Assembly (NCBI GenBank): GCA_017617575.1
Contig: JAFZVY010000097.1
Coordinates: 1 to 47,774, forward strand
Source: Bacteroidaceae bacterium
GTDB lineage: Bacteria > Bacteroidota > Bacteroidia > Bacteroidales > Bacteroidaceae
DNA length: 47,774 bases
Reading direction: 5' to 3'
Under the pieces are notes generated by a model, which had not been told where the DNA came from, searched no databases, and saw only the letters and a program-made list of their open reading frames with translations. Every line of letters begins with the position of its first letter. Positions within the stretch are counted from its first letter, which is position 1. The position numbers and the translations under genes are program-made. Shown here piece by piece: positions 1 to 47,774 of this stretch.

Positions 1-73
1 CCCCGCCCTGAAAGGGAGGGGTCGGGGGAGGGTCAGGTGGGTCGGGGGAGGGTCCGTCAGTCAGGTGGGTTTG
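1..73. repeat. G/C-rich dispersed repeat after the tamB-like gene
   Basis: The stretch contains two copies of GTCGGGGGAGGGTC, at 21-34 and 41-54, in a 20-bp period. It lies directly beyond the stop codon of the minus-strand tamB-like gene. It resembles the C-rich blocks found right after other stop codons in this window (about 5356, 13761, 34573, 42922). No gene is seen here. Confidence 0.6.
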
Positions 74-3000
74 TTATTTCTTAAACAAGAACAAGTCCGT
101 CCATTTATCAACCTTCTTGCGGAAGACTGCACCAGCACCATTCTTCTCAAGCACGCCTTCCATGACGTTCTCGAAGTCCTTACCGTGGAAGAGACGGACA
201 TAACGTGTGGCACTATTGTCAAGACGCCATTCAAGTGATACGTCATCTATGAATGAGCCGATACCAGAGCTTTGACTGTTCGCCTTGTTGTCAGACACAC
301 GACCACCGATGACAACCGTGAGACGGTCGTTGAAGAATCGCTTACTGAACTTGAACGAGTAATCCGTTCCCGTGTCACCATTCGAGTATGTCGTCTGGTC
401 AATACCGAGGCTGACATCAACAAAGGAGTTGAGAGCCTTGCCTGCAATATTATTTATCTCCGACTGGAGGAATGTGTTGAGCGCATTATTTGCCGTGAGA
501 GTAGATGTGTTGCTGTCCGAGATGTACATACCCGTTGCAAGGAGTGCCACGGCAAGCTTGTTCTTCTCCTCATCCGTGCAAGCCTCAAGTTCACTACGTA
601 TAGCACCATCAGTAGGAGCGTCAATAGTAAACGCGAGTCCCATGTTGGAGAGGCTGTTGGTAATCTTCATACCCACATCAAAGACAACGCTTCGTGTTGC
701 GCCGTCGCTTGACACGGCAGCCTTCGTTCTTTCTGTTGCAACGATATTGAGTATTGGATTCATCACGTCACCCGTGAACTCCACATAGCTACCACTCTCG
801 ATGGTGAACGTCTTGAGTGGAATGACTGGAAGCGTATATTTCATTTCTCCATCATTAACCGTGAGTCGTCCGAGTACGGAGAACACGCCTTCAGGAGTAG
901 ATGTGACGGCAAGCGAACCACCGCCACGCACATATATGTAACTCTGGCGGTCGGCAGAGAACTCGCAGTTAACCTTTGCGCCATCCTCCACGTTGAGGGT
1001 TATGTTCATGTCAAGACCCATGATTGACTTGTTGGCATTAGGGTCATCCGCTCCTATTGGCTTTGACAGGTCAACAAAGGTTACGATATCCTCAAGTCGG
1101 TCGCCCTGTGAAAGAGGTGTCTCCGTCATTATGTACGTCACGTTAGTTGAACTAAGCACATTGACCATACCACGCACGGAGAGGTCGTTGAGCGTTCCCG
1201 ACATACGGCAGAAGAAGTCGCCGTAGGCATCACCAAAGAGTACGGACTTGCCTGTACGCTTTGACTCGATGAGCTTGAAGTTCTTTCCGTAGATACCGAG
1301 TGATATTCCCATGTTGTCAAGGTCGGCAAAATCAACGCTACCATTGATGGTGATAGGCGTCTTGTCCGCAGCATAGACAGAGAAGCGGTCAAACATGAGC
1401 TTGCTGTTCTTGATATTGATGGTATCGTTGGCAAAACCGAGACGAAGTGAATACATGTCACTCCTAAGCTTCACGTCATTAGGCAAGAAAGAACCATTAT
1501 ATATAAGCCTGTCCACAGGTCCGCGCACATTCATCTCACCAGCCACAGTACCGTCAAGGGCTATCAACTGGTCAGGTATGAACGGATTGACAAGTGACAC
1601 AGGTATGTCGAGGAGAGAGAGTGAAGCGTCAAGCACTCCGTCATTCTCTGCCGTATAAGTACCATTGAGGTAAGCAACGTCAACACCGTTGTAAGCCACC
1701 TGACCTTGTACCGTATGCTTCAGCAATCCGTCTGGCTTATAGTCGAAGTCAGCCTCAAGGTCACCCACGTTCATTCCCTCGTATGTGTATTTCTTCACAC
1801 CAGCCGAACCTCCTACCCAGAAGTTGTCGTCATTCTCATTCTGATTGAACATGGCATCAAGATAGAGAAGACCCGTCATCTTTGGGAGGAAAGGAACGAC
1901 AGACACAATCTCCGCAAAGTTAAGATTCTGGATGGAAGCATTTGCCCATTGCTTGCGGTAGTTGTTAAGTCCTGCCGTAAGGGCTATGGCGCAACTATCG
2001 GAGAGCGACTGCAAGCGCACGTCACAATCTATGTGCTTGTCGGTAAAGAACGTCACATAGTTATTCTCGTTAAGCTGGAACTTGCGGTATGCCAATATTG
2101 GCTGTTCAGGGAATAACACAAGAGTCGTAAGAGTGTCAGATGAGCCAAGCTCCTTACCGTACGAACGGAAACCAAGGTCAATACCTTTCTCCTTCTTCTT
2201 ATTATAGAAGGTGAGGTGAGTCTCCGTAGAACGTGCGGCGAAATATCCGTCAAGGTATGCGCTAAAAGCCTCAAACATAGGCTGGTCGCTACATGACACT
2301 CCTGCCTTGTAAGCTATGCGCCTACCCTCCTGATAGATATTGACAAACGAAGTATCGACGCTTATCGTGTCATAGCGCAAGCCATATAGGTGAGCCATTC
2401 CGACCACGCCCCTCTCTGGTCCCATGTTCACGTCTGCCATCATGTCCGTGAATGTCACTCCGTATGCATGAAGCACCGTGGCAAGAGGGTTCTGTGTTCC
2501 TATCTGAGCGTTAAGGAACAACTCAGGGAAATATGTCTTCAGCTCGTCTATGTTCAGAGCCTTGTCCTTAATCTGCTTCTGCGCCTTGTTGCCAAGCACC
2601 ACAAACTTATCCATCAGCTTGAGGATGTTATAAGGTGTGTGGAAGTCGAACGACAAGTCGCCTGTATAAAGTGATGCGAAAGTAGAATCCACCGTAGTCT
2701 CTGCGTGGAGGTTGAAGTCATTTGTCGTAACGCTATCGGCAGCAATCAACATGTTAAGTCCATCCACGTGAGCTGCACACTTGAGGAGGTCCTTCATGTT
2801 GGTGTTAAGTGAGAACTGTCCCTGCGTACTTACCTTCAATGTGTCCTCATAGAGTCCCATACCGTGAATGTCGATGTATGGAAGGTCTATGTTGAGGTTG
2901 GCGTCCACGCTGTTCTTCTTAACTTCACCAGAGAGGTCGAACGCCGTCTGAAGCACGTCGTTGCTACAAGTAAGGTTGAGGGCAAGGTTATTGTTCTCAA

Positions 3001-4621
3001 GATTAAATTCAGCAGTCGTAGAGCTGAGGTTTATCTTACCCATGCGTGCCTCGTCAAGCACCATGTTCACGAATGCCTTGGTGCGAGGAGAGTAGATGTC
3101 CGTACCCTGTCCGTTTGCCTTTATCGTACCCGAAAGGAGCAAAGGCTCTTCCATCCTCACCCAATCGCTTGTGCGGAAACCGTCAATCGTGACATCAGCA
3201 CGATACTTCTCCGTGTTGAGGTTATAGTCAGCCGAAAGCCTTGCACGTGATGAGCGGATTGTTGCCTTGGCATCAGCCTTCAACTGTGCTCCGCGCTCAA
3301 GGCTTGCCGTTGCGTCAAGCTTGATGAAATGGTCGGCAAAGGCATGGAGCTTATTGACGTAAAGGTCGATGAGGTTACCCTCTGCCTCGAACTCCACCTC
3401 AAGAGGCTTGGCAGGAAGATACTGCACAAGCATCTGACGCACATCCTTGAGGTCTGTTCCCGGTTCGAGGAACGGCTCTGCCATCTTGGTGCTCGTAAGG
3501 ATGTCGCCCTTGCCAATCTGTGCATCCACGCCAACGAGGAACGTACCAGGGTTGATGCTGTCAAAGGCGTTGAAGTCCATACGTGCATTCATCGCTATCT
3601 TTGAGTCCGTGGTCAGCACGGTCATATCCGGAACGCTAAGCTTGAGACTATCCATAAGCACGTGTCCCTTCACATCCACGACGTGAAGGCCAGCCTTCTC
3701 CTTGGCATCAAGATGACGGATGGCAAGCGACAGGTCGCCCGTTCCCTTATAGACGATGGAATCGACCTCGCCATTCATATCCTTCAACGAAACCATATTG
3801 GAGTAAGCGACGGACATGTCGCCAAACTTAACTTTATCTATCTGATAGACCTCCTTGCCGAGGTCGATGTTTCCCTTGACATAAGCATTGCCAAGGTGTG
3901 TCTTCAGGTTCATGGCATCTGGAGTCTTATCCACAATCCACTTGGCTTGGATACTGTCCCAGCGTCCAGTGTTCAGTTTCAGGTTAACATTATCTGCCTT
4001 GATGTCCTCAAGCCTTATCACCCAGTTAAGAGGCTCAGACTCCGTCGTGTCCTCTGGCACGGAATCGGCAAGCACCACGGCAAGGTCAGCATTCTTCACC
4101 CACACCTTCGAGAGGACGGCTTCCTCCTTCTCAAGGCTTGTGACGTGCGAGTTAAGTCCCATCTCGCCAACGAATCCCTTGACAAGACAAGCCTCAACCA
4201 TGTCGCGAGTATAGACACAGACATTATAGAGGCACACGCCGTCTATCTCCACCACGCTCTTGAAGAGCGGAACAAGGCGAACACTCACATCAAGTTTCTC
4301 AGCGTTGAGAATGGTGTCGCCATCCTGCACGGCTACCATTCCTCCAGCACGGAGGTCAAGAGGGAACTTGAGGCACACATCCTCCACCGTGACATCCATG
4401 CCCATCTCCTCTGACAGGTAGCCAGATGCCCAGTTGACAGCCAACCTCTGAACAGGTGGCAAGTAAATCAGTATTGAGAGGAAAACAAACAAGAGAACAG
4501 GAGAAAGGACAATCCACATGAGCACACGCAAGATTCTTGACTTTAGCGTGCGCACCGAAGCATCCTTTCCCTCCACATTCGTTGTCTGCTTCTTTATATC
4601 GTTTTCTTTGTTATCTTCCAT
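74..4621 (-). CDS. tamB: TamB-like translocation/assembly module protein
   Basis: The product is a 1515-residue inner-membrane-anchored periplasmic protein of the TamB/DUF490 (AsmA-like) class. Family members bridge inner and outer membrane and are linked to outer-membrane protein assembly or lipid transport. After a short cytoplasmic N-terminus (MEDNKENDIKKQT) there is one membrane segment at about residues 28-54 (VLMWIVLSPVLLFVFLSILI), then a long beta-rich region. The C-terminal DUF490 part includes GGGSLAVTSTPEGVFSVLGR and a terminal beta-barrel-binding tail. The length suits Bacteroidota TamB proteins. The start at 4621 fits the promoter boxes 18-48 bp upstream. The gene stands alone, divergent from the MarC gene. 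Family assignment is secure; the exact transport role in this organism is inferred. Confidence 0.9.
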   Translation of the reverse strand: MEDNKENDIKKQTTNVEGKDASVRTLKSRILRVLMWIVLSPVLLFVFLSILIYLPPVQRLAVNWASGYLSEEMGMDVTVEDVCLKFPLDLRAGGMVAVQDGDTILNAEKLDVSVRLVPLFKSVVEIDGVCLYNVCVYTRDMVEACLVKGFVGEMGLNSHVTSLEKEEAVLSKVWVKNADLAVVLADSVPEDTTESEPLNWVIRLEDIKADNVNLKLNTGRWDSIQAKWIVDKTPDAMNLKTHLGNAYVKGNIDLGKEVYQIDKVKFGDMSVAYSNMVSLKDMNGEVDSIVYKGTGDLSLAIRHLDAKEKAGLHVVDVKGHVLMDSLKLSVPDMTVLTTDSKIAMNARMDFNAFDSINPGTFLVGVDAQIGKGDILTSTKMAEPFLEPGTDLKDVRQMLVQYLPAKPLEVEFEAEGNLIDLYVNKLHAFADHFIKLDATASLERGAQLKADAKATIRSSRARLSADYNLNTEKYRADVTIDGFRTSDWVRMEEPLLLSGTIKANGQGTDIYSPRTKAFVNMVLDEARMGKINLSSTTAEFNLENNNLALNLTCSNDVLQTAFDLSGEVKKNSVDANLNIDLPYIDIHGMGLYEDTLKVSTQGQFSLNTNMKDLLKCAAHVDGLNMLIAADSVTTNDFNLHAETTVDSTFASLYTGDLSFDFHTPYNILKLMDKFVVLGNKAQKQIKDKALNIDELKTYFPELFLNAQIGTQNPLATVLHAYGVTFTDMMADVNMGPERGVVGMAHLYGLRYDTISVDTSFVNIYQEGRRIAYKAGVSCSDQPMFEAFSAYLDGYFAARSTETHLTFYNKKKEKGIDLGFRSYGKELGSSDTLTTLVLFPEQPILAYRKFQLNENNYVTFFTDKHIDCDVRLQSLSDSCAIALTAGLNNYRKQWANASIQNLNFAEIVSVVPFLPKMTGLLYLDAMFNQNENDDNFWVGGSAGVKKYTYEGMNVGDLEADFDYKPDGLLKHTVQGQVAYNGVDVAYLNGTYTAENDGVLDASLSLLDIPVSLVNPFIPDQLIALDGTVAGEMNVRGPVDRLIYNGSFLPNDVKLRSDMYSLRLGFANDTINIKNSKLMFDRFSVYAADKTPITINGSVDFADLDNMGISLGIYGKNFKLIESKRTGKSVLFGDAYGDFFCRMSGTLNDLSVRGMVNVLSSTNVTYIMTETPLSQGDRLEDIVTFVDLSKPIGADDPNANKSIMGLDMNITLNVEDGAKVNCEFSADRQSYIYVRGGGSLAVTSTPEGVFSVLGRLTVNDGEMKYTLPVIPLKTFTIESGSYVEFTGDVMNPILNIVATERTKAAVSSDGATRSVVFDVGMKITNSLSNMGLAFTIDAPTDGAIRSELEACTDEEKNKLAVALLATGMYISDSNTSTLTANNALNTFLQSEINNIAGKALNSFVDVSLGIDQTTYSNGDTGTDYSFKFSKRFFNDRLTVVIGGRVSDNKANSQSSGIGSFIDDVSLEWRLDNSATRYVRLFHGKDFENVMEGVLEKNGAGAVFRKKVDKWTDLFLFKK

Positions 4622-4638
4622 TGTTAAGAATTATATTG

Positions 4639-4669
4639 CAAAGATAATAGTAAGCAATCTAAAAACAAA
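4639..4669 (-). promoter_or_regulatory. Promoter of the tamB-like gene
   Basis: Reading the minus strand, TTTG (4669-4666) is followed after 19 bp by TATCTTTG (4646-4639). This matches the Bacteroidota sigma-ABfr consensus TTTG-N17-23-TAnnTTTG. It leaves a leader of only about 10-15 nt before the ATG at 4621. Confidence 0.75.
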
Positions 4670-4698
4670 GGGTTTTGCACATTTTTCATGCCCTATTA

Positions 4699-4730
4699 TT
4701 TGTTAGTTTTCTGCAAATGATATAATTTTG
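4699..4730 (+). promoter_or_regulatory. Promoter of the MarC-family gene
   Basis: TTTG at 4699-4702 is followed after 20 bp by TAATTTTG at 4723-4730, matching the Bacteroidota consensus. The ATG lies 32 bp further on. It is back to back with the tamB-like promoter in a 140-bp divergent region. Confidence 0.75.
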
Positions 4731-4761
4731 CACAAAATTACACATTTTTATACTACTTCGT

Positions 4762-5355
4762 ATGACAGAAATATTTAATTTTCAAGAATTCATAAGTGCA
4801 TTCTTGGTAATGTTCGCCGTAATCGACATCATCGGCGCAACCCCTATTATCATATCACTTCGTCAGCAGGGAAAGGAAGTGAGCGCAACAAAGACCTGCG
4901 TCTATTCCCTGGTACTCTTGCTCGGCTTCTTCTTTGCAGGAAACATGATACTTGAGGTGTTCCAGATAGACATCGCATCATTCGCCTTGGCTGGTTCCAT
5001 CGTCGTGTTCATCATGGCATTGGAGATGGTACTTAACATCGAGATTTTCAAGAGCGAAGATACAGGTGACAAGTCAACACTCGTGCCACTCGTATTCCCA
5101 CTCATCGCAGGAGCTGGTGCGTTCACAACGCTTATCTCCCTGAAGTCACAGTACGCCACACCAAACATACTCCTCGCAGTATTTGCCAACATCGTGGTGA
5201 TATTCTTCGTCATCGCCTTCACAGGCAAGTTCCAGGACCGTCTGAGCAAGGGCTTCATCATCGTACTCCGCAAGTTCTTCGGCATCATCCTTATTGCCAT
5301 CGCTGCACAGCTCTTCACAACCAACGTTCAAAAGCTATTGCAGTTGGGAGAATAA
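4762..5355 (+). CDS. MarC family integral membrane protein
   Basis: The 197-residue protein is made almost entirely of hydrophobic helices, about six membrane segments. It has the MarC/UPF0056 hallmark near the N-terminus (FVMFAVIDIIGATPIII: polar residues inside the first helix) and a second copy of the fold around residues 100-130 (PLVFPLIAGAGAFTTLI). MarC proteins were named for a supposed antibiotic-resistance locus; their transport substrate is not established. The length is normal for the family. It is a single gene with its own promoter, and its stop codon is followed at once by a C-rich repeat. Confidence 0.88.
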   Translation: MTEIFNFQEFISAFLVMFAVIDIIGATPIIISLRQQGKEVSATKTCVYSLVLLLGFFFAGNMILEVFQIDIASFALAGSIVVFIMALEMVLNIEIFKSEDTGDKSTLVPLVFPLIAGAGAFTTLISLKSQYATPNILLAVFANIVVIFFVIAFTGKFQDRLSKGFIIVLRKFFGIILIAIAAQLFTTNVQKLLQLGE

Positions 5356-5396
5356 GGAACGGACCCACCCCCGCCCCCTCCCTGGATGGAGGGGAG
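5356..5396. repeat. G/C-rich hairpin repeat after the marC-like gene
   Basis: Starting right at the stop codon is a block of C runs followed by CCCTCC-ctggat-GGAGGG. The palindrome could act as a transcription-stopping hairpin. It belongs to the family of C-rich blocks that follow several stop codons in this window. Confidence 0.6.
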
Positions 5397-5463
5397 TAGT
5401 TACTCCGTTCGCTATTTTAACTTTTAACTCCGAAGGATGGGGGCTTATATTACCCCATTTCGA

Positions 5464-5520
5464 GTTAGTGGGTAACTATATTAGAGTTAGTGGGTAACTC
5501 ACATAGAGTTACCCACTAAC
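5464..5520. repeat. Threefold 14-bp word array with perfect 15-bp hairpin
   Basis: GTTAGTGGGTAACT occurs at 5464 and 5486 and, inverted, at 5507-5520 (steps of 22 and 21 bp). The second and third copies form a perfect 15-bp stem (5486-5500 with 5506-5520) around a 5-nt loop. It lies between the convergent marC-like and YhcG-like genes, so a bidirectional terminator role is plausible. A two-unit heptad TTTTAAC repeat precedes it near 5416. Confidence 0.7.
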
Positions 5521-5575
5521 TAAAAATGACTTAGCAAATAAATGAAGCATACCTACTACACAATAAACAATGTCA

Positions 5576-6685
5576 TTACTTGTCATGTGACATCTGGAAC
5601 AATAGTTTTTGTCGTTCGATTTCTGCTTTCAACTCCTCCTTACTTGGAAGATATAGCTTGTACTTAGCGGCAAACATCTGGTCGTTCTTTGCCAATGTGG
5701 AATATTGCGCCACATCTGAGTCTGTTTCCGAACAAAGTATTATTCCAATAGTCGGATTATCATCCGGACCCTTCTTCATCTGGTCATACATCTGAAGATA
5801 CATATCCATCTGTCCCACATCCTGATATGTAATCCTATCAGCCTTCAGGTCTATCAATACAAAACACTTGATGATATAATTATAGAATACCAAATCAATA
5901 TAATAATCATTCTCCGCAGTCTTGATATGTTGCTGACGAGCAACAAGAGCATATCCCTTACCCATCTCCATAAGGAATTTCTCCATATTGCTTATTATAG
6001 CACTTTCAAGCTCCGATTCATGGAATGAGGCTTCATATGAAAAACCAAGAAACTCGGCTATAACAGGACTCTTGATGAAAGCAAGTTTATCAGTTTGAAA
6101 CTTCTGCGTCTTTTCCTGCATTTCCTTAATCACAGGCTCTTTCTTTTGCGAAATCAACAAACGCTCATAATACTGAGTATTGATATTGCGGTCAAGAGTA
6201 CGATAACTCCAAGTCTGTTCAAACGCTTCCTTTGCATACCACTCACGAGCATCTTTATTCTCTACACGAATCAAGCGTTCATAATGCGTCCACGACAAAA
6301 TTGCAGATGGAGTCTGTTGATTAGAGCAAGAAAGGTCAGGCAGTGCCTGACCAATTTGTATATCACTAAATTTCAAGTAGAAACTTCTGAAGTTTTTCAA
6401 ATTGGTTACAGAAAAGCCTTTACCGAAATCCTCAGTTAACGCTTTTGATGCAAGCTCTATTATGCGCTTACCATATTCTGCCCTGACATTACCATTCTGC
6501 TCCTGTTTCACGATACGATGTCCTATTCGCCAGTTACGCTCAACAAGCGAATAATTGATAGCAGCGTATGCTTTGGAACGTGCAGCCCCAACAATATTAT
6601 GTAAATCGTTAAGAAACACTATTTCGTCAGAAGTAACATTCACTTTGCCTTTCTGATTTTCTGTCAACTCCTCATTTTGTTTCAT
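5576..6685 (-). CDS. YhcG-family (DUF1016) PDDEXK nuclease-like protein
   Basis: This 369-residue protein has the two-part YhcG/DUF1016 layout. An N-terminal helical DUF1016 domain contains NYSLVERNWRIGHRIV and YGKRIIELASKAL, roughly residues 25-175. The C-terminal PDDEXK-like domain has YYIDLVFYN followed by CFVLIDLK, which carry the expected Asp, Glu/Asp and Lys positions. Members occur as solitary accessory genes, often beside restriction or defence loci; their physiological role is not firmly known. It lies next to a putative abortive-infection gene on the same strand (gap about 240 bp). The sequence is visibly more A/T-rich than the housekeeping genes, which fits an acquired gene. Confidence 0.85.
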   Translation of the reverse strand: MKQNEELTENQKGKVNVTSDEIVFLNDLHNIVGAARSKAYAAINYSLVERNWRIGHRIVKQEQNGNVRAEYGKRIIELASKALTEDFGKGFSVTNLKNFRSFYLKFSDIQIGQALPDLSCSNQQTPSAILSWTHYERLIRVENKDAREWYAKEAFEQTWSYRTLDRNINTQYYERLLISQKKEPVIKEMQEKTQKFQTDKLAFIKSPVIAEFLGFSYEASFHESELESAIISNMEKFLMEMGKGYALVARQQHIKTAENDYYIDLVFYNYIIKCFVLIDLKADRITYQDVGQMDMYLQMYDQMKKGPDDNPTIGIILCSETDSDVAQYSTLAKNDQMFAAKYKLYLPSKEELKAEIERQKLLFQMSHDK

Positions 6686-6831
6686 ACCTTAACACGCATA
6701 ATAGATTCAAAACGTTGTAAAGGTACACATTTTTACCCTATATTGCCATCATATTACGGACAAAAACTACCATTTGCCAATGATATATTTGTATATCCGC
6801 AATATATCATGGTATTAGAAGAATAAATCGT

Positions 6832-6878
6832 GCCACTTTACACTATGTAAACATGATGTTTACGATGCGTAAAGTGGC
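6832..6878 (-). terminator. Nested inverted repeat downstream of the abortive-infection-like gene
   Basis: GCCACTTTAC (6832-6841) pairs perfectly with GTAAAGTGGC (6869-6878), and inside it GTAAAC (6847-6852) pairs with GTTTAC (6858-6863). It sits about 50 bp past the minus-strand stop at 6927. The T tract after it is weak, so this is a hairpin of probable but unproven terminator function. Confidence 0.55.
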
Positions 6879-6926
6879 AGTTTATTATGTCAAAACATAA
6901 TCCTTGTTGAAGCAAGAATAAAACCT

Positions 6927-7850
6927 TTATTTCCACGATTCATCAAACAGATATTTAATATCGTCATATTTTTGTAATAGAACACACCTGATAAAAGTTC
7001 TTTCATCTTCTGACACTTGAAGATAGAACCTTCGGTAGAACAACTTCTTCTTTTCTTTTATTTCATCTTCTGTAAGTTTTGACGCAGCCAAGAAATCCCT
7101 TACATATACACTTAAAGCACATATATGATATGCATACTGTGATAAAATCAAGTTTTGCCTATTCGCCAACAGAACATCTACGGCTATTTTCTTTATTTCT
7201 TCATCGCTCTTTCCCTGACATGATTTCCATAAATCTTCCTTAATGCCATAAGTGTCGAAATATACAGTTTGTATAACTTTATAAAATTTTTTCAGCGATT
7301 TAATCTCAACGTCATCTTCTTTTGATATCGGTTCTTCAAGTTTTTCCGTATATTGAAATTTTATATCTTTAGCATTTAATTCGCTCTGACTATTCTCAAA
7401 ACGTTCTTCAACATATTCCCCAGGATATTCTGATTTTTTCAGACATGCAATTATTTCTTTATACATACGCATCAAGTTGTTGAAAGAGTCAGACAAAGGC
7501 AATTCGCCTTCTTTAAAATCATTTTCGCTTGACAGAAAATAAATGTACCTTATACGATTCTCCTTCTTAAATTTTATCAAGCTATCAACCACTTGTGAGA
7601 ACTGGCCAAGATAAAAAATCTCTCTTTCTTTTTGTTTATCATCTTCTCTATCTTTGGCTTGACTATCCATTTGTGACTTTAGAAGATTATAATTCCTGAC
7701 CGCCCATATCAATGCACCGATTGTTCCCACACCACTCATCATGGTGCCTATCACAGAAAAAAAGTCCAAAGACAAATTATAATACATTACACACCAAACA
7801 CACATAATTGTTATCCGGCATAAAAGAAAGAACACAATTCCGAATTGCAT
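6927..7850 (-). CDS. Putative phage abortive infection protein (putAbiC-like), membrane-anchored
   Basis: The 307-residue protein has two N-terminal hydrophobic segments (about residues 3-24 and 30-52, the second GTMMSGVGTIGALIWAV). A charged linker (SQAKDREDDKQKEREIFYLG) and a long helical cytoplasmic domain follow. Two short membrane helices, a Q/K/E-rich coil and a helical domain with late motifs such as YAYHICALSVYVRDF and SEDERTFIRCVLL resemble the putAbiC family. That likeness is remembered from the family pattern, not searched. The gene is strikingly A/T-rich and neighbours a DUF1016 gene, so a small acquired defence locus is likely. It could instead be an unrelated membrane-anchored helical protein. 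Confidence 0.45.
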   Translation of the reverse strand: MQFGIVFFLLCRITIMCVWCVMYYNLSLDFFSVIGTMMSGVGTIGALIWAVRNYNLLKSQMDSQAKDREDDKQKEREIFYLGQFSQVVDSLIKFKKENRIRYIYFLSSENDFKEGELPLSDSFNNLMRMYKEIIACLKKSEYPGEYVEERFENSQSELNAKDIKFQYTEKLEEPISKEDDVEIKSLKKFYKVIQTVYFDTYGIKEDLWKSCQGKSDEEIKKIAVDVLLANRQNLILSQYAYHICALSVYVRDFLAASKLTEDEIKEKKKLFYRRFYLQVSEDERTFIRCVLLQKYDDIKYLFDESWK

Positions 7851-7876
7851 AAAACTTGTTTTTCAGATAGATTCTC

Positions 7877-7954
7877 GCTTCATGTAGTGTAAGTCTGTGT
7901 ATATTTTTCTTTTTCATCAAGAAACACCAACACCAACCCTTACCTACATGAAGC
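7877..7954. repeat. Inverted repeat between lipoprotein and abortive-infection-like genes
   Basis: GCTTCATGTAG at 7877-7887 has a perfect inverse, CTACATGAAGC, at 7944-7954. The pairing extends further with a one-base bulge (GTAAG/CTTAC). The loop is about 56 nt. It lies 56 bp past the stop of the fimbrillin/FISUMP gene and upstream of the next gene, so it may end the first transcript. Confidence 0.5.
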
Positions 7955-8009
7955 TATTTTTAACACTTTATTTCATCCTTACTTCTTTAGTTGTGAAATA
8001 CTTTAAACA

Positions 8010-9617
8010 TCACTCGCAGACAGCACGAACAGGGATTCCATACCAACGACCTTCGGGGGAGATTTTGACACCACCACTACTTAAAATATAGCAACATACA
8101 TTGTGACTAGCAGTAGTGTAATCAAGTGAAGACGACCAATAATAACCGTAAAAGCCTGCGTGGTTGAACGAGTTTCCTCTGCGACAGCTGGCAGCAGGAA
8201 GGAAAATATGAGAGTCTGAAAGAGAATAGTCGCTTGATGGAGTCTCAAATTCACTTATTACCAGTCCCTTATCGGATGGTGACTTGGCAGCATATACAAT
8301 ATAGCCAGCTACGCCTGTGCCATTGTAGCTTGATGTCCATACCCAGTAGCAGTTGTTTGTCAGTTCGGTCAGTTCCGTTTGTGTTGGCATACGCCATGCA
8401 CCGCCCCAATTCTGTGTGGCTGCATCATCCTCCGGGTCAAGAGTAATCTTCCAATCTACTATACCGTATGATGAACTTGTGCAATACTTAGTAAGGGTAT
8501 AAGCTCCACTATAGCTCCACTTGTATGTTTCCGAATCACAGAAACTCTTTACATAAGAGTTCTTTGAATTATAATTATAGTTCGTGCCATTCGAAGCATC
8601 TTCCTCACCATATGCCTTAGTCTCGCCCCACGCATAGTACTTTCCGTAATCTATCACACTTTTTGCACCTACGTTCATAGTTGCCCATTTCAAACCAGAT
8701 GGTAAACCAAGGTCAACATATGCGTAGCCGTTTTCATGATCGTCATCAGATGGAGAAGCAGTAAAAAGGTAAGCCTTGCCAGCTACGAGTCTTTTGCCTG
8801 TGAGAGTTGCCATATATGACTTATTGGCAGAAGTTTTGGCTGTAAGTGTGAAGTCACCAGTCGTTGTTGGCAATACAGCAAGATAGAGAGTAAGTGTCTT
8901 GCTTGACGAGGTTGTAATTACGTTATTGAGAGAAAGAGTTACCTCCGACGATATTGCCTTTGATGTAACAGCGCCTGTGGTCACGTCCATTGTCGCAGAT
9001 GTTATAAACACCTTATTACCAAATTTGCTTGCAAGAGTGACACTCTGCCATGTTTCTGCGACTGGCACAGTGAGCTCAAGTACGATGATTGAGGTGACGT
9101 GTTTGAAATCAAAATTCACGTTGCCGTTTGTTGGAACATTTGAAACCGCATACATATAATCATACCCACCACCAATATGATCAAGACTGTTGTTGCCGTT
9201 CTGTGTCTGGCCTGTCATGTCAACTGGAACAGCTGTATAAGGTGTTTCTGAAAGCATATTCTGATAAGGATAATATGCAGCATAAGTGTTGCCGTACATA
9301 AGAGCCCAACCTGCACCATCGAATGATGATGTAGTGCTGTTACCACTACCGTTCTTCAAGACTTGCTTTGCCTGAATGTTTGTAGTAGGAGCAATCGGGA
9401 AGATACCTATTGCTTCGTCATCATCCCACGCAAAGGCAATCTTGCTTCCAGTATTGGTGAGAGTTGTACGAGTATCACCATCATCAAATATGTATGGTTC
9501 TGCTGTGAGAGTCACGTTGCCATTGAACTTTTCACATGTGTTTGAGAGTTCTTCGTCAGAAGAACATGATGTCATCATGGCTGCTGCCACGAAAGACATA
9601 AGGATTTCTTTTTTCAT
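8010..9617 (-). CDS. Fimbrillin-like lipoprotein with C-terminal FISUMP domain
   Basis: The 535-residue protein is predicted to be exported: MKKEILMSFVAAAMMTSC ends in a lipobox-like cysteine at about residue 18, giving a surface or periplasmic lipoprotein. Residues about 30-295 form a fimbrillin-like domain (FDDGDTRTTL, FAWDDDEAIGIFPI, YAAYYPYQN, a typical ending LVAGKAYLFTA). From residue about 300 there is a second domain that starts YVDLGLPSGLKWATMNVGA. It continues with YGKYYAWGE, WRMPTQTELTEL and a C-terminal GIPVRAVCE, as in the Fibrobacter succinogenes major paralogous (FISUMP) domain. The fimbrillin half is clearly related to the lipoprotein at 44551. It follows the ILAGS peptide gene by 18 bp. 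Function is probably surface adhesion or assembly, inferred. Confidence 0.85.
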   Translation of the reverse strand: MKKEILMSFVAAAMMTSCSSDEELSNTCEKFNGNVTLTAEPYIFDDGDTRTTLTNTGSKIAFAWDDDEAIGIFPIAPTTNIQAKQVLKNGSGNSTTSSFDGAGWALMYGNTYAAYYPYQNMLSETPYTAVPVDMTGQTQNGNNSLDHIGGGYDYMYAVSNVPTNGNVNFDFKHVTSIIVLELTVPVAETWQSVTLASKFGNKVFITSATMDVTTGAVTSKAISSEVTLSLNNVITTSSSKTLTLYLAVLPTTTGDFTLTAKTSANKSYMATLTGKRLVAGKAYLFTASPSDDDHENGYAYVDLGLPSGLKWATMNVGAKSVIDYGKYYAWGETKAYGEEDASNGTNYNYNSKNSYVKSFCDSETYKWSYSGAYTLTKYCTSSSYGIVDWKITLDPEDDAATQNWGGAWRMPTQTELTELTNNCYWVWTSSYNGTGVAGYIVYAAKSPSDKGLVISEFETPSSDYSLSDSHIFLPAASCRRGNSFNHAGFYGYYWSSSLDYTTASHNVCCYILSSGGVKISPEGRWYGIPVRAVCE

Positions 9618-9635
9618 TTCTATGCTACGTTTAGA

Positions 9636-9809
9636 TTAATCAATTGATAGTCGTCCTTTTGCCTCAATAGGCATGTCGGGAACAGTTGCATTTCCGTTAG
9701 TTGTACCATTAAATGCTCTGCTATCAGCAGTACTACCAGCAAGAATACTCATGCGCAATCCTGTAGTGTGTTTCATAGCACATGGAGTAATGTAGTTCTT
9801 TGATTTCAT
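9636..9809 (-). CDS. Small peptide with conserved RMSILAGS leader motif (ILAGS peptide 1)
   Basis: This 57-residue product begins MKSKNYITPCAMK, has R-M-S-I-L-A-G-S at residues 19-26, and ends in a polar tail containing TVPDMP. Its first 26 residues match the peptide at 44356 in spacing and in MK.KNY..P and R.SILAGS. The Cys-rich peptide at 38936 shares R.NILAGS. It lacks a hydrophobic stretch and so has no obvious Sec signal. The fimbrillin/FISUMP lipoprotein starts 18 bp downstream, so the two are probably co-transcribed. I do not know a function. The most economical idea is a ribosomal-peptide precursor with a shared leader and a variable core. Confidence 0.75.
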   Translation of the reverse strand: MKSKNYITPCAMKHTTGLRMSILAGSTADSRAFNGTTNGNATVPDMPIEAKGRLSID

Positions 9810-9875
9810 ATCTGTTTGTCATATTATGCCGACTCCTCGCATAGAAATATCTTTTCACTCATTACATACAGGCAC

Positions 9876-9972
9876 AAAAAAAACGTGGAGCCCGAATCTG
9901 TCGCTCGTCCCACGTGTTGAGGCTCTGGCATCGCCCAAATCATCGAAACGAGCAACGCCGAAAGCCCCACGT
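9876..9972 (-). promoter_or_regulatory. Long terminator-like hairpin with U8 in the ILAGS-1 leader
   Basis: In the minus-strand RNA, ACGTGGGGC (9972-9964) pairs with GCTCCACGT (9891-9883; one G-U). Inside it, GTTGCTCGTTTC (9956-9945) pairs with GGGACGAGCGAC (9911-9900) over 12 bp with three G-U pairs. Eight U residues follow directly (9883-9876). This is the shape of an intrinsic terminator, placed between a strong promoter match (10212-10243) and the ILAGS-1 start (9809). It could be an attenuator or the 3' end of a separate small RNA. Confidence 0.6.
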
Positions 9973-10211
9973 AGAATGTATAATGACACACCACAGACAA
10001 AGACACGTAAGGATACAATAATCCCTACACACTCGCTGAGGTATGTATATAAACATCCCAAGGGGCGTTCCCGTTGCTTTGTTTTTGATGATTTGTCTCA
10101 GAACTGCCAGATTCCAACACTTCAAAACCAAAGCGTACAGTTACGCCTTTTTATGTCAGTATGTCTTATCCCACCCACCCTATCAAGGGCTTTCGGTAGG
10201 ATAAAGTGCCA

Positions 10212-10243
10212 CAAAGTTAGGAAAGTAATCCCTTACAGCCAAA
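10212..10243 (-). promoter_or_regulatory. Promoter for the ILAGS-1/fimbrillin transcript
   Basis: On the minus strand TTTG (10243-10240) is followed after 20 bp by TAACTTTG (10219-10212), a full match to the Bacteroidota consensus. It would give a leader of roughly 395 nt before the ATG at 9809, unusually long for this window, where other leaders are tens of nucleotides. Confidence 0.65.
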
Positions 10244-10383
10244 CATTTGAATATGAAATATTACAAAAAAGGGTAATAAAAAAGTTGACAAACATAAAGG
10301 AACATAGACGAAGTGGTCAAAAACACAAAAGCCAAAAAGAGGAATGACTTTCCATTATAACTACGAAACAGGTACGGTTGAAG

Positions 10384-10427
10384 TACTGACTAAGTATTGA
10401 CTAACTACTGACTAAGTACTGACTATG
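10384..10427. repeat. 11-bp tandem array, word TACTGACTA
   Basis: TACTGACTA or TATTGACTA starts at 10384, 10395, 10406 and 10417, exactly 11 bp apart. The word was not noticed at the other array loci. Confidence 0.85.
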
Positions 10428-10780
10428 AACTTTAGGACAATGCTCGGACGAAGATGTGTTGTTCACGAAATCTGAGTGACATAATGTCACCTGATGATTC
10501 ACGAAAGAATTACGAAGGATGCACGAGACATTAGCGAAGGATTGACGGAGGATGACTGTGTGACACAAAGATAATAATCCTTGCTCTTCCGTGACAAAAT
10601 GATAAGGCAGTACGAAGGTCTAAGTAGTCAACTGTAAATAAAATTAAGTTAAACCAGAATCAACCTTTATTAAGATTAAGAGGATAAGTAGTCAATCAAA
10701 TCGTTAAACTACACTCCGGATGGCATGTTAATTGTTAATTATTAATTGTTAATTGTCAGTTTGGTTTGAGTACGTCGCCG

Positions 10781-10861
10781 ACGAACTCTCAGTCCGTCCC
10801 CCAACGTACTCTCAGTTCGTTCGGCACGAACTGTCAGTACGTTCCGCTACGGACTGAACGT
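10781..10861. repeat. 22-bp-period array of semi-palindromic words
   Basis: ACGAACTCTCAGTCCGT (10781), ACGTACTCTCAGTTCGT (10804), ACGAACTGTCAGTACGT (10826) and a partial ACGGACTGAACGT (10849) repeat at 22-23 bp. The array at 45584 has the same architecture and closely similar words, so the two are homologous. Confidence 0.8.
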
Positions 10862-10975
10862 AAAACGTAACTTACATTTCCACCTCTGGCGGTGGACTTT
10901 TAAGAACCCGCCGCCATAGGCGGCTAAATGCGCAATCTACGCAATCTTTTGGACAATCTTAACAATCTTGTTTTC

Positions 10976-11125
10976 TTGCACTAAGGTGCTTATTAGAAAA
11001 ACAGTCAAGAACTTTTCTCACTGACCAGCGGGAAGTAAACAGAACAAAAACAAGAAAAAACAAAATCATGGTTTTCTTTTGTTTTCTTTGGTTTTCCCCT
11101 TGTTTTTCTAATTGGCTGCGTAGCG
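10976..11125 (-). repeat. Dispersed inverted-repeat element, copy A
   Basis: Read on the minus strand, this copy aligns closely with 35198-35325: ends TTAGAAAAACA and TTTTTCTAAT with TGCACTAAGGTGC-type flanks, and shared inner blocks GGGAAAACCAAAGAAAACAA and TTCTTGTTTTTGTTCTGTTT. Copy A carries about 30 extra bases between the inner block and one end. There is no transposase, so it is MITE-like or a structural repeat. Confidence 0.75.
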
Positions 11126-11272
11126 GCACAAAAAACAAGAAAGTGTAAAGATAAAAAAAATGCGTAGATTGGCTATAAGATTGCGTAGATTGGTAATTTA
11201 GCTCCCAAGAGGGAGCGGGTTCTAAAAGATGTTTCAGTGTAGCCAACCAAGGCGATATGTTTTCATGAGGCG

Positions 11273-11310
11273 TAAAAAAAAAGCCTCTCCATGGCGAACC
11301 ATGGAGAGGC
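11273..11310 (-). terminator. Intrinsic terminator of mdh
   Basis: On the minus strand a 12-bp perfect stem (arms GCCTCTCCATGG and its inverse, loop of 4) is followed by nine T residues. It lies 27 bp past the mdh stop codon, a textbook intrinsic terminator. Confidence 0.9.
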
Positions 11311-11336
11311 GTATCGTTTATATCCGAGTAATCAGA

Positions 11337-12329
11337 TTAGAGATTTGGGTTGAGTGTACCCCAATCCTTGATTGCAGGGATGATGTTGAGAGTTACGAGC
11401 TCATCACGCATCTTCTGAAGGTGCTCGTAAGAAGCCTGGAGAGCAGCCATCTCGTCAGCAGTACCCTCTGGTGCTGTGAAGTGAACACCATCCTTGTCGA
11501 TTGTAGTTGGCATAGCCATCATCACGTTCTTGTAACCGAGCTTGTCGCAGTTAACGTAGCAACCAGCAGGGAGTGTGAATGGCTCACCGCCCATAGCGCC
11601 TTCAATCATCTTGACAGCCTGGTAAGCTGGGCTCTGGAATGATGAACGACCACGAAGCTTGATGATGTTAGAACCACCCTGGATTGTATTGTGCTTAATC
11701 TCAGCCCAACGCTCTGCAGAAAGTGGGAGGTCAGCAAGTGGCTTGCCGTCAACCTTCACCTTAGAAGCGAATACAGCCATCTGCTCACCGTGACCACCGT
11801 AAGTGTGTGCACCTGTAACCTTATCCTGCTGTACACCGAACTCCTGAGCGAGCTGCTGCTGGAGACGAGTAGAGTCGAGAGCAGCGAGTGAAGTAAGCTG
11901 GTTTGGCTTAAGACCAGAGTGGATAAGAGCTGTAAGAGCTGTTACGTCTGCTGGGTTGAAGATAACAACAACGTGCTTTACATCTGGGCAATACTCCTTG
12001 ATGTAGTCACCGAACTGTGCAGCAATCTGGCAGTTACCCTTGAGGAGGTCCTCACGAGTCATTCCCTCCTTACGTGGAGCACCACCTGAAGAAATGATGT
12101 ACTTAGCACCTGTGAAAGCAGTCTTTGGGTCAACTGTCCAAGTGATGTTAGCACCTGGGAAAGCGCAATGAGCCATCTCATCTGCTACACCGTGTACACC
12201 TGGCTCGAAGATATCATAAAGACAAATGTTTGGTGTAAGACCAAGCATAAGAACTGATTGAACCATGTTTGAGCCGATCATACCGCCAGCTCCTACAATA
12301 ACGAGTTTTTCGTCTGTTAAGAATGCCAT
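11337..12329 (-). CDS. mdh: Malate dehydrogenase
   Basis: The 330-residue cytoplasmic enzyme interconverts malate and oxaloacetate with NAD in the TCA/fumarate-fermentation pathway. The N-terminal nucleotide-binding loop VGAGGMIGSN (about residues 12-21) and the substrate-binding loop GGAPRKEGMTREDLL are visible. So are the Asp-Arg pair in LDSTRL and the catalytic His in GAHTYGGHGEQM. The length suits the longer MDH form used by Bacteroidales. It is a single transcription unit with its own promoter boxes and a strong terminator. Codon use is G/C-richer than the accessory genes. Confidence 0.95.
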   Translation of the reverse strand: MAFLTDEKLVIVGAGGMIGSNMVQSVLMLGLTPNICLYDIFEPGVHGVADEMAHCAFPGANITWTVDPKTAFTGAKYIISSGGAPRKEGMTREDLLKGNCQIAAQFGDYIKEYCPDVKHVVVIFNPADVTALTALIHSGLKPNQLTSLAALDSTRLQQQLAQEFGVQQDKVTGAHTYGGHGEQMAVFASKVKVDGKPLADLPLSAERWAEIKHNTIQGGSNIIKLRGRSSFQSPAYQAVKMIEGAMGGEPFTLPAGCYVNCDKLGYKNVMMAMPTTIDKDGVHFTAPEGTADEMAALQASYEHLQKMRDELVTLNIIPAIKDWGTLNPNL

Positions 12330-12380
12330 AATGTTTCTGATTTTTTATATTTAATATATAATGTACTTCATTTCGGATTG

Positions 12381-12408
12381 CAAAGTTATCCCTTTATTTC
12401 GGTTCAAA
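12381..12408 (-). promoter_or_regulatory. Promoter of mdh
   Basis: On the minus strand TTTG (12408-12405), then 16 bp, then TAACTTTG (12388-12381). The spacing is slightly short but both boxes match. The leader to the mdh ATG is about 45 nt. Confidence 0.6.
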
Positions 12409-12510
12409 CAATTTTATTAAACGATTTTTCGGCGCAAAAATCAAAAAAAAGACTTTTTACTAACTTTCAAGAGGTAAAAAAACTAAAAGTGGAATGTTCA
12501 TTGTACAATA

Positions 12511-12543
12511 TAGACAGAATACGGAACAAAGTAAGTATCTTTG
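12511..12543 (+). promoter_or_regulatory. Probable promoter of the threonine aldolase gene
   Basis: TATCTTTG at 12536-12543 is a full -7 match; TTG at 12511-12513 is a weaker -33 candidate. Transcription from here would include a roughly 110-bp inverted repeat in the leader. Confidence 0.55.
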
Positions 12544-12596
12544 CAGCCCGTGAGACTACTACGGTTTTCTCTTTGGAACGGAAATACGCATCTCTC

Positions 12597-12707
12597 TTGA
12601 AACACAGAGAGCACTGAGGACTCAGAGGGAAATATTTTATCTTTGAAACGAAGATTTAGAAAATTCATTCTAATCTCCGTGTCCTCTGCGACCTCTGTGT
12701 TTCAGGA
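12597..12707. repeat. Dispersed CACAGAG inverted repeat, copy 1
   Basis: Left arm AAACACAGAGAGCACTGAGG and right arm CCTCTGCGACCTCTGTGTTT are near-inverse and about 65 bp apart. Related copies lie at 13889-13951 and 32954-33035, with half copies near 35346 and 41150. The arms would form a long hairpin in the leader of the aldolase gene. Confidence 0.7.
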
Positions 12708-12734
12708 AAAGACTAATCATTAACAACAAACACT

Positions 12735-13760
12735 ATGTTACATTTCGACACAGACTACATGGAAGGGGCGCACCCAAAGATTATGCAGCGCCTCATGGAA
12801 ACAAACCTCGAACATACCGTGGGCTACGGCTCAGACGAATACAGCGAAAGCGCAAGGGCAAAGATACGCGAGGCGTGCAATGCCCCAGATGCTTTAGTGC
12901 AGTTCCTCGTGGGCGGAACACAGACAAATGCCACGGTCATCGACGCCCTACTACACAGACACGAAGGCGTACTGGCTGCCGAGACGGCTCACATCAACGT
13001 ACATGAGAGCGGAGCTGTGGAGCACAGCGGCCACAAGGTTCTCACTCTTCCATCATACGACGGTAAAGTGAGTGCTGACGATGTAAGGAAATACATCGAC
13101 GACTACTATGCAGACGAGACATACGAACACATGGTGGCTCCGGGAATGCTGTACATCACACAGCCTACGGAGTACGGCACTATATATTCACTCCACGAAC
13201 TCGAGGTACTGAGCGACATCTGCCACTCACGCAACATTCCGCTCTACCTTGACGGTGCACGCCTTGGCTATGCGCTTGCCAGCGACGAGGCGGACTTCAC
13301 ACTTGCCGACATAGCACGTCTTTGCGACGTCTTCTACATTGGCGGCACAAAGGTAGGAGCAATGTTTGGTGAAGCCGTTGTGGCAAGAGCCCCAAAGACT
13401 CTGCCTCACTTCTTCCCACTCGTCAAGCAGCACGGAGCACTCATGGCAAAGGGACGCATGCAGGGAGTACAGTTTGAGACGCTCTTCACGGACAATCTCT
13501 ACGTGGACATTGCCAAGCACGCCGTACGTCTTGCAATGAAACTGCGTGAGGCATTCGTAAGCAAGGGGTACAAGATAGCCGTCAACTCGCCAACCAACCA
13601 GCAGTTTGTCGTTCTTCCAAACGAGACACTGGACAGACTGAAGGCACACGCCACATTCGAGTTATGGGGCATACGCGGCGAACATGAGACAACGGTAAGG
13701 TTCGTAACAAGCTGGGCTACATCCGAGGAAGACGTGGATGCGTTCATTGAGAAAATATAG
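12735..13760 (+). CDS. ltaE: Low-specificity L-threonine aldolase family PLP enzyme
   Basis: The 341-residue fold-type-I PLP enzyme probably cleaves threonine or allo-threonine to glycine and acetaldehyde. Visible landmarks are VGYGSDEY near the N-terminus, FLVGGTQTNATVIDALL (cofactor phosphate region), LDGARLGYA with the PLP-ring Asp, and YIGGTKVGAMFGEAVV with the Schiff-base lysine. The C-terminal small domain ends in RFVTSWATSEEDVDAFIEKI. The length is normal. It could be a related beta-eliminating lyase; the exact substrate is not visible. The stop codon is followed immediately by a C-rich hairpin repeat. Confidence 0.87.
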   Translation: MLHFDTDYMEGAHPKIMQRLMETNLEHTVGYGSDEYSESARAKIREACNAPDALVQFLVGGTQTNATVIDALLHRHEGVLAAETAHINVHESGAVEHSGHKVLTLPSYDGKVSADDVRKYIDDYYADETYEHMVAPGMLYITQPTEYGTIYSLHELEVLSDICHSRNIPLYLDGARLGYALASDEADFTLADIARLCDVFYIGGTKVGAMFGEAVVARAPKTLPHFFPLVKQHGALMAKGRMQGVQFETLFTDNLYVDIAKHAVRLAMKLREAFVSKGYKIAVNSPTNQQFVVLPNETLDRLKAHATFELWGIRGEHETTVRFVTSWATSEEDVDAFIEKI

Positions 13761-13797
13761 GAGCGGCCCCACCCCTGCCCTCCCGAGGGAGGGAGAC
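13761..13797. repeat. G/C-rich hairpin repeat after the aldolase gene
   Basis: C-rich block beginning at the stop codon with the perfect palindrome CCCTCCC-GA-GGGAGGG (13778-13793). Same family as 5356 and 42922; possible terminator hairpin. Confidence 0.65.
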
Positions 13798-13888
13798 GGC
13801 GCACGACTTGCAGACAAAAACACGATTTGTTTTTAGAACGAAAATTTAGAAAATTAAAGAAAATTTATTTTTCTTATCGATTATAAAA

Positions 13889-13951
13889 ACACAGAGAGCA
13901 CAGAGGACTCAGAGATTTTATTATTCTCCATCCTCTGTGCTCCGTGTTCAC
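13889..13951. repeat. Dispersed CACAGAG inverted repeat, copy 2
   Basis: Left arm ACACAGAGAGCACAGAGGAC and right arm TCCTCTGTGCTCCGTGTTCA face each other. Just upstream (13836-13870) is GAACGAAAATTTAGAAAATT, which recurs inverted near 42165-42195. These are dispersed intergenic elements with no coding content. Confidence 0.65.
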
Positions 13952-13962
13952 ACAAGTAATTT

Positions 13963-14025
13963 CTAACTTATAACTTTTAATTTATAACTTTTAACTCTTG
14001 CATCACGAAGGATGAGTGATGCAAG
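13963..14025. repeat. Heptad array and post-stop hairpin at the end of the carbonic-anhydrase operon
   Basis: Units TAACTTA, TAACTTT, TAATTTA, TAACTTT, TAACTCT follow each other at 7 bp. Then CTTGCATCAC (13997-14006) pairs perfectly with GTGATGCAAG (14016-14025), which abuts the minus-strand stop codon at 14026. The hairpin probably marks the transcript end although a U tract is missing. Confidence 0.65.
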
Positions 14026-14538
14026 CTACTTATACCATTCGGCATACATTAGATAGTGCTGTGCTATGCCGACGTTAAGTTCCTTGGCTTGTTCAGGGTC
14101 CACCTTCTTGATGAACTTGGCAGGAACACCGCCCCACAGTTCACCGTCACCAATCTGAGTACCTTTGAGAACCAAGGCACCAGCGGCTACGATGGCTCCC
14201 TCGCCAATGACCGCATCGTCAAGAACCGTTGCACCCATACCTATCAAGGCACCACTCTTCACCTTACAGCCATGAAGGGTGACATTGTGACCAATGGTCA
14301 CGTCGTCACCAATCTCAATGGCTGCCTTCTGATAAAGGGTGTGCAAGCAACTGCCATCCTGAATGTTCACGCGATTGCCAATCTTGATATAGTTCACGTC
14401 ACCACGCACAACGGCATTGAACCACACGGTACAACCGTCGCCCATCGTCACATCGCCAACTATCGTGGCATTCTCGCTGAAATAGCAGTTCTCGCCCCAC
14501 TTAGGAGTAAGACCGCAAACAGTCTTGATAAGTGCCAT
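14026..14538 (-). CDS. Gamma-class carbonic anhydrase family protein
   Basis: The 170-residue protein is a left-handed beta-helix of hexapeptide repeats (for example VGDVTMGDGCTVWFNAVVRG). Histidines sit at the usual metal sites in CLHTLY and IGHNVTLHG. Members of the YrdA/PaaY/gamma-CA class are trimeric metal proteins, some with carbonic anhydrase activity and some with acyl-CoA hydrolase activity. Which applies here cannot be read from sequence. Its ATG shares one base with the stop of the upstream membrane-protein gene (TAATG), so it is translationally coupled and is the last gene of a probable operon starting at gltX. Confidence 0.87.
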   Translation of the reverse strand: MALIKTVCGLTPKWGENCYFSENATIVGDVTMGDGCTVWFNAVVRGDVNYIKIGNRVNIQDGSCLHTLYQKAAIEIGDDVTIGHNVTLHGCKVKSGALIGMGATVLDDAVIGEGAIVAAGALVLKGTQIGDGELWGGVPAKFIKKVDPEQAKELNVGIAQHYLMYAEWYK

Positions 14539-15212
14539 TATTCAAGGTTTGCCTTAAGTTTCAAGTAAGTGATAGCCTGCATATATGCTGCAACCACAGT
14601 TGTATAGTAAACACCGACACAGCAAAGTAAAAGACCTGCGATTGCCACGAAGAATGCAATAAGACCAACAAGGATAAGTTCAAACGCATTATCGCCAGAC
14701 ATGTTCCAACTTGCGCTCAAAGCCTCACCAATGCCTGCCTCATTGTTTTCCATCAAATAATAGCTTGCCCATTCCAATCTTGCCAACAAGTAAATACCAG
14801 GAAGAATACACAAGCAGAAACCACAAGCACAGATAATACCAACGATGAATTCCACAGCAATGATTTTTGCCCAAGTAGCAATGTCCATCTTATATGCATC
14901 AAAAGAAGGAGCAGACTTCACACCTGTAACAATGAGCAAAATCATACGATTGAATCCAATCATGAGAACAGCATAAACAACCCATGCCAAGTAACTCATA
15001 GCACTATTTCCACCCATCAAGTTTTGAAGAGCCAACGCATCATTTTCCTTCATTGCAGTAAGAATTGCGCTATAGTCATAACCTGAACCTGAGATTGCGC
15101 TTTGAATAATTGAAATCACAAAAAAGATTACGGCAAGAGCCAAACCATTCTTCTTTGCCTGTTCCCATGCAGCTGAAAGAATCTCGCTGCTGTCAATTAC
15201 TACTTTCTTCAT
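14538..15212 (-). CDS. Integral membrane protein, YciC/DUF975-like
   Basis: This 224-residue protein has about five hydrophobic helices (ALAVIFFVISIIQSAI, YLAWVVYAVLMIGF, IIAVEFIVGIICACGFCLC, LILVGLIAFFVAIAGLLLCC). The loop segment GFCLCILPGIYLLARLEWASYYLME has the conserved PGI/YL pattern typical of YciC/DUF975-like membrane proteins. Its role is unknown. It overlaps the gamma-CA gene by one base and follows the DUF2752 gene by 48 bp. The start ATG at 15212 gives a soluble N-terminus MKKVVIDSSEILSAAW. Confidence 0.7.
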   Translation of the reverse strand: MKKVVIDSSEILSAAWEQAKKNGLALAVIFFVISIIQSAISGSGYDYSAILTAMKENDALALQNLMGGNSAMSYLAWVVYAVLMIGFNRMILLIVTGVKSAPSFDAYKMDIATWAKIIAVEFIVGIICACGFCLCILPGIYLLARLEWASYYLMENNEAGIGEALSASWNMSGDNAFELILVGLIAFFVAIAGLLLCCVGVYYTTVVAAYMQAITYLKLKANLE

Positions 15213-15260
15213 AAGTTTTTGTTTTTAAGTTTAGTTTTTAATTTAAGTTATAATAAATGT

Positions 15261-15659
15261 TTACATAATATTACGAATGATTCCCCAGAGAGCAAACAAA
15301 CTCATGACTATGAGGAACGTGCGGTCACGCCTGCACCATTCCACCAGCTTCCATCTCTGGGTGGATGGGAAGAGAGTTCCAAGCACCAGTACACCAAAGT
15401 AAGGTGAAATGACGATGAACCCAGCATTCAGTTTCCATGCCTCGTACAGATGCAAGTGCAACAACTCATGCGTTGCCCTCTGCATTCCGCACAACGGACA
15501 CTGAAGTCCCGTCAACCAAAACAACGGACACTTCAACGGCCACGCACTACTGTATGGATTGCCAAAAGCCAAGGCAAGCGCCATTCCCACGATGAGAACA
15601 GCAAGCAATGCCTTGGCTTTCGTTGTTGATTGCCTATGTTGTGATATTTGTTCATCCAT
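15261..15659 (-). CDS. DUF2752 domain membrane protein
   Basis: The 132-residue protein has about three membrane helices and the diagnostic DUF2752 motif CPLFWLTGLQCPLCGMQRA around residues 44-62, with the paired CP and CxxCG(x)xR residues. The family is common in Bacteroidota and of unknown function. It starts 31 bp after the stop of the Kdo transferase gene and is followed 48 bp later by the YciC-like gene, as part of one minus-strand cluster. Confidence 0.85.
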   Translation of the reverse strand: MDEQISQHRQSTTKAKALLAVLIVGMALALAFGNPYSSAWPLKCPLFWLTGLQCPLCGMQRATHELLHLHLYEAWKLNAGFIVISPYFGVLVLGTLFPSTQRWKLVEWCRRDRTFLIVMSLFALWGIIRNIM

Positions 15660-15690
15660 AGTTAGTAGGCGTAAAATAATCGTGTTCTAT

Positions 15691-16938
15691 TTAAAGCTGG
15701 GAGTCAAATATAGCCTTAAAGCACTTATCGGCTGCACCTGCGTTACCATTGATATACTTGCCTGCTGCCTCTCCAGCCTTTGTCAAGGCATCAGGATTGG
15801 CAATGAAGTTATCCATGATGGATGCAAACGAATCGGCATCGACATACTCAAACGAGCCACCACATGCCTTGAGTTCCTGTGCTTCCTTGAACTTACGGTT
15901 ATTAGGTCCGAAGAGTACTGGTATTCCATACACAGCTGCCTCTGGAACATTATGTATTCCTACTCCGAAGCCACCACCCACAACGGCTACCTTGCCGTAG
16001 CGATAGATAGACGAGAGCTTGCCGAAGCAGTTGACGATAATCACGTTCGTACCCTCTGGCACTGTTGCCCCTGCCTCAATGTCTGTGTAGCGAACAGAAG
16101 TCAAACCGTTAGCCGTAAGCAACTTGTCTATTGACTTCAGGTGTACCTCGCTTATGACGTGCGGAGCGATGATAAGCTTCCAGTCCTTATGCTTTGCAAA
16201 ATAAGGAATGTATATCTCCTCATCTGGTCCCCAGCTTGAACCTGCCACGAAGCAAGGGCTATTGCCCACGAACTGCTCAACAAGTGGAAGTTCCTTGGCT
16301 GCATTCTTGATGTCAATAACACGGTCAAGGCGAGTGTCGCCCACCACTGTCGTACAATCGATGCCAATGGAATGAAGTAATTGCTTTGACTGCTCGTTCT
16401 GTACGAAGAGATGGTCAAACTGGCGAAGCACCTTTGCACTTCCATACCACTGGAAGAAATACTGTCCCGGACGGAAGATGCTGCTCACGCTATAGAGTTT
16501 CACACCTCTCTTGCGTGCAACGGTGAGATAGTTTTTCCAGAACTCATACTTGATGAATACGGCTATCTCTGGATGTGCAAGACGAATGAACGAAAGAGCG
16601 TTGCCTATCGTGTCAAATGGTAGGTAACAAATAACGTCTGCACCTTCATAGTTCTTTCTCACCTCATATCCTGATGGAGAGAAGAACGTAAGAAGAATCT
16701 TATATTCCGGATGTTCCTCACGGAGACGTTCCATAAGTGGACGTCCCTGCTCAAACTCGCCAAGGCTTGCAGCATGAAACCACACCACCCTGTCGTCCGG
16801 CTTTATCTCGGCTTTCAATATGCGATAGGTGTGTGCAATACCTTCCACCATCTTCCTTGCCTTCTTACTGACAAGTGAGGCACATATAGCACCGAGCATA
16901 TAAATGAATATTCCGATTGAATAAATTACTGAATACAC
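15691..16938 (-). CDS. waaA: 3-deoxy-D-manno-octulosonic acid (Kdo) transferase
   Basis: The enzyme attaches Kdo to the lipid A precursor at the inner membrane in lipopolysaccharide synthesis. It has an N-terminal anchor (IYSIGIFIYMLGAICASLVS) and the WaaA signatures WFHAASLGEFEQG and FFSPSGYEVRKNY. FIKYEFWKNYL and a C-terminal donor-binding region (VVGGGFGVGIHNVPEAAVYG) follow. The open frame extends to 17028, but those first 30 residues are encoded by an A/T heptad array. I therefore chose the GTG at 16938, giving 415 residues, near the usual length; the ATG two codons before LGAIC is another option. It lies 115 bp behind gltX. Confidence 0.88.
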   Translation of the reverse strand: MYSVIYSIGIFIYMLGAICASLVSKKARKMVEGIAHTYRILKAEIKPDDRVVWFHAASLGEFEQGRPLMERLREEHPEYKILLTFFSPSGYEVRKNYEGADVICYLPFDTIGNALSFIRLAHPEIAVFIKYEFWKNYLTVARKRGVKLYSVSSIFRPGQYFFQWYGSAKVLRQFDHLFVQNEQSKQLLHSIGIDCTTVVGDTRLDRVIDIKNAAKELPLVEQFVGNSPCFVAGSSWGPDEEIYIPYFAKHKDWKLIIAPHVISEVHLKSIDKLLTANGLTSVRYTDIEAGATVPEGTNVIIVNCFGKLSSIYRYGKVAVVGGGFGVGIHNVPEAAVYGIPVLFGPNNRKFKEAQELKACGGSFEYVDADSFASIMDNFIANPDALTKAGEAAGKYINGNAGAADKCFKAIFDSQL

Positions 16939-17062
16939 GGTATATAATTGATAATTGACAATTGATAATTGATAATTCACCGAGCCGTCAACTATCACAT
17001 GATAATTGGCAAGACATTGAACTATCAACTATCAATTCCTAATTCCTCATTACTAATTACTC
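16939..17062. repeat. Heptad arrays between gltX and waaA
   Basis: Two heptad blocks: ATAATTG/ACAATTG units near 16940-16980, and AACTATC, AACTATC, AATTCCT, AATTCCT, CATTACT, AATTACT units near 17020-17060. The gltX stop codon (17053-17055) lies inside the second block. Confidence 0.75.
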
Positions 17063-18612
17063 ATTGCATCTATGGCGAACTTCATACGCTTAATGACTTC
17101 TTCTTTTCCGAGGAAGGCAGCAAGCTCGTACATGTCTGGACCTTGTCCTTCACCTACGAGAGCAACGCGCCAAGGGTTCCAAGGCTTGATGCCTGTCTGC
17201 TCTGTCCATGGGTCGATGACAGCCTTCATACCTTCAACGGTGAAGTCCTCAATGCCTTCAATGACAGAGAGCATCTGAGTCATATCCTCGCCTGTTGTCT
17301 CCTTCCAATTCTTCTTGATGAACTTGTCCTCCTTGTCGAATGATGTTGGAGCAACGAAGAAGAACTTAGTGAGTGGCCATAGGTCGCTTGCAAATGAAAT
17401 GTTACGCTTCTTCTTGTTACCCTGTCCGTCAACGTACTCGATGACCTTCATCTTCATCATGCGTACAACCTCTGCCTCCTGCTCGGCTGTAGCCTCGATG
17501 CCATTCTCCTTGAGTACCTTGTCGAATGCTGGGCACCACTCCTTGTCATCCTGCTGGATGAGATACTGGTGGTTGAACCAAGCTGCCTTGACATAGTCGA
17601 ACTTAGCTCCTGCCTTTGAACACTTGCTGAGGTCGAAGAGCTTAACCATCTCGTCGAGTGACATGAGTTCCTGGTCATTACCTGGATTCCATCCGAGGAG
17701 AGCGAGGAAGTTGACCACGGCCTGTGGGAGGTAACCCTTCTCACGGTAGCCTGAAGAAATCTCGCCGCTCTTAGGGTCGTGCCACTCGAGTGGGAAGACT
17801 GGGAAACCGAGCTTGTCGCCATCACGCTTAGAGAGCTTACCGTTGCCCACTGGCTTGAGAAGAAGTGGGAGGTGAGCAAAGCGTGGCATAGTGTCAGTCC
17901 ATCCGAATGCCTCGTAGAGAAGCACGTGAAGCGGAGCACTTGGCAACCACTCCTCACCACGGATGACGTGAGTAACCTCCATGAGGTGGTCGTCCACGAT
18001 ATTTGCAAGGTGATATGTTGGCAGGTCGTCAGCACTCTTGTAGAGCACCTTGTCATCAAGGATGCTTGAGTTGATAGTCACCTCACCACGGATAAGGTCG
18101 TCAACGAGCACGTCGCGTCCTGGCTCAATCTTGAAGCGAACGACATACTGCTCGCCAGCAGCGATGAGAGCATCAACCTCCTCCTTTGAGAGAGTGAGGG
18201 AGTTGCGCATCATGCCACGAGTCTTGGCATCGTACTGGAAGTTCTCAATCTCAGCACGCTTCTTGTCAAGTTCCTCTGGAGTATCGAAGGCAATATAAGC
18301 CTTGCCGTTGTCAAGGAGCACCTGCACATACTTGCGATAGATGTCACGACGCTCACTCTGACGGTAAGGGCCGTGATTGCCACCGAAGCTTACGCCCTCA
18401 TCAAACTTGATGCCGAGCCACTTGAATGATTCAATGATATATTCCTCTGCACCCGGAACGAAGCGGTTAGAGTCTGTGTCCTCAATACGGAAGATGAGGT
18501 CACCACCATGCTGCTTAGCAAAGAGATAATTGTAAAGAGCAGTACGAACACCGCCAATATGAAGTGGTCCTGTTGGACTTGGTGCGAAACGCACGCGAAC
18601 TTTTCTTTCCAT
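17053..18612 (-). CDS. gltX: Glutamate--tRNA ligase
   Basis: The 519-residue class I aminoacyl-tRNA synthetase charges tRNA-Glu in the cytoplasm. The HIGH-equivalent is [11 protein letters not shown] at residues 11-21 and the KMSKS-equivalent is KLSKRDGD near residue 260. The GoHERE region contains [12 protein letters not shown]. It heads a minus-strand cluster with waaA, DUF2752, a membrane protein and gamma-CA. The last residues M-S-N and the TAG stop are encoded by the first unit of a heptad array, so the true ancestral C-terminus may have been different. Confidence 0.96.
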
Positions 18613-18634
18613 AATTCTATTTTTATTTTGTGTG

Positions 18635-18642
18635 CAAAGGTA
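18635..18642 (-). promoter_or_regulatory. -7 box of the gltX operon promoter
   Basis: TACCTTTG on the minus strand, a full -7 match, 23 bp before the gltX ATG. The -33 region lies in a heptad array (ATTCACA/ATTCATA) and has only TTG-like candidates. Confidence 0.55.
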
Positions 18643-18652
18643 GGCAATTTAA

Positions 18653-18835
18653 TTCACAATTCATAATTCACAATTCATAATTGTACAATAGGGACATGAG
18701 AAATTAGAATAACATATAAAAACGCTTCAAATTAAGAGTCGTGAGTTATAAATTAAGAGCCAAGATTTAAGATTGGGACAACGAAGCCATGCGCCTCATT
18801 ATTCCAAGCCTTAATTCTTAGCTCTTAATCCCATA
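18653..18835. repeat. Three heptad blocks between the receptor gene and gltX
   Basis: ATTCACA/ATTCATA units at about 18653-18685, GAGTTAT/AAATTAA/GATTTAA units at about 18735-18770, and CTTAATT/CTTAGCT units at about 18809-18830, all in 7-bp steps. There is no gene in this roughly 210-bp spacer. Confidence 0.65.
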
Positions 18836-18852
18836 TGATTGTTAATTCTATC

Positions 18853-21168
18853 CTACAAGCGGTTGAGTTCCCTTTCAACGGCACTCTGACTCTTGTACTT
18901 CGACTTTGACTGGTTGAACTTGTACCTTACGGTTATGGCAGCATAACGGCTGTCGTATGTGTTGGAGTTATCAATAGTCATGCCTGGGAAGTAAAGCAAG
19001 TTACCGTCACGTCGCCCACGGAACAAGTCGTTACCCTCAATCTTCACGCTGAGGTTACCATCCATAAACGTCTTGGTCAAGGCAACGCTGAGCACACTCA
19101 TATCCTTATTCTCGTCCATGTTCTGGTAATTACCCTTGCCCTGATAAACGAATGACACGTAGGCTATCATGTCCTTACCAAGCATCACGTTGTTGCGGAA
19201 GTCGAAATAAGGAATAGGCTTGTTCAACTTACGTGACACAAAGCCATCATTGTACGTATAGAACTGCTTCTGCAAAGACAATGATACATTAGGACGCCAT
19301 ATTCCTATCGTTGGGCTATAATTGACGTAAGCCACGAGCATTCGCCAATGGGGTACATTCTCGAAGGCAATCTTCGTGACTGGCGTTGACTCATACACCA
19401 TTCTCTCTCCCGAATAGAAGATGGCATCGTTCACGTCCTTGTAGCTGACATTGAACATAAGCTTTTTCCATATAGTCGTGACAGTAAAGTCATAGATGTA
19501 CTCAGGCTTGAGAAGCGGATTACCAGTCTGCCATGTAAAGCGGTTAGCATACACCATGTCGTTGCTCAACTGACGATATGAAGGGCGGCTTGTCTTACCA
19601 GAGAAAGAGAGCTGAGTCGTCACTCCACCTATCCGCGTTCCGAGCGTGAGGCTTGGGAACCACTGACTGTACGAACGACTCTTATCGTCCGACTTCACAC
19701 CGTTGTCGTAATATTCAAACTTGGCATTCTCATTTCTCACTCCAAGGGTAAGCTGGCCGACAGGTGTCATGCGCGAATACTCCACGAATGGCATGATGTT
19801 GCCTTCCTTGAGCGTGCTGTATGTGGTTGGCACGTTTCCTGTTTCATCCACATAGTCATCCTTACGTGACACATAGGTATATTCCGCACCGTACGTGAAT
19901 GCTCCCTTCCACAGAGGCACATCAAACACAAGACGTGACGCAAAGAGCGAGTTATGGATGTCATTGACTGGCGACACACGACGGTTCACGCCCTTGTTGC
20001 TCGACTCCAGATACTCATTCTCCGATGTCGATTTATTGTTCACATAGTCAATATCGAGGTTGATGTCCCAGTCCTTCACCTTACCAGCGTAATACACGTT
20101 GAGCTGATGACCGGCAGGACTCTTTTCTTTAGCCTTATTCTTGGTGAAGAACTCCTCCTTATCGCCATTGTCATTCACGGTGCTTCGTATGTCCGCATCT
20201 TGGCCATAGTCGATAAGGAAACTTGTCTTGTATCTTGCACCGACAAAATTATCCTTTGCCAGTTCCACGTTGCAGGAGAACGTGTTGTTCATCGACTTAG
20301 TCACCACGTGTGCGTCCGTATGCAACTGCTGTGTCCAATCCGTCGTACCGAGCACCGTCTGGATGTTATCCGAATACGACTTGACTTCACCGCCAGAGTA
20401 TGACACCTCGTCGAACAGCTCCACCCTACCCTTACGGTATTTCAAGGCAACCATGTCCTTTGTCCTCCATACTGAAGACCTACGGAGATACGAAGTCAAG
20501 TCAGCACCGAAGCCCTCACCCACAGGCTTCTTGGTGTATATCTTGATGACCGACTGCACCGTGGCATCATACTTGGCACCAGGGTTTGTTATCACCTCCA
20601 CGTTCTTCACGTCCTGCGACTTGATGCTCTCCAGCTCCGTCAAGTCACGCAAGCGTCTGCCATTGACATAGACAATAGGCGCACCCTTGCCAAACACCTG
20701 AATATTGTCACCATCCTTCTGCACCATAGGTATCTGTTCCAACACATCAGATGCCGAACCAGCCATGGCAATAGGCGTACCCTCCACACCTGTAGAGAAG
20801 CCTTCCTTAGTCATCTTGACCGAAGGACGGAAGCCCTTGACCGTCACTCCACCCAGCATCAGGTCACTCTGTCGGAGTACAATCCTAACGGGTGACGACG
20901 CCAAGTCGTTCACATACACCGTGCCATAACCCATGGACGAAGCCTTGAGGTAACCACCCCTTGCATCACGAGGCATGGCGAAGTATCCCTGAGCATCAGT
21001 AACCGCCCACTGCACCATGGACGAGTCGCTTGCCTGTCCCAGCAACACATTGACATAATCAAGGGGTGCGCCCTTGTCATCACACACATATCCACGAATG
21101 GAATCAGTCTGTGCGCTTGCAACGGCACACACAGACAGCATACATAAGATCAACTTAAACTTTCTCAT
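18853..21168 (-). CDS. TonB-dependent receptor-like outer-membrane protein (beta-barrel family 3)
   Basis: The 771-residue outer-membrane protein begins at the ATG of MRKFKLILCMLSVCAVASAQ, a clear Sec signal peptide. An upstream in-frame start would only add a non-signal extension. A carboxypeptidase-regulatory-like domain follows (RGYVCDDKGAPLDYVNVLL). The plug domain contains ASDVLEQIPMVQKDGDNIQV and YVNGRRLRDLTELESI. The rest is a large beta-barrel of the outer-membrane beta-barrel family 3 type, ending VRYKFNQSKSK. There is no SusD partner nearby, so it is probably not a polysaccharide-utilisation SusC; the substrate is unknown. It is a single gene with its own promoter. Confidence 0.88.
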   Translation of the reverse strand: MRKFKLILCMLSVCAVASAQTDSIRGYVCDDKGAPLDYVNVLLGQASDSSMVQWAVTDAQGYFAMPRDARGGYLKASSMGYGTVYVNDLASSPVRIVLRQSDLMLGGVTVKGFRPSVKMTKEGFSTGVEGTPIAMAGSASDVLEQIPMVQKDGDNIQVFGKGAPIVYVNGRRLRDLTELESIKSQDVKNVEVITNPGAKYDATVQSVIKIYTKKPVGEGFGADLTSYLRRSSVWRTKDMVALKYRKGRVELFDEVSYSGGEVKSYSDNIQTVLGTTDWTQQLHTDAHVVTKSMNNTFSCNVELAKDNFVGARYKTSFLIDYGQDADIRSTVNDNGDKEEFFTKNKAKEKSPAGHQLNVYYAGKVKDWDINLDIDYVNNKSTSENEYLESSNKGVNRRVSPVNDIHNSLFASRLVFDVPLWKGAFTYGAEYTYVSRKDDYVDETGNVPTTYSTLKEGNIMPFVEYSRMTPVGQLTLGVRNENAKFEYYDNGVKSDDKSRSYSQWFPSLTLGTRIGGVTTQLSFSGKTSRPSYRQLSNDMVYANRFTWQTGNPLLKPEYIYDFTVTTIWKKLMFNVSYKDVNDAIFYSGERMVYESTPVTKIAFENVPHWRMLVAYVNYSPTIGIWRPNVSLSLQKQFYTYNDGFVSRKLNKPIPYFDFRNNVMLGKDMIAYVSFVYQGKGNYQNMDENKDMSVLSVALTKTFMDGNLSVKIEGNDLFRGRRDGNLLYFPGMTIDNSNTYDSRYAAITVRYKFNQSKSKYKSQSAVERELNRL

Positions 21169-21202
21169 TGGGTTATTTAATCGCGTTTTATTTTTCTGAG
21201 TG

Positions 21203-21234
21203 CAAAGGTAGGGAAATAAATTCATAATTCACAA
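21203..21234 (-). promoter_or_regulatory. Promoter of the outer-membrane receptor gene
   Basis: Minus-strand TACCTTTG (21210-21203) with a TTG about 21 bp upstream (around 21234-21232), inside a heptad array. The leader to the ATG at 21168 is about 25-30 nt. Confidence 0.55.
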
Positions 21235-21275
21235 TTCATAATGCATAATTCATAATGCATAATTCAAAATTAAGG
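21220..21275. repeat. Heptad array ATTCATA/ATGCATA
   Basis: Successive units ATTCATA, ATTCACA, ATTCATA, ATGCATA, ATTCATA, ATGCATA, ATTCAAA run at 7 bp. They lie immediately upstream of the receptor promoter and overlap its -33 region. Confidence 0.75.
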
Positions 21276-21381
21276 ATATAAAAGCATCATTAAAGATAAA
21301 AAGGCTCATCTTCTCCATAACACAAATAAATGTGTGCAAAAAATCAAACAAAACCATCTAAAAATTTCAATCAATTCAACG

Positions 21382-21499
21382 AAAGCTTTGAATGAATAAA
21401 ACTAAAGCTTTGGTGAGATGCAACTAAAGCTTTCAATGAACCAAACGAAAGCTTTGGTGAGAGTCAACGAAAGCTTTGAACGAATCAAACGAAAGCTTT
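21382..21499. repeat. Exact 22-bp-period array of the palindrome AAAGCTTT
   Basis: AAAGCTTT starts at 21382, 21404, 21426, 21448, 21470 and 21492, each exactly 22 bp apart. The 14-bp linkers alternate between a GGTGAGA..CAAC type and a .AA.GAA..AAAC type, so the higher-order unit is 44 bp. The array ends directly at the truncated helicase fragment. Confidence 0.9.
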
Positions 21500-21500
21500 G

Positions 21501-21668
21501 GTGATTGCCATAGATGCAGAAAAGTGTTTCGCTGCTGGACAGGTTTATGTTGCCCTAAGCAGATGCAAAACACTAAATGGCATTCATCTATTATCACCAA
21601 TAACAAAAGAATCCATAAAAGTTGATAAGAACGTAAAACAATTTATGCAATCTTACGGCAAAGAATAA
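21501..21668 (+). pseudogene. C-terminal remnant of a Pif1/RecD-like DNA helicase
   Basis: The open frame translates to VIAIDAEKCFAAGQVYVALS, then RCKTLNGIHLLSPIT and a short tail to a TAA stop at 21668. The AGQVYVALSRC segment is motif VI of superfamily 1 helicases of the Pif1/RecD type common in Bacteroidota. Everything upstream is missing, because the frame runs into the 22-bp AAAGCTTT array. Only about the last 55 residues remain and there is no start codon in a sensible place, so it is a decayed fragment. Confidence 0.8.
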
Positions 21669-21699
21669 AATCATTACTTAAACCGTAATAGAAAAGAAA

Positions 21700-21740
21700 A
21701 CAAAAACCGAGCCTCTGTGTGAGGTCTCGGTTTTGTTCTT
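21700..21740. terminator. Bidirectional intrinsic terminator
   Basis: AAAACCGAGCCTC pairs with GAGGTCTCGGTTTT over a short loop, with A and T runs on both sides. It lies between the convergent helicase remnant and HigA-like fragment. Confidence 0.8.
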
Positions 21741-21764
21741 TATACACCTAATATGATGTGGGCA

Positions 21765-21941
21765 TCAATGTTCGCCCAACGAATAATGCGCTTCAGAATA
21801 ATCTGCCACAAGATTTGACAACAATTCAAGTTCGATGCTGTTTGGGTCCGTTCGTGGCGTATCGTCATTCACAAGCGGAAGAAGTTGTTCCACTCTCTTG
21901 AGTGCCCACTCATATTGCTCTTTTGTTTCTATCTTTATCAT
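21765..21941 (-). pseudogene. N-terminal half of a HigA-type antitoxin, lacking its HTH domain
   Basis: The 58-codon frame reads MIKIETKEQYEWALKRVEQL then LPLVNDDTPRTDPNSIELEL and ends LVADYSEAHYSLGEH. This matches the N-terminal dimerisation/toxin-contact part of Bacteroidota HigA-type antitoxins. In those proteins the next residues lead into a helix-turn-helix domain; here a stop codon falls at that point. No HigB-like toxin gene is adjacent. It is either a truncated relic or a minimal antitoxin. The helicase tail 100 bp away supports a decayed accessory site. Confidence 0.6.
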
Positions 21942-21952
21942 AAGCGAGAAAA

Positions 21953-22014
21953 ATCTTAATTCTTAACTCTTAATTAACTTCGTTGAGTCCTTCGGGGTTC
22001 TTAGCTCTTAATTC
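21953..22014. repeat. Heptad repeats at the end of the CapA gene
   Basis: TTCTTAA, CTCTTAA, TTAACTT and later TTAGCTC, TTAATTC units lie at 7-bp spacing around a short hairpin-like insert. The CapA stop (22008-22010) is part of the last TTAATTC unit. Confidence 0.65.
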
Positions 22015-22940
22015 ACCACAGGTTTGCACCTCTCAATCTTTATGTCTATCGCTTCTGCCATTATCGTGTCGGCTTTCACGACGAGGCGGGCAATCTGTCC
22101 TTTGTTGCCTTGTGGACGTGTGCTGTCAAACACGAGATGACCGAGGCTGTAGAAGACAGGTTTGTCTGCCACATAGCCTAATGGTTGGATGACGTGAGGA
22201 TGATGCCCGATGATGACGTCAGCACCTGCGGCAACGAGCATTCGTGCTTGCATCCGCTGTTGGGGAACAGGCGTCTCCTGATACTCCACGCCCCAATGGA
22301 GGTAAGCGATGATGCGATGGTCTGGATGCTCCTCACGATAAGCCATGATGGTACGTGACAGTTCCTCCGCACTTGACTGACAAGGCGAATACTTGTCCAC
22401 TGGGTTTGCAATCCAACTCTCTATCGGGAACATGACGCTGGCAAAGATGGCTACCGTCACCCCACCCTTTGATATGACGCACGGCATGAGACGTTCATCC
22501 CTCGTCTTGCCACAACCCAATGGCGTGATACCTGCCTCCGTCAACGAGCGGTATGTTGACTCCACCCCCTGAAAGCCTTGGTCCACGGAATGGTTGTTAG
22601 CCATTGAGGCATGTGTGATGCCTGCCTTGTGCAAGCCATCAGCCCAGCACACATCGGCACGGAACACAAACTGCTTGGGCTGCGGAGCAACCACATCCGT
22701 GAGTGGGCACTCAAGGTTCACGATGGCTGCATCTGCCTTGCGGAACAATGGCGACACGTTGTCAAGAAGCCACTCTACGCCATGTCGCTCAACCAACGGA
22801 CGCACGCCACGGTCGAGTAACAGGTCTCCCGTGAACACAAGTTCAAGGGAATCGCATGCAGCCTCTCCCTCTTGCTTGTGTTCACCACTATTGCATGAAC
22901 AAAGAAGTGCTACGAATACTATGAACATGAATCGTTTCAT
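22008..22940 (-). CDS. CapA family lipoprotein (poly-gamma-glutamate/capsule-type metallophosphatase fold)
   Basis: The 310-residue predicted lipoprotein has a signal MKRFMFIVFVALLCSC with its lipobox cysteine at about residue 16. The CapA fold is seen in FTGDLLLDRGVRPLVERHG, IVNLECPLTD, HASMANNHSVDQG, YLHWGVEYQ and ADVIIGHHPHVIQP, which contain the conserved Asp, Asn and His metal-site-like residues of this calcineurin-related family. CapA proteins are named for poly-gamma-glutamate export, but many act on other envelope substrates and the real one is unknown. It starts 12 bp after the DUF3160 gene, so the two form one operon. Its last residue and stop come from a heptad repeat. Confidence 0.87.
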   Translation of the reverse strand: MKRFMFIVFVALLCSCNSGEHKQEGEAACDSLELVFTGDLLLDRGVRPLVERHGVEWLLDNVSPLFRKADAAIVNLECPLTDVVAPQPKQFVFRADVCWADGLHKAGITHASMANNHSVDQGFQGVESTYRSLTEAGITPLGCGKTRDERLMPCVISKGGVTVAIFASVMFPIESWIANPVDKYSPCQSSAEELSRTIMAYREEHPDHRIIAYLHWGVEYQETPVPQQRMQARMLVAAGADVIIGHHPHVIQPLGYVADKPVFYSLGHLVFDSTRPQGNKGQIARLVVKADTIMAEAIDIKIERCKPVVN

Positions 22941-22952
22941 ACGACTCAGCTT

Positions 22953-25481
22953 TTAGCATCCAGTGCCATACACGAATCGCTGGTCGCAGTCCACCTTCTT
23001 GTCGCCAAGCAACCAAGGAGCAAACCATTCTGGTACGTCAGGAGCCTTGCCGTCAAGCAACATCTTCTGCCATTCCTCATCAGAAAGACGCTCATTAGCT
23101 GGACGTACAAACTCATAGTAGCTATATGTGGCACCACGAGTGAGACGATACTCGCCACCTACATTCACTACGACATATATGATGTTGGCATTACCCGTTG
23201 CCTCGTGAAGCACACCCTGCTTTTCACAGCCAAGTATGTTACGAGTAAACACGTCTGCCACCTGAGCCACGCTACGGTCAGCACCCTTCACATCGTCCCA
23301 GCTACAGAACGTGATGTCTGGGTCGAGCATTCCCAAGGTAAACATTTCAAGTGTGCTACCTATGTACAAGATGCTATAGCGGTCTTCATCAGCAATAGGC
23401 TTGCCAGCAATCTCGTTTTCGGAGATACGGAGCAACATCGTCACAAGCTGCGAAAGGTCTGTACTCTTGTTGTCGAGGTCATTAGTAAGGAATCCTGTCT
23501 GCTTCAACATCTGGTATGAGAGGTTGATGCAGCTGAGCAACTCCTTCCAGAACTTGATGTTTGGCTCAACATATCCATAGTAAAGAGGGTCTGGGAATTC
23601 GCCTCCGCCTCCACACTCTGCTCCCATAGGCTGCTCACCATAGAGGATGGCATCGTGCTTGAGAAGTGCCCACGAAGCAAGGGCTGTGTTAAGGTTCTTT
23701 ACGCCCCACAGTTTGGTACGCATAAAGCCCGGCTGCGTCTTGTCCTTCTTCTGAAGCTCGACGAGCGACTTCATCCACTTGTTGTACATCGTCTTGTCCC
23801 AGTCGATATGACCGTCAAGCGACTTCTTAATCTTGGTACGCTCCTTGCCATAGTCGCTCCAAGGACAGTTCTTGTTGTAGAACTCGCCAAGCACATCAGT
23901 AGCTGCCTGTATGCCGAGGACGTCCATCACGTCAAGACCCGTTGGGTATGCACGGTCGGCATTAGGCTTTGGGTCGTACATAGTACCGAGTATCTCGCTG
24001 TCGAACATATAACGCTGTGGCATGAGGTTCAACTGGTCTTGGTCGCCAATCTGCTGCTTAGGCTTGATGCGGTTGCGTGACTTGAACTTATCCTTCAGCC
24101 ATGAGTTGATGGTTCTGTACTCATTCTCGGATATTGCTCCGTTGTATCCCTTTGAAGATACATAGTCTGCAAGCTCCATGATGGAGACATTATCAGGGTC
24201 GCCCATGAGGAACGTGATGGCTGTGTTAATCCTGTCAAGGTTCTTGCGAGCCGAAGGAACACGATTGAGCAACTGCGCCATACTGATTGCCTGACGAAGC
24301 TGGAGAGGCTTCTCACGCATAAGGCAACCTTTCTGCAACCACATCATGGCACGGAAATACTGCTGCGAACTCTCCTTGCGAGTATAATGGCCACGTGGTT
24401 TGAAGAGGCTGTACATAAAGTTCTTGCCATTCAAATCAAAGAACTCAGATGGAAGGTCCTTCATATCATGAACATTCCTACATTCCTTATCATAGTCATC
24501 CTTATAGTCGCCCATAGCCTCATCAAGGTCTATGCCCAACGAGCCTGTCATGCCGTAAGGAGAAGTACCGAGGAGATTAAGACCCACGGCAAAGAACGTA
24601 GTGTTCCACGAAGCCTGTGCCTTTGCAAGTTCATCAGTTGTATTTGTAGCCTTGGCACTCTCAATCATCAAGTCCTTGAAGGCTGACTTGAGACAAGTGT
24701 TCATCTCATCGCCCTCGATGACCTTGAGCACATAGCTGAAGTACATGTGGTAGAGCTGGAGAATGACATCAGTAGTAACGAAATTAGGAATGTGCAGATA
24801 GTCATTATTCTCATACACGTTGAAGAGCTGCTCAAAGTTGGAACGTTCCATAGCCACATTATACTGTGCAAACATATTGAGCATCTTCTTGCTTGGGTCG
24901 TTAATCTGATACATATTGATGGCAAGGTTGGAGTTGAGGATATCCACGCCATCTGGCGACTTAACCTTGCCCTGCTTACGAAGTTCAGCCATACGCTTGT
25001 CGATGGCATCAACAAAGTCCTGCTCCTCCTTTGAGAGCTTTATCAACTTATACGTAGCAGGATAATCCTTTGCATAAAGCTCCCAATACTTCTTATTAAG
25101 CTCGGTTTCCTTACATGATTTTTCATAATCTTCGAACCAAGCATCTAAACAAGTCTTATAGTACCAATCAGTATGATGCTCAAAGAAGTCATTAAGGTCG
25201 CCTTCCATGAACCAGTGTCCATGAACGGCATATACATAACTACGTAACAGACGCAGGTTCTGGTACGACAACTGTTCTATATTCTGCTTGAGGTTAACCT
25301 TCTTAGGGAGTTTATCATCCCTAATCATGAAGAACGTCTTGTTTGTCTGGTATTCCTCTATGCTCATACCGACAACCTCGTTATCGTCCCCATTAGACGA
25401 CTTTGACGAGCCACCCCTACAACTGCCAAGCATCATTGCAGAAGCAGCCAACACAATAAGTGAATAATTCAGTTTTTTCAT
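22953..25481 (-). CDS. DUF3160 lipoprotein with N-terminal YARHG-like domain
   Basis: The 842-residue predicted lipoprotein begins MKKLNYSLIVLAASAMMLGSC with a lipobox at the cysteine. A YARHG-type segment follows at about residues 70-110 (LSYQNLRLLRSYVYAVHGHW...FFEHHTDWY). The rest is DUF3160 (for example IPNFVTTDVILQLYHMYFSY and a Gly/Glu-rich ECGGGGEFPDPLYYGYVEPN near residue 615). DUF3160 has no assigned biochemical role. Operon with the CapA gene downstream suggests a joint envelope function, which is inference. Confidence 0.87.
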   Translation of the reverse strand: MKKLNYSLIVLAASAMMLGSCRGGSSKSSNGDDNEVVGMSIEEYQTNKTFFMIRDDKLPKKVNLKQNIEQLSYQNLRLLRSYVYAVHGHWFMEGDLNDFFEHHTDWYYKTCLDAWFEDYEKSCKETELNKKYWELYAKDYPATYKLIKLSKEEQDFVDAIDKRMAELRKQGKVKSPDGVDILNSNLAINMYQINDPSKKMLNMFAQYNVAMERSNFEQLFNVYENNDYLHIPNFVTTDVILQLYHMYFSYVLKVIEGDEMNTCLKSAFKDLMIESAKATNTTDELAKAQASWNTTFFAVGLNLLGTSPYGMTGSLGIDLDEAMGDYKDDYDKECRNVHDMKDLPSEFFDLNGKNFMYSLFKPRGHYTRKESSQQYFRAMMWLQKGCLMREKPLQLRQAISMAQLLNRVPSARKNLDRINTAITFLMGDPDNVSIMELADYVSSKGYNGAISENEYRTINSWLKDKFKSRNRIKPKQQIGDQDQLNLMPQRYMFDSEILGTMYDPKPNADRAYPTGLDVMDVLGIQAATDVLGEFYNKNCPWSDYGKERTKIKKSLDGHIDWDKTMYNKWMKSLVELQKKDKTQPGFMRTKLWGVKNLNTALASWALLKHDAILYGEQPMGAECGGGGEFPDPLYYGYVEPNIKFWKELLSCINLSYQMLKQTGFLTNDLDNKSTDLSQLVTMLLRISENEIAGKPIADEDRYSILYIGSTLEMFTLGMLDPDITFCSWDDVKGADRSVAQVADVFTRNILGCEKQGVLHEATGNANIIYVVVNVGGEYRLTRGATYSYYEFVRPANERLSDEEWQKMLLDGKAPDVPEWFAPWLLGDKKVDCDQRFVYGTGC

Positions 25482-25623
25482 ATCTTAAGTTTTTTAGTTT
25501 TTAGGTTTTTAAGTTATCATGCAATATACTCTATAGCTTTGCATTAACCCTTTCATTAATCTTTACATTAAGAATTACAAGAAAGTTTTTTCCATGACCA
25601 ATTCAAGAGAATGAGCTTGTTAG

Positions 25624-25717
25624 CCAAATCTTAAATCTTAATTACTTCCCATCGGTCAATGAGACGGCTTAGCTTATTTCTTAAATCTTAAATCTTAATT
25701 CATAACTCTTAATTACC
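25624..25717. repeat. Heptad arrays at the end of the 25709 lipoprotein gene
   Basis: CTTAAAT, CTTAAAT, CTTAATT, CATAACT, CTTAATT units at 25683-25714, and a shorter block at 25627-25645. The stop codon of the lipoprotein gene (25709-25711) lies inside the last CTTAATT unit. Confidence 0.75.
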
Positions 25718-26221
25718 CAAGTATTTCACGAACTTGAGTCCGAAGCCTTGGAGACGATATTCGGAATGGAAGAGAGTGCTGTCATGGTGCATCTCCGTAG
25801 TATGAACCACGGCAGGAAAGGAATCACGACACACGGAGAAATCCACAAGGGGACTGCCAACACGTGAGCCAAGCCATAAAGGACGGATGTACCTGCCATG
25901 ATACAGATGATAGATGAAGAGTCGCTTGGCTGGCTCCTTCCAATACTTCGTAGGCTTAAAGACACCAATCAAGACCTCTGGGATGCTGTCACCCGTCAGG
26001 TCGCCATAGTCAAAGCGATAGACAGGATAAGGAAGAGTGAGAGAGTCCACCTGTTCACCATCCACATAGAGACGGAACAAGCTGAGCGAGTCGTGCACCT
26101 CCTCCCATGTCATACGATACTGCCCAGAGACAAACTCCTTGCCATTATAGAAAGAACAATCCTGACTGCATGCCACCATAAGGCAAGCAGTCAGGATAAA
26201 TGATGATATTGCTTTACGCAT
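25709..26221 (-). CDS. Hypothetical lipoprotein
   Basis: A 170-residue protein with a lipoprotein signal (MRKAISSFILTACLMVAC). The mature part contains YRFDYGDLTGDSIPEVLIGV, reminiscent of a single FG-GAP/VCBS-like repeat (Asp-Gly-Asp-type loop) and suggesting a small beta-propeller-like fragment. I do not recognise a family with confidence. Its ATG lies 8 bp inside the end of the YfhO gene, so it is translationally coupled to it and probably works with it in the envelope. The C-terminal L-G-N-stop is supplied by a heptad array. Confidence 0.65.
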   Translation of the reverse strand: MRKAISSFILTACLMVACSQDCSFYNGKEFVSGQYRMTWEEVHDSLSLFRLYVDGEQVDSLTLPYPVYRFDYGDLTGDSIPEVLIGVFKPTKYWKEPAKRLFIYHLYHGRYIRPLWLGSRVGSPLVDFSVCRDSFPAVVHTTEMHHDSTLFHSEYRLQGFGLKFVKYLGN

Positions 26222-28778
26222 TATCTCTTTTCTTTGTTGAGAGATAAACGACTGCTATCACACCAAGCACGAGAAGTGCAAGGGCAATGTAAGCTATCGT
26301 CTCAGTAGTGTGAACCGTCTGAGGGTCAAACGTCATAACCACCTCATGCTTTCCTGCAGGTATGTTCATGGCACGAAGCACATAGTTGGCACGTCCTATC
26401 TCTGCTGGCTGACCGTCGATTGTTGCTGTCCATCCTGGGTAGTAAACCTCAGAGAACACTACAAGACCGCCTGCCTTTGAATCAACCTCATACTTAGCTT
26501 CTGTAGCACCATAGCTTGTAAGCTTCACAGTACCCTCGCCTCCTGCCTTGAGGAAACCGAAGTCTGCCTTTGCCACAACGGCTGTATGCTTAGGATTGAC
26601 CTTACCAAGGGCATCAAGTTCCTCGTTTGCGTTGTTCACATACTTCACGTTAGTCACGAACCAAGCATTACCGTTGGCTGCATTATTCTCAATAGGAACC
26701 TTCTGACCTTCACCAGCACCAAGGATAAACCAACGTGTGTTGAGCATATTGAGCACTGGGAAGAGGGAGTCTGCATTAACCGCAGTGAAGTCGTAAGCAG
26801 GATAAGGAGAAGACTCTATTGCCATACGTGCCGTATCCATAGGAGCAATACGCAAAGCCTCATAGAACTTGCCGAACTCACCTGAGATACGTGCCTCAAT
26901 GAGTTCCTGATAACGACGGAGCTTGGCTGCATGATAACCACCGATGCTACTAAAGAATGCACTTGGCGTATTGTCGTTGAAAGTAGAAACAGTCAAGTTT
27001 GCCACACGATAGTCACGACCAGTTCCGCTCTTTTCAAGGATATATTCGTCAGCTGGAGTCTTCTGAATACCTGCCACGCCACGAGGCATAACGAACATCT
27101 GGTCATTAAGGTAACGCTTGTTTACCTGCCACATGTCTATGAGACAAAGAACGAGCAAGGCTACAGTAAGAGATGTTTCGAGTTTTGAGTTCTGTTTGTC
27201 TCCTGCCTTCTCAGCCTTCTTGGCATAGAACCACATACAAGCAGCACCAAGAAGAATGAAGATGATGGAACGCCATCCGTCAGCAGTAATCATAGCCTCA
27301 CGCATAGATGATATGCTTGAAAGAATGCGCTGACCTGTCATCTGGTCGATATTGCCTGAAGAAACGGCAGAAGCAATAGCCTCACGGTCATGTGAGCTAA
27401 GGCAATCGCCTGCTGTAAACATGAGAATGAGACAAAGAGCTACCGTGATACCTGTAGCTATATAGAGTGGCTTAATGCGTGGATTCTCCACAAACAACTT
27501 GAGTCCCCAGAGAGCCAAGAAAGGAACAGTAAACTCAACCACCACAAGGATGCTTGATACGGTACGGAACTTGGCATACATAGGAACATAGTCAATGAAG
27601 AAGTCCGTAAACGCCATGAAGTTACGTCCCCATCCAAGCATAAGAGTGAGAGCCGTAGCAAGAAGTAAAGCCCACTTGAGCGGATTCTTGTTTGGCACAA
27701 GGATAAGACTCAAGATAAAGAGCATGCACACGATGGCACCAAGATATACAGGACCACTTGTCATAGGCTGCTCTCCCCAATACTGGGTAAACATATTGTA
27801 GATGTTCCAACTGCTCAACTGTGGGTCAGCCTTCTTCATGGCATCCTCATTGTGAGAAAGCACGTCGGAAGCACCACCACGATAGTTAGGTATGAGGAAC
27901 GTGAATGTCTCATCTATTCCATAGCTCCAAGCCGTGATGTAGCTACGCTCAAGACCAGAGTCCGTCTGGTCTTCCACCTTGCCAGCCTTCACAAGCTCAG
28001 ACTTGCCACGCATAGTGTCCTTGGCATACTCGTAAGTATGATAAAGGTTTGAGAGGTTAAGGCATACGGCAATCACAGCTGCAACGGCAACCGCACCAGT
28101 AGCCTTGAGGAATGATGGCATTTCCTTCTTGACAATAGCGTCGATAAGGAATGCTATGACCATGAGAATCTCAGGAACGAGGAAGTAGTATGTCATCTGC
28201 ACATGGTTTGCCTGAATCTGAAGTGCGGCAAACACAGCCGTAACGATACCACCGACAAGGTACTTCTTCCTGTAGCACAACACAAGACCTGCAATAGTAG
28301 GAGGGATGTAAGCAAGCGTCATTACCTTCCAGATGTGACCAGCAGCAATAATGATGAAGAAGTAGCTACTGAAAGCCCACACTACTGCACCAAGAGCCGC
28401 CATCCATTGCTTGAAGTCGAATGCACGAAGAAGAATATAGAATCCGAGCATGGAAGCAAACACATACCACACATAGTCAGGAAGCCAGAGGTGGTAGGCA
28501 TTCTCCACGAACGTCATAGTCTTTGTAGAGCCATAAGACGGAGCAATCTGGTATGTAGGCATACCACCAAAGAGAGACGTGTTCCATCGTGGAGTCTCTC
28601 CGTCATGAGTTGCACGATATTGGTTTGTCTCTACGCTGATACCATAGTTAGCGTTGCTGTCATGCTGCTCAAGACGTCGTCCGTCAAGTACGGCAGGCGA
28701 AAAATATGCAAAGGCGATAACAGCAAAAAGCACCACGCACAATGCATCTGGTATAAGTTTCTTAAAATTAAAGTTCAT
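26214..28778 (-). CDS. YfhO family integral membrane protein
   Basis: The 854-residue protein has a first helix LCVVLFAVIAFAYFSPAVLDG, then about a dozen membrane helices. A large extracytoplasmic C-terminal domain follows (about 570-825, with YPGWTATIDGQPAEIGRANY and VVMTFDPQTV), and one last helix. The YfhO family belongs to the GT-C-like membrane glycosyltransferases; in Gram-positive relatives it is linked to teichoic-acid glycosylation. In Bacteroidota the substrate is unknown. It is the first gene of a pair with the lipoprotein at 25709 and has a clean promoter. Confidence 0.88.
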   Translation of the reverse strand: MNFNFKKLIPDALCVVLFAVIAFAYFSPAVLDGRRLEQHDSNANYGISVETNQYRATHDGETPRWNTSLFGGMPTYQIAPSYGSTKTMTFVENAYHLWLPDYVWYVFASMLGFYILLRAFDFKQWMAALGAVVWAFSSYFFIIIAAGHIWKVMTLAYIPPTIAGLVLCYRKKYLVGGIVTAVFAALQIQANHVQMTYYFLVPEILMVIAFLIDAIVKKEMPSFLKATGAVAVAAVIAVCLNLSNLYHTYEYAKDTMRGKSELVKAGKVEDQTDSGLERSYITAWSYGIDETFTFLIPNYRGGASDVLSHNEDAMKKADPQLSSWNIYNMFTQYWGEQPMTSGPVYLGAIVCMLFILSLILVPNKNPLKWALLLATALTLMLGWGRNFMAFTDFFIDYVPMYAKFRTVSSILVVVEFTVPFLALWGLKLFVENPRIKPLYIATGITVALCLILMFTAGDCLSSHDREAIASAVSSGNIDQMTGQRILSSISSMREAMITADGWRSIIFILLGAACMWFYAKKAEKAGDKQNSKLETSLTVALLVLCLIDMWQVNKRYLNDQMFVMPRGVAGIQKTPADEYILEKSGTGRDYRVANLTVSTFNDNTPSAFFSSIGGYHAAKLRRYQELIEARISGEFGKFYEALRIAPMDTARMAIESSPYPAYDFTAVNADSLFPVLNMLNTRWFILGAGEGQKVPIENNAANGNAWFVTNVKYVNNANEELDALGKVNPKHTAVVAKADFGFLKAGGEGTVKLTSYGATEAKYEVDSKAGGLVVFSEVYYPGWTATIDGQPAEIGRANYVLRAMNIPAGKHEVVMTFDPQTVHTTETIAYIALALLVLGVIAVVYLSTKKRDNA

Positions 28779-28819
28779 ATCATTAGGTTTTGTTAATTCT
28801 TGTTTTCAATAAACATTGG

Positions 28820-28850
28820 CAAAGATAGCACTTTTATTACACATAGCAAA
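28820..28850 (-). promoter_or_regulatory. Promoter of the YfhO gene
   Basis: Minus-strand TTTG (28850-28847), 19 bp, TATCTTTG (28827-28820). Full match to the Bacteroidota consensus, with a leader of about 35 nt. Confidence 0.75.
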
Positions 28851-28972
28851 CACGATAGTTCCTTTTTTGTCAGAAGAACACCATATCACCATTAGAAATT
28901 CAAAATATCATTTCAACTACGCCATGCTACCGTCATGTCTTCGCCATGTGTTCGCTATAAATCCGTTGTAGG

Positions 28973-29014
28973 TCCCATTAACCTCCCATTAATCTCCCAT
29001 TAACCTCCCATTAA
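28973..29014. repeat. 11-bp tandem array, word TCCCATTAA
   Basis: TCCCATTAA starts at 28973, 28984, 28995 and 29006, exactly 11 bp apart, and is followed by an inverted AATGGGA. It lies in a gene-free 657-bp spacer (28779-29436) that otherwise shows promoters at both ends and a loose inverted similarity around 28920-28945 and 29065-29095. Confidence 0.8.
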
Positions 29015-29339
29015 AAATGGGACATCAATGGTACTTAAATTGGAACATAATAGATATTAATACGAATCCATGGCGAAGGCACAACGGTAGCATAGACGTA
29101 CCAAAAAGGAATGACCAAACAAGCACAAAAAGCAATCATAAGAAAATATAAAAATCTATACGAGTCGAAATACGCATCTATGCCGAATCTTCTGAATTTA
29201 TCAAAAGAAATATTGTATCTTACGAGAAATCAAGCCACAGCAAAGACGTTGTGAATTTTCTGTGAACTTTTCAGATATCATCAAATGTAAATGTGAAAAA
29301 TTTGTAAACAATTTTTCACGGCAATTTGATAAAAAAATC

Positions 29340-29347
29340 TACCTTTG
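29340..29347 (+). promoter_or_regulatory. -7 box upstream of the DUF4419 gene
   Basis: TACCTTTG is a full -7 match. No well-spaced TTTG is present; the nearest TTTG (29325-29328) is too close. The leader to the ATG at 29437 would be about 80 nt. Confidence 0.5.
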
Positions 29348-29436
29348 CAAGCGAAAACAATTTCCATCCGCAAACAAAAAGCTTTTGCGCCAGACACATG
29401 GAATTGTAAACTATTACAAAATAAAAATACCATTCT

Positions 29437-31239
29437 ATGAAACTAAATAATCATCTACTATTCTTTCTCTGCCTTCTTGGGTTAAACACATCAACCTTTG
29501 CACAACAAAAGTCATCTACGACCTTTGTTGTTGATGCGAATCTTCCTGCACCACAAAAGACTCTAAAAGCAATTGGAGGCAAAGACATGGAAACAACCAT
29601 ACTACACGAAAACAATGCCACAAATGCAAACAAGGAGATTTGGGCATCAAGTTTCCGTAATGACAGCTTGTGCTATGGAGGTTCAGCCCCATTTTACTAC
29701 TGTCTTGTAGAAGCATACGCAGACCATAGGTCTTTGGTTCTTTCTCCAGATATGATTTGGATGCTTATCAGCCAAGGCTTTTGCTATCATGTAAATGAGA
29801 ACGCTGAAGCTCTTATGGATAAGATTGTGAGTCACGAAGGTAAGAAACAACTTGTTGTTACCACAAAAGGAAAAGACTTGAAATGGGATGAGGTAGTCAA
29901 CTCTTTTGAAACGCAGATTGAGAGCAACACAAAGGACAAAATCGCAAAAGTATTAACTGCAGACTTCACTACAACAGGGAACACAGAAAAGATTGCTTCT
30001 GGCATCACACTTATGAGTACCATGAGACAGTATTTTGACTACACAGTAATACGTTTGTCTTGTGGCATTCCAAGCATCACTCTCGAAGGAACGACGGAAG
30101 ACTGGAAGAAGGTTGTGAAAAAGACAGAAGCTCTCAGGAAATACGGTCTTGGATGGTGGGTAGATGATTTACGTCCAATACTCGACCAGTTTGTCGCAGC
30201 CTCCAAAGGTAATATTGACAGGGACTTCTGGCGGAATATTGTAAACAAGGACTTAGCAGACAGATTAGCAGGTGGTAGATGTTCCAGCGAGAAACCAACC
30301 ATACTGAACGGATGGTTTCTCAAACTAATGCCTTTCTCCAAAGATGGCAGAACACCAGATTCCGTACCACATACTTATGACAAAATAAGCTCTCAGATGA
30401 CATACGCCAATCTCATTCTTAAAGATGTAGATTTGGACGGAACATTATTAAAAGAAACACCGATGGAATTGTGGGGCGGATTTGTTGGCTATGACAAAGA
30501 CAGTATAACTGGTGCTTTGCGTCCAAGAATTGGATGGCTTATCAGAGAGGCTGATACGGACGAGGAGCAAATTAATGCATTGATTTCAAACGGTAATAAT
30601 ACGCTACACGTTTCTGCCATACCAGACATTCTTAAAAAAGCACGTTTCATTCCAAAGATAGAGCTATCATTCAACGGGAATGTTGCAATCCCCGAATGGT
30701 TTGACAGCGTTAGGATTGACCGTATTTACATCTACAACGAGCTGAATGAAGAGCAGATTGAGCAGTTGAAAAACAGATTTCCAGACAGGGAAATGGAAAT
30801 TAGCAAGAATTCCGGGGGCGTCAAAAGTATTAAAATTGAGGTTCCAAAAGGATACGACCCGGAAGATTTCGTGTATGGTCATAGTTCTGTAAGTCCTGAT
30901 GGTTTGTCTTCATGGACAGAATATGAAGATAACATCACCTTTATATCAGGAGAGAAACTAAAGAAACATGTAAGCAGGTTCAAGACGAACGTATTGCACA
31001 AATTGCCATCAGAACAAAATGAAGAGTTTTTCAAAAAAAACCATATACATAGAACAAATTCTGTTTCTTTCATTATTGAAAAAGACGGTTCCATATCTGA
31101 CCTTAAAATTTCGGACAAGATAAAAGACACAGAAAAAGTGGAGCTAATAAAGAAATTCTTCAAAGAATTGCCACGTATCACTCCTTTAACGGATAAATAC
31201 GGCTACACTATTCGTTACAAAATGATATGTTGGATATAA
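29437..31239 (+). CDS. DUF4419 protein with C-terminal TonB-C-like segment
   Basis: The 600-residue protein has a Sec signal peptide MKLNNHLLFFLCLLGLNTSTFAQ and is exported. Residues about 75-375 match DUF4419 (APFYYCLVEAYADHRSLVLS, PDMIWMLISQGFCYHVN, GIPSITLEGTTEDWKKV, YGLGWWVDDLRPIL). The last 80 residues (NSVSFIIEKDGSISDLKISD, ELPRITPLTDKYGYTIRYKM) resemble the C-terminal domain of TonB-type energy transducers. That is a fusion-like layout, not a standard TonB. DUF4419 has no known function. It stands alone on the plus strand with a terminator and looks accessory. Confidence 0.8.
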   Translation: MKLNNHLLFFLCLLGLNTSTFAQQKSSTTFVVDANLPAPQKTLKAIGGKDMETTILHENNATNANKEIWASSFRNDSLCYGGSAPFYYCLVEAYADHRSLVLSPDMIWMLISQGFCYHVNENAEALMDKIVSHEGKKQLVVTTKGKDLKWDEVVNSFETQIESNTKDKIAKVLTADFTTTGNTEKIASGITLMSTMRQYFDYTVIRLSCGIPSITLEGTTEDWKKVVKKTEALRKYGLGWWVDDLRPILDQFVAASKGNIDRDFWRNIVNKDLADRLAGGRCSSEKPTILNGWFLKLMPFSKDGRTPDSVPHTYDKISSQMTYANLILKDVDLDGTLLKETPMELWGGFVGYDKDSITGALRPRIGWLIREADTDEEQINALISNGNNTLHVSAIPDILKKARFIPKIELSFNGNVAIPEWFDSVRIDRIYIYNELNEEQIEQLKNRFPDREMEISKNSGGVKSIKIEVPKGYDPEDFVYGHSSVSPDGLSSWTEYEDNITFISGEKLKKHVSRFKTNVLHKLPSEQNEEFFKKNHIHRTNSVSFIIEKDGSISDLKISDKIKDTEKVELIKKFFKELPRITPLTDKYGYTIRYKMICWI

Positions 31240-31272
31240 TGCCATCTTTTACAATAGACCCTAAAAATCGAT

Positions 31273-31373
31273 TACTATCGAATTGCAATATCGATAGTAA
31301 TTGAATTGCCACATCGTTTACTATCGAATTACCATATCAATAGTAATCGAATTACCACATCGATTACTATTGA
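31273..31373. repeat. Alternating-orientation array of TACTATCGA, 46-bp period
   Basis: TACTATCGA at 31273 and 31319, with TACTATTGA at 31365, are 46 bp apart. The inverse TCGATAGTA at 31291 and TCAATAGTA at 31337 are also 46 bp apart. Orientation therefore alternates along the array, which sits between the DUF4419 stop and its terminator. Confidence 0.85.
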
Positions 31374-31400
31374 TATTTGGGGCTTTGCGAAAGCATATAA

Positions 31401-31445
31401 AAAAGCAGAAACACGTCTGATGACAGACATGTTTCTGCTTTTTGT
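31401..31445 (+). terminator. Intrinsic terminator after the DUF4419 gene
   Basis: AAAAGCAGAAACA (31401-31413) pairs with TGTTTCTGCTTTT (31430-31442), followed by a T-rich run. Confidence 0.85.
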
Positions 31446-31496
31446 TTTCTATGGTTGAGCCAATAACTTATGAGTCGTAAAAGAACTTATAACTCA

Positions 31497-31547
31497 TAAC
31501 TTACCACTCAACTTTTAACTGTTAACTCTTAACTTTTAACTCACGAA
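31497..31547. repeat. Heptad array downstream of the aminotransferase gene
   Basis: Units such as AACTTTT, AACTGTT, AACTCTT, AACTTTT, AACTCAC in 7-bp steps. They adjoin a small CTCAC...GTGAG hairpin at the minus-strand stop (31557). Confidence 0.7.
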
Positions 31548-31556
31548 GTGCGTGAG

Positions 31557-32870
31557 TCACTTCGTGCCGTGGTCCTCCTTGAACGCCCTCATGCGCTCCT
31601 CGAGTACAGGATAGAGCTCGTCACGCATGCGAGAAGTGCAGGCACGTACTCCCGGCTGGAGACTACCCGTCGTGTCGAGGTTGATGCTTGACACACCGTA
31701 GTGGATGAGCTCGGAAGCCAGTTCGCCACCCGTCATTCCAGGGAACGAGAGAGAGAAGAAGAAGCCGTCGCCGATAGGCTCGTGCACATCATTAGGATAA
31801 GTGATGGTAAAGCCGTTGTCGCAGAATATCTTCTTCATCTTCTGTGCACGGATGGCGTACTCCTTGGTGTCCTCCACGAAGTTTATCTTTCCCTCGCAAG
31901 AGAGACGAAGCATCTCTGCATAGCCGTACTGGGTTGTGGCAGTACAACCAGAAGTAATCATGTACTGAATGCTTGCTATGAAAGTAGGACCGAACACGCC
32001 TGTGTCATGATAACGCTCGGCAAGTGCAGGGAACTGTCGCTCAAAGAGTTTGTCGCTTATGCACACAAGTGCCATACGCTGTCCTGCGTATGAGAATATC
32101 TTGGAACTTGAGAGCATCAGGATGTAGTTGTCCGTATAACGTGCTACGGTACGCACGTATGGCTCCACGTATGGATGTGAGAGGTCACGACGGTTGTCCA
32201 TGGCAAAATAAGCCAAGTCCTCCATGATGATGACATCATGCTTTGTGGCGAGATCACCAATAATCTTTAACTCATCTTCCTCAAGCGAAATCCATGCTGG
32301 GTTGTTTGGGTTGCTGTATATGATAGCGGCTATGTCGCCATCCTTCAATTCCTCCTCAAGCTTGGCACGAAGAGCCTCGCCACGGTAAGGATAGATGTCA
32401 AACTCCCTCCACTCTATGCCGAGGATGCGGAGCTGACTCTTCTGTATAGGGAATCCAGGGTCGATAAAGAGCACCTTGTCCTTCCTTGGGTCACGCTGGC
32501 AACAAGCTATGAAACTGCCAAAGCTGCCAGCCACACTACCCACGGTAGGGATGCAGGAACGTGGAGTGATGTCCACATTGATGAATGCCTTAACAAACTC
32601 GCTTGCGGCAGCCTTTAGCTCAGGTACTCCCGCAGCTGCTGGGTACTGGCTACCTATGCCGCTGTCGAGGGCGCGCTTCTCTGCCTCTATGCCATACCTG
32701 TTGGCTGGAAGACCCGGACTTCCCTGATCCATGCGGATGAAAGGAATGCCCGTCTTCTGTTCAAGATACTGTGCGACCAAAAGAGTCTCACCTATTGTAG
32801 CGTGAGATAGGTCTGCCACGTGATTCACGCGTGCAGCCTCTGCCACTAATTCATCTGAAAAGATTTTCAT
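31557..32870 (-). CDS. PLP-dependent aminotransferase (class I/II)
   Basis: The 437-residue fold-type-I aminotransferase shows SQYPAAAGVPELKAAASEF, the substrate/PLP Asn in YSNPNNPAW, the Asp and Tyr in IIMEDLAYF, and the Schiff-base Lys in MLSSSKIFSYAGQRM. The C-terminal Arg contact is probably in GVRACTSRMRDEL. It is last in the run iorA-iorB-paaK-aminotransferase on the minus strand. A role making or consuming aryl-pyruvates from aromatic amino acids is therefore likely but inferred from context. Confidence 0.85.
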   Translation of the reverse strand: MKIFSDELVAEAARVNHVADLSHATIGETLLVAQYLEQKTGIPFIRMDQGSPGLPANRYGIEAEKRALDSGIGSQYPAAAGVPELKAAASEFVKAFINVDITPRSCIPTVGSVAGSFGSFIACCQRDPRKDKVLFIDPGFPIQKSQLRILGIEWREFDIYPYRGEALRAKLEEELKDGDIAAIIYSNPNNPAWISLEEDELKIIGDLATKHDVIIMEDLAYFAMDNRRDLSHPYVEPYVRTVARYTDNYILMLSSSKIFSYAGQRMALVCISDKLFERQFPALAERYHDTGVFGPTFIASIQYMITSGCTATTQYGYAEMLRLSCEGKINFVEDTKEYAIRAQKMKKIFCDNGFTITYPNDVHEPIGDGFFFSLSFPGMTGGELASELIHYGVSSINLDTTGSLQPGVRACTSRMRDELYPVLEERMRAFKEDHGTK

Positions 32871-32953
32871 ATTATGTATTGTTGCATATAGTCTTTATTC
32901 AAGTTCCGCTAACGCTCCACTTGCTTGGAGTTAAAGGAAGTAAAATTTTTCAA

Positions 32954-33035
32954 CGCAGAGAACACGGAGGACACAGAGTTTTTTATTTATTTTGAGTTTT
33001 TTATCTCTGAGTTCTCTGTGAACTCTGTGTTTCGA
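32954..33035. repeat. Dispersed CACAGAG inverted repeat, copy 3
   Basis: Left arm GCAGAGAACACGGAGGACAC and right arm TTCTCTGTGAACTCTGTGTT face each other across an A/T-rich loop between paaK and the aminotransferase gene. Confidence 0.65.
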
Positions 33036-33078
33036 TTATAACTTCTTTTTACTTCACGAAGCTAACTCAAATAAAATA

Positions 33079-34407
33079 TTACTTCTTTGGAGAGCCTTCC
33101 TGCCAGTTGCTAAAGTCACGAAGATCCTTGACGTGCTTTGCCTTGCCAATTGAACGCTCGATATTGCCAGGTTCCTTGATGTGGATGTTTGGCTTGATAC
33201 CGACAAGCGAAACGATACGGTCGTAGAGAGGCTTGATGAACGGCATCTGCTTGGCTGGGTTTGGCGAGAAGTATTCCTCACGAAGCTCAACGTCGAGGTC
33301 GAATGTGTCCTCATTATGCTTACGGTCAACAGTAATGAAATACTGTGGAGTGAATGCTGGGAACTCTGTGAGTACAGTCTCTATCTGGCTTGGGAACACG
33401 TTTACACCACGTATGATGAGCATATCGTCTGAACGACCGAGAATCTTACCGATACGTACAGCCGTACGTCCACACTTACACTTCTCGTAGATGAGGTGGG
33501 TAAGGTCACGAGTACGGTAGCGGATGATTGGCATAGCCTCCTTGGTGAGTGAAGTGAACACGAGTTCGCCTTGCTCTCCCGGAGCAACAGGTTCGAGTGT
33601 CTCTGGGTTGATGATTTCAGGGTAGAACATATCTTCCCACACGTGAGTACCGTCCTGATACTCGCACTCACCGCCTACACCAGGACCTGACATCTCTGTC
33701 AATCCGTATATGTCTATAGCCTTGATACCAAGCTTCTGCTCTATCTCACGACGTATGCCCCATGTCCAAGGCTCTGCACCGAAGAATCCCACACGGAGGT
33801 TCAAGTCTCCCGGCTTGATGCCATTACGCTCTGCCACCTCTGCAAGGTGAAGAGCATACGAAGGAGTACAACAGATGGCTGCCGTCTTGAAGTCTTGCAT
33901 AAGCATAATCTGCTTCTCTGAGTTACCTGCAGAGATAGGAAGCTGGATGGCTCCACGCTTTGCCACACCGTCATGTGCACCAAGACCTCCAGTGAAGAGT
34001 CCGTAGCCGTAAGCTACCTGAACAACATCACCAGGACCTACATCGCCTACTGCAAACACACGTGCAACGCCCTCTGCCCAGTTGTCGAGGTCATTCTTGG
34101 TGTAAGTACCCACAACAGGCTTACCAGTAGTACCTGATGAAGCATGGATACGTACTATCTCCTCCTGTGGCACAGCCTGCAAGCCGAATGGATATTCGTC
34201 ACGCAAGTCATGCTTAGTGGTGAATGGCAACTTCGTGATGTCGTCAATACTCTTTATGTCTTCAGGCTTCACTCCGAGTTCGTCCATCTTTCTCTTGTAG
34301 AAAGGCACTTTCTCGTAGCAAGTCTTAACAGTCTTTATCAATCGCTCACTCTGGAGCTTACGCATAGACTCACGGTCCATGCACTCAATTTCCGGATTAT
34401 GTATCAT
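33079..34407 (-). CDS. paaK: Phenylacetate--CoA ligase family enzyme
   Basis: The 442-residue adenylate-forming enzyme joins arylacetates to CoA, or runs in reverse to make ATP from aryl-acetyl-CoA. Visible motifs are the phosphate loop HASSGTTGKPVVGTY (about residue 90), YGLTEMSGPGVGGECEYQDG, and the TRDLT/GRSDDML hinge region near residue 305-330. The C-terminal PaaK domain ends in NIERSIGKAKHVKDLRDF. It lies next to iorB and iorA. In many anaerobes this set converts aryl-pyruvates to arylacetates with energy conservation, or the reverse for aromatic amino-acid synthesis. Confidence 0.92.
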   Translation of the reverse strand: MIHNPEIECMDRESMRKLQSERLIKTVKTCYEKVPFYKRKMDELGVKPEDIKSIDDITKLPFTTKHDLRDEYPFGLQAVPQEEIVRIHASSGTTGKPVVGTYTKNDLDNWAEGVARVFAVGDVGPGDVVQVAYGYGLFTGGLGAHDGVAKRGAIQLPISAGNSEKQIMLMQDFKTAAICCTPSYALHLAEVAERNGIKPGDLNLRVGFFGAEPWTWGIRREIEQKLGIKAIDIYGLTEMSGPGVGGECEYQDGTHVWEDMFYPEIINPETLEPVAPGEQGELVFTSLTKEAMPIIRYRTRDLTHLIYEKCKCGRTAVRIGKILGRSDDMLIIRGVNVFPSQIETVLTEFPAFTPQYFITVDRKHNEDTFDLDVELREEYFSPNPAKQMPFIKPLYDRIVSLVGIKPNIHIKEPGNIERSIGKAKHVKDLRDFSNWQEGSPKK

Positions 34408-34417
34408 GTTTTATTAA

Positions 34418-34452
34418 AAGCCCCCCAGCCCCCAAAGGGGGCGGCCTCCGGG
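34418..34452. repeat. G/C-rich hairpin repeat upstream of paaK
   Basis: GCCCCCCAGCCCCCAAAGGG followed by GGGCGGCC. The inner part CCCCCAAAGGGGG is a hairpin. It matches, in inverse order, the block at 34556-34581 around the iorB stop. Confidence 0.6.
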
Positions 34453-34572
34453 ACACGGAGTTAAAAGCTTATTATTTGTGTTATTATTTCGTTTTTATTT
34501 TATGCCACCATTTTCTCAACCTTGGAGTAAATCAAATCTTCGCTCTACTCCGAAGGCTGCCCCCTTTGGGGG

Positions 34573-35151
34573 TTAGGGGGCCACCCTTTCCACTCCCTCA
34601 TCGAACGCCTTGAGGTTAGCCTCAACCACGGCTTCGCCCTTGCGAGCAAAGATTACGGCTATGGCGTCACGCAGCTGTTCCACGGTAAGTATCTCTATAT
34701 ATGGGGCAGCCATGCCGAGGAGTACCATGTTGGCACCACGTACATTACCTGCATCCTTTGCCACGCTCTCTATGTCGAGTTTCACGACGGATGGCATGGA
34801 GTCAAGCTCTGCCATGAGGGCTGACTCGTCAGGATAGTTAGGTATGTTGACGAAAGGCTTGCTACTCGTAACGATTGTACCAGTCTTGGCAAGGTATGGA
34901 AGATAACGGAGTGACTCCATAGGCTCCATACTGATAACCACATCGGCACCACCCTGAGAGATGAGGTCTGAATATATTGGCTCAGTTGAGAGACGGAGGT
35001 TGGACTGTACGTCACCACCTCGCTGACTCATTCCGTGAACCTCAGCCTGCTTGAGATTGAGACCTGCCTTTGTGGCTGCCTCACCTATGATTGTCGCGAT
35101 GGAGAGGATACCTTGTCCGCCCACACCGCAAAGAATAATATCTTTCTTCAT
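34573..35151 (-). CDS. iorB: Indolepyruvate:ferredoxin oxidoreductase, beta subunit
   Basis: The 192-residue protein is the gamma-type domain subunit of the 2-oxoacid oxidoreductase family. It begins MKKDIILCGVGGQGILSIAT with the typical GVGGQG nucleotide-like loop. HGMSQRGGDVQSNLRL and GGADVVISMEPMESLRYLPY follow. I chose the Met at 35151, three codons into the longest frame, since it gives the usual N-terminus. The last residues V-A-P and the stop codon lie inside a C-rich repeat, so the C-terminus was probably set by the repeat insertion. It pairs with iorA upstream. Confidence 0.92.
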   Translation of the reverse strand: MKKDIILCGVGGQGILSIATIIGEAATKAGLNLKQAEVHGMSQRGGDVQSNLRLSTEPIYSDLISQGGADVVISMEPMESLRYLPYLAKTGTIVTSSKPFVNIPNYPDESALMAELDSMPSVVKLDIESVAKDAGNVRGANMVLLGMAAPYIEILTVEQLRDAIAVIFARKGEAVVEANLKAFDEGVERVAP

Positions 35152-35168
35152 AAAAAACACGCCCCCCC

Positions 35169-35341
35169 CGTACGGTTAAAGCTTGAATTGCGGTTTTTGC
35201 CGCAAAGCGGCCAGTTAGAAAAACATAGGGAAAACCAAAGAAAACAAAAGAAAACCTGTTTTTTCTTGTTTTTGTTCTGTTTCTTTATGGTTTTTCTAAT
35301 AGGCACCTTAGTGCAAAAATATAACCGTACAGGTCGTATCT
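35169..35341 (+). repeat. Dispersed inverted-repeat element, copy B
   Basis: The most intact copy has outer 9-bp inverse flanks GTACGGTTA and TAACCGTAC, ends TTAGAAAAACA and TTTTTCTAAT, and inner blocks GGGAAAACCAAAGAAAACAA and TTCTTGTTTTTGTTCTGTTT. It fills the iorA-iorB spacer together with a half CACAGAG repeat (about 35346-35365). Confidence 0.75.
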
Positions 35342-35388
35342 TTTCAACACAGAGGACTCTGAGAATTACCCTTCGTCAGCCTCCATGT

Positions 35389-35450
35389 TAATTATTAATT
35401 ATCAATTATCAACTGTCAATTATCAATTATCAATTGTCAATTATCAATTG
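35389..35450. repeat. Heptad array TCAATTA at the end of iorA
   Basis: TCAA recurs at 35402, 35409, 35416, 35423, 35430, 35437 and, as the iorA stop region, 35444, always 7 bp apart. Confidence 0.85.
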
Positions 35451-37039
35451 CCTCCAGAGGTCTTAGCCTTCTCCCTCGCATGGCGTGCAGCCGTCTGGAT
35501 GCACTCACGACGTGGGATGATGACACTCGTTCCCTCGTATGCTATCTCGTCACGAATAAGCTGTGCGATGGCAGGTATGTTCTTAGGAAGAGGAGTGACC
35601 ACGTGAAGATGCTCTGGGTTGAGTCCAAGACCGAGACATATTGCCTCGTACTTGTTAAGTCCTGCACTATCCTGTCCTCCAGTCATACCTGTGGTGAGGT
35701 TGTCGCTAATGATTACCGTTATTGGCGCATTCTCATTTATGGCATCAAGGAGACCTGTCATACCAGAGTGAGTGAAGGTAGAGTCACCTATGACTGCTAT
35801 GGCTGGACGAAGACCTGCGTCAGCAGCACCCTTTGCCATGGTGATACTTGCACCCATGTCCACGCAACTTGAGAGTGCCTTGAATGGAGGAAGAGCTCCA
35901 AGCGTGTAGCAACCGATATCTCCAAACACACGTGCATCTGGATATTCCTCGATAATCTCGCGGAGTGCTCCATACACGTCCCTGTGACCGCATCCCTGAC
36001 AGAGCTGTGGAGGACGACCTGCAAGGTTCTTTGCGTTATCGAATGCAGGACCAGATGGTTTGCCAAGAGCCACAGCAACGTTATCTGGAGTAAGCTCGCC
36101 TGTACGTGGGAGGTCGCCGGTGAGACGTCCCTTAACCACATAACCTGTACCAAGGAGAGCCTTAACGTCCTGCTCCACTACTGGCTGACCGTCCTCCACC
36201 ACGAGGATTGCATCATTCTCCTTGGCAAGTTGCCTTACCTTATCTTCAGGAAGTGGATACTGGCTTACCTTGAGGATATTGGCTGTGTCGCCCACATTCT
36301 CTTTCACATAGTTGTAGGCGATACCGCAAGCTATGATGCCAAGCTTGCCACCACCCTTCTCCACCTTATTGAATGAAGAGTTCTCGGAAGCTGCCAACAT
36401 CTTTGGCTGCTTGTCGAGCAACTCCAAGTATTTCCTACGTGCAATACCAGGGAGGAGAACCCACTGGTCCGTACTTGCATTATACTTGTTCTCGTCCCTC
36501 ACGCTGCTTACCTCTACAGCCGCACGACTGTGGGCAAGGCGAGTGACGACACGAAGTACAACGGGCACGTGCAGTTCCTCGCTAAGGTCAAAAGCCTTAG
36601 CCATCATGTCGTAAGCCTCCTGCTGGTTGCTTGGCTCAAAGACTGGCACCATGGCAAACTTGCCATAGAAGCGAGAGTCCTGCTCATTCTGGCTGGAGTG
36701 CATGGAAGGGTCGTCGGCAGCAAGTACGACGAGACCGCCATTAGCACCCGTAATGGCAGAATTGACAAAAGCATCCGCACACACATTCATTCCCACGTGC
36801 TTCATGCACACGAGGGCACGCTTGCCAGCATACGACATACCGAGAGCAGTCTCCATGGCAGTCTTCTCGTTGGTACACCAACGGCTATGAATGCCACGCT
36901 CCCTTGCCAAGGCGTTGCCCTGGATAAATTCTGTTATCTCTGTGGATGGGGTACCCGGATAAGCATACACTCCGCTCAATCCGGCATGAATGGCGCCAAG
37001 CGCTATAGCCTCATCACCAAGAAGTAGTTTCTTTTCCAT
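35444..37039 (-). CDS. iorA: Indolepyruvate:ferredoxin oxidoreductase, alpha subunit
   Basis: The 531-residue thiamin-diphosphate enzyme subunit oxidatively decarboxylates aryl-pyruvates to aryl-acetyl-CoA using ferredoxin. The N-terminal pyrimidine-binding part has VYAYPGTPSTEITEF and ETALGMSYAGKRALVCMKHVG. The C-terminal TPP-binding part has LCQGCGHRDVYGAL, FGDIGCYTLGALPPF and VIGDSTFTHSGMTGLLDAI...NLTTGMTGGQ. The C-terminal two-[4Fe-4S] ferredoxin domain found in archaeal IorA is absent: the protein ends shortly after the TPP part, with G-G-N-stop encoded by a heptad array. Some bacterial IorA proteins may naturally be this short, so truncation is not proven. Confidence 0.92.
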   Translation of the reverse strand: MEKKLLLGDEAIALGAIHAGLSGVYAYPGTPSTEITEFIQGNALARERGIHSRWCTNEKTAMETALGMSYAGKRALVCMKHVGMNVCADAFVNSAITGANGGLVVLAADDPSMHSSQNEQDSRFYGKFAMVPVFEPSNQQEAYDMMAKAFDLSEELHVPVVLRVVTRLAHSRAAVEVSSVRDENKYNASTDQWVLLPGIARRKYLELLDKQPKMLAASENSSFNKVEKGGGKLGIIACGIAYNYVKENVGDTANILKVSQYPLPEDKVRQLAKENDAILVVEDGQPVVEQDVKALLGTGYVVKGRLTGDLPRTGELTPDNVAVALGKPSGPAFDNAKNLAGRPPQLCQGCGHRDVYGALREIIEEYPDARVFGDIGCYTLGALPPFKALSSCVDMGASITMAKGAADAGLRPAIAVIGDSTFTHSGMTGLLDAINENAPITVIISDNLTTGMTGGQDSAGLNKYEAICLGLGLNPEHLHVVTPLPKNIPAIAQLIRDEIAYEGTSVIIPRRECIQTAARHAREKAKTSGGN

Positions 37040-37092
37040 TTATATTGTTGAATGTTTTTCTTTTTCTAAGTTCAGAAATTTCAAAATCCTTG

Positions 37093-37100
37093 CAAATGTA
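37093..37100 (-). promoter_or_regulatory. -7 box of the iorA promoter
   Basis: Minus-strand TACATTTG, a full -7 match, 54 bp before the iorA ATG. No clear -33 TTTG. Confidence 0.5.
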
Positions 37101-37203
37101 GCCAATATTTAGATAAATAAAAAGTAAACATCGTTATTTTTAATCATTTTTATACTTTTCTCCTCTTTTTGCTTGAAAAGTAAAAGGGGAAGATATAACA
37201 ATT

Positions 37204-37269
37204 AAGCCTAAACCCACCATTAAGCAATGATACAAAACACATACCATTCCAAATGGTGGATTTAGGCTT
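37204..37269 (-). terminator. 18-bp inverted repeat downstream of the radical-SAM cluster
   Basis: AAGCCTAAACCCACCATT (37204-37221) and AATGGTGGATTTAGGCTT (37252-37269) are inverse with one mismatch, with a 30-nt loop. It begins 35 bp past the pqqD stop on the minus strand. The stem is strong but the loop is long and a U tract is lacking, so it may be a terminator or another structured element. Confidence 0.55.
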
Positions 37270-37303
37270 GAATCCTAATATCCAACATAAGCAAGAAAAG
37301 ACG

Positions 37304-37573
37304 TTACGGAGTAACGACCTTTTCTTCTATCCAGTCTTTAACCAAGTCCTTAACGGCTTCCTGTGCATCTTCACGACTTACCTCATATTCTTCCAGAAGC
37401 AAATCCACAAGCATACCTTCCGTAAAGTCTGTTCCTTCAATTGCTTTCCACAGATAAGCCGCGCTCTCATTCATCTTTCGGAGCACGCCCGAATGAGCAA
37501 CATTTGCACCCATTCCAACCAATAGGTTCTGTGAACCTAATGTTTGCAATTTATAACCTTCAACTGTTTTCAT
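37304..37573 (-). CDS. PqqD family peptide-binding protein (RiPP recognition element)
   Basis: The 89-residue protein matches the PqqD fold: a beta-rich first half (GYKLQTLGSQNLLVGMG), then MNESAAYLWKAIEGTDFTEG and helices LVDLLLEEYEVSREDAQEAV and KDLVKDWIEEKVV. PqqD-type domains bind precursor leader peptides and present them to a radical-SAM maturase. It overlaps the radical-SAM gene by four bases (ATGA), so the two are translationally coupled. The intact fold and length suggest a working gene. Confidence 0.87.
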   Translation of the reverse strand: MKTVEGYKLQTLGSQNLLVGMGANVAHSGVLRKMNESAAYLWKAIEGTDFTEGMLVDLLLEEYEVSREDAQEAVKDLVKDWIEEKVVTP

Positions 37574-38919
37574 ACACTTTCATCTTTCTTTTGACGCTCC
37601 AAATATGACTTGTATTCATTCCGTATATAGGCTTCTATATCCGCAATTTTCTTGTCCCTAAATTCTTTGTGACATTTCTTTGCGTCATGACACACTTCAA
37701 GTCTAATACACTCCGGATATAAAGGACATATTTTGCATTCTTCAAGCTTATCACAATGTTTACTATATTTTGCAAGCATATCTTCGTTTAGAGTAGCATC
37801 ATCTATATGCCCCACATAATTACCATCCAGACAACTTTCACATTTTGTCAGATGTCCATCTGGCAAAACAACAATTTCATCATACGAATCCGCCATACAA
37901 TAATGGTTCATAAAAGACTTATTTATCACATATGACGAATTATTAAGTCCCAACGACACAATTTTTTCATCCAAAAGCTTTTGAGACTCACAGATTTCCT
38001 TGCGACGTTCATGTGTTCTCACAAAACCTCCACACTTACCAACTTCTTCAAACAAAGGATGAGAATAAACACTTAATCCTTTCCGCCCCTTATATCGTGT
38101 TGCTAAGCCTTCCACTAAGCAACACATATCTTTCATATTATATGCATCTATATTCAACCTAATAGACACATCTATTTCAGAGGATAATAAGTTATCAATA
38201 TTGCAAAGTACACGTTCAAACGCATTTACGCCATCGTAAATATATGCCTTTACTTTATTATACGTTTTTTCCGTTCCATCCAAGGTTATCTGAACACGAT
38301 TGAGATTCCAAAGTTCTTTGGCTTCACCTATAATCTCCGTATCAAACAAATAGCCATTACTTACCATAGAACTTCTAAAGTTAATATTTTTTGATTTAAG
38401 GCCAGAGCAGATAATATTAATAGCTTTAACATTATACAATGGCTCACCTCCAAACCAAGAAATAGAAACTTTAGAATCTCTGCGATGCGTCTTATCAATA
38501 TATTCAACAACTCTATTTGCAACGTCATCTGACATTGATTTTTTTTTAGAATTCGCTTCAAAGCAATAGAAGCATCTTGCGTTACAATCAGTTGTTGGTA
38601 ATATTGTATAGCCTTTTATTCCTGGTGTTTGATGAAGTGTACAAAGAAATATATTACGCAAATCATCGACAAATTGCAACTCATCAAAATCCGAAGGAAC
38701 ATAAAACCATTTCTCAAACAAAACATCTTTTATGCTTTCACCATAATATTCTGATTTCTCAATTAACAAACATTCCTTTGTTAACGTATTGAACAAAATA
38801 AATCCATCTTCAACTTTCAACTCGTAACAAAAGGAAGACTTACGGGAAACACAGTCAGTAATAGGCTGGTTTCCCGTTATATCCATCACCTCTTCTATAG
38901 GCAAGGAAAGAACTTTCAT
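37570..38919 (-). CDS. Radical SAM/SPASM peptide-modifying enzyme
   Basis: The 449-residue enzyme has an N-terminal region of about 100 residues, then the radical-SAM cluster motif CNARCFYCF (CxxxCxxC) near residue 113-121 and SWFGGEPL. VQITLDGTEKTYNKV follows. The C-terminal SPASM-type cysteine set includes HYCMADSYDEIVVLPDGHL, KCESC, CKICPLYPECI and CHDAKKC. Such enzymes use S-adenosylmethionine to form thioether or carbon-carbon crosslinks in ribosomal peptides. The preceding gene (16 bp upstream) encodes a 5-Cys peptide with an ILAGS leader, the obvious substrate. The gene is A/T-richer than its neighbours, which fits transfer. Product type is unknown. Confidence 0.9.
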   Translation of the reverse strand: MKVLSLPIEEVMDITGNQPITDCVSRKSSFCYELKVEDGFILFNTLTKECLLIEKSEYYGESIKDVLFEKWFYVPSDFDELQFVDDLRNIFLCTLHQTPGIKGYTILPTTDCNARCFYCFEANSKKKSMSDDVANRVVEYIDKTHRRDSKVSISWFGGEPLYNVKAINIICSGLKSKNINFRSSMVSNGYLFDTEIIGEAKELWNLNRVQITLDGTEKTYNKVKAYIYDGVNAFERVLCNIDNLLSSEIDVSIRLNIDAYNMKDMCCLVEGLATRYKGRKGLSVYSHPLFEEVGKCGGFVRTHERRKEICESQKLLDEKIVSLGLNNSSYVINKSFMNHYCMADSYDEIVVLPDGHLTKCESCLDGNYVGHIDDATLNEDMLAKYSKHCDKLEECKICPLYPECIRLEVCHDAKKCHKEFRDKKIADIEAYIRNEYKSYLERQKKDESV

Positions 38920-38935
38920 TATTTGCTTGTGTATA

Positions 38936-39130
38936 TTAAAAAGTCATTCTACTACGCGCATATCCCTCATCAACCTTTCTACAATTAGGCATACAAACCA
39001 CACCTTCATCGCCATCTATAATACAATATCTTGGCCTACAAAAGTGCTGATGGCACTCACCACTACCAGCCAAAATGTTCTCACGTAGTCTAATGCCCTT
39101 AATCTCAGGCTTTACGAATTGTTTTTTCAT
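38936..39130 (-). CDS. Cys-rich RiPP precursor with ILAGS leader (ILAGS peptide 2)
   Basis: The 64-residue peptide begins MKKQFVKPEIKGIRLRENIL, with ILAGS at residues 19-23. Five cysteines follow in the pattern C-x4-C-x4-C-x9-C-x3-C (first in GSGEC, last in MPNC), then a basic tail EGYARSRMTF. The Met at 39130 was chosen because a longer in-frame start at 39199 lies in an A/T-rich leader and would spoil the match of MK....P with the other two ILAGS peptides. It is followed 16 bp later by the radical-SAM gene and then pqqD, a standard precursor-maturase-carrier order. No protease or exporter gene is next to it. Confidence 0.85.
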   Translation of the reverse strand: MKKQFVKPEIKGIRLRENILAGSGECHQHFCRPRYCIIDGDEGVVCMPNCRKVDEGYARSRMTF

Positions 39131-39202
39131 ACTTTTGTTTGTTTTAGAATTAAATTTGTTTTTAACTATATTAGAAACATCAATATTTAGAAATATCAAT
39201 AT

Positions 39203-39267
39203 TCACCTAATCGTTTCTTACGATTTGACGCAAAAATCGTCCTTTTAGTTCAAAAAAAAAAAAAAAA
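39203..39267 (-). promoter_or_regulatory. Upstream region of the RiPP operon: shared 14-mer and T16 tract
   Basis: On the minus strand AAACGATTAGGTGA (39216-39203) is identical to a 14-mer upstream of ILAGS peptide 3 (44105-44118). Thirty-five bases further upstream is a run of 16 T (39267-39252). A weak -7-like GATTTTTG (39238-39231) lies between them. No clean consensus promoter is visible. Confidence 0.5.
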
Positions 39268-39269
39268 CG

Positions 39270-39917
39270 CAAGATTCTTACACTTTTTCTTTAATTTTTC
39301 TTATTTTTTGGACAAAAGCCATCAAAAAAAAGGGTGTCAAATTACAATCAAGGTGTTTTTGTCTTTTCTTTTCCCTTGCCTCAGCCTTGCCAAACCTTGC
39401 TGTTTTCAGCAACCTTTAGCAAGACTGTAGCAACACAATAGCAAGACGAATGCTTTACTCTCCTCACATTTCACACTTCACATATGGCGCAGTTTCGTTT
39501 TGTCCTCCTCCCTCACATTCTTTCACTTTAATTATTCTCGTCTTTTCGATCAAATGCCCTCACGACTTAATTTTAACTCTCTGGGCAGAGAAAAAAAATT
39601 CCCTGCCCAGAGAAATAATTTTGCCTCCCCAAGGAAATCTCTAAGCGTCTTTCGTTTTTCCTTCACAACCGAACCGTACTGTTTCGTTTAATCCTACTTT
39701 TACGAGAAACTCAGTCCCCTCCCTATAGGGCGAATGAGGGCGAAGAAGAGAGACTAAATGTCTCTCTGTCCCGAAATGAGGGGAGAACAGTGCCCTGTTC
39801 GACGGAGGAAGACTTAGGGTGGGTCTCTATTTTCCTCTACGATTCTCCAAGGATTTGTACAGGAACATAAGGGGAAACCAAGGGGAAGACAATAGGAAAT
39901 TAACGATATGCGTGTCT
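39270..39917. other. Gene-free spacer between RiPP operon and Fic gene
   Basis: No gene is seen. It contains an about 10.5-bp-period array of CCTTGC then GCAAC/GCAAG (39374-39445), and an inverted pair CTCTGGGCAG (39579-39588) with CTGCCCAGAG (39603-39612). C-rich and G-rich patches near 39715-39800 are otherwise unexplained. Confidence 0.6.
39374..39445. repeat. Helical-period array, words CCTTGC and GCAAC/G
   Basis: CCTTGC starts at 39374, 39385 and 39395. The inverse-type GCAAC/GCAAG starts at 39409, 39419, 39430 and 39441. All steps within each half are 10-11 bp. Confidence 0.75.
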
Positions 39918-39960
39918 ATTCTCCGCAAATTTGCGGAGAATAACACAGATATTCTCCGCA
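39918..39960. promoter_or_regulatory. Perfect 24-bp palindrome plus third half-site upstream of the Fic promoter
   Basis: ATTCTCCGCAAA (39918-39929) is followed directly by its exact inverse (39930-39941), and a third half-site ATTCTCCGCA lies at 39951-39960. The block ends four bases before the -33 box of the Fic gene, so it is a candidate operator or activator site. Confidence 0.65.
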
Positions 39961-39963
39961 TAA

Positions 39964-39995
39964 TTTGGTTTTGAGCAATAAATGTGATAGTTTTG
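39964..39995 (+). promoter_or_regulatory. Promoter of the Fic gene
   Basis: TTTG (39964-39967), 20 bp, TAGTTTTG (39988-39995). Transcription would start near 40002, which rules out the upstream GTG at 39984 as a start and supports ATG 40017. Confidence 0.75.
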
Positions 39996-40016
39996 CAGAT
40001 AGAAAACTTAAGATAT

Positions 40017-41123
40017 ATGGCTCAACTATATATATGGCAACAAAAGGAATGGCCAGAAATGTACTGGGACGATTCCTCGCTCTACAATCTCCTTGCAGAT
40101 GTCAATATGCTACGTGGACAACTGTTAGGGCGATTGCAGATGTTCGGCATGAATGAGCAGAATGATTCTTTCGTTGAAACACTTACGCAAGAAATCGTTC
40201 ATTCATCCGAGATAGAAGGAGAACGCCTAAACAGAGATAGCGTCCGCTCGTCCGTGGCACGACAGTTGGGACTTGAATATGACGGTCTCCCACGTGAAGA
40301 CCATTATATTGAGGGTGTTGTTCAGGTAATGCTTGACGCGACACACAACTACTCGGAACTGCTGACAGAAGAACGCCTGTTCGGATGGCATGCAGCCTTA
40401 TTTCCAACAGGACATAGCGGAGCATACAAGATTGCCGTAGCAAGATGGAGAGACGGAGACGAACCGATGCAAGTCGTCTCAGGCGCATTCGGAAATCAGA
40501 AAGTACATTACGAAGCACCACCAAGTGCAGATGTGCCAATAATGATGAAAGAGTTCCTCCATTGGCTGAATGACGCCAAACAGCAAATCGACCCTTTGGT
40601 CAAAGCTGCCGTTGCCCACCTTTGGTTTGTTACTATTCATCCTTTTGACGACGGCAATGGACGTATCTGCCGAACCATAACAGAGATGCTACTTTCACGT
40701 GCAGACAAGACACAGAAACGATTCTACAGTCTATCGTCCACCATACTCAGCAAGCGAAAGGACTACTACCAAGTCCTTGAAGCATCACAGAAAGGCAGCC
40801 TCGACGTGACCTCCTGGACGGAATGGTTCTTGCACTCACTCAAGGAAGCCTTGGAGGACGCCCTCACAAAGACTGACAACATAGTATATAAGACCTCCTT
40901 CTGGGACAGACATCGTGACACGCAATTAAATGAGCGACAACGCAAAGTGCTCAACATGCTACTCGATGGATTTGAGGGGAAACTCAATTCTTCAAAATGG
41001 TACAAAATCAACCATTGCTCCCAAGACACAGCCATACGCGACATAAAGGACTTGATAAGCAAAGGCATCCTTCGCAGTACGGAGGAAGGAGGAAGAAGCA
41101 CAAACTACGAGTTGACAAAATAG
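40017..41123 (+). CDS. Fic family AMP-transferase-like protein (DUF4172 N-terminus)
   Basis: The 368-residue protein starts MAQLYIWQQKEWPEMYWDDS, the DUF4172 N-terminal domain. The inhibitory-helix motif [ST]xxxE[GN] is present as SSEIEG (about residue 60). The catalytic Fic motif is HPFDDGNGRICR near residue 200, complete with the His, Asp/Asn-Gly-Asn and Arg residues. A winged-helix-like C-terminal part ends GGRSTNYELTK. Fic proteins transfer AMP or other nucleotide groups to target proteins; with its own inhibitory motif this is a class II, self-controlled member. The target is unknown. The palindrome and promoter upstream suggest specific regulation. Confidence 0.9.
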   Translation: MAQLYIWQQKEWPEMYWDDSSLYNLLADVNMLRGQLLGRLQMFGMNEQNDSFVETLTQEIVHSSEIEGERLNRDSVRSSVARQLGLEYDGLPREDHYIEGVVQVMLDATHNYSELLTEERLFGWHAALFPTGHSGAYKIAVARWRDGDEPMQVVSGAFGNQKVHYEAPPSADVPIMMKEFLHWLNDAKQQIDPLVKAAVAHLWFVTIHPFDDGNGRICRTITEMLLSRADKTQKRFYSLSSTILSKRKDYYQVLEASQKGSLDVTSWTEWFLHSLKEALEDALTKTDNIVYKTSFWDRHRDTQLNERQRKVLNMLLDGFEGKLNSSKWYKINHCSQDTAIRDIKDLISKGILRSTEEGGRSTNYELTK

Positions 41124-41149
41124 ACAAAACGAAGATTTGTATTTCGTTA

Positions 41150-41250
41150 AAACACAGAGGGCACAGAGAACTCAGAGAATAAAAGATTTTTTTCTTGTTT
41201 TTGTTCTGTTTCTTGCCTGTTTTTCTAATTGGCGCACATGCGCACAACTT
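41150..41250 (+). repeat. Half CACAGAG repeat joined to inverted-repeat element, copy C (partial)
   Basis: AACACAGAGGGCACAGAGAA (from 41150) is followed by TTCTTGTTTTTGTTCTGTTT (41189-) and TTTTTCTAATTGGC. This is the right part of the element seen complete at 35169-35341. At 35 kb the half CACAGAG repeat is on the other side of the element. Just downstream an 8-bp-step repeat (CTCACAAA) leads to the nitrilase ATG. Confidence 0.65.
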
Positions 41251-41303
41251 TCCGCAAGAACTAACAAACTCACAAACTCACAAACTTAAAAACTTACACA
41301 ATA

Positions 41304-42092
41304 ATGACAATAAGCTTACTACAAACAGATATAGTCTGGGGCAACCCTGTTGCCAACCAGCAGAGAGCAGAGGAGCTTATCAAGAGCCTCGACAAGTCGG
41401 ACGTGTATGTACTCCCGGAGATGTTCTCCACAGGCTTTGCCACAGAACCTGAGGGTATAGCCGAGGACGACCTCGCGTCACTCTACTGGATGCAGAAGAC
41501 AGCCAAGGAGATGGATGCTGCCATAGCAGGAAGCGTGGCTACGTGCATCGTGACAGACGGCAAGAAGACGTACCACAACCGCTTCTACTTCGTGAAGCCT
41601 GACGAGACATACGAGTACTACGACAAGCATCACCTCTTCACCTTCGGAGGAGAGCACCACCGCTACACACGTGGCACGGAGCGCAAAGTGGTGGAGTTCC
41701 GTGGCGTGAAGTTCCTTCTTCAGGTGTGCTACGACATGCGCTTCCCTATCTTTGCCCGCAACACGAAGGAGAACCCTTACGACGTGGCTCTCTACGTGGC
41801 AAGCTGGCCTACAGTACGCCTTGGTGCATGGAAGACGCTTGCCCACGCACGTGCCATAGAGAACCAATGCTACGTGGCTGCCGTTGACCGCACGGGCAAC
41901 GACCCATACTGCTCATACAGCGGAGGTACGATGCTCATAGACGCCTACGGCAATACCGTGGCAGAATGTGAGGAGAACAAGGAATGCGGCATAACCGTGG
42001 AACTTGACCTCGATGCCCTCTACGCTTTCAGGAAGAAGTTCCCAGTACTCGAAGATGCTGACGCTACGCGCAGCTCGTCAGTTAAAAGTTAA
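41304..42092 (+). CDS. Nitrilase-superfamily omega-amidase (YafV/NIT2-like)
   Basis: The 262-residue C-N hydrolase has the Glu-Lys-Cys triad: Glu in LPEMFSTGF (about residue 41), Lys in YDKHHLFTFG, and Cys in LLQVCYDMRFPIF. The tail HARAIENQCYVAAVDRTGND is typical of the omega-amidase/YafV branch. Members hydrolyse 2-oxoglutaramate-type amides formed by glutamine transaminases, a metabolite-repair role. The exact substrate is inferred. The C-terminal residues V-K-S and the stop codon come from a GTTAAAA heptad array. Confidence 0.9.
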   Translation: MTISLLQTDIVWGNPVANQQRAEELIKSLDKSDVYVLPEMFSTGFATEPEGIAEDDLASLYWMQKTAKEMDAAIAGSVATCIVTDGKKTYHNRFYFVKPDETYEYYDKHHLFTFGGEHHRYTRGTERKVVEFRGVKFLLQVCYDMRFPIFARNTKENPYDVALYVASWPTVRLGAWKTLAHARAIENQCYVAAVDRTGNDPYCSYSGGTMLIDAYGNTVAECEENKECGITVELDLDALYAFRKKFPVLEDADATRSSSVKS

Positions 42093-42111
42093 AAATTAAA
42101 AGTTAAAAGTG
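42081..42111. repeat. Heptad array GTTAAAA at the end of the nitrilase gene
   Basis: GTTAAAA, GTTAAAA, ATTAAAA, GTTAAAA in 7-bp steps. It overlaps the last three codons and the stop of the nitrilase gene. Confidence 0.8.
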
Positions 42112-42270
42112 GAGAGAGAAGTCGTTAAGCTATAAGTTGCGAACCTAATAGAGAAAGATAATTTTCTTTAATTTTATAAATTTTCGTTCTTTCCATTAGT
42201 GTGACAGACTATCGTCTTTTTACTCCTTCTAACTTCTTCTTACTCCTATTAACTACAGAAATAAAGGAAA

Positions 42271-42921
42271 ATGAAAGATTCACTTATAGTTGTGTCTGGA
42301 GGAATGGACTCCGTCACTATGATGTACGAATATGCAGAACAGATAGCTCTTGCAGTTAGCTTCGACTACGGAAGCAACCACAACAAGAAAGAGATTGAGT
42401 TTGCCAAGCTCCATTGTGAGCGTCTCGGCATTCGCCACCTCATCATACCACTTGCCTTCATGGGTCAGTATTTCAAGTCCTCACTCCTTGAAGGTGCTGA
42501 CGCCATACCTGAGGGTCACTATACGGCAGAGAACATGAAGAGTACCGTCGTGCCTTTCCGCAACGGCATCATGCTGAGCATAGCATGCGGACTTGCCGAG
42601 AGCAACGGACTCAAGAAGGTACTCATAGCCAACCACGGTGGCGACCACACCATCTACCCAGACTGTCGTCCAGAGTTCATCAACGCCATGTCAAGCGCCA
42701 TGACTCTCGGCACGGACACTCATGTGGAGGTGTTCGCACCTTACACCAACATCACGAAGTCGGATATTGCTCGCCATGGCAAGGCTCTCAACATCAACTA
42801 TGCCGAGACATGGTCATGCTACAAGGGTGGCGACAAGCATTGTGGCAAGTGCGGCACCTGCGTGGAGCGCAAGGAAGCCCTTGCCGAAGCAGGCATAGAG
42901 GACACAACGGAGTACGAGTAG
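42271..42921 (+). CDS. queC: 7-cyano-7-deazaguanine synthase
   Basis: The 216-residue ATP-dependent enzyme makes preQ0 from 7-carboxy-7-deazaguanine in queuosine biosynthesis. The PP-loop is SGGMDSVTMMYEY at residues 9-21. The middle contains VPFRNGIMLSIACGLAES and ANHGGDHTIYPDCRPEF. The C-terminal zinc-binding cysteines are in CYKGGDKHCGKCGTCVERK. The length is normal. The queD/E/F partners are not in the window. A C-rich hairpin repeat follows the stop at once, then a strong terminator. Confidence 0.95.
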   Translation: MKDSLIVVSGGMDSVTMMYEYAEQIALAVSFDYGSNHNKKEIEFAKLHCERLGIRHLIIPLAFMGQYFKSSLLEGADAIPEGHYTAENMKSTVVPFRNGIMLSIACGLAESNGLKKVLIANHGGDHTIYPDCRPEFINAMSSAMTLGTDTHVEVFAPYTNITKSDIARHGKALNINYAETWSCYKGGDKHCGKCGTCVERKEALAEAGIEDTTEYE

Positions 42922-42961
42922 GAGCCCCTCTCCCCAACCCTCCCCCTCTATGGGGAGGGTG
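42922..42961. repeat. G/C-rich hairpin repeat after queC
   Basis: C-rich block starting directly after the TAG, with CCCTCCCC-ctctat-GGGGAGGG as a hairpin. Same family as at 5356 and 13761. Confidence 0.65.
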
Positions 42962-43012
42962 ACTAATGCAAGAATAGCACTCGAAAGAAGCGCTCTACAC
43001 TACTAAAACAAG

Positions 43013-43058
43013 CGTCCTGCTTGCGACCGTCTTTAGTCGCAAGCAGGACGTTTCTTTT
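43013..43058 (+). terminator. Intrinsic terminator of queC
   Basis: CGTCCTGCTTGCGA (43013-43026) pairs perfectly with TCGCAAGCAGGACG (43037-43050), followed by TTTCTTTT. Confidence 0.85.
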
Positions 43059-43065
43059 AGGGTCA

Positions 43066-43142
43066 CATGACAGCCAAGGAATTTCTAAAGTCAATGGGGC
43101 AAACCAGAAAATCCATATCTCTCAAAACAAGGGATATGGATG
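43066..43142 (+). pseudogene. Left direct repeat: leftover 3' end of a second PIN-domain gene
   Basis: This segment matches the last codons and 3' flank of the PIN gene (43837-43906): a 32-nt block with one change, then a 29-nt identical block. Its frame reads MTAKEFLKSMG, next to MTAEEFLKSME in the intact gene. It is the remains of an earlier tandem copy or the outcome of insertion by recombination. The two repeats are 771 bp apart. Confidence 0.8.
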
Positions 43143-43160
43143 TAAATCTATTCTTTTTTT

Positions 43161-43191
43161 TTTGCTTATTCAATATTTATTTGTAGTTTTG
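43161..43191 (+). promoter_or_regulatory. Promoter of the PIN toxin-antitoxin pair
   Basis: TTTG (43161-43164), 19 bp, TAGTTTTG (43184-43191), then 26 bp to the first ATG. A clean consensus match placed between the left direct repeat and the module. Confidence 0.75.
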
Positions 43192-43217
43192 CAGCAGAAT
43201 CAAAACGCAATAGCATT

Positions 43218-43472
43218 ATGACAACATTAGCACAGAGAATAATGGAAACGCCGATGGCACCATATACGGCTTTACTACGCGGAATGACCCGCGAGCAAAA
43301 GCGTATTGTAGTGACATTCATCAACGAATCCATGAACGAGCCAACGCATAATGACAAACCATACGAGGTTGCTCCAGTGTCTCAAACCATCAAGAAATGG
43401 AGAGGTTGTGCTTCTTTCACAAAAAATGAATTAGAAAACGATGCACGTCTTAAAGCTATCATAAACAAATGA
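43218..43472 (+). CDS. Putative antitoxin of a PIN-type toxin-antitoxin pair
   Basis: The 84-residue protein begins MTTLAQRIMETPMAPYTALL, with a helical middle (LRGMTREQKRIVVTFINESM) and a charged C-terminal half that may wrap around the toxin. I do not recognise a DNA-binding fold, but size, position before a PIN gene and a four-base ATGA overlap with it mark it as the antitoxin. The -7 box lies 27 bp upstream of the ATG. Autoregulation is likely for such pairs but not visible. Confidence 0.7.
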   Translation: MTTLAQRIMETPMAPYTALLRGMTREQKRIVVTFINESMNEPTHNDKPYEVAPVSQTIKKWRGCASFTKNELENDARLKAIINK

Positions 43473-43873
43473 AACGAATTTTTCTTGACACAAACATTCT
43501 TGTAGATTTTGCTTTGGAACGAGAACACGGTGACGATGCAGAACAACTACTACAACGGGGACTTGATGGAATCATAAGTTTACAAGCATCATATCTTACG
43601 TTTGCAAACATGGCATATATCATGAAGAACAAAGTTGATGTGTACGAGCTATTCAACGACCTTTGCAAATTCATTTCCGTACTACCTATGGACGAGAAGC
43701 AACTACATACAGCCTTGACCCATAGAGTACATGATTTTGAAGATATGCTCCAATACCAATGTGCAAAAACTGCCAATTGCGACGTAATAGTGACAAACAA
43801 CCGTAAAGACTTCATCGAGTTCAGCACCCTTCCAATCATGACAGCCGAGGAATTTCTAAAGTCAATGGAATAA
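43469..43873 (+). CDS. PIN-domain ribonuclease toxin (VapC-like)
   Basis: The 134-residue PIN protein has the N-terminal acidic strand MKRIFLDTNILVDFALERE with the first catalytic Asp. A Glu/Asp-bearing middle contains LTHRVHDFEDMLQYQCA, and the last Asp lies in CDVIVTNNRKDF. PIN toxins cleave tRNA or other RNA when freed from their antitoxin. The end MTAEEFLKSME recurs in the upstream direct repeat. The length is normal, so the gene is probably active. Confidence 0.87.
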   Translation: MKRIFLDTNILVDFALEREHGDDAEQLLQRGLDGIISLQASYLTFANMAYIMKNKVDVYELFNDLCKFISVLPMDEKQLHTALTHRVHDFEDMLQYQCAKTANCDVIVTNNRKDFIEFSTLPIMTAEEFLKSME

Positions 43874-43906
43874 ATAACATATCTCTCAAAACAAGGGATA
43901 TGGATG
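43837..43906 (+). repeat. Right direct repeat at the PIN gene end
   Basis: Counterpart of 43066-43142. Both copies carry a CATATC...GATATG hairpin over the sequence TCTCAAAACAAGG and could also serve as terminators of a PIN transcript. Confidence 0.75.
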
Positions 43907-44070
43907 CAAAACGACCACATTCATTTGTTTGCTCCACGACTAACATAACACGCCCCAAACAACAAGCATATTTGCTTTATAATTGTCTTATATCGAACAT
44001 GGGGGGGTAAAATTAAAAGGGATGGAATGATAAATTAACATAATAGGTGGTATGTTCAGTAAAATATTCA

Positions 44071-44078
44071 TACCTTTG
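44071..44078 (+). promoter_or_regulatory. -7 box for the ILAGS-3/fimbrillin transcript
   Basis: TACCTTTG, full -7 match; the -33 is unclear. The leader to the ATG at 44356 would be about 270 nt. The 14-mer AAACGATTAGGTGA shared with the RiPP operon lies at 44105-44118, just inside the transcript. Confidence 0.55.
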
Positions 44079-44084
44079 CCACCG

Positions 44085-44355
44085 AAATATTAAATATTAT
44101 TAACAAACGATTAGGTGATATAAGCATAATATGAATTTCATATAGTATATACGCAAAGGATAATATCTTGACGGCTGTGAGGTCGTTAAGGCAGTTTCTT
44201 GTATCTATCATGTATGTTCATTCGCTTATTATACACGGATAACGACTAAGGGTGGAAACATCCAAAGGTTGAAATGTTGAGATAATCAAAACTTTTTTAT
44301 TAACAATCAAGGCAAGACTATTCTTGCCCAATTCTAACTTTTATTAAAAACAACA
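44085..44355 (+). promoter_or_regulatory. Structured 270-nt leader of ILAGS-3
   Basis: Three pairings are seen: GTCGTTA (44182-44188) with TAACGAC (44240-44246); GGGTG-GAAA-CATCC (44250-44263), a GNRA-type loop; and GGCAAG-CTTGCC (44311-44328). It has no open frame of note and may be regulatory. Confidence 0.45.
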
Positions 44356-44538
44356 ATGAAACAGAAAAATTATGTTGCTCCTTCCATTTCGGAGCGTGCG
44401 TCACGCATACGCACAAGCATCTTAGCTGGCAGTATTGATAACATCCACTCACACGATGTGCCATGGGGAGATGCAAGACAGAGAACAGTTCCAACAACAC
44501 CATCTGATGGCAAAGTAAACGAAGTATTAAGTTTTTAA
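44356..44538 (+). CDS. Small peptide with RTSILAGS leader motif (ILAGS peptide 3)
   Basis: The 60-residue product begins MKQKNYVAPSISERASRIRT with R-T-S-I-L-A-G-S at residues 19-26, exactly where ILAGS peptide 1 has it. A variable polar part follows with IHSHDVPWG and TVPTTP, then VLSF. It has no cysteine and no hydrophobic signal. A fimbrillin-like lipoprotein gene starts 12 bp downstream, the same order as at 9636/8010. Function unknown; probably a ribosomal-peptide precursor or a secreted small protein with a processing site after the AGS. Confidence 0.78.
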   Translation: MKQKNYVAPSISERASRIRTSILAGSIDNIHSHDVPWGDARQRTVPTTPSDGKVNEVLSF

Positions 44539-44550
44539 TTCAATGTGCGT

Positions 44551-45498
44551 ATGAAAAAGTATTTATTTCCAGTTGTAGCACTCGTAGCTGCAATGGCATC
44601 TTGTACATCAGATGTAGAAGAAGCACCTGCTATAGATAATTCCACAGAGAAGCAAACATACATTATAGGCTCTAAGCCTTTTGAGTTTGTTGAAGACTTA
44701 ACACGTACAACTTTCACATTAGAGGAGAAAGGTTTACTCTTCTCTTGGTCTTTTGACGAAGTTTTTGGTGTCTTCCCAATCAATCCAGTAAACAATCAAG
44801 CTATGTGGGCTCTTCAGAATGGCGGCAGCATATATGATAGCCAAAGTCATTTACGCGACCACTATGCACAATTTAACGGTCAAGGATGGGGATTGGAATT
44901 TGGCACAAAATATGCAGCATACCAACCATACAACGGAGAGATTCCAAGTAACACCGTACATACCGCAGTTCCTGTAACAATGCCAACTACTCAGGGTGGA
45001 ACATTAACTTACATAGGTAAGAATGTGGACTTCATGTGCGACACTTCAACATATGTTGGTCCTGCAAGCAGAGATTATCATAATGAACCATGGGAAGGTC
45101 CATACGATTCAGAATCCAATTGTGAAATTGGAGATGTTAGTAATCCTGGACATCAGCCAAGCTCTGGAGTTACATTCGACTTCGACCATTCTATCGCAAT
45201 CATTCAGATTAAAGTTCCAGAATCAAATAACGGTATAACTGTTACTGCTCAAAGCGGAAACCCATTCATTACAGCAGGAACATGGAATCTTGAAACTGGA
45301 GTCGTGACTGGTACTGACTTCACAAATACCATAACATTAACATCTCCAGAAAATGTAGAAAATGGTGTAGCGACATTCTATTTGGCAGCATTCCCAACAA
45401 CAACAGGTGCTTGTATAATTACTGTTGATGGCAACACTTACCAAGTTGCAAGCAAGACTCTCGTTGCTGGTAAGGCATACCGTTGGAATGTTCAGTAA
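44551..45498 (+). CDS. Fimbrillin-like lipoprotein
   Basis: The 315-residue predicted lipoprotein starts MKKYLFPVVALVAAMASC with a lipobox cysteine; a GTG two codons earlier is less likely. The sequence shows the fimbrillin-like pattern shared with the protein at 8010: RTTFTLEEKGLLFSWSFDEV, FGVFPINPVN, WGLEFGTKYAAYQPYNGE, FYLAAFPTTTGACIITVDG and the ending KTLVAGKAYRWNVQ. It lacks the FISUMP domain of its relative. It is probably exported to the surface. It ends at an intrinsic terminator and is tied to the ILAGS peptide gene. Confidence 0.85.
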   Translation: MKKYLFPVVALVAAMASCTSDVEEAPAIDNSTEKQTYIIGSKPFEFVEDLTRTTFTLEEKGLLFSWSFDEVFGVFPINPVNNQAMWALQNGGSIYDSQSHLRDHYAQFNGQGWGLEFGTKYAAYQPYNGEIPSNTVHTAVPVTMPTTQGGTLTYIGKNVDFMCDTSTYVGPASRDYHNEPWEGPYDSESNCEIGDVSNPGHQPSSGVTFDFDHSIAIIQIKVPESNNGITVTAQSGNPFITAGTWNLETGVVTGTDFTNTITLTSPENVENGVATFYLAAFPTTTGACIITVDGNTYQVASKTLVAGKAYRWNVQ

Positions 45499-45536
45499 TA
45501 AAGATGTTAAAAACAATTTGTATTATAGGAAATTTG

Positions 45537-45566
45537 CGACAACCTCACACGAGGTTGTCGTTTTTG
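45537..45566 (+). terminator. Intrinsic terminator of the fimbrillin-like gene
   Basis: CGACAACCTC (45537-45546), loop ACAC, GAGGTTGTCG (45551-45560), then TTTTTG. Strong stem and T tract. Confidence 0.88.
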
Positions 45567-45583
45567 TTTAAAATACGTCGTGA

Positions 45584-45657
45584 ACGTACTCGTAGTACGT
45601 GGCGAGCGTACTCCCAGTACGTTAGGCACGTACTGGCAGTACGTACGGCTACGTACT
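45584..45657. repeat. 22-bp-period array of ACGTACT...AGTACGT words
   Basis: Words start at 45584, 45606, 45628 and 45651, steps 22, 22, 23. It is homologous in layout and sequence to the array at 10781. Both arrays lie near a fimbrillin-like gene. Confidence 0.85.
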
Positions 45658-45723
45658 TTCACAATTTCACATTTTTCTTTTACTCGTTCACCAAAATGTT
45701 ACATGTTGAGCAAAGACATAAAA

Positions 45724-45764
45724 CGAGCCTTCGGAAAAGACGTTATATCTTTCCCGAAGGCTCG
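45724..45764 (-). terminator. Hairpin after the GNAT-like gene
   Basis: CGAGCCTTCGG (45724-45734) pairs with CCGAAGGCTCG (45754-45764) with a partly paired inner AAAGA/TCTTT. It lies about 20 bp past the minus-strand stop at 45784. Confidence 0.7.
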
Positions 45765-45768
45765 ATAT

Positions 45769-45790
45769 GTTAATTGTTAATTGTTAATTG
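45769..45790. repeat. Heptad array GTTAATT at the end of the GNAT-like gene
   Basis: GTTAATT occurs three times in 7-bp steps. The stop codon of the GNAT-like gene lies in the last unit. Confidence 0.8.
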
Positions 45791-46926
45791 CCCATCGTCT
45801 TTCCGAAGCAACGGCGACGGCGTGCCACCTCGTACTCGAAGTACTCCCATTGAGCAAGAACCTTGGAGTTGGTCTCAAGCATAGGACATACGTTGGCATA
45901 CTTGAACTTGCAACGTTGGAAATGAGGTATGAGGTCGTTGAAGATAGGAGCATTCACGCCTCGGCTCTGATACTCTGGCTTGACGGCTATGAGCATGAGA
46001 TTAACCGTATCCTCATAGAAACGCTTCATCTTGAGAGCCTTCAGGAGGTGGAACCAACCGAATGGAAGGAGCTTTCCGCCCGACTTGCGCATGGCATTGG
46101 CAAGTGAAGGCATACATGCACCGAAGGCAATAAGCTCGCCCGTGTCTGCATTCTCGATGAGAGTGACAAGGCTGAGGTCAACCAACGGAAGGAACTCACG
46201 CACATACTGGTCAATCTGCTTCTGGCTAATCTCAGAGAAACCGAAGAGATGAGCGTAAGCCTCGTTGACAAGCTCAAACATCTTCTGTCCGTAGCCATTC
46301 TTCAAGAGGTCCTTGCCCGTAGGCTTCACGATGCGCAGATTGTTACGCTTCATCACGATGTCCGTAATCTTGACGTACTTCTCAGGAATGACATCAGGCA
46401 CAGTCACCTTCAACTCCATCCAGTCAGCCTTCTTGACATAGCCAAGCTGCTCCATGAACTGTGGGTAGTAAGGATAGTTGTAGATGGTGAGAACAGAACC
46501 GATGCGGTCAAATCCCTCGATGAGCATTCCCTCCTTGTCGAGGTCAGTAATGCCAAGAGGACCTTCCACCTCTTCCATTCCTCGTTCCTTACCCCATGCA
46601 GCCACGGTATCGAGCAAGGCACGACACACGTCTATATCCTCTATGAAGTCAATCCAGCCGAAGCGAACCACCTTAGTGCCCCACTTCGCATTAGCCTTAC
46701 GATTGATGATGGCAGCCACACGACCAGCCACCTTGCCATCCTTGTAGGCAAGGAACAACTGAACGTCGCAGAATTCAAAGCCAGCATTCTTCTTTGGGTC
46801 GAACGTGTTGCGAAGATCCATGGCAAGGTCAGGTACAAAGTACGCATTGTCCTTGTACAGTTCATTAGTGAAATCAATGAACTTCGTTATATCTTTGTGA
46901 GAGTTAATTGCTTTTACCTCTATCAT
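45784..46926 (-). CDS. GNAT-like N-acetyltransferase family protein
   Basis: The 380-residue protein (ATG at 46926; another in-frame ATG is two codons upstream) begins MIEVKAINSHKDITKFIDF, then ELYKDNAYFVPDLAMDLRN. Features of the GNAT fold include LAYKDGKVAGRVAAIINRKA in the first half, and a C-terminal part GVNAPIFNDLIPHFQRCKFK with ANVCPMLETNSKVL. This is a large Bacteroidota GNAT-like protein with an unclear substrate. The C-terminal M-G-N and the stop come from a heptad array. It is a single gene with its own promoter. Confidence 0.75.
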   Translation of the reverse strand: MIEVKAINSHKDITKFIDFTNELYKDNAYFVPDLAMDLRNTFDPKKNAGFEFCDVQLFLAYKDGKVAGRVAAIINRKANAKWGTKVVRFGWIDFIEDIDVCRALLDTVAAWGKERGMEEVEGPLGITDLDKEGMLIEGFDRIGSVLTIYNYPYYPQFMEQLGYVKKADWMELKVTVPDVIPEKYVKITDIVMKRNNLRIVKPTGKDLLKNGYGQKMFELVNEAYAHLFGFSEISQKQIDQYVREFLPLVDLSLVTLIENADTGELIAFGACMPSLANAMRKSGGKLLPFGWFHLLKALKMKRFYEDTVNLMLIAVKPEYQSRGVNAPIFNDLIPHFQRCKFKYANVCPMLETNSKVLAQWEYFEYEVARRRRCFGKTMGN

Positions 46927-46953
46927 AATCACCTATTTTAGTCAAAATCGGTG

Positions 46954-46961
46954 CAAAGGTA
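46954..46961 (-). promoter_or_regulatory. -7 box of the GNAT-like gene promoter
   Basis: Minus-strand TACCTTTG, full -7 match, about 28 bp before the ATG. No clear -33 TTTG. Confidence 0.5.
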
Positions 46962-47106
46962 CGAAAAATAACGTAACGAAAAGCTTTTAAAAAGTAAAAA
47001 TGACGCCAAAAGCCCATAAGCCCACACACCACAAGCATCATTTTTTCTTTCTTTTCCTTGGTAAACTCAACATAAATATGTTCCTTTGCAAAGTCAAGAC
47101 TTAATT

Positions 47107-47430
47107 ATGTATTATATGGGCAACAACTTAATAAATTCCCTAAAGAACGTAGCAGAGCACGTACTGCCTAACGGCGCACACGTTTGGCTCTATGGCTCTC
47201 GTGCAAGAGGCGATGCACGGGACGACTCCGATTGGGACTTACTCATATTGCTTGACAAGCCAAAGATTGAGCATGACGACTTCGACACGGTAGCTTACCC
47301 ATTCATCGAAGCAGGCTGGGACTTCGCTGCCAACGTCAATCCTCAGCTCTATTCTTATTCAGAATGGAAACAAAGGGCTATAAGTCCGTACTATCAGAAT
47401 GTGGAACAAGATAAACTATTATTAGCATGA
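47107..47430 (+). CDS. Minimal nucleotidyltransferase (MNT) of a HEPN/MNT pair
   Basis: The 107-residue protein has the nucleotidyltransferase motif GSRARGDARDDSDWDLLILL near residue 30-49, with the GSxARG loop and paired Asp in SDWDL. The ATG at 47107 (MYYMGNNLI) was chosen over an earlier TTG; ATG 47116 is also possible. It is followed by a HEPN gene with a four-base ATGA overlap. In such pairs the MNT is the antitoxin, which in studied cases modifies the HEPN toxin with AMP groups. Confidence 0.87.
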   Translation: MYYMGNNLINSLKNVAEHVLPNGAHVWLYGSRARGDARDDSDWDLLILLDKPKIEHDDFDTVAYPFIEAGWDFAANVNPQLYSYSEWKQRAISPYYQNVEQDKLLLA

Positions 47431-47774
47431 AACTGTCGGAGGAAAACAGAGAGGCACTGATTGCCCTATACACAGAGAAAGCCGACGAAACAATGGCTGA
47501 GGTACAAGTGGCTATCGATGCAGAGAAATGGAGCATGGCAGCAAACAGGCTATACTATGCGCTCCTTCATATTCTTACAGCATTATTCATAAAAGACGGA
47601 CACCCAACCGCAACACACTTAGGTGCGAAGATGACACTCGGCTTACACTATGTAAAAACAGGCATAATAACACAAGAGCAAGGCAGACTTTTCTCTCGAC
47701 TGGAAACACTAAGAGAGAAAGCTGACTACGATTGTTTCTTCAAGGCAGACAAAGACGACATCGACACATATTAC
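47427..47774 (+). CDS. HEPN-domain protein, partner of the MNT (cut by the window end)
   Basis: The first 116 codons are present. The HEPN fold shows in ALIALYTEKADETMAEVQVA and in the conserved helix NRLYYALLHILTALFIKDG, where R and H have the R-x6-H spacing of the 'RxYYAxxH' HEPN branch. A later segment YDCFFKADKDDIDTY follows. It overlaps the MNT stop by ATGA. HEPN proteins in such pairs are RNases or RNA-binding toxins. The gene continues beyond 47774. Confidence 0.82.
   Translation, partial: MKLSEENREALIALYTEKADETMAEVQVAIDAEKWSMAANRLYYALLHILTALFIKDGHPTATHLGAKMTLGLHYVKTGIITQEQGRLFSRLETLREKADYDCFFKADKDDIDTYY

Follow-up and report, generated by a model that had tools for sequence, protein, structure and literature searches.

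The window, the whole stretch of 47,774 nt from a Bacteroidaceae bacterium that was analysed, carries three small peptide genes and the genes adjoining them (Table 1). A first-pass annotation had placed three peptides with a common leader here; all three open reading frames exist, but those of peptides 1 and 2 lie on the minus strand, the plus-strand frames at these places being interrupted by stops. The N-terminal pattern it described holds in the alignment, where M1, K2, K4, P9, R19, and ILAGS are common to all three, as does the TVPxxP of peptides 1 and 3 (TVPDMP and TVPTTP, respectively). The pattern [YFW]..P...[RK]..[IL]L.GS, drawn up with the peptides already seen, has three matches in the six frames of the window against one in 100 first-order Markov shuffles. 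A scan of the three window peptides against Pfam and NCBIfam gave no match at E≤1.

Table 1. Peptide genes of the window, their adjoining genes, and the RRE gene on contig C152
Feature	Position	Strand	Description
Surface lipoprotein gene 3' of peptide 1	8010..9617	-	gap 18 nt; lipobox MTSC by eye
Peptide 1	9636..9809	-	57 aa, YxxP...ILAGS, precursor-like; core end MPIEAKGRLSID
PqqD-type RRE	37304..37573	-	overlaps the end of the radical SAM gene; PF05402 E 1e-13
Radical SAM peptide maturase, CxxxCxxC	37570..38919	-	16 nt 3' of peptide 2
Peptide 2	38936..39130	-	putative radical-SAM RiPP precursor; leader MKKQFVKPEIKGIRLRENILAGS; core with Cys
Peptide 3	44356..44538	+	60 aa, YxxP...ILAGS, precursor-like
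Fimbrillin-like lipoprotein gene	44545..45498	+	6 nt 3' of peptide 3
Genus-wide PqqD-type RRE	C152:15823-16092		discrete gene beside kinase and peptidase; PF05402 E 4.7e-15

As had been described, a radical-SAM/PqqD pair lies 3' of peptide 2 and a lipoprotein gene 3' of each of the other two. Both lipoproteins had been called fimbrillin-like, which is borne out for the partner of peptide 3 (PF13149 Mfa_like_1, E 1.6e-8, 35.4 bits, above cut-off); for the partner of peptide 1, whose C-terminus is GIPVRAVCE, it is a matter of resemblance only, as nothing scored above cut-off in Pfam and NCBIfam scans. A later ATG, at 44551, is a possible alternative start for the gene after peptide 3. Local modification enzymes are absent at peptides 1 and 3. 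A second, near-identical copy of peptide 1 was found by whole-genome profile search on contig C47 (L005), and a second copy of the peptide 2 leader lies on contig C129. The maturase beside peptide 2 carries a radical SAM domain (PF04055, E 4.6e-14), and the order precursor-like gene, radical SAM, PqqD recurs in a sheep-rumen relative (L114).

A profile of the three peptides gave 25 matches genome-wide at E≤10, and a leader-only profile found 26 paralogues in the window genome at E≤1e-3. With two further paralogues (C86 and C55) from later searches, the family, which had been suspected to be wide, counts no fewer than 28 members in the window genome instead of three, and extends to relatives; peptides 1–3 are real and related, and part of this larger set. 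The family leader consists of [YF]xxP and an invariant Ser 15–17 residues on, mostly within R..[IL]LAGS; [YF]xxP is present in 26/26 paralogues and in 27/27 relative loci examined, the searches themselves favoring the motif. In the 27 loci from same-genus relatives, found with a profile that favors Ser, the Ser lies at P+15 to P+18. Both leaders on the radical-SAM side form a subtype of their own, with Phe in place of Tyr, 23 identical residues, and Ser at P+15 where others mostly have P+17, so that the Pro-Ser stretch is two residues shorter than in most other copies. Mean identity among the 26 paralogues is 41.6% in the leader against 7.7% in the ungapped core. Leader nucleotide identity at codon positions 1, 2, and 3 is 0.46, 0.57, and 0.35, respectively, and a different codon is used at 1749 of 2977 same-residue leader sites. 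These leader figures indicate conservation at the protein level, which supports translation. The cores do diverge, as had been noted, yet are not free to vary at will: C-terminal motifs recur among family members, by patterns composed after viewing the sequences, for which shuffled controls do not correct. The strict leader profile (E≤1e-3) matched just one of the 18 other genomes of the genus, and a broader profile (A6) was required for relatives.

Tabulation of the neighbors of the 26 paralogues, leaving out the C86 and C55 copies, placed 22 of them beside lipoprotein, surface-protein, or radical-SAM genes: 11 precede a lipoprotein gene, nine follow a surface-protein gene, and two are at radical-SAM sites, the remaining four being unplaced. 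T9SS-CTD-like ends occur in eight of the nine surface-protein genes that lie before a paralogue. In same-genus relatives, with neighbor classes assigned by eye, 27 loci from 17 genomes gave 18 copies after a CTD-like gene (one of them also before a lipoprotein gene), five before a lipoprotein gene, one before NTP_transf_5, and three with none of these neighbors; these are the same-genus relatives among 30 loci listed, with two window-genome loci and one from G028 left out, and they stand among the matches listed, further A6 matches having come without loci. The 11 genomes that had supplied no sequence to the profile (16 loci) gave eight, five, zero, and three in these classes. In a separate test, 30 NTP_transf_5 loci out of 40 match rows were examined, and at 2 of them a YxxP peptide lies directly upstream. 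Beyond lipoprotein and radical-SAM genes, the two kinds of downstream gene first recognized, the copies have further contexts: directly after T9SS-CTD-like surface proteins and, in relatives, next to an LPP-type NTP transferase or kinase.

The proteins preceding same-genus copies are termed CTD-like only, because neither six same-genus tails nor four longer same-genus frames matched TIGR04183. A reverse test, starting from 102 CTD-like gene ends in three genomes, located a YxxP ORF at -20 to +300 nt of 19 of them and no such peptide at the other 83; among 813 background windows, each 320 nt long, 26 held a YxxP ORF. One of the 19 cases (L257) is no family member and another (L158) is doubtful, and by our own count 11 belonged to the 16 sequences that built the CTD profile. 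The independent cases, 8/91 against the background of 26/813, are only modestly above background; six of these eight were newly found, the doubtful L158 among them.

The RRE on C152 belongs to a locus that recurs across the genus. PqqD was found in 16 of 18 other same-genus genomes, and kinase, peptidase, and RRE frames occur together in 17/17 PqqD-bearing genus genomes, by models partly built from the same loci; in G001, G004, G008, and G015 the peptidase was picked up by profile search. The peptidase S/H/D residues are invariant in 10/10 aligned rows, the rows inspected being from genomes other than these four, and the kinase P-loop is invariant in 5/5 rows, with GxSGTGKST intact. The kinase of the window genome matches TIGR04352 (E 6.8e-6, 25.4 bits, cut-off 200) and has no Pfam match, and the model of its G016 orthologue matches PEPCK (E 2e-7) and HprK/P (E 2e-5), so that its HprK-like identity is one of remote similarity and not a curated assignment. 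The peptidase of the window genome scores 19.0 bits against PF00717 (cut-off 23.3), with no NCBIfam match at E≤0.01. Its G016 orthologue reaches TIGR02228 at E 1e-7 (32 bits, below the cut-off of 51.85), and the model of this orthologue is closest to the signal peptidase homologue SipA (4n31, E 8e-4), followed by LexA. No NTP transferase or MsbA-like exporter was seen in the C152 locus, the two NTP_transf_5 genes of the window genome both lying away from it, and no precursor was seen inside the 11 genus loci scanned. One genome, G014, has peptides and no PqqD match. Within the genus, the co-occurrence of peptides and locus is confounded by descent, as both follow the genus.

Outside the genus, 147 genomes of the order were searched with the peptidase profile, and six had matches. 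All six peptidases lie within 1.5 kb of a kinase-size P-loop protein, and an RRE-type ORF is present at five of the six loci. NTP_transf_5 occurs at three (L267, L268, and L271), each with an ABC-like gene (Pfam-confirmed at L267, by eye at the other two). Three of the six locus-positive genomes had a peptide match at E≤0.15, compared with none of 12 locus-negative genomes (best 0.95); in G026, G091, and G123, the locus is present and a convincing peptide absent. The locus-positive genome G069 has 17 YxxP peptides, 15 of them ahead of a lipoprotein gene. In G035 (L271, L333), the cluster opens with a precursor-like gene, that of a YxxP...FAAS peptide located 38 nt ahead of the kinase; a second YxxP peptide, whose leader (FAGS) matches, is found 20 nt downstream of a TIGR04183 T9SS gene. 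L341 of this genome scores 50.2 bits against TIGR04183 (cut-off 23), which identifies it as T9SS type A cargo.

We suggest that one LPP-like machine acts in trans on dispersed precursors, an explanation that we consider the best for the data and to which, as a whole mechanism, we give a probability of about 0.68. Peptides 1–3 would be precursors of ribosomally made, modified peptides, whose leader, [YF]xxPx[hydrophobic]...[IL]LxGS, might dock on a PqqD-type RRE. The first-pass annotation had read the common leader as a recognition signal, which is consistent with the leader of the 26 paralogues and with the motif [Y/W]xxPx[L/V/I/F/A] that discrete PqqD-like RREs are reported to bind (PMC13381572, PMC12710340). 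Peptide 2 would be processed by its own radical SAM/PqqD pair, while peptides 1 and 3 and most paralogues would be served in trans by the locus of HprK-like kinase, signal-peptidase-like protease, and RRE. In this scheme, presentation of the leader would fall to the RRE, the kinase might phosphorylate the invariant Ser of A-G-S, whose spacing is close to that of the LPP core Ser3, and the protease might cut at or near AGS. At the LPP-equivalent site, a signal peptidase would meet a Leu before AGS, an atypical residue there, and a cut after AGS would suit the usual rule better. Operon-like placement would allow a modified peptide to be made together with its surface protein, and export and a role at the surface may be presumed for the peptides. 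We infer that processing occurs in trans, such that one shared enzyme set encoded elsewhere probably cuts and modifies the peptides. A PqqD acting in trans had been proposed before, and the data agree with this, but for peptides 1 and 3 it is likely the C152 RRE rather than the radical-SAM partner at 37304, since the radical SAM was found in only 4 of 45 same-genus genomes (E≤1e-40) whereas YxxP peptides were found in 18 of 19 (profile A6, E≤0.1), the window genome being counted in both. A more demanding version, in which every precursor is firmly tied to a surface protein of its own and a single RRE/kinase/peptidase set serves at least two dozen of them per genome in trans, appears doubtful to us.

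The LPP system has been described as restricted to Bacillota, with one to three precursors per cluster, a motif YxxPxVLxHQxIxFETxxS in which the phosphorylated Ser is P+15, and an S3T change that abolished phosphorylation (PMC13381572). The likeness to that account lies in a discrete RRE, an HprK-like kinase, and an SpI-like peptidase side by side and in a YxxP leader whose Pro is followed 15 residues later by a Ser; NTP transferase and ABC-like genes are added at some other Bacteroidales loci. In contrast, the host here belongs to Bacteroidota and carries no fewer than 28 precursor-like genes, dispersed over the genome and mostly beside surface-protein genes, and the full leader consensus is absent: there is no HQxIxFET, and only YxxP and a similarly spaced Ser are common to both.

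We found no description of such a scattered-precursor layout of a modified-peptide system for this bacterial group. In most known modified-peptide systems the precursor lies beside its enzymes. Mining tools commonly presuppose this arrangement and would overlook a system whose precursors are scattered. If our explanation is true, peptide modification and surface proteins would be connected in a Bacteroidota lineage, the LPP type would extend beyond Bacillota, and short proteins unnamed by the family scans of the three window peptides would gain testable roles. In G035, where one putative precursor lies within the enzyme cluster and another follows a T9SS cargo gene, the link is open to direct testing.

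It is also conceivable, but in our view unlikely, that the peptides undergo no modification and are small proteins or leader ORFs acting on the adjoining surface-protein genes, by translational coupling or by some other regulation. Many copies ahead of a lipoprotein are spaced from it by -8 to +18 nt, and those behind CTD-like genes by -4 nt or more; such tight gaps would suit this role, as would the fact that no modification enzyme was noticed near most copies. However, 9 of the 20 placed copies away from radical SAM, and 18 of 24 in relatives, follow their partner gene, which a leader ORF does not explain; moreover, conservation is at the amino-acid level, the leader fits the known RRE docking motif, and one G035 copy sits within a modification cluster. 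The case for the single radical SAM/PqqD pair (37304-38919) working in trans on every peptide is poorer by far. ILAGS is common to the leaders, and the 37304 PqqD is 34–43% identical to the eight genus-wide RREs compared, so that its binding surface may resemble theirs; yet the radical SAM is much rarer in the genus than the peptides, the leaders on its side form the shorter subtype described above, and only 3 of 26 cores contain Cys. Slightly less probable again is that AGS is a variant double-glycine site and that the peptides leave the cell through peptidase-containing ABC transporters (PCATs), otherwise unmodified: [YF]xxP is not known as an element of GG leaders, and no PCAT was noticed in the peptide neighborhoods read by eye. 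RiPP clusters of the same order, Bacteroidales, do combine PCATs with GG-motif precursors, but the GG motif is absent from the peptides here, and "LAGS" does not occur in the main text of that study (PMC10352776). Chance likeness, for which 481 ORFs of at least 30 aa offer some scope, was rejected on the strength of the 26 genomic copies at E≤1e-3 and the excess of window matches over shuffles.

Compared with lasso peptides, the family has a similar YxxPx[hydrophobic] leader, and its RREs match NCBIfam lasso PqqD models below cut-off, but reading the loci by eye brought up no ORF for a macrolactam cyclase or B2 peptidase. Lasso cores follow a ring rule of Gly1 and Asp/Glu at 7–9, and no such pattern was seen in the cores here. 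Nine stretches of viral contigs fit a pattern, none of which was confirmed, and a plasmid search with the radical SAM cluster gave no match. For peptide 2, a Cys-bearing core together with radical SAM and PqqD recalls TIGR04463 (rSAM_vs_C_rich), the best NCBIfam match of its maturase, which differs from the members of that family in scoring 147.2 bits, below the curated threshold of 525. A Bacillota relative (L115) carries two similar radical-SAM-like ORFs, a PqqD-like ORF, and a Cys-rich precursor-like peptide with a YxxP...LAASG leader.

The first-pass annotation had proposed that three small peptides of the window share a common leader, and this holds: the open reading frames are real, with peptides 1 and 2 on the minus strand according to ORF translation, and their alignment is shared over MK, [YF]xxP and R..ILAGS. 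A chance origin of the leader motif was ruled out by a motif scan of the window against shuffled sequence. Pfam and NCBIfam scans found no family naming any of the three. In the genome of the window (3.38 Mb in 162 contigs, the window being C4), a profile built from the three peptides gave 25 matches at E<=10 and a leader-only profile gave 26 at E<=1e-3; a broader profile added two members, on contigs C86 and C55, bringing the family to at least 28. Our leader, core and neighbour counts cover the 26, without these two. All 26 have [YF]xxP and a leader ending in GS; by manual count, 23 have a Pro-to-Ser distance of 17 residues and one has 16, and in the two radical-SAM-linked peptides it is 15. 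The leader is conserved as protein, not as DNA: amino-acid identity among paralogues is 41.6% in the leader and 7.7% in the core, and nucleotide identity in the leader is 0.46, 0.57 and 0.35 at the first, second and third codon positions (325 pairs of paralogues). Cores average about 35 residues, and their recurring ending patterns, all picked after the sequences had been viewed, are [AGDTSV][RK].[RK] in 21/26 (shuffled mean 3.9), a DMPW-like motif in 11/26 (shuffled 0.3) and SID/LSF-like ends in 14/26 (shuffled 0.2). Because contig C47 carries a near-identical copy of peptide 1 with its own lipoprotein gene, a recent duplication of this two-gene unit is suggested.

Different partner genes had also been noted, and tabulating the neighbours of the leader-profile matches (classes assigned by eye) revealed a surface-protein or radical-SAM partner in 22/26. 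A lipoprotein gene lies directly downstream of 11 peptides (gaps -8 to 204 nt), eight peptides are directly 3' of the gene for a large protein whose end is T9SS-CTD-like (gaps -4 to 127 nt), one follows a dockerin-like end, and two are at radical SAM sites; no clear partner gene was found by eye in four neighbourhoods. One radical SAM site is that of peptide 2; the other, on C129, has a family copy with the identical 23-residue leader, and its contig stops just past the start of a related maturase. Peptide 2 forms a compact cluster of precursor, radical SAM and PqqD. The same three-gene order occurs in a sheep-rumen Bacteroidaceae MAG (L114; 66% identity), with leader FVKPEIKSLRLRENILAGS and a Cys-rich core, and in a Bacillota MAG (L115; 37%) two similar radical-SAM-like ORFs are accompanied by a PqqD-like ORF and by a Cys-rich precursor whose leader is of the form YxxP...LAASG. 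The radical SAM was found in 4/45 same-genus genomes at E<=1e-40, one of the four partial. The cluster is a new member of a type of system already known.

With a broad leader profile, 17/18 other same-genus genomes have 3 to 14 peptides each at E<=0.1; the sole genome without them, G005 (65% complete), gave no PqqD match either, and G014 has peptides and no PqqD match. Ser is at P+15 to P+18 in 27/27 relative loci examined, 24 of which are flanked by an upstream CTD-like gene, by a downstream lipoprotein gene or, once, by a downstream NTP transferase of the type found with the linear polyphosphorylated peptides (LPP) of Bacillota. The same partner classes recur in 13/16 loci from 11 genomes contributing nothing to the profile, and a YxxP peptide is just upstream of NTP_transf_5 in 2/30 loci. 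The reverse test, which starts from CTD-like gene ends and looks for YxxP ORFs, gives weaker and in part circular evidence.

Two papers describe [Y/W]xxPx[L/V/I/F/A] as the docking motif of discrete PqqD-fold leader-binding proteins, or RREs (PMC13381572, PMC12710340). PqqD is present in the window's genome and in 16/18 other same-genus genomes. In all 17 PqqD-bearing genomes, kinase, peptidase and RRE frames occur together in a search with profiles partly derived from the same loci. In L146, L147, L148 and L153 the order is small protein, C11 protease (a PF03415 match in L146, by eye in the others), HprK-like kinase, S24/signal-peptidase-like protease and PqqD; what we take to be a sigma factor precedes this row and a presumed uracil-DNA glycosylase ends it. 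The peptidase Ser/His/Asp are invariant in 10/10 aligned rows and its predicted structure has a signal-peptidase/LexA fold; the kinase P-loop is intact and its predicted structure matches PEPCK and HprK. Sequence-family support is weak: the window genome's peptidase scores 19.0 bits for PF00717, and it matched no model in the NCBIfam scan. The lipoprotein and 165 aa protein upstream in L146 have look-alikes at the same place in the sister loci inspected, and may be part of the system. In G007, the second set at L155, of kinase, PqqD and ABC exporter, is followed by genes resembling those of a histidine kinase and a response regulator. G018 likewise carries a further, diverged kinase-peptidase-RRE set (L154, G018:C74), which adjoins an apparent radical SAM gene and may join two kinds of maturation.

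Coordinates of additional family members and of putative maturation loci
Feature	Location	Strand	Remark
Extra family member, LLAGS leader	L365:1619-1747 (C86)		broad profile only
Extra family member, LICGS leader	L366:1863-2048 (C55)	minus	broad profile only
Second peptide 1	C47:28494-28664 (L005 / L075)		two residues changed
Kinase to RRE	C152:13969-16092		window's genome
165 aa protein	L146:3573-4070		directly upstream of kinase-peptidase-RRE
Clostripain-family PF03415 lipoprotein	L146:4076-5326		directly upstream of kinase-peptidase-RRE
Second kinase-PqqD-ABC exporter set	L155:5601-8419 (G007:C11)		without peptidase

Outside the genus, 6/147 other genomes of the order match the peptidase profile. 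In 6/6 the match lies <=1.5 kb from a kinase-sized P-loop protein; five of these loci contain an RRE-type ORF, which was not found in L269. Three loci (L267, L268, L271) also have NTP_transf_5 and an ABC-like gene, the latter Pfam-confirmed in L267 and assigned by eye in L268 and L271. In G035, the kinase is preceded at 38 nt by a YxxP...FAAS peptide, and another peptide, with a matching FAGS leader, follows at 20 nt a gene encoding a TIGR04183 T9SS domain. G069, where the locus is present, has 17 YxxP peptides at E<=0.07, mostly of its own leader type, KPDFEVINLEDTPKLLAAS or KPDFEVYELNWEAPLLSAS; 15 have a lipoprotein gene downstream (lipoboxes by eye), one a CTD-like gene upstream and one a contig end. 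One of these 17 ORFs (L355, G069:C52) terminates just before the conserved Ser. G099 gave a single weak match (E 0.15) ahead of a lipoprotein gene, the 12 locus-negative genomes gave no match below E 0.95, and no convincing peptide was found in G026, G091 and G123, which have the locus.

The HprK-like kinase, signal-peptidase-like protease and RRE of the locus on C152 are core parts of the LPP system. In LPP, LppB presents the leader to LppS and LppK phosphorylates core Ser3, which neither Thr nor Tyr could replace; the paper describing this states that LPPs are restricted to Bacillota (PMC13381572), and its main text has no word starting 'bacteroid'. The peptide family, leader, neighbours, locus and intact residues are established, and we infer that the RRE would bind the peptide leader in trans, the kinase would phosphorylate the Ser of AGS and the peptidase would cut at AGS. 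The strict retention of this Ser favours, by analogy with LPP, a phospho-acceptor role. A-x-S fits the signal-peptidase rule with a cut after Ser, and the exact cut could be there or elsewhere at AGS. In a search of the open-licence literature we recognised no account of peptides of this kind next to T9SS or fimbrillin-like genes, nor of LPP-like loci in Bacteroidota. Several PF14907 (NTP_transf_5) genes of the genus, among L274-L301, adjoin, by eye, apparent glycosyltransferase/polysaccharide genes, which echoes the capsule link reported for LPP.

Elsewhere in the window, we take 43469-43873 to be a PIN-like protein; a small ORF (43218-43472) immediately precedes it, and by eye the two resemble a toxin-antitoxin pair. 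The stretch 33079-37039 presumably holds phenylacetate-CoA ligase-like and indolepyruvate oxidoreductase-like genes, ordinary in appearance.
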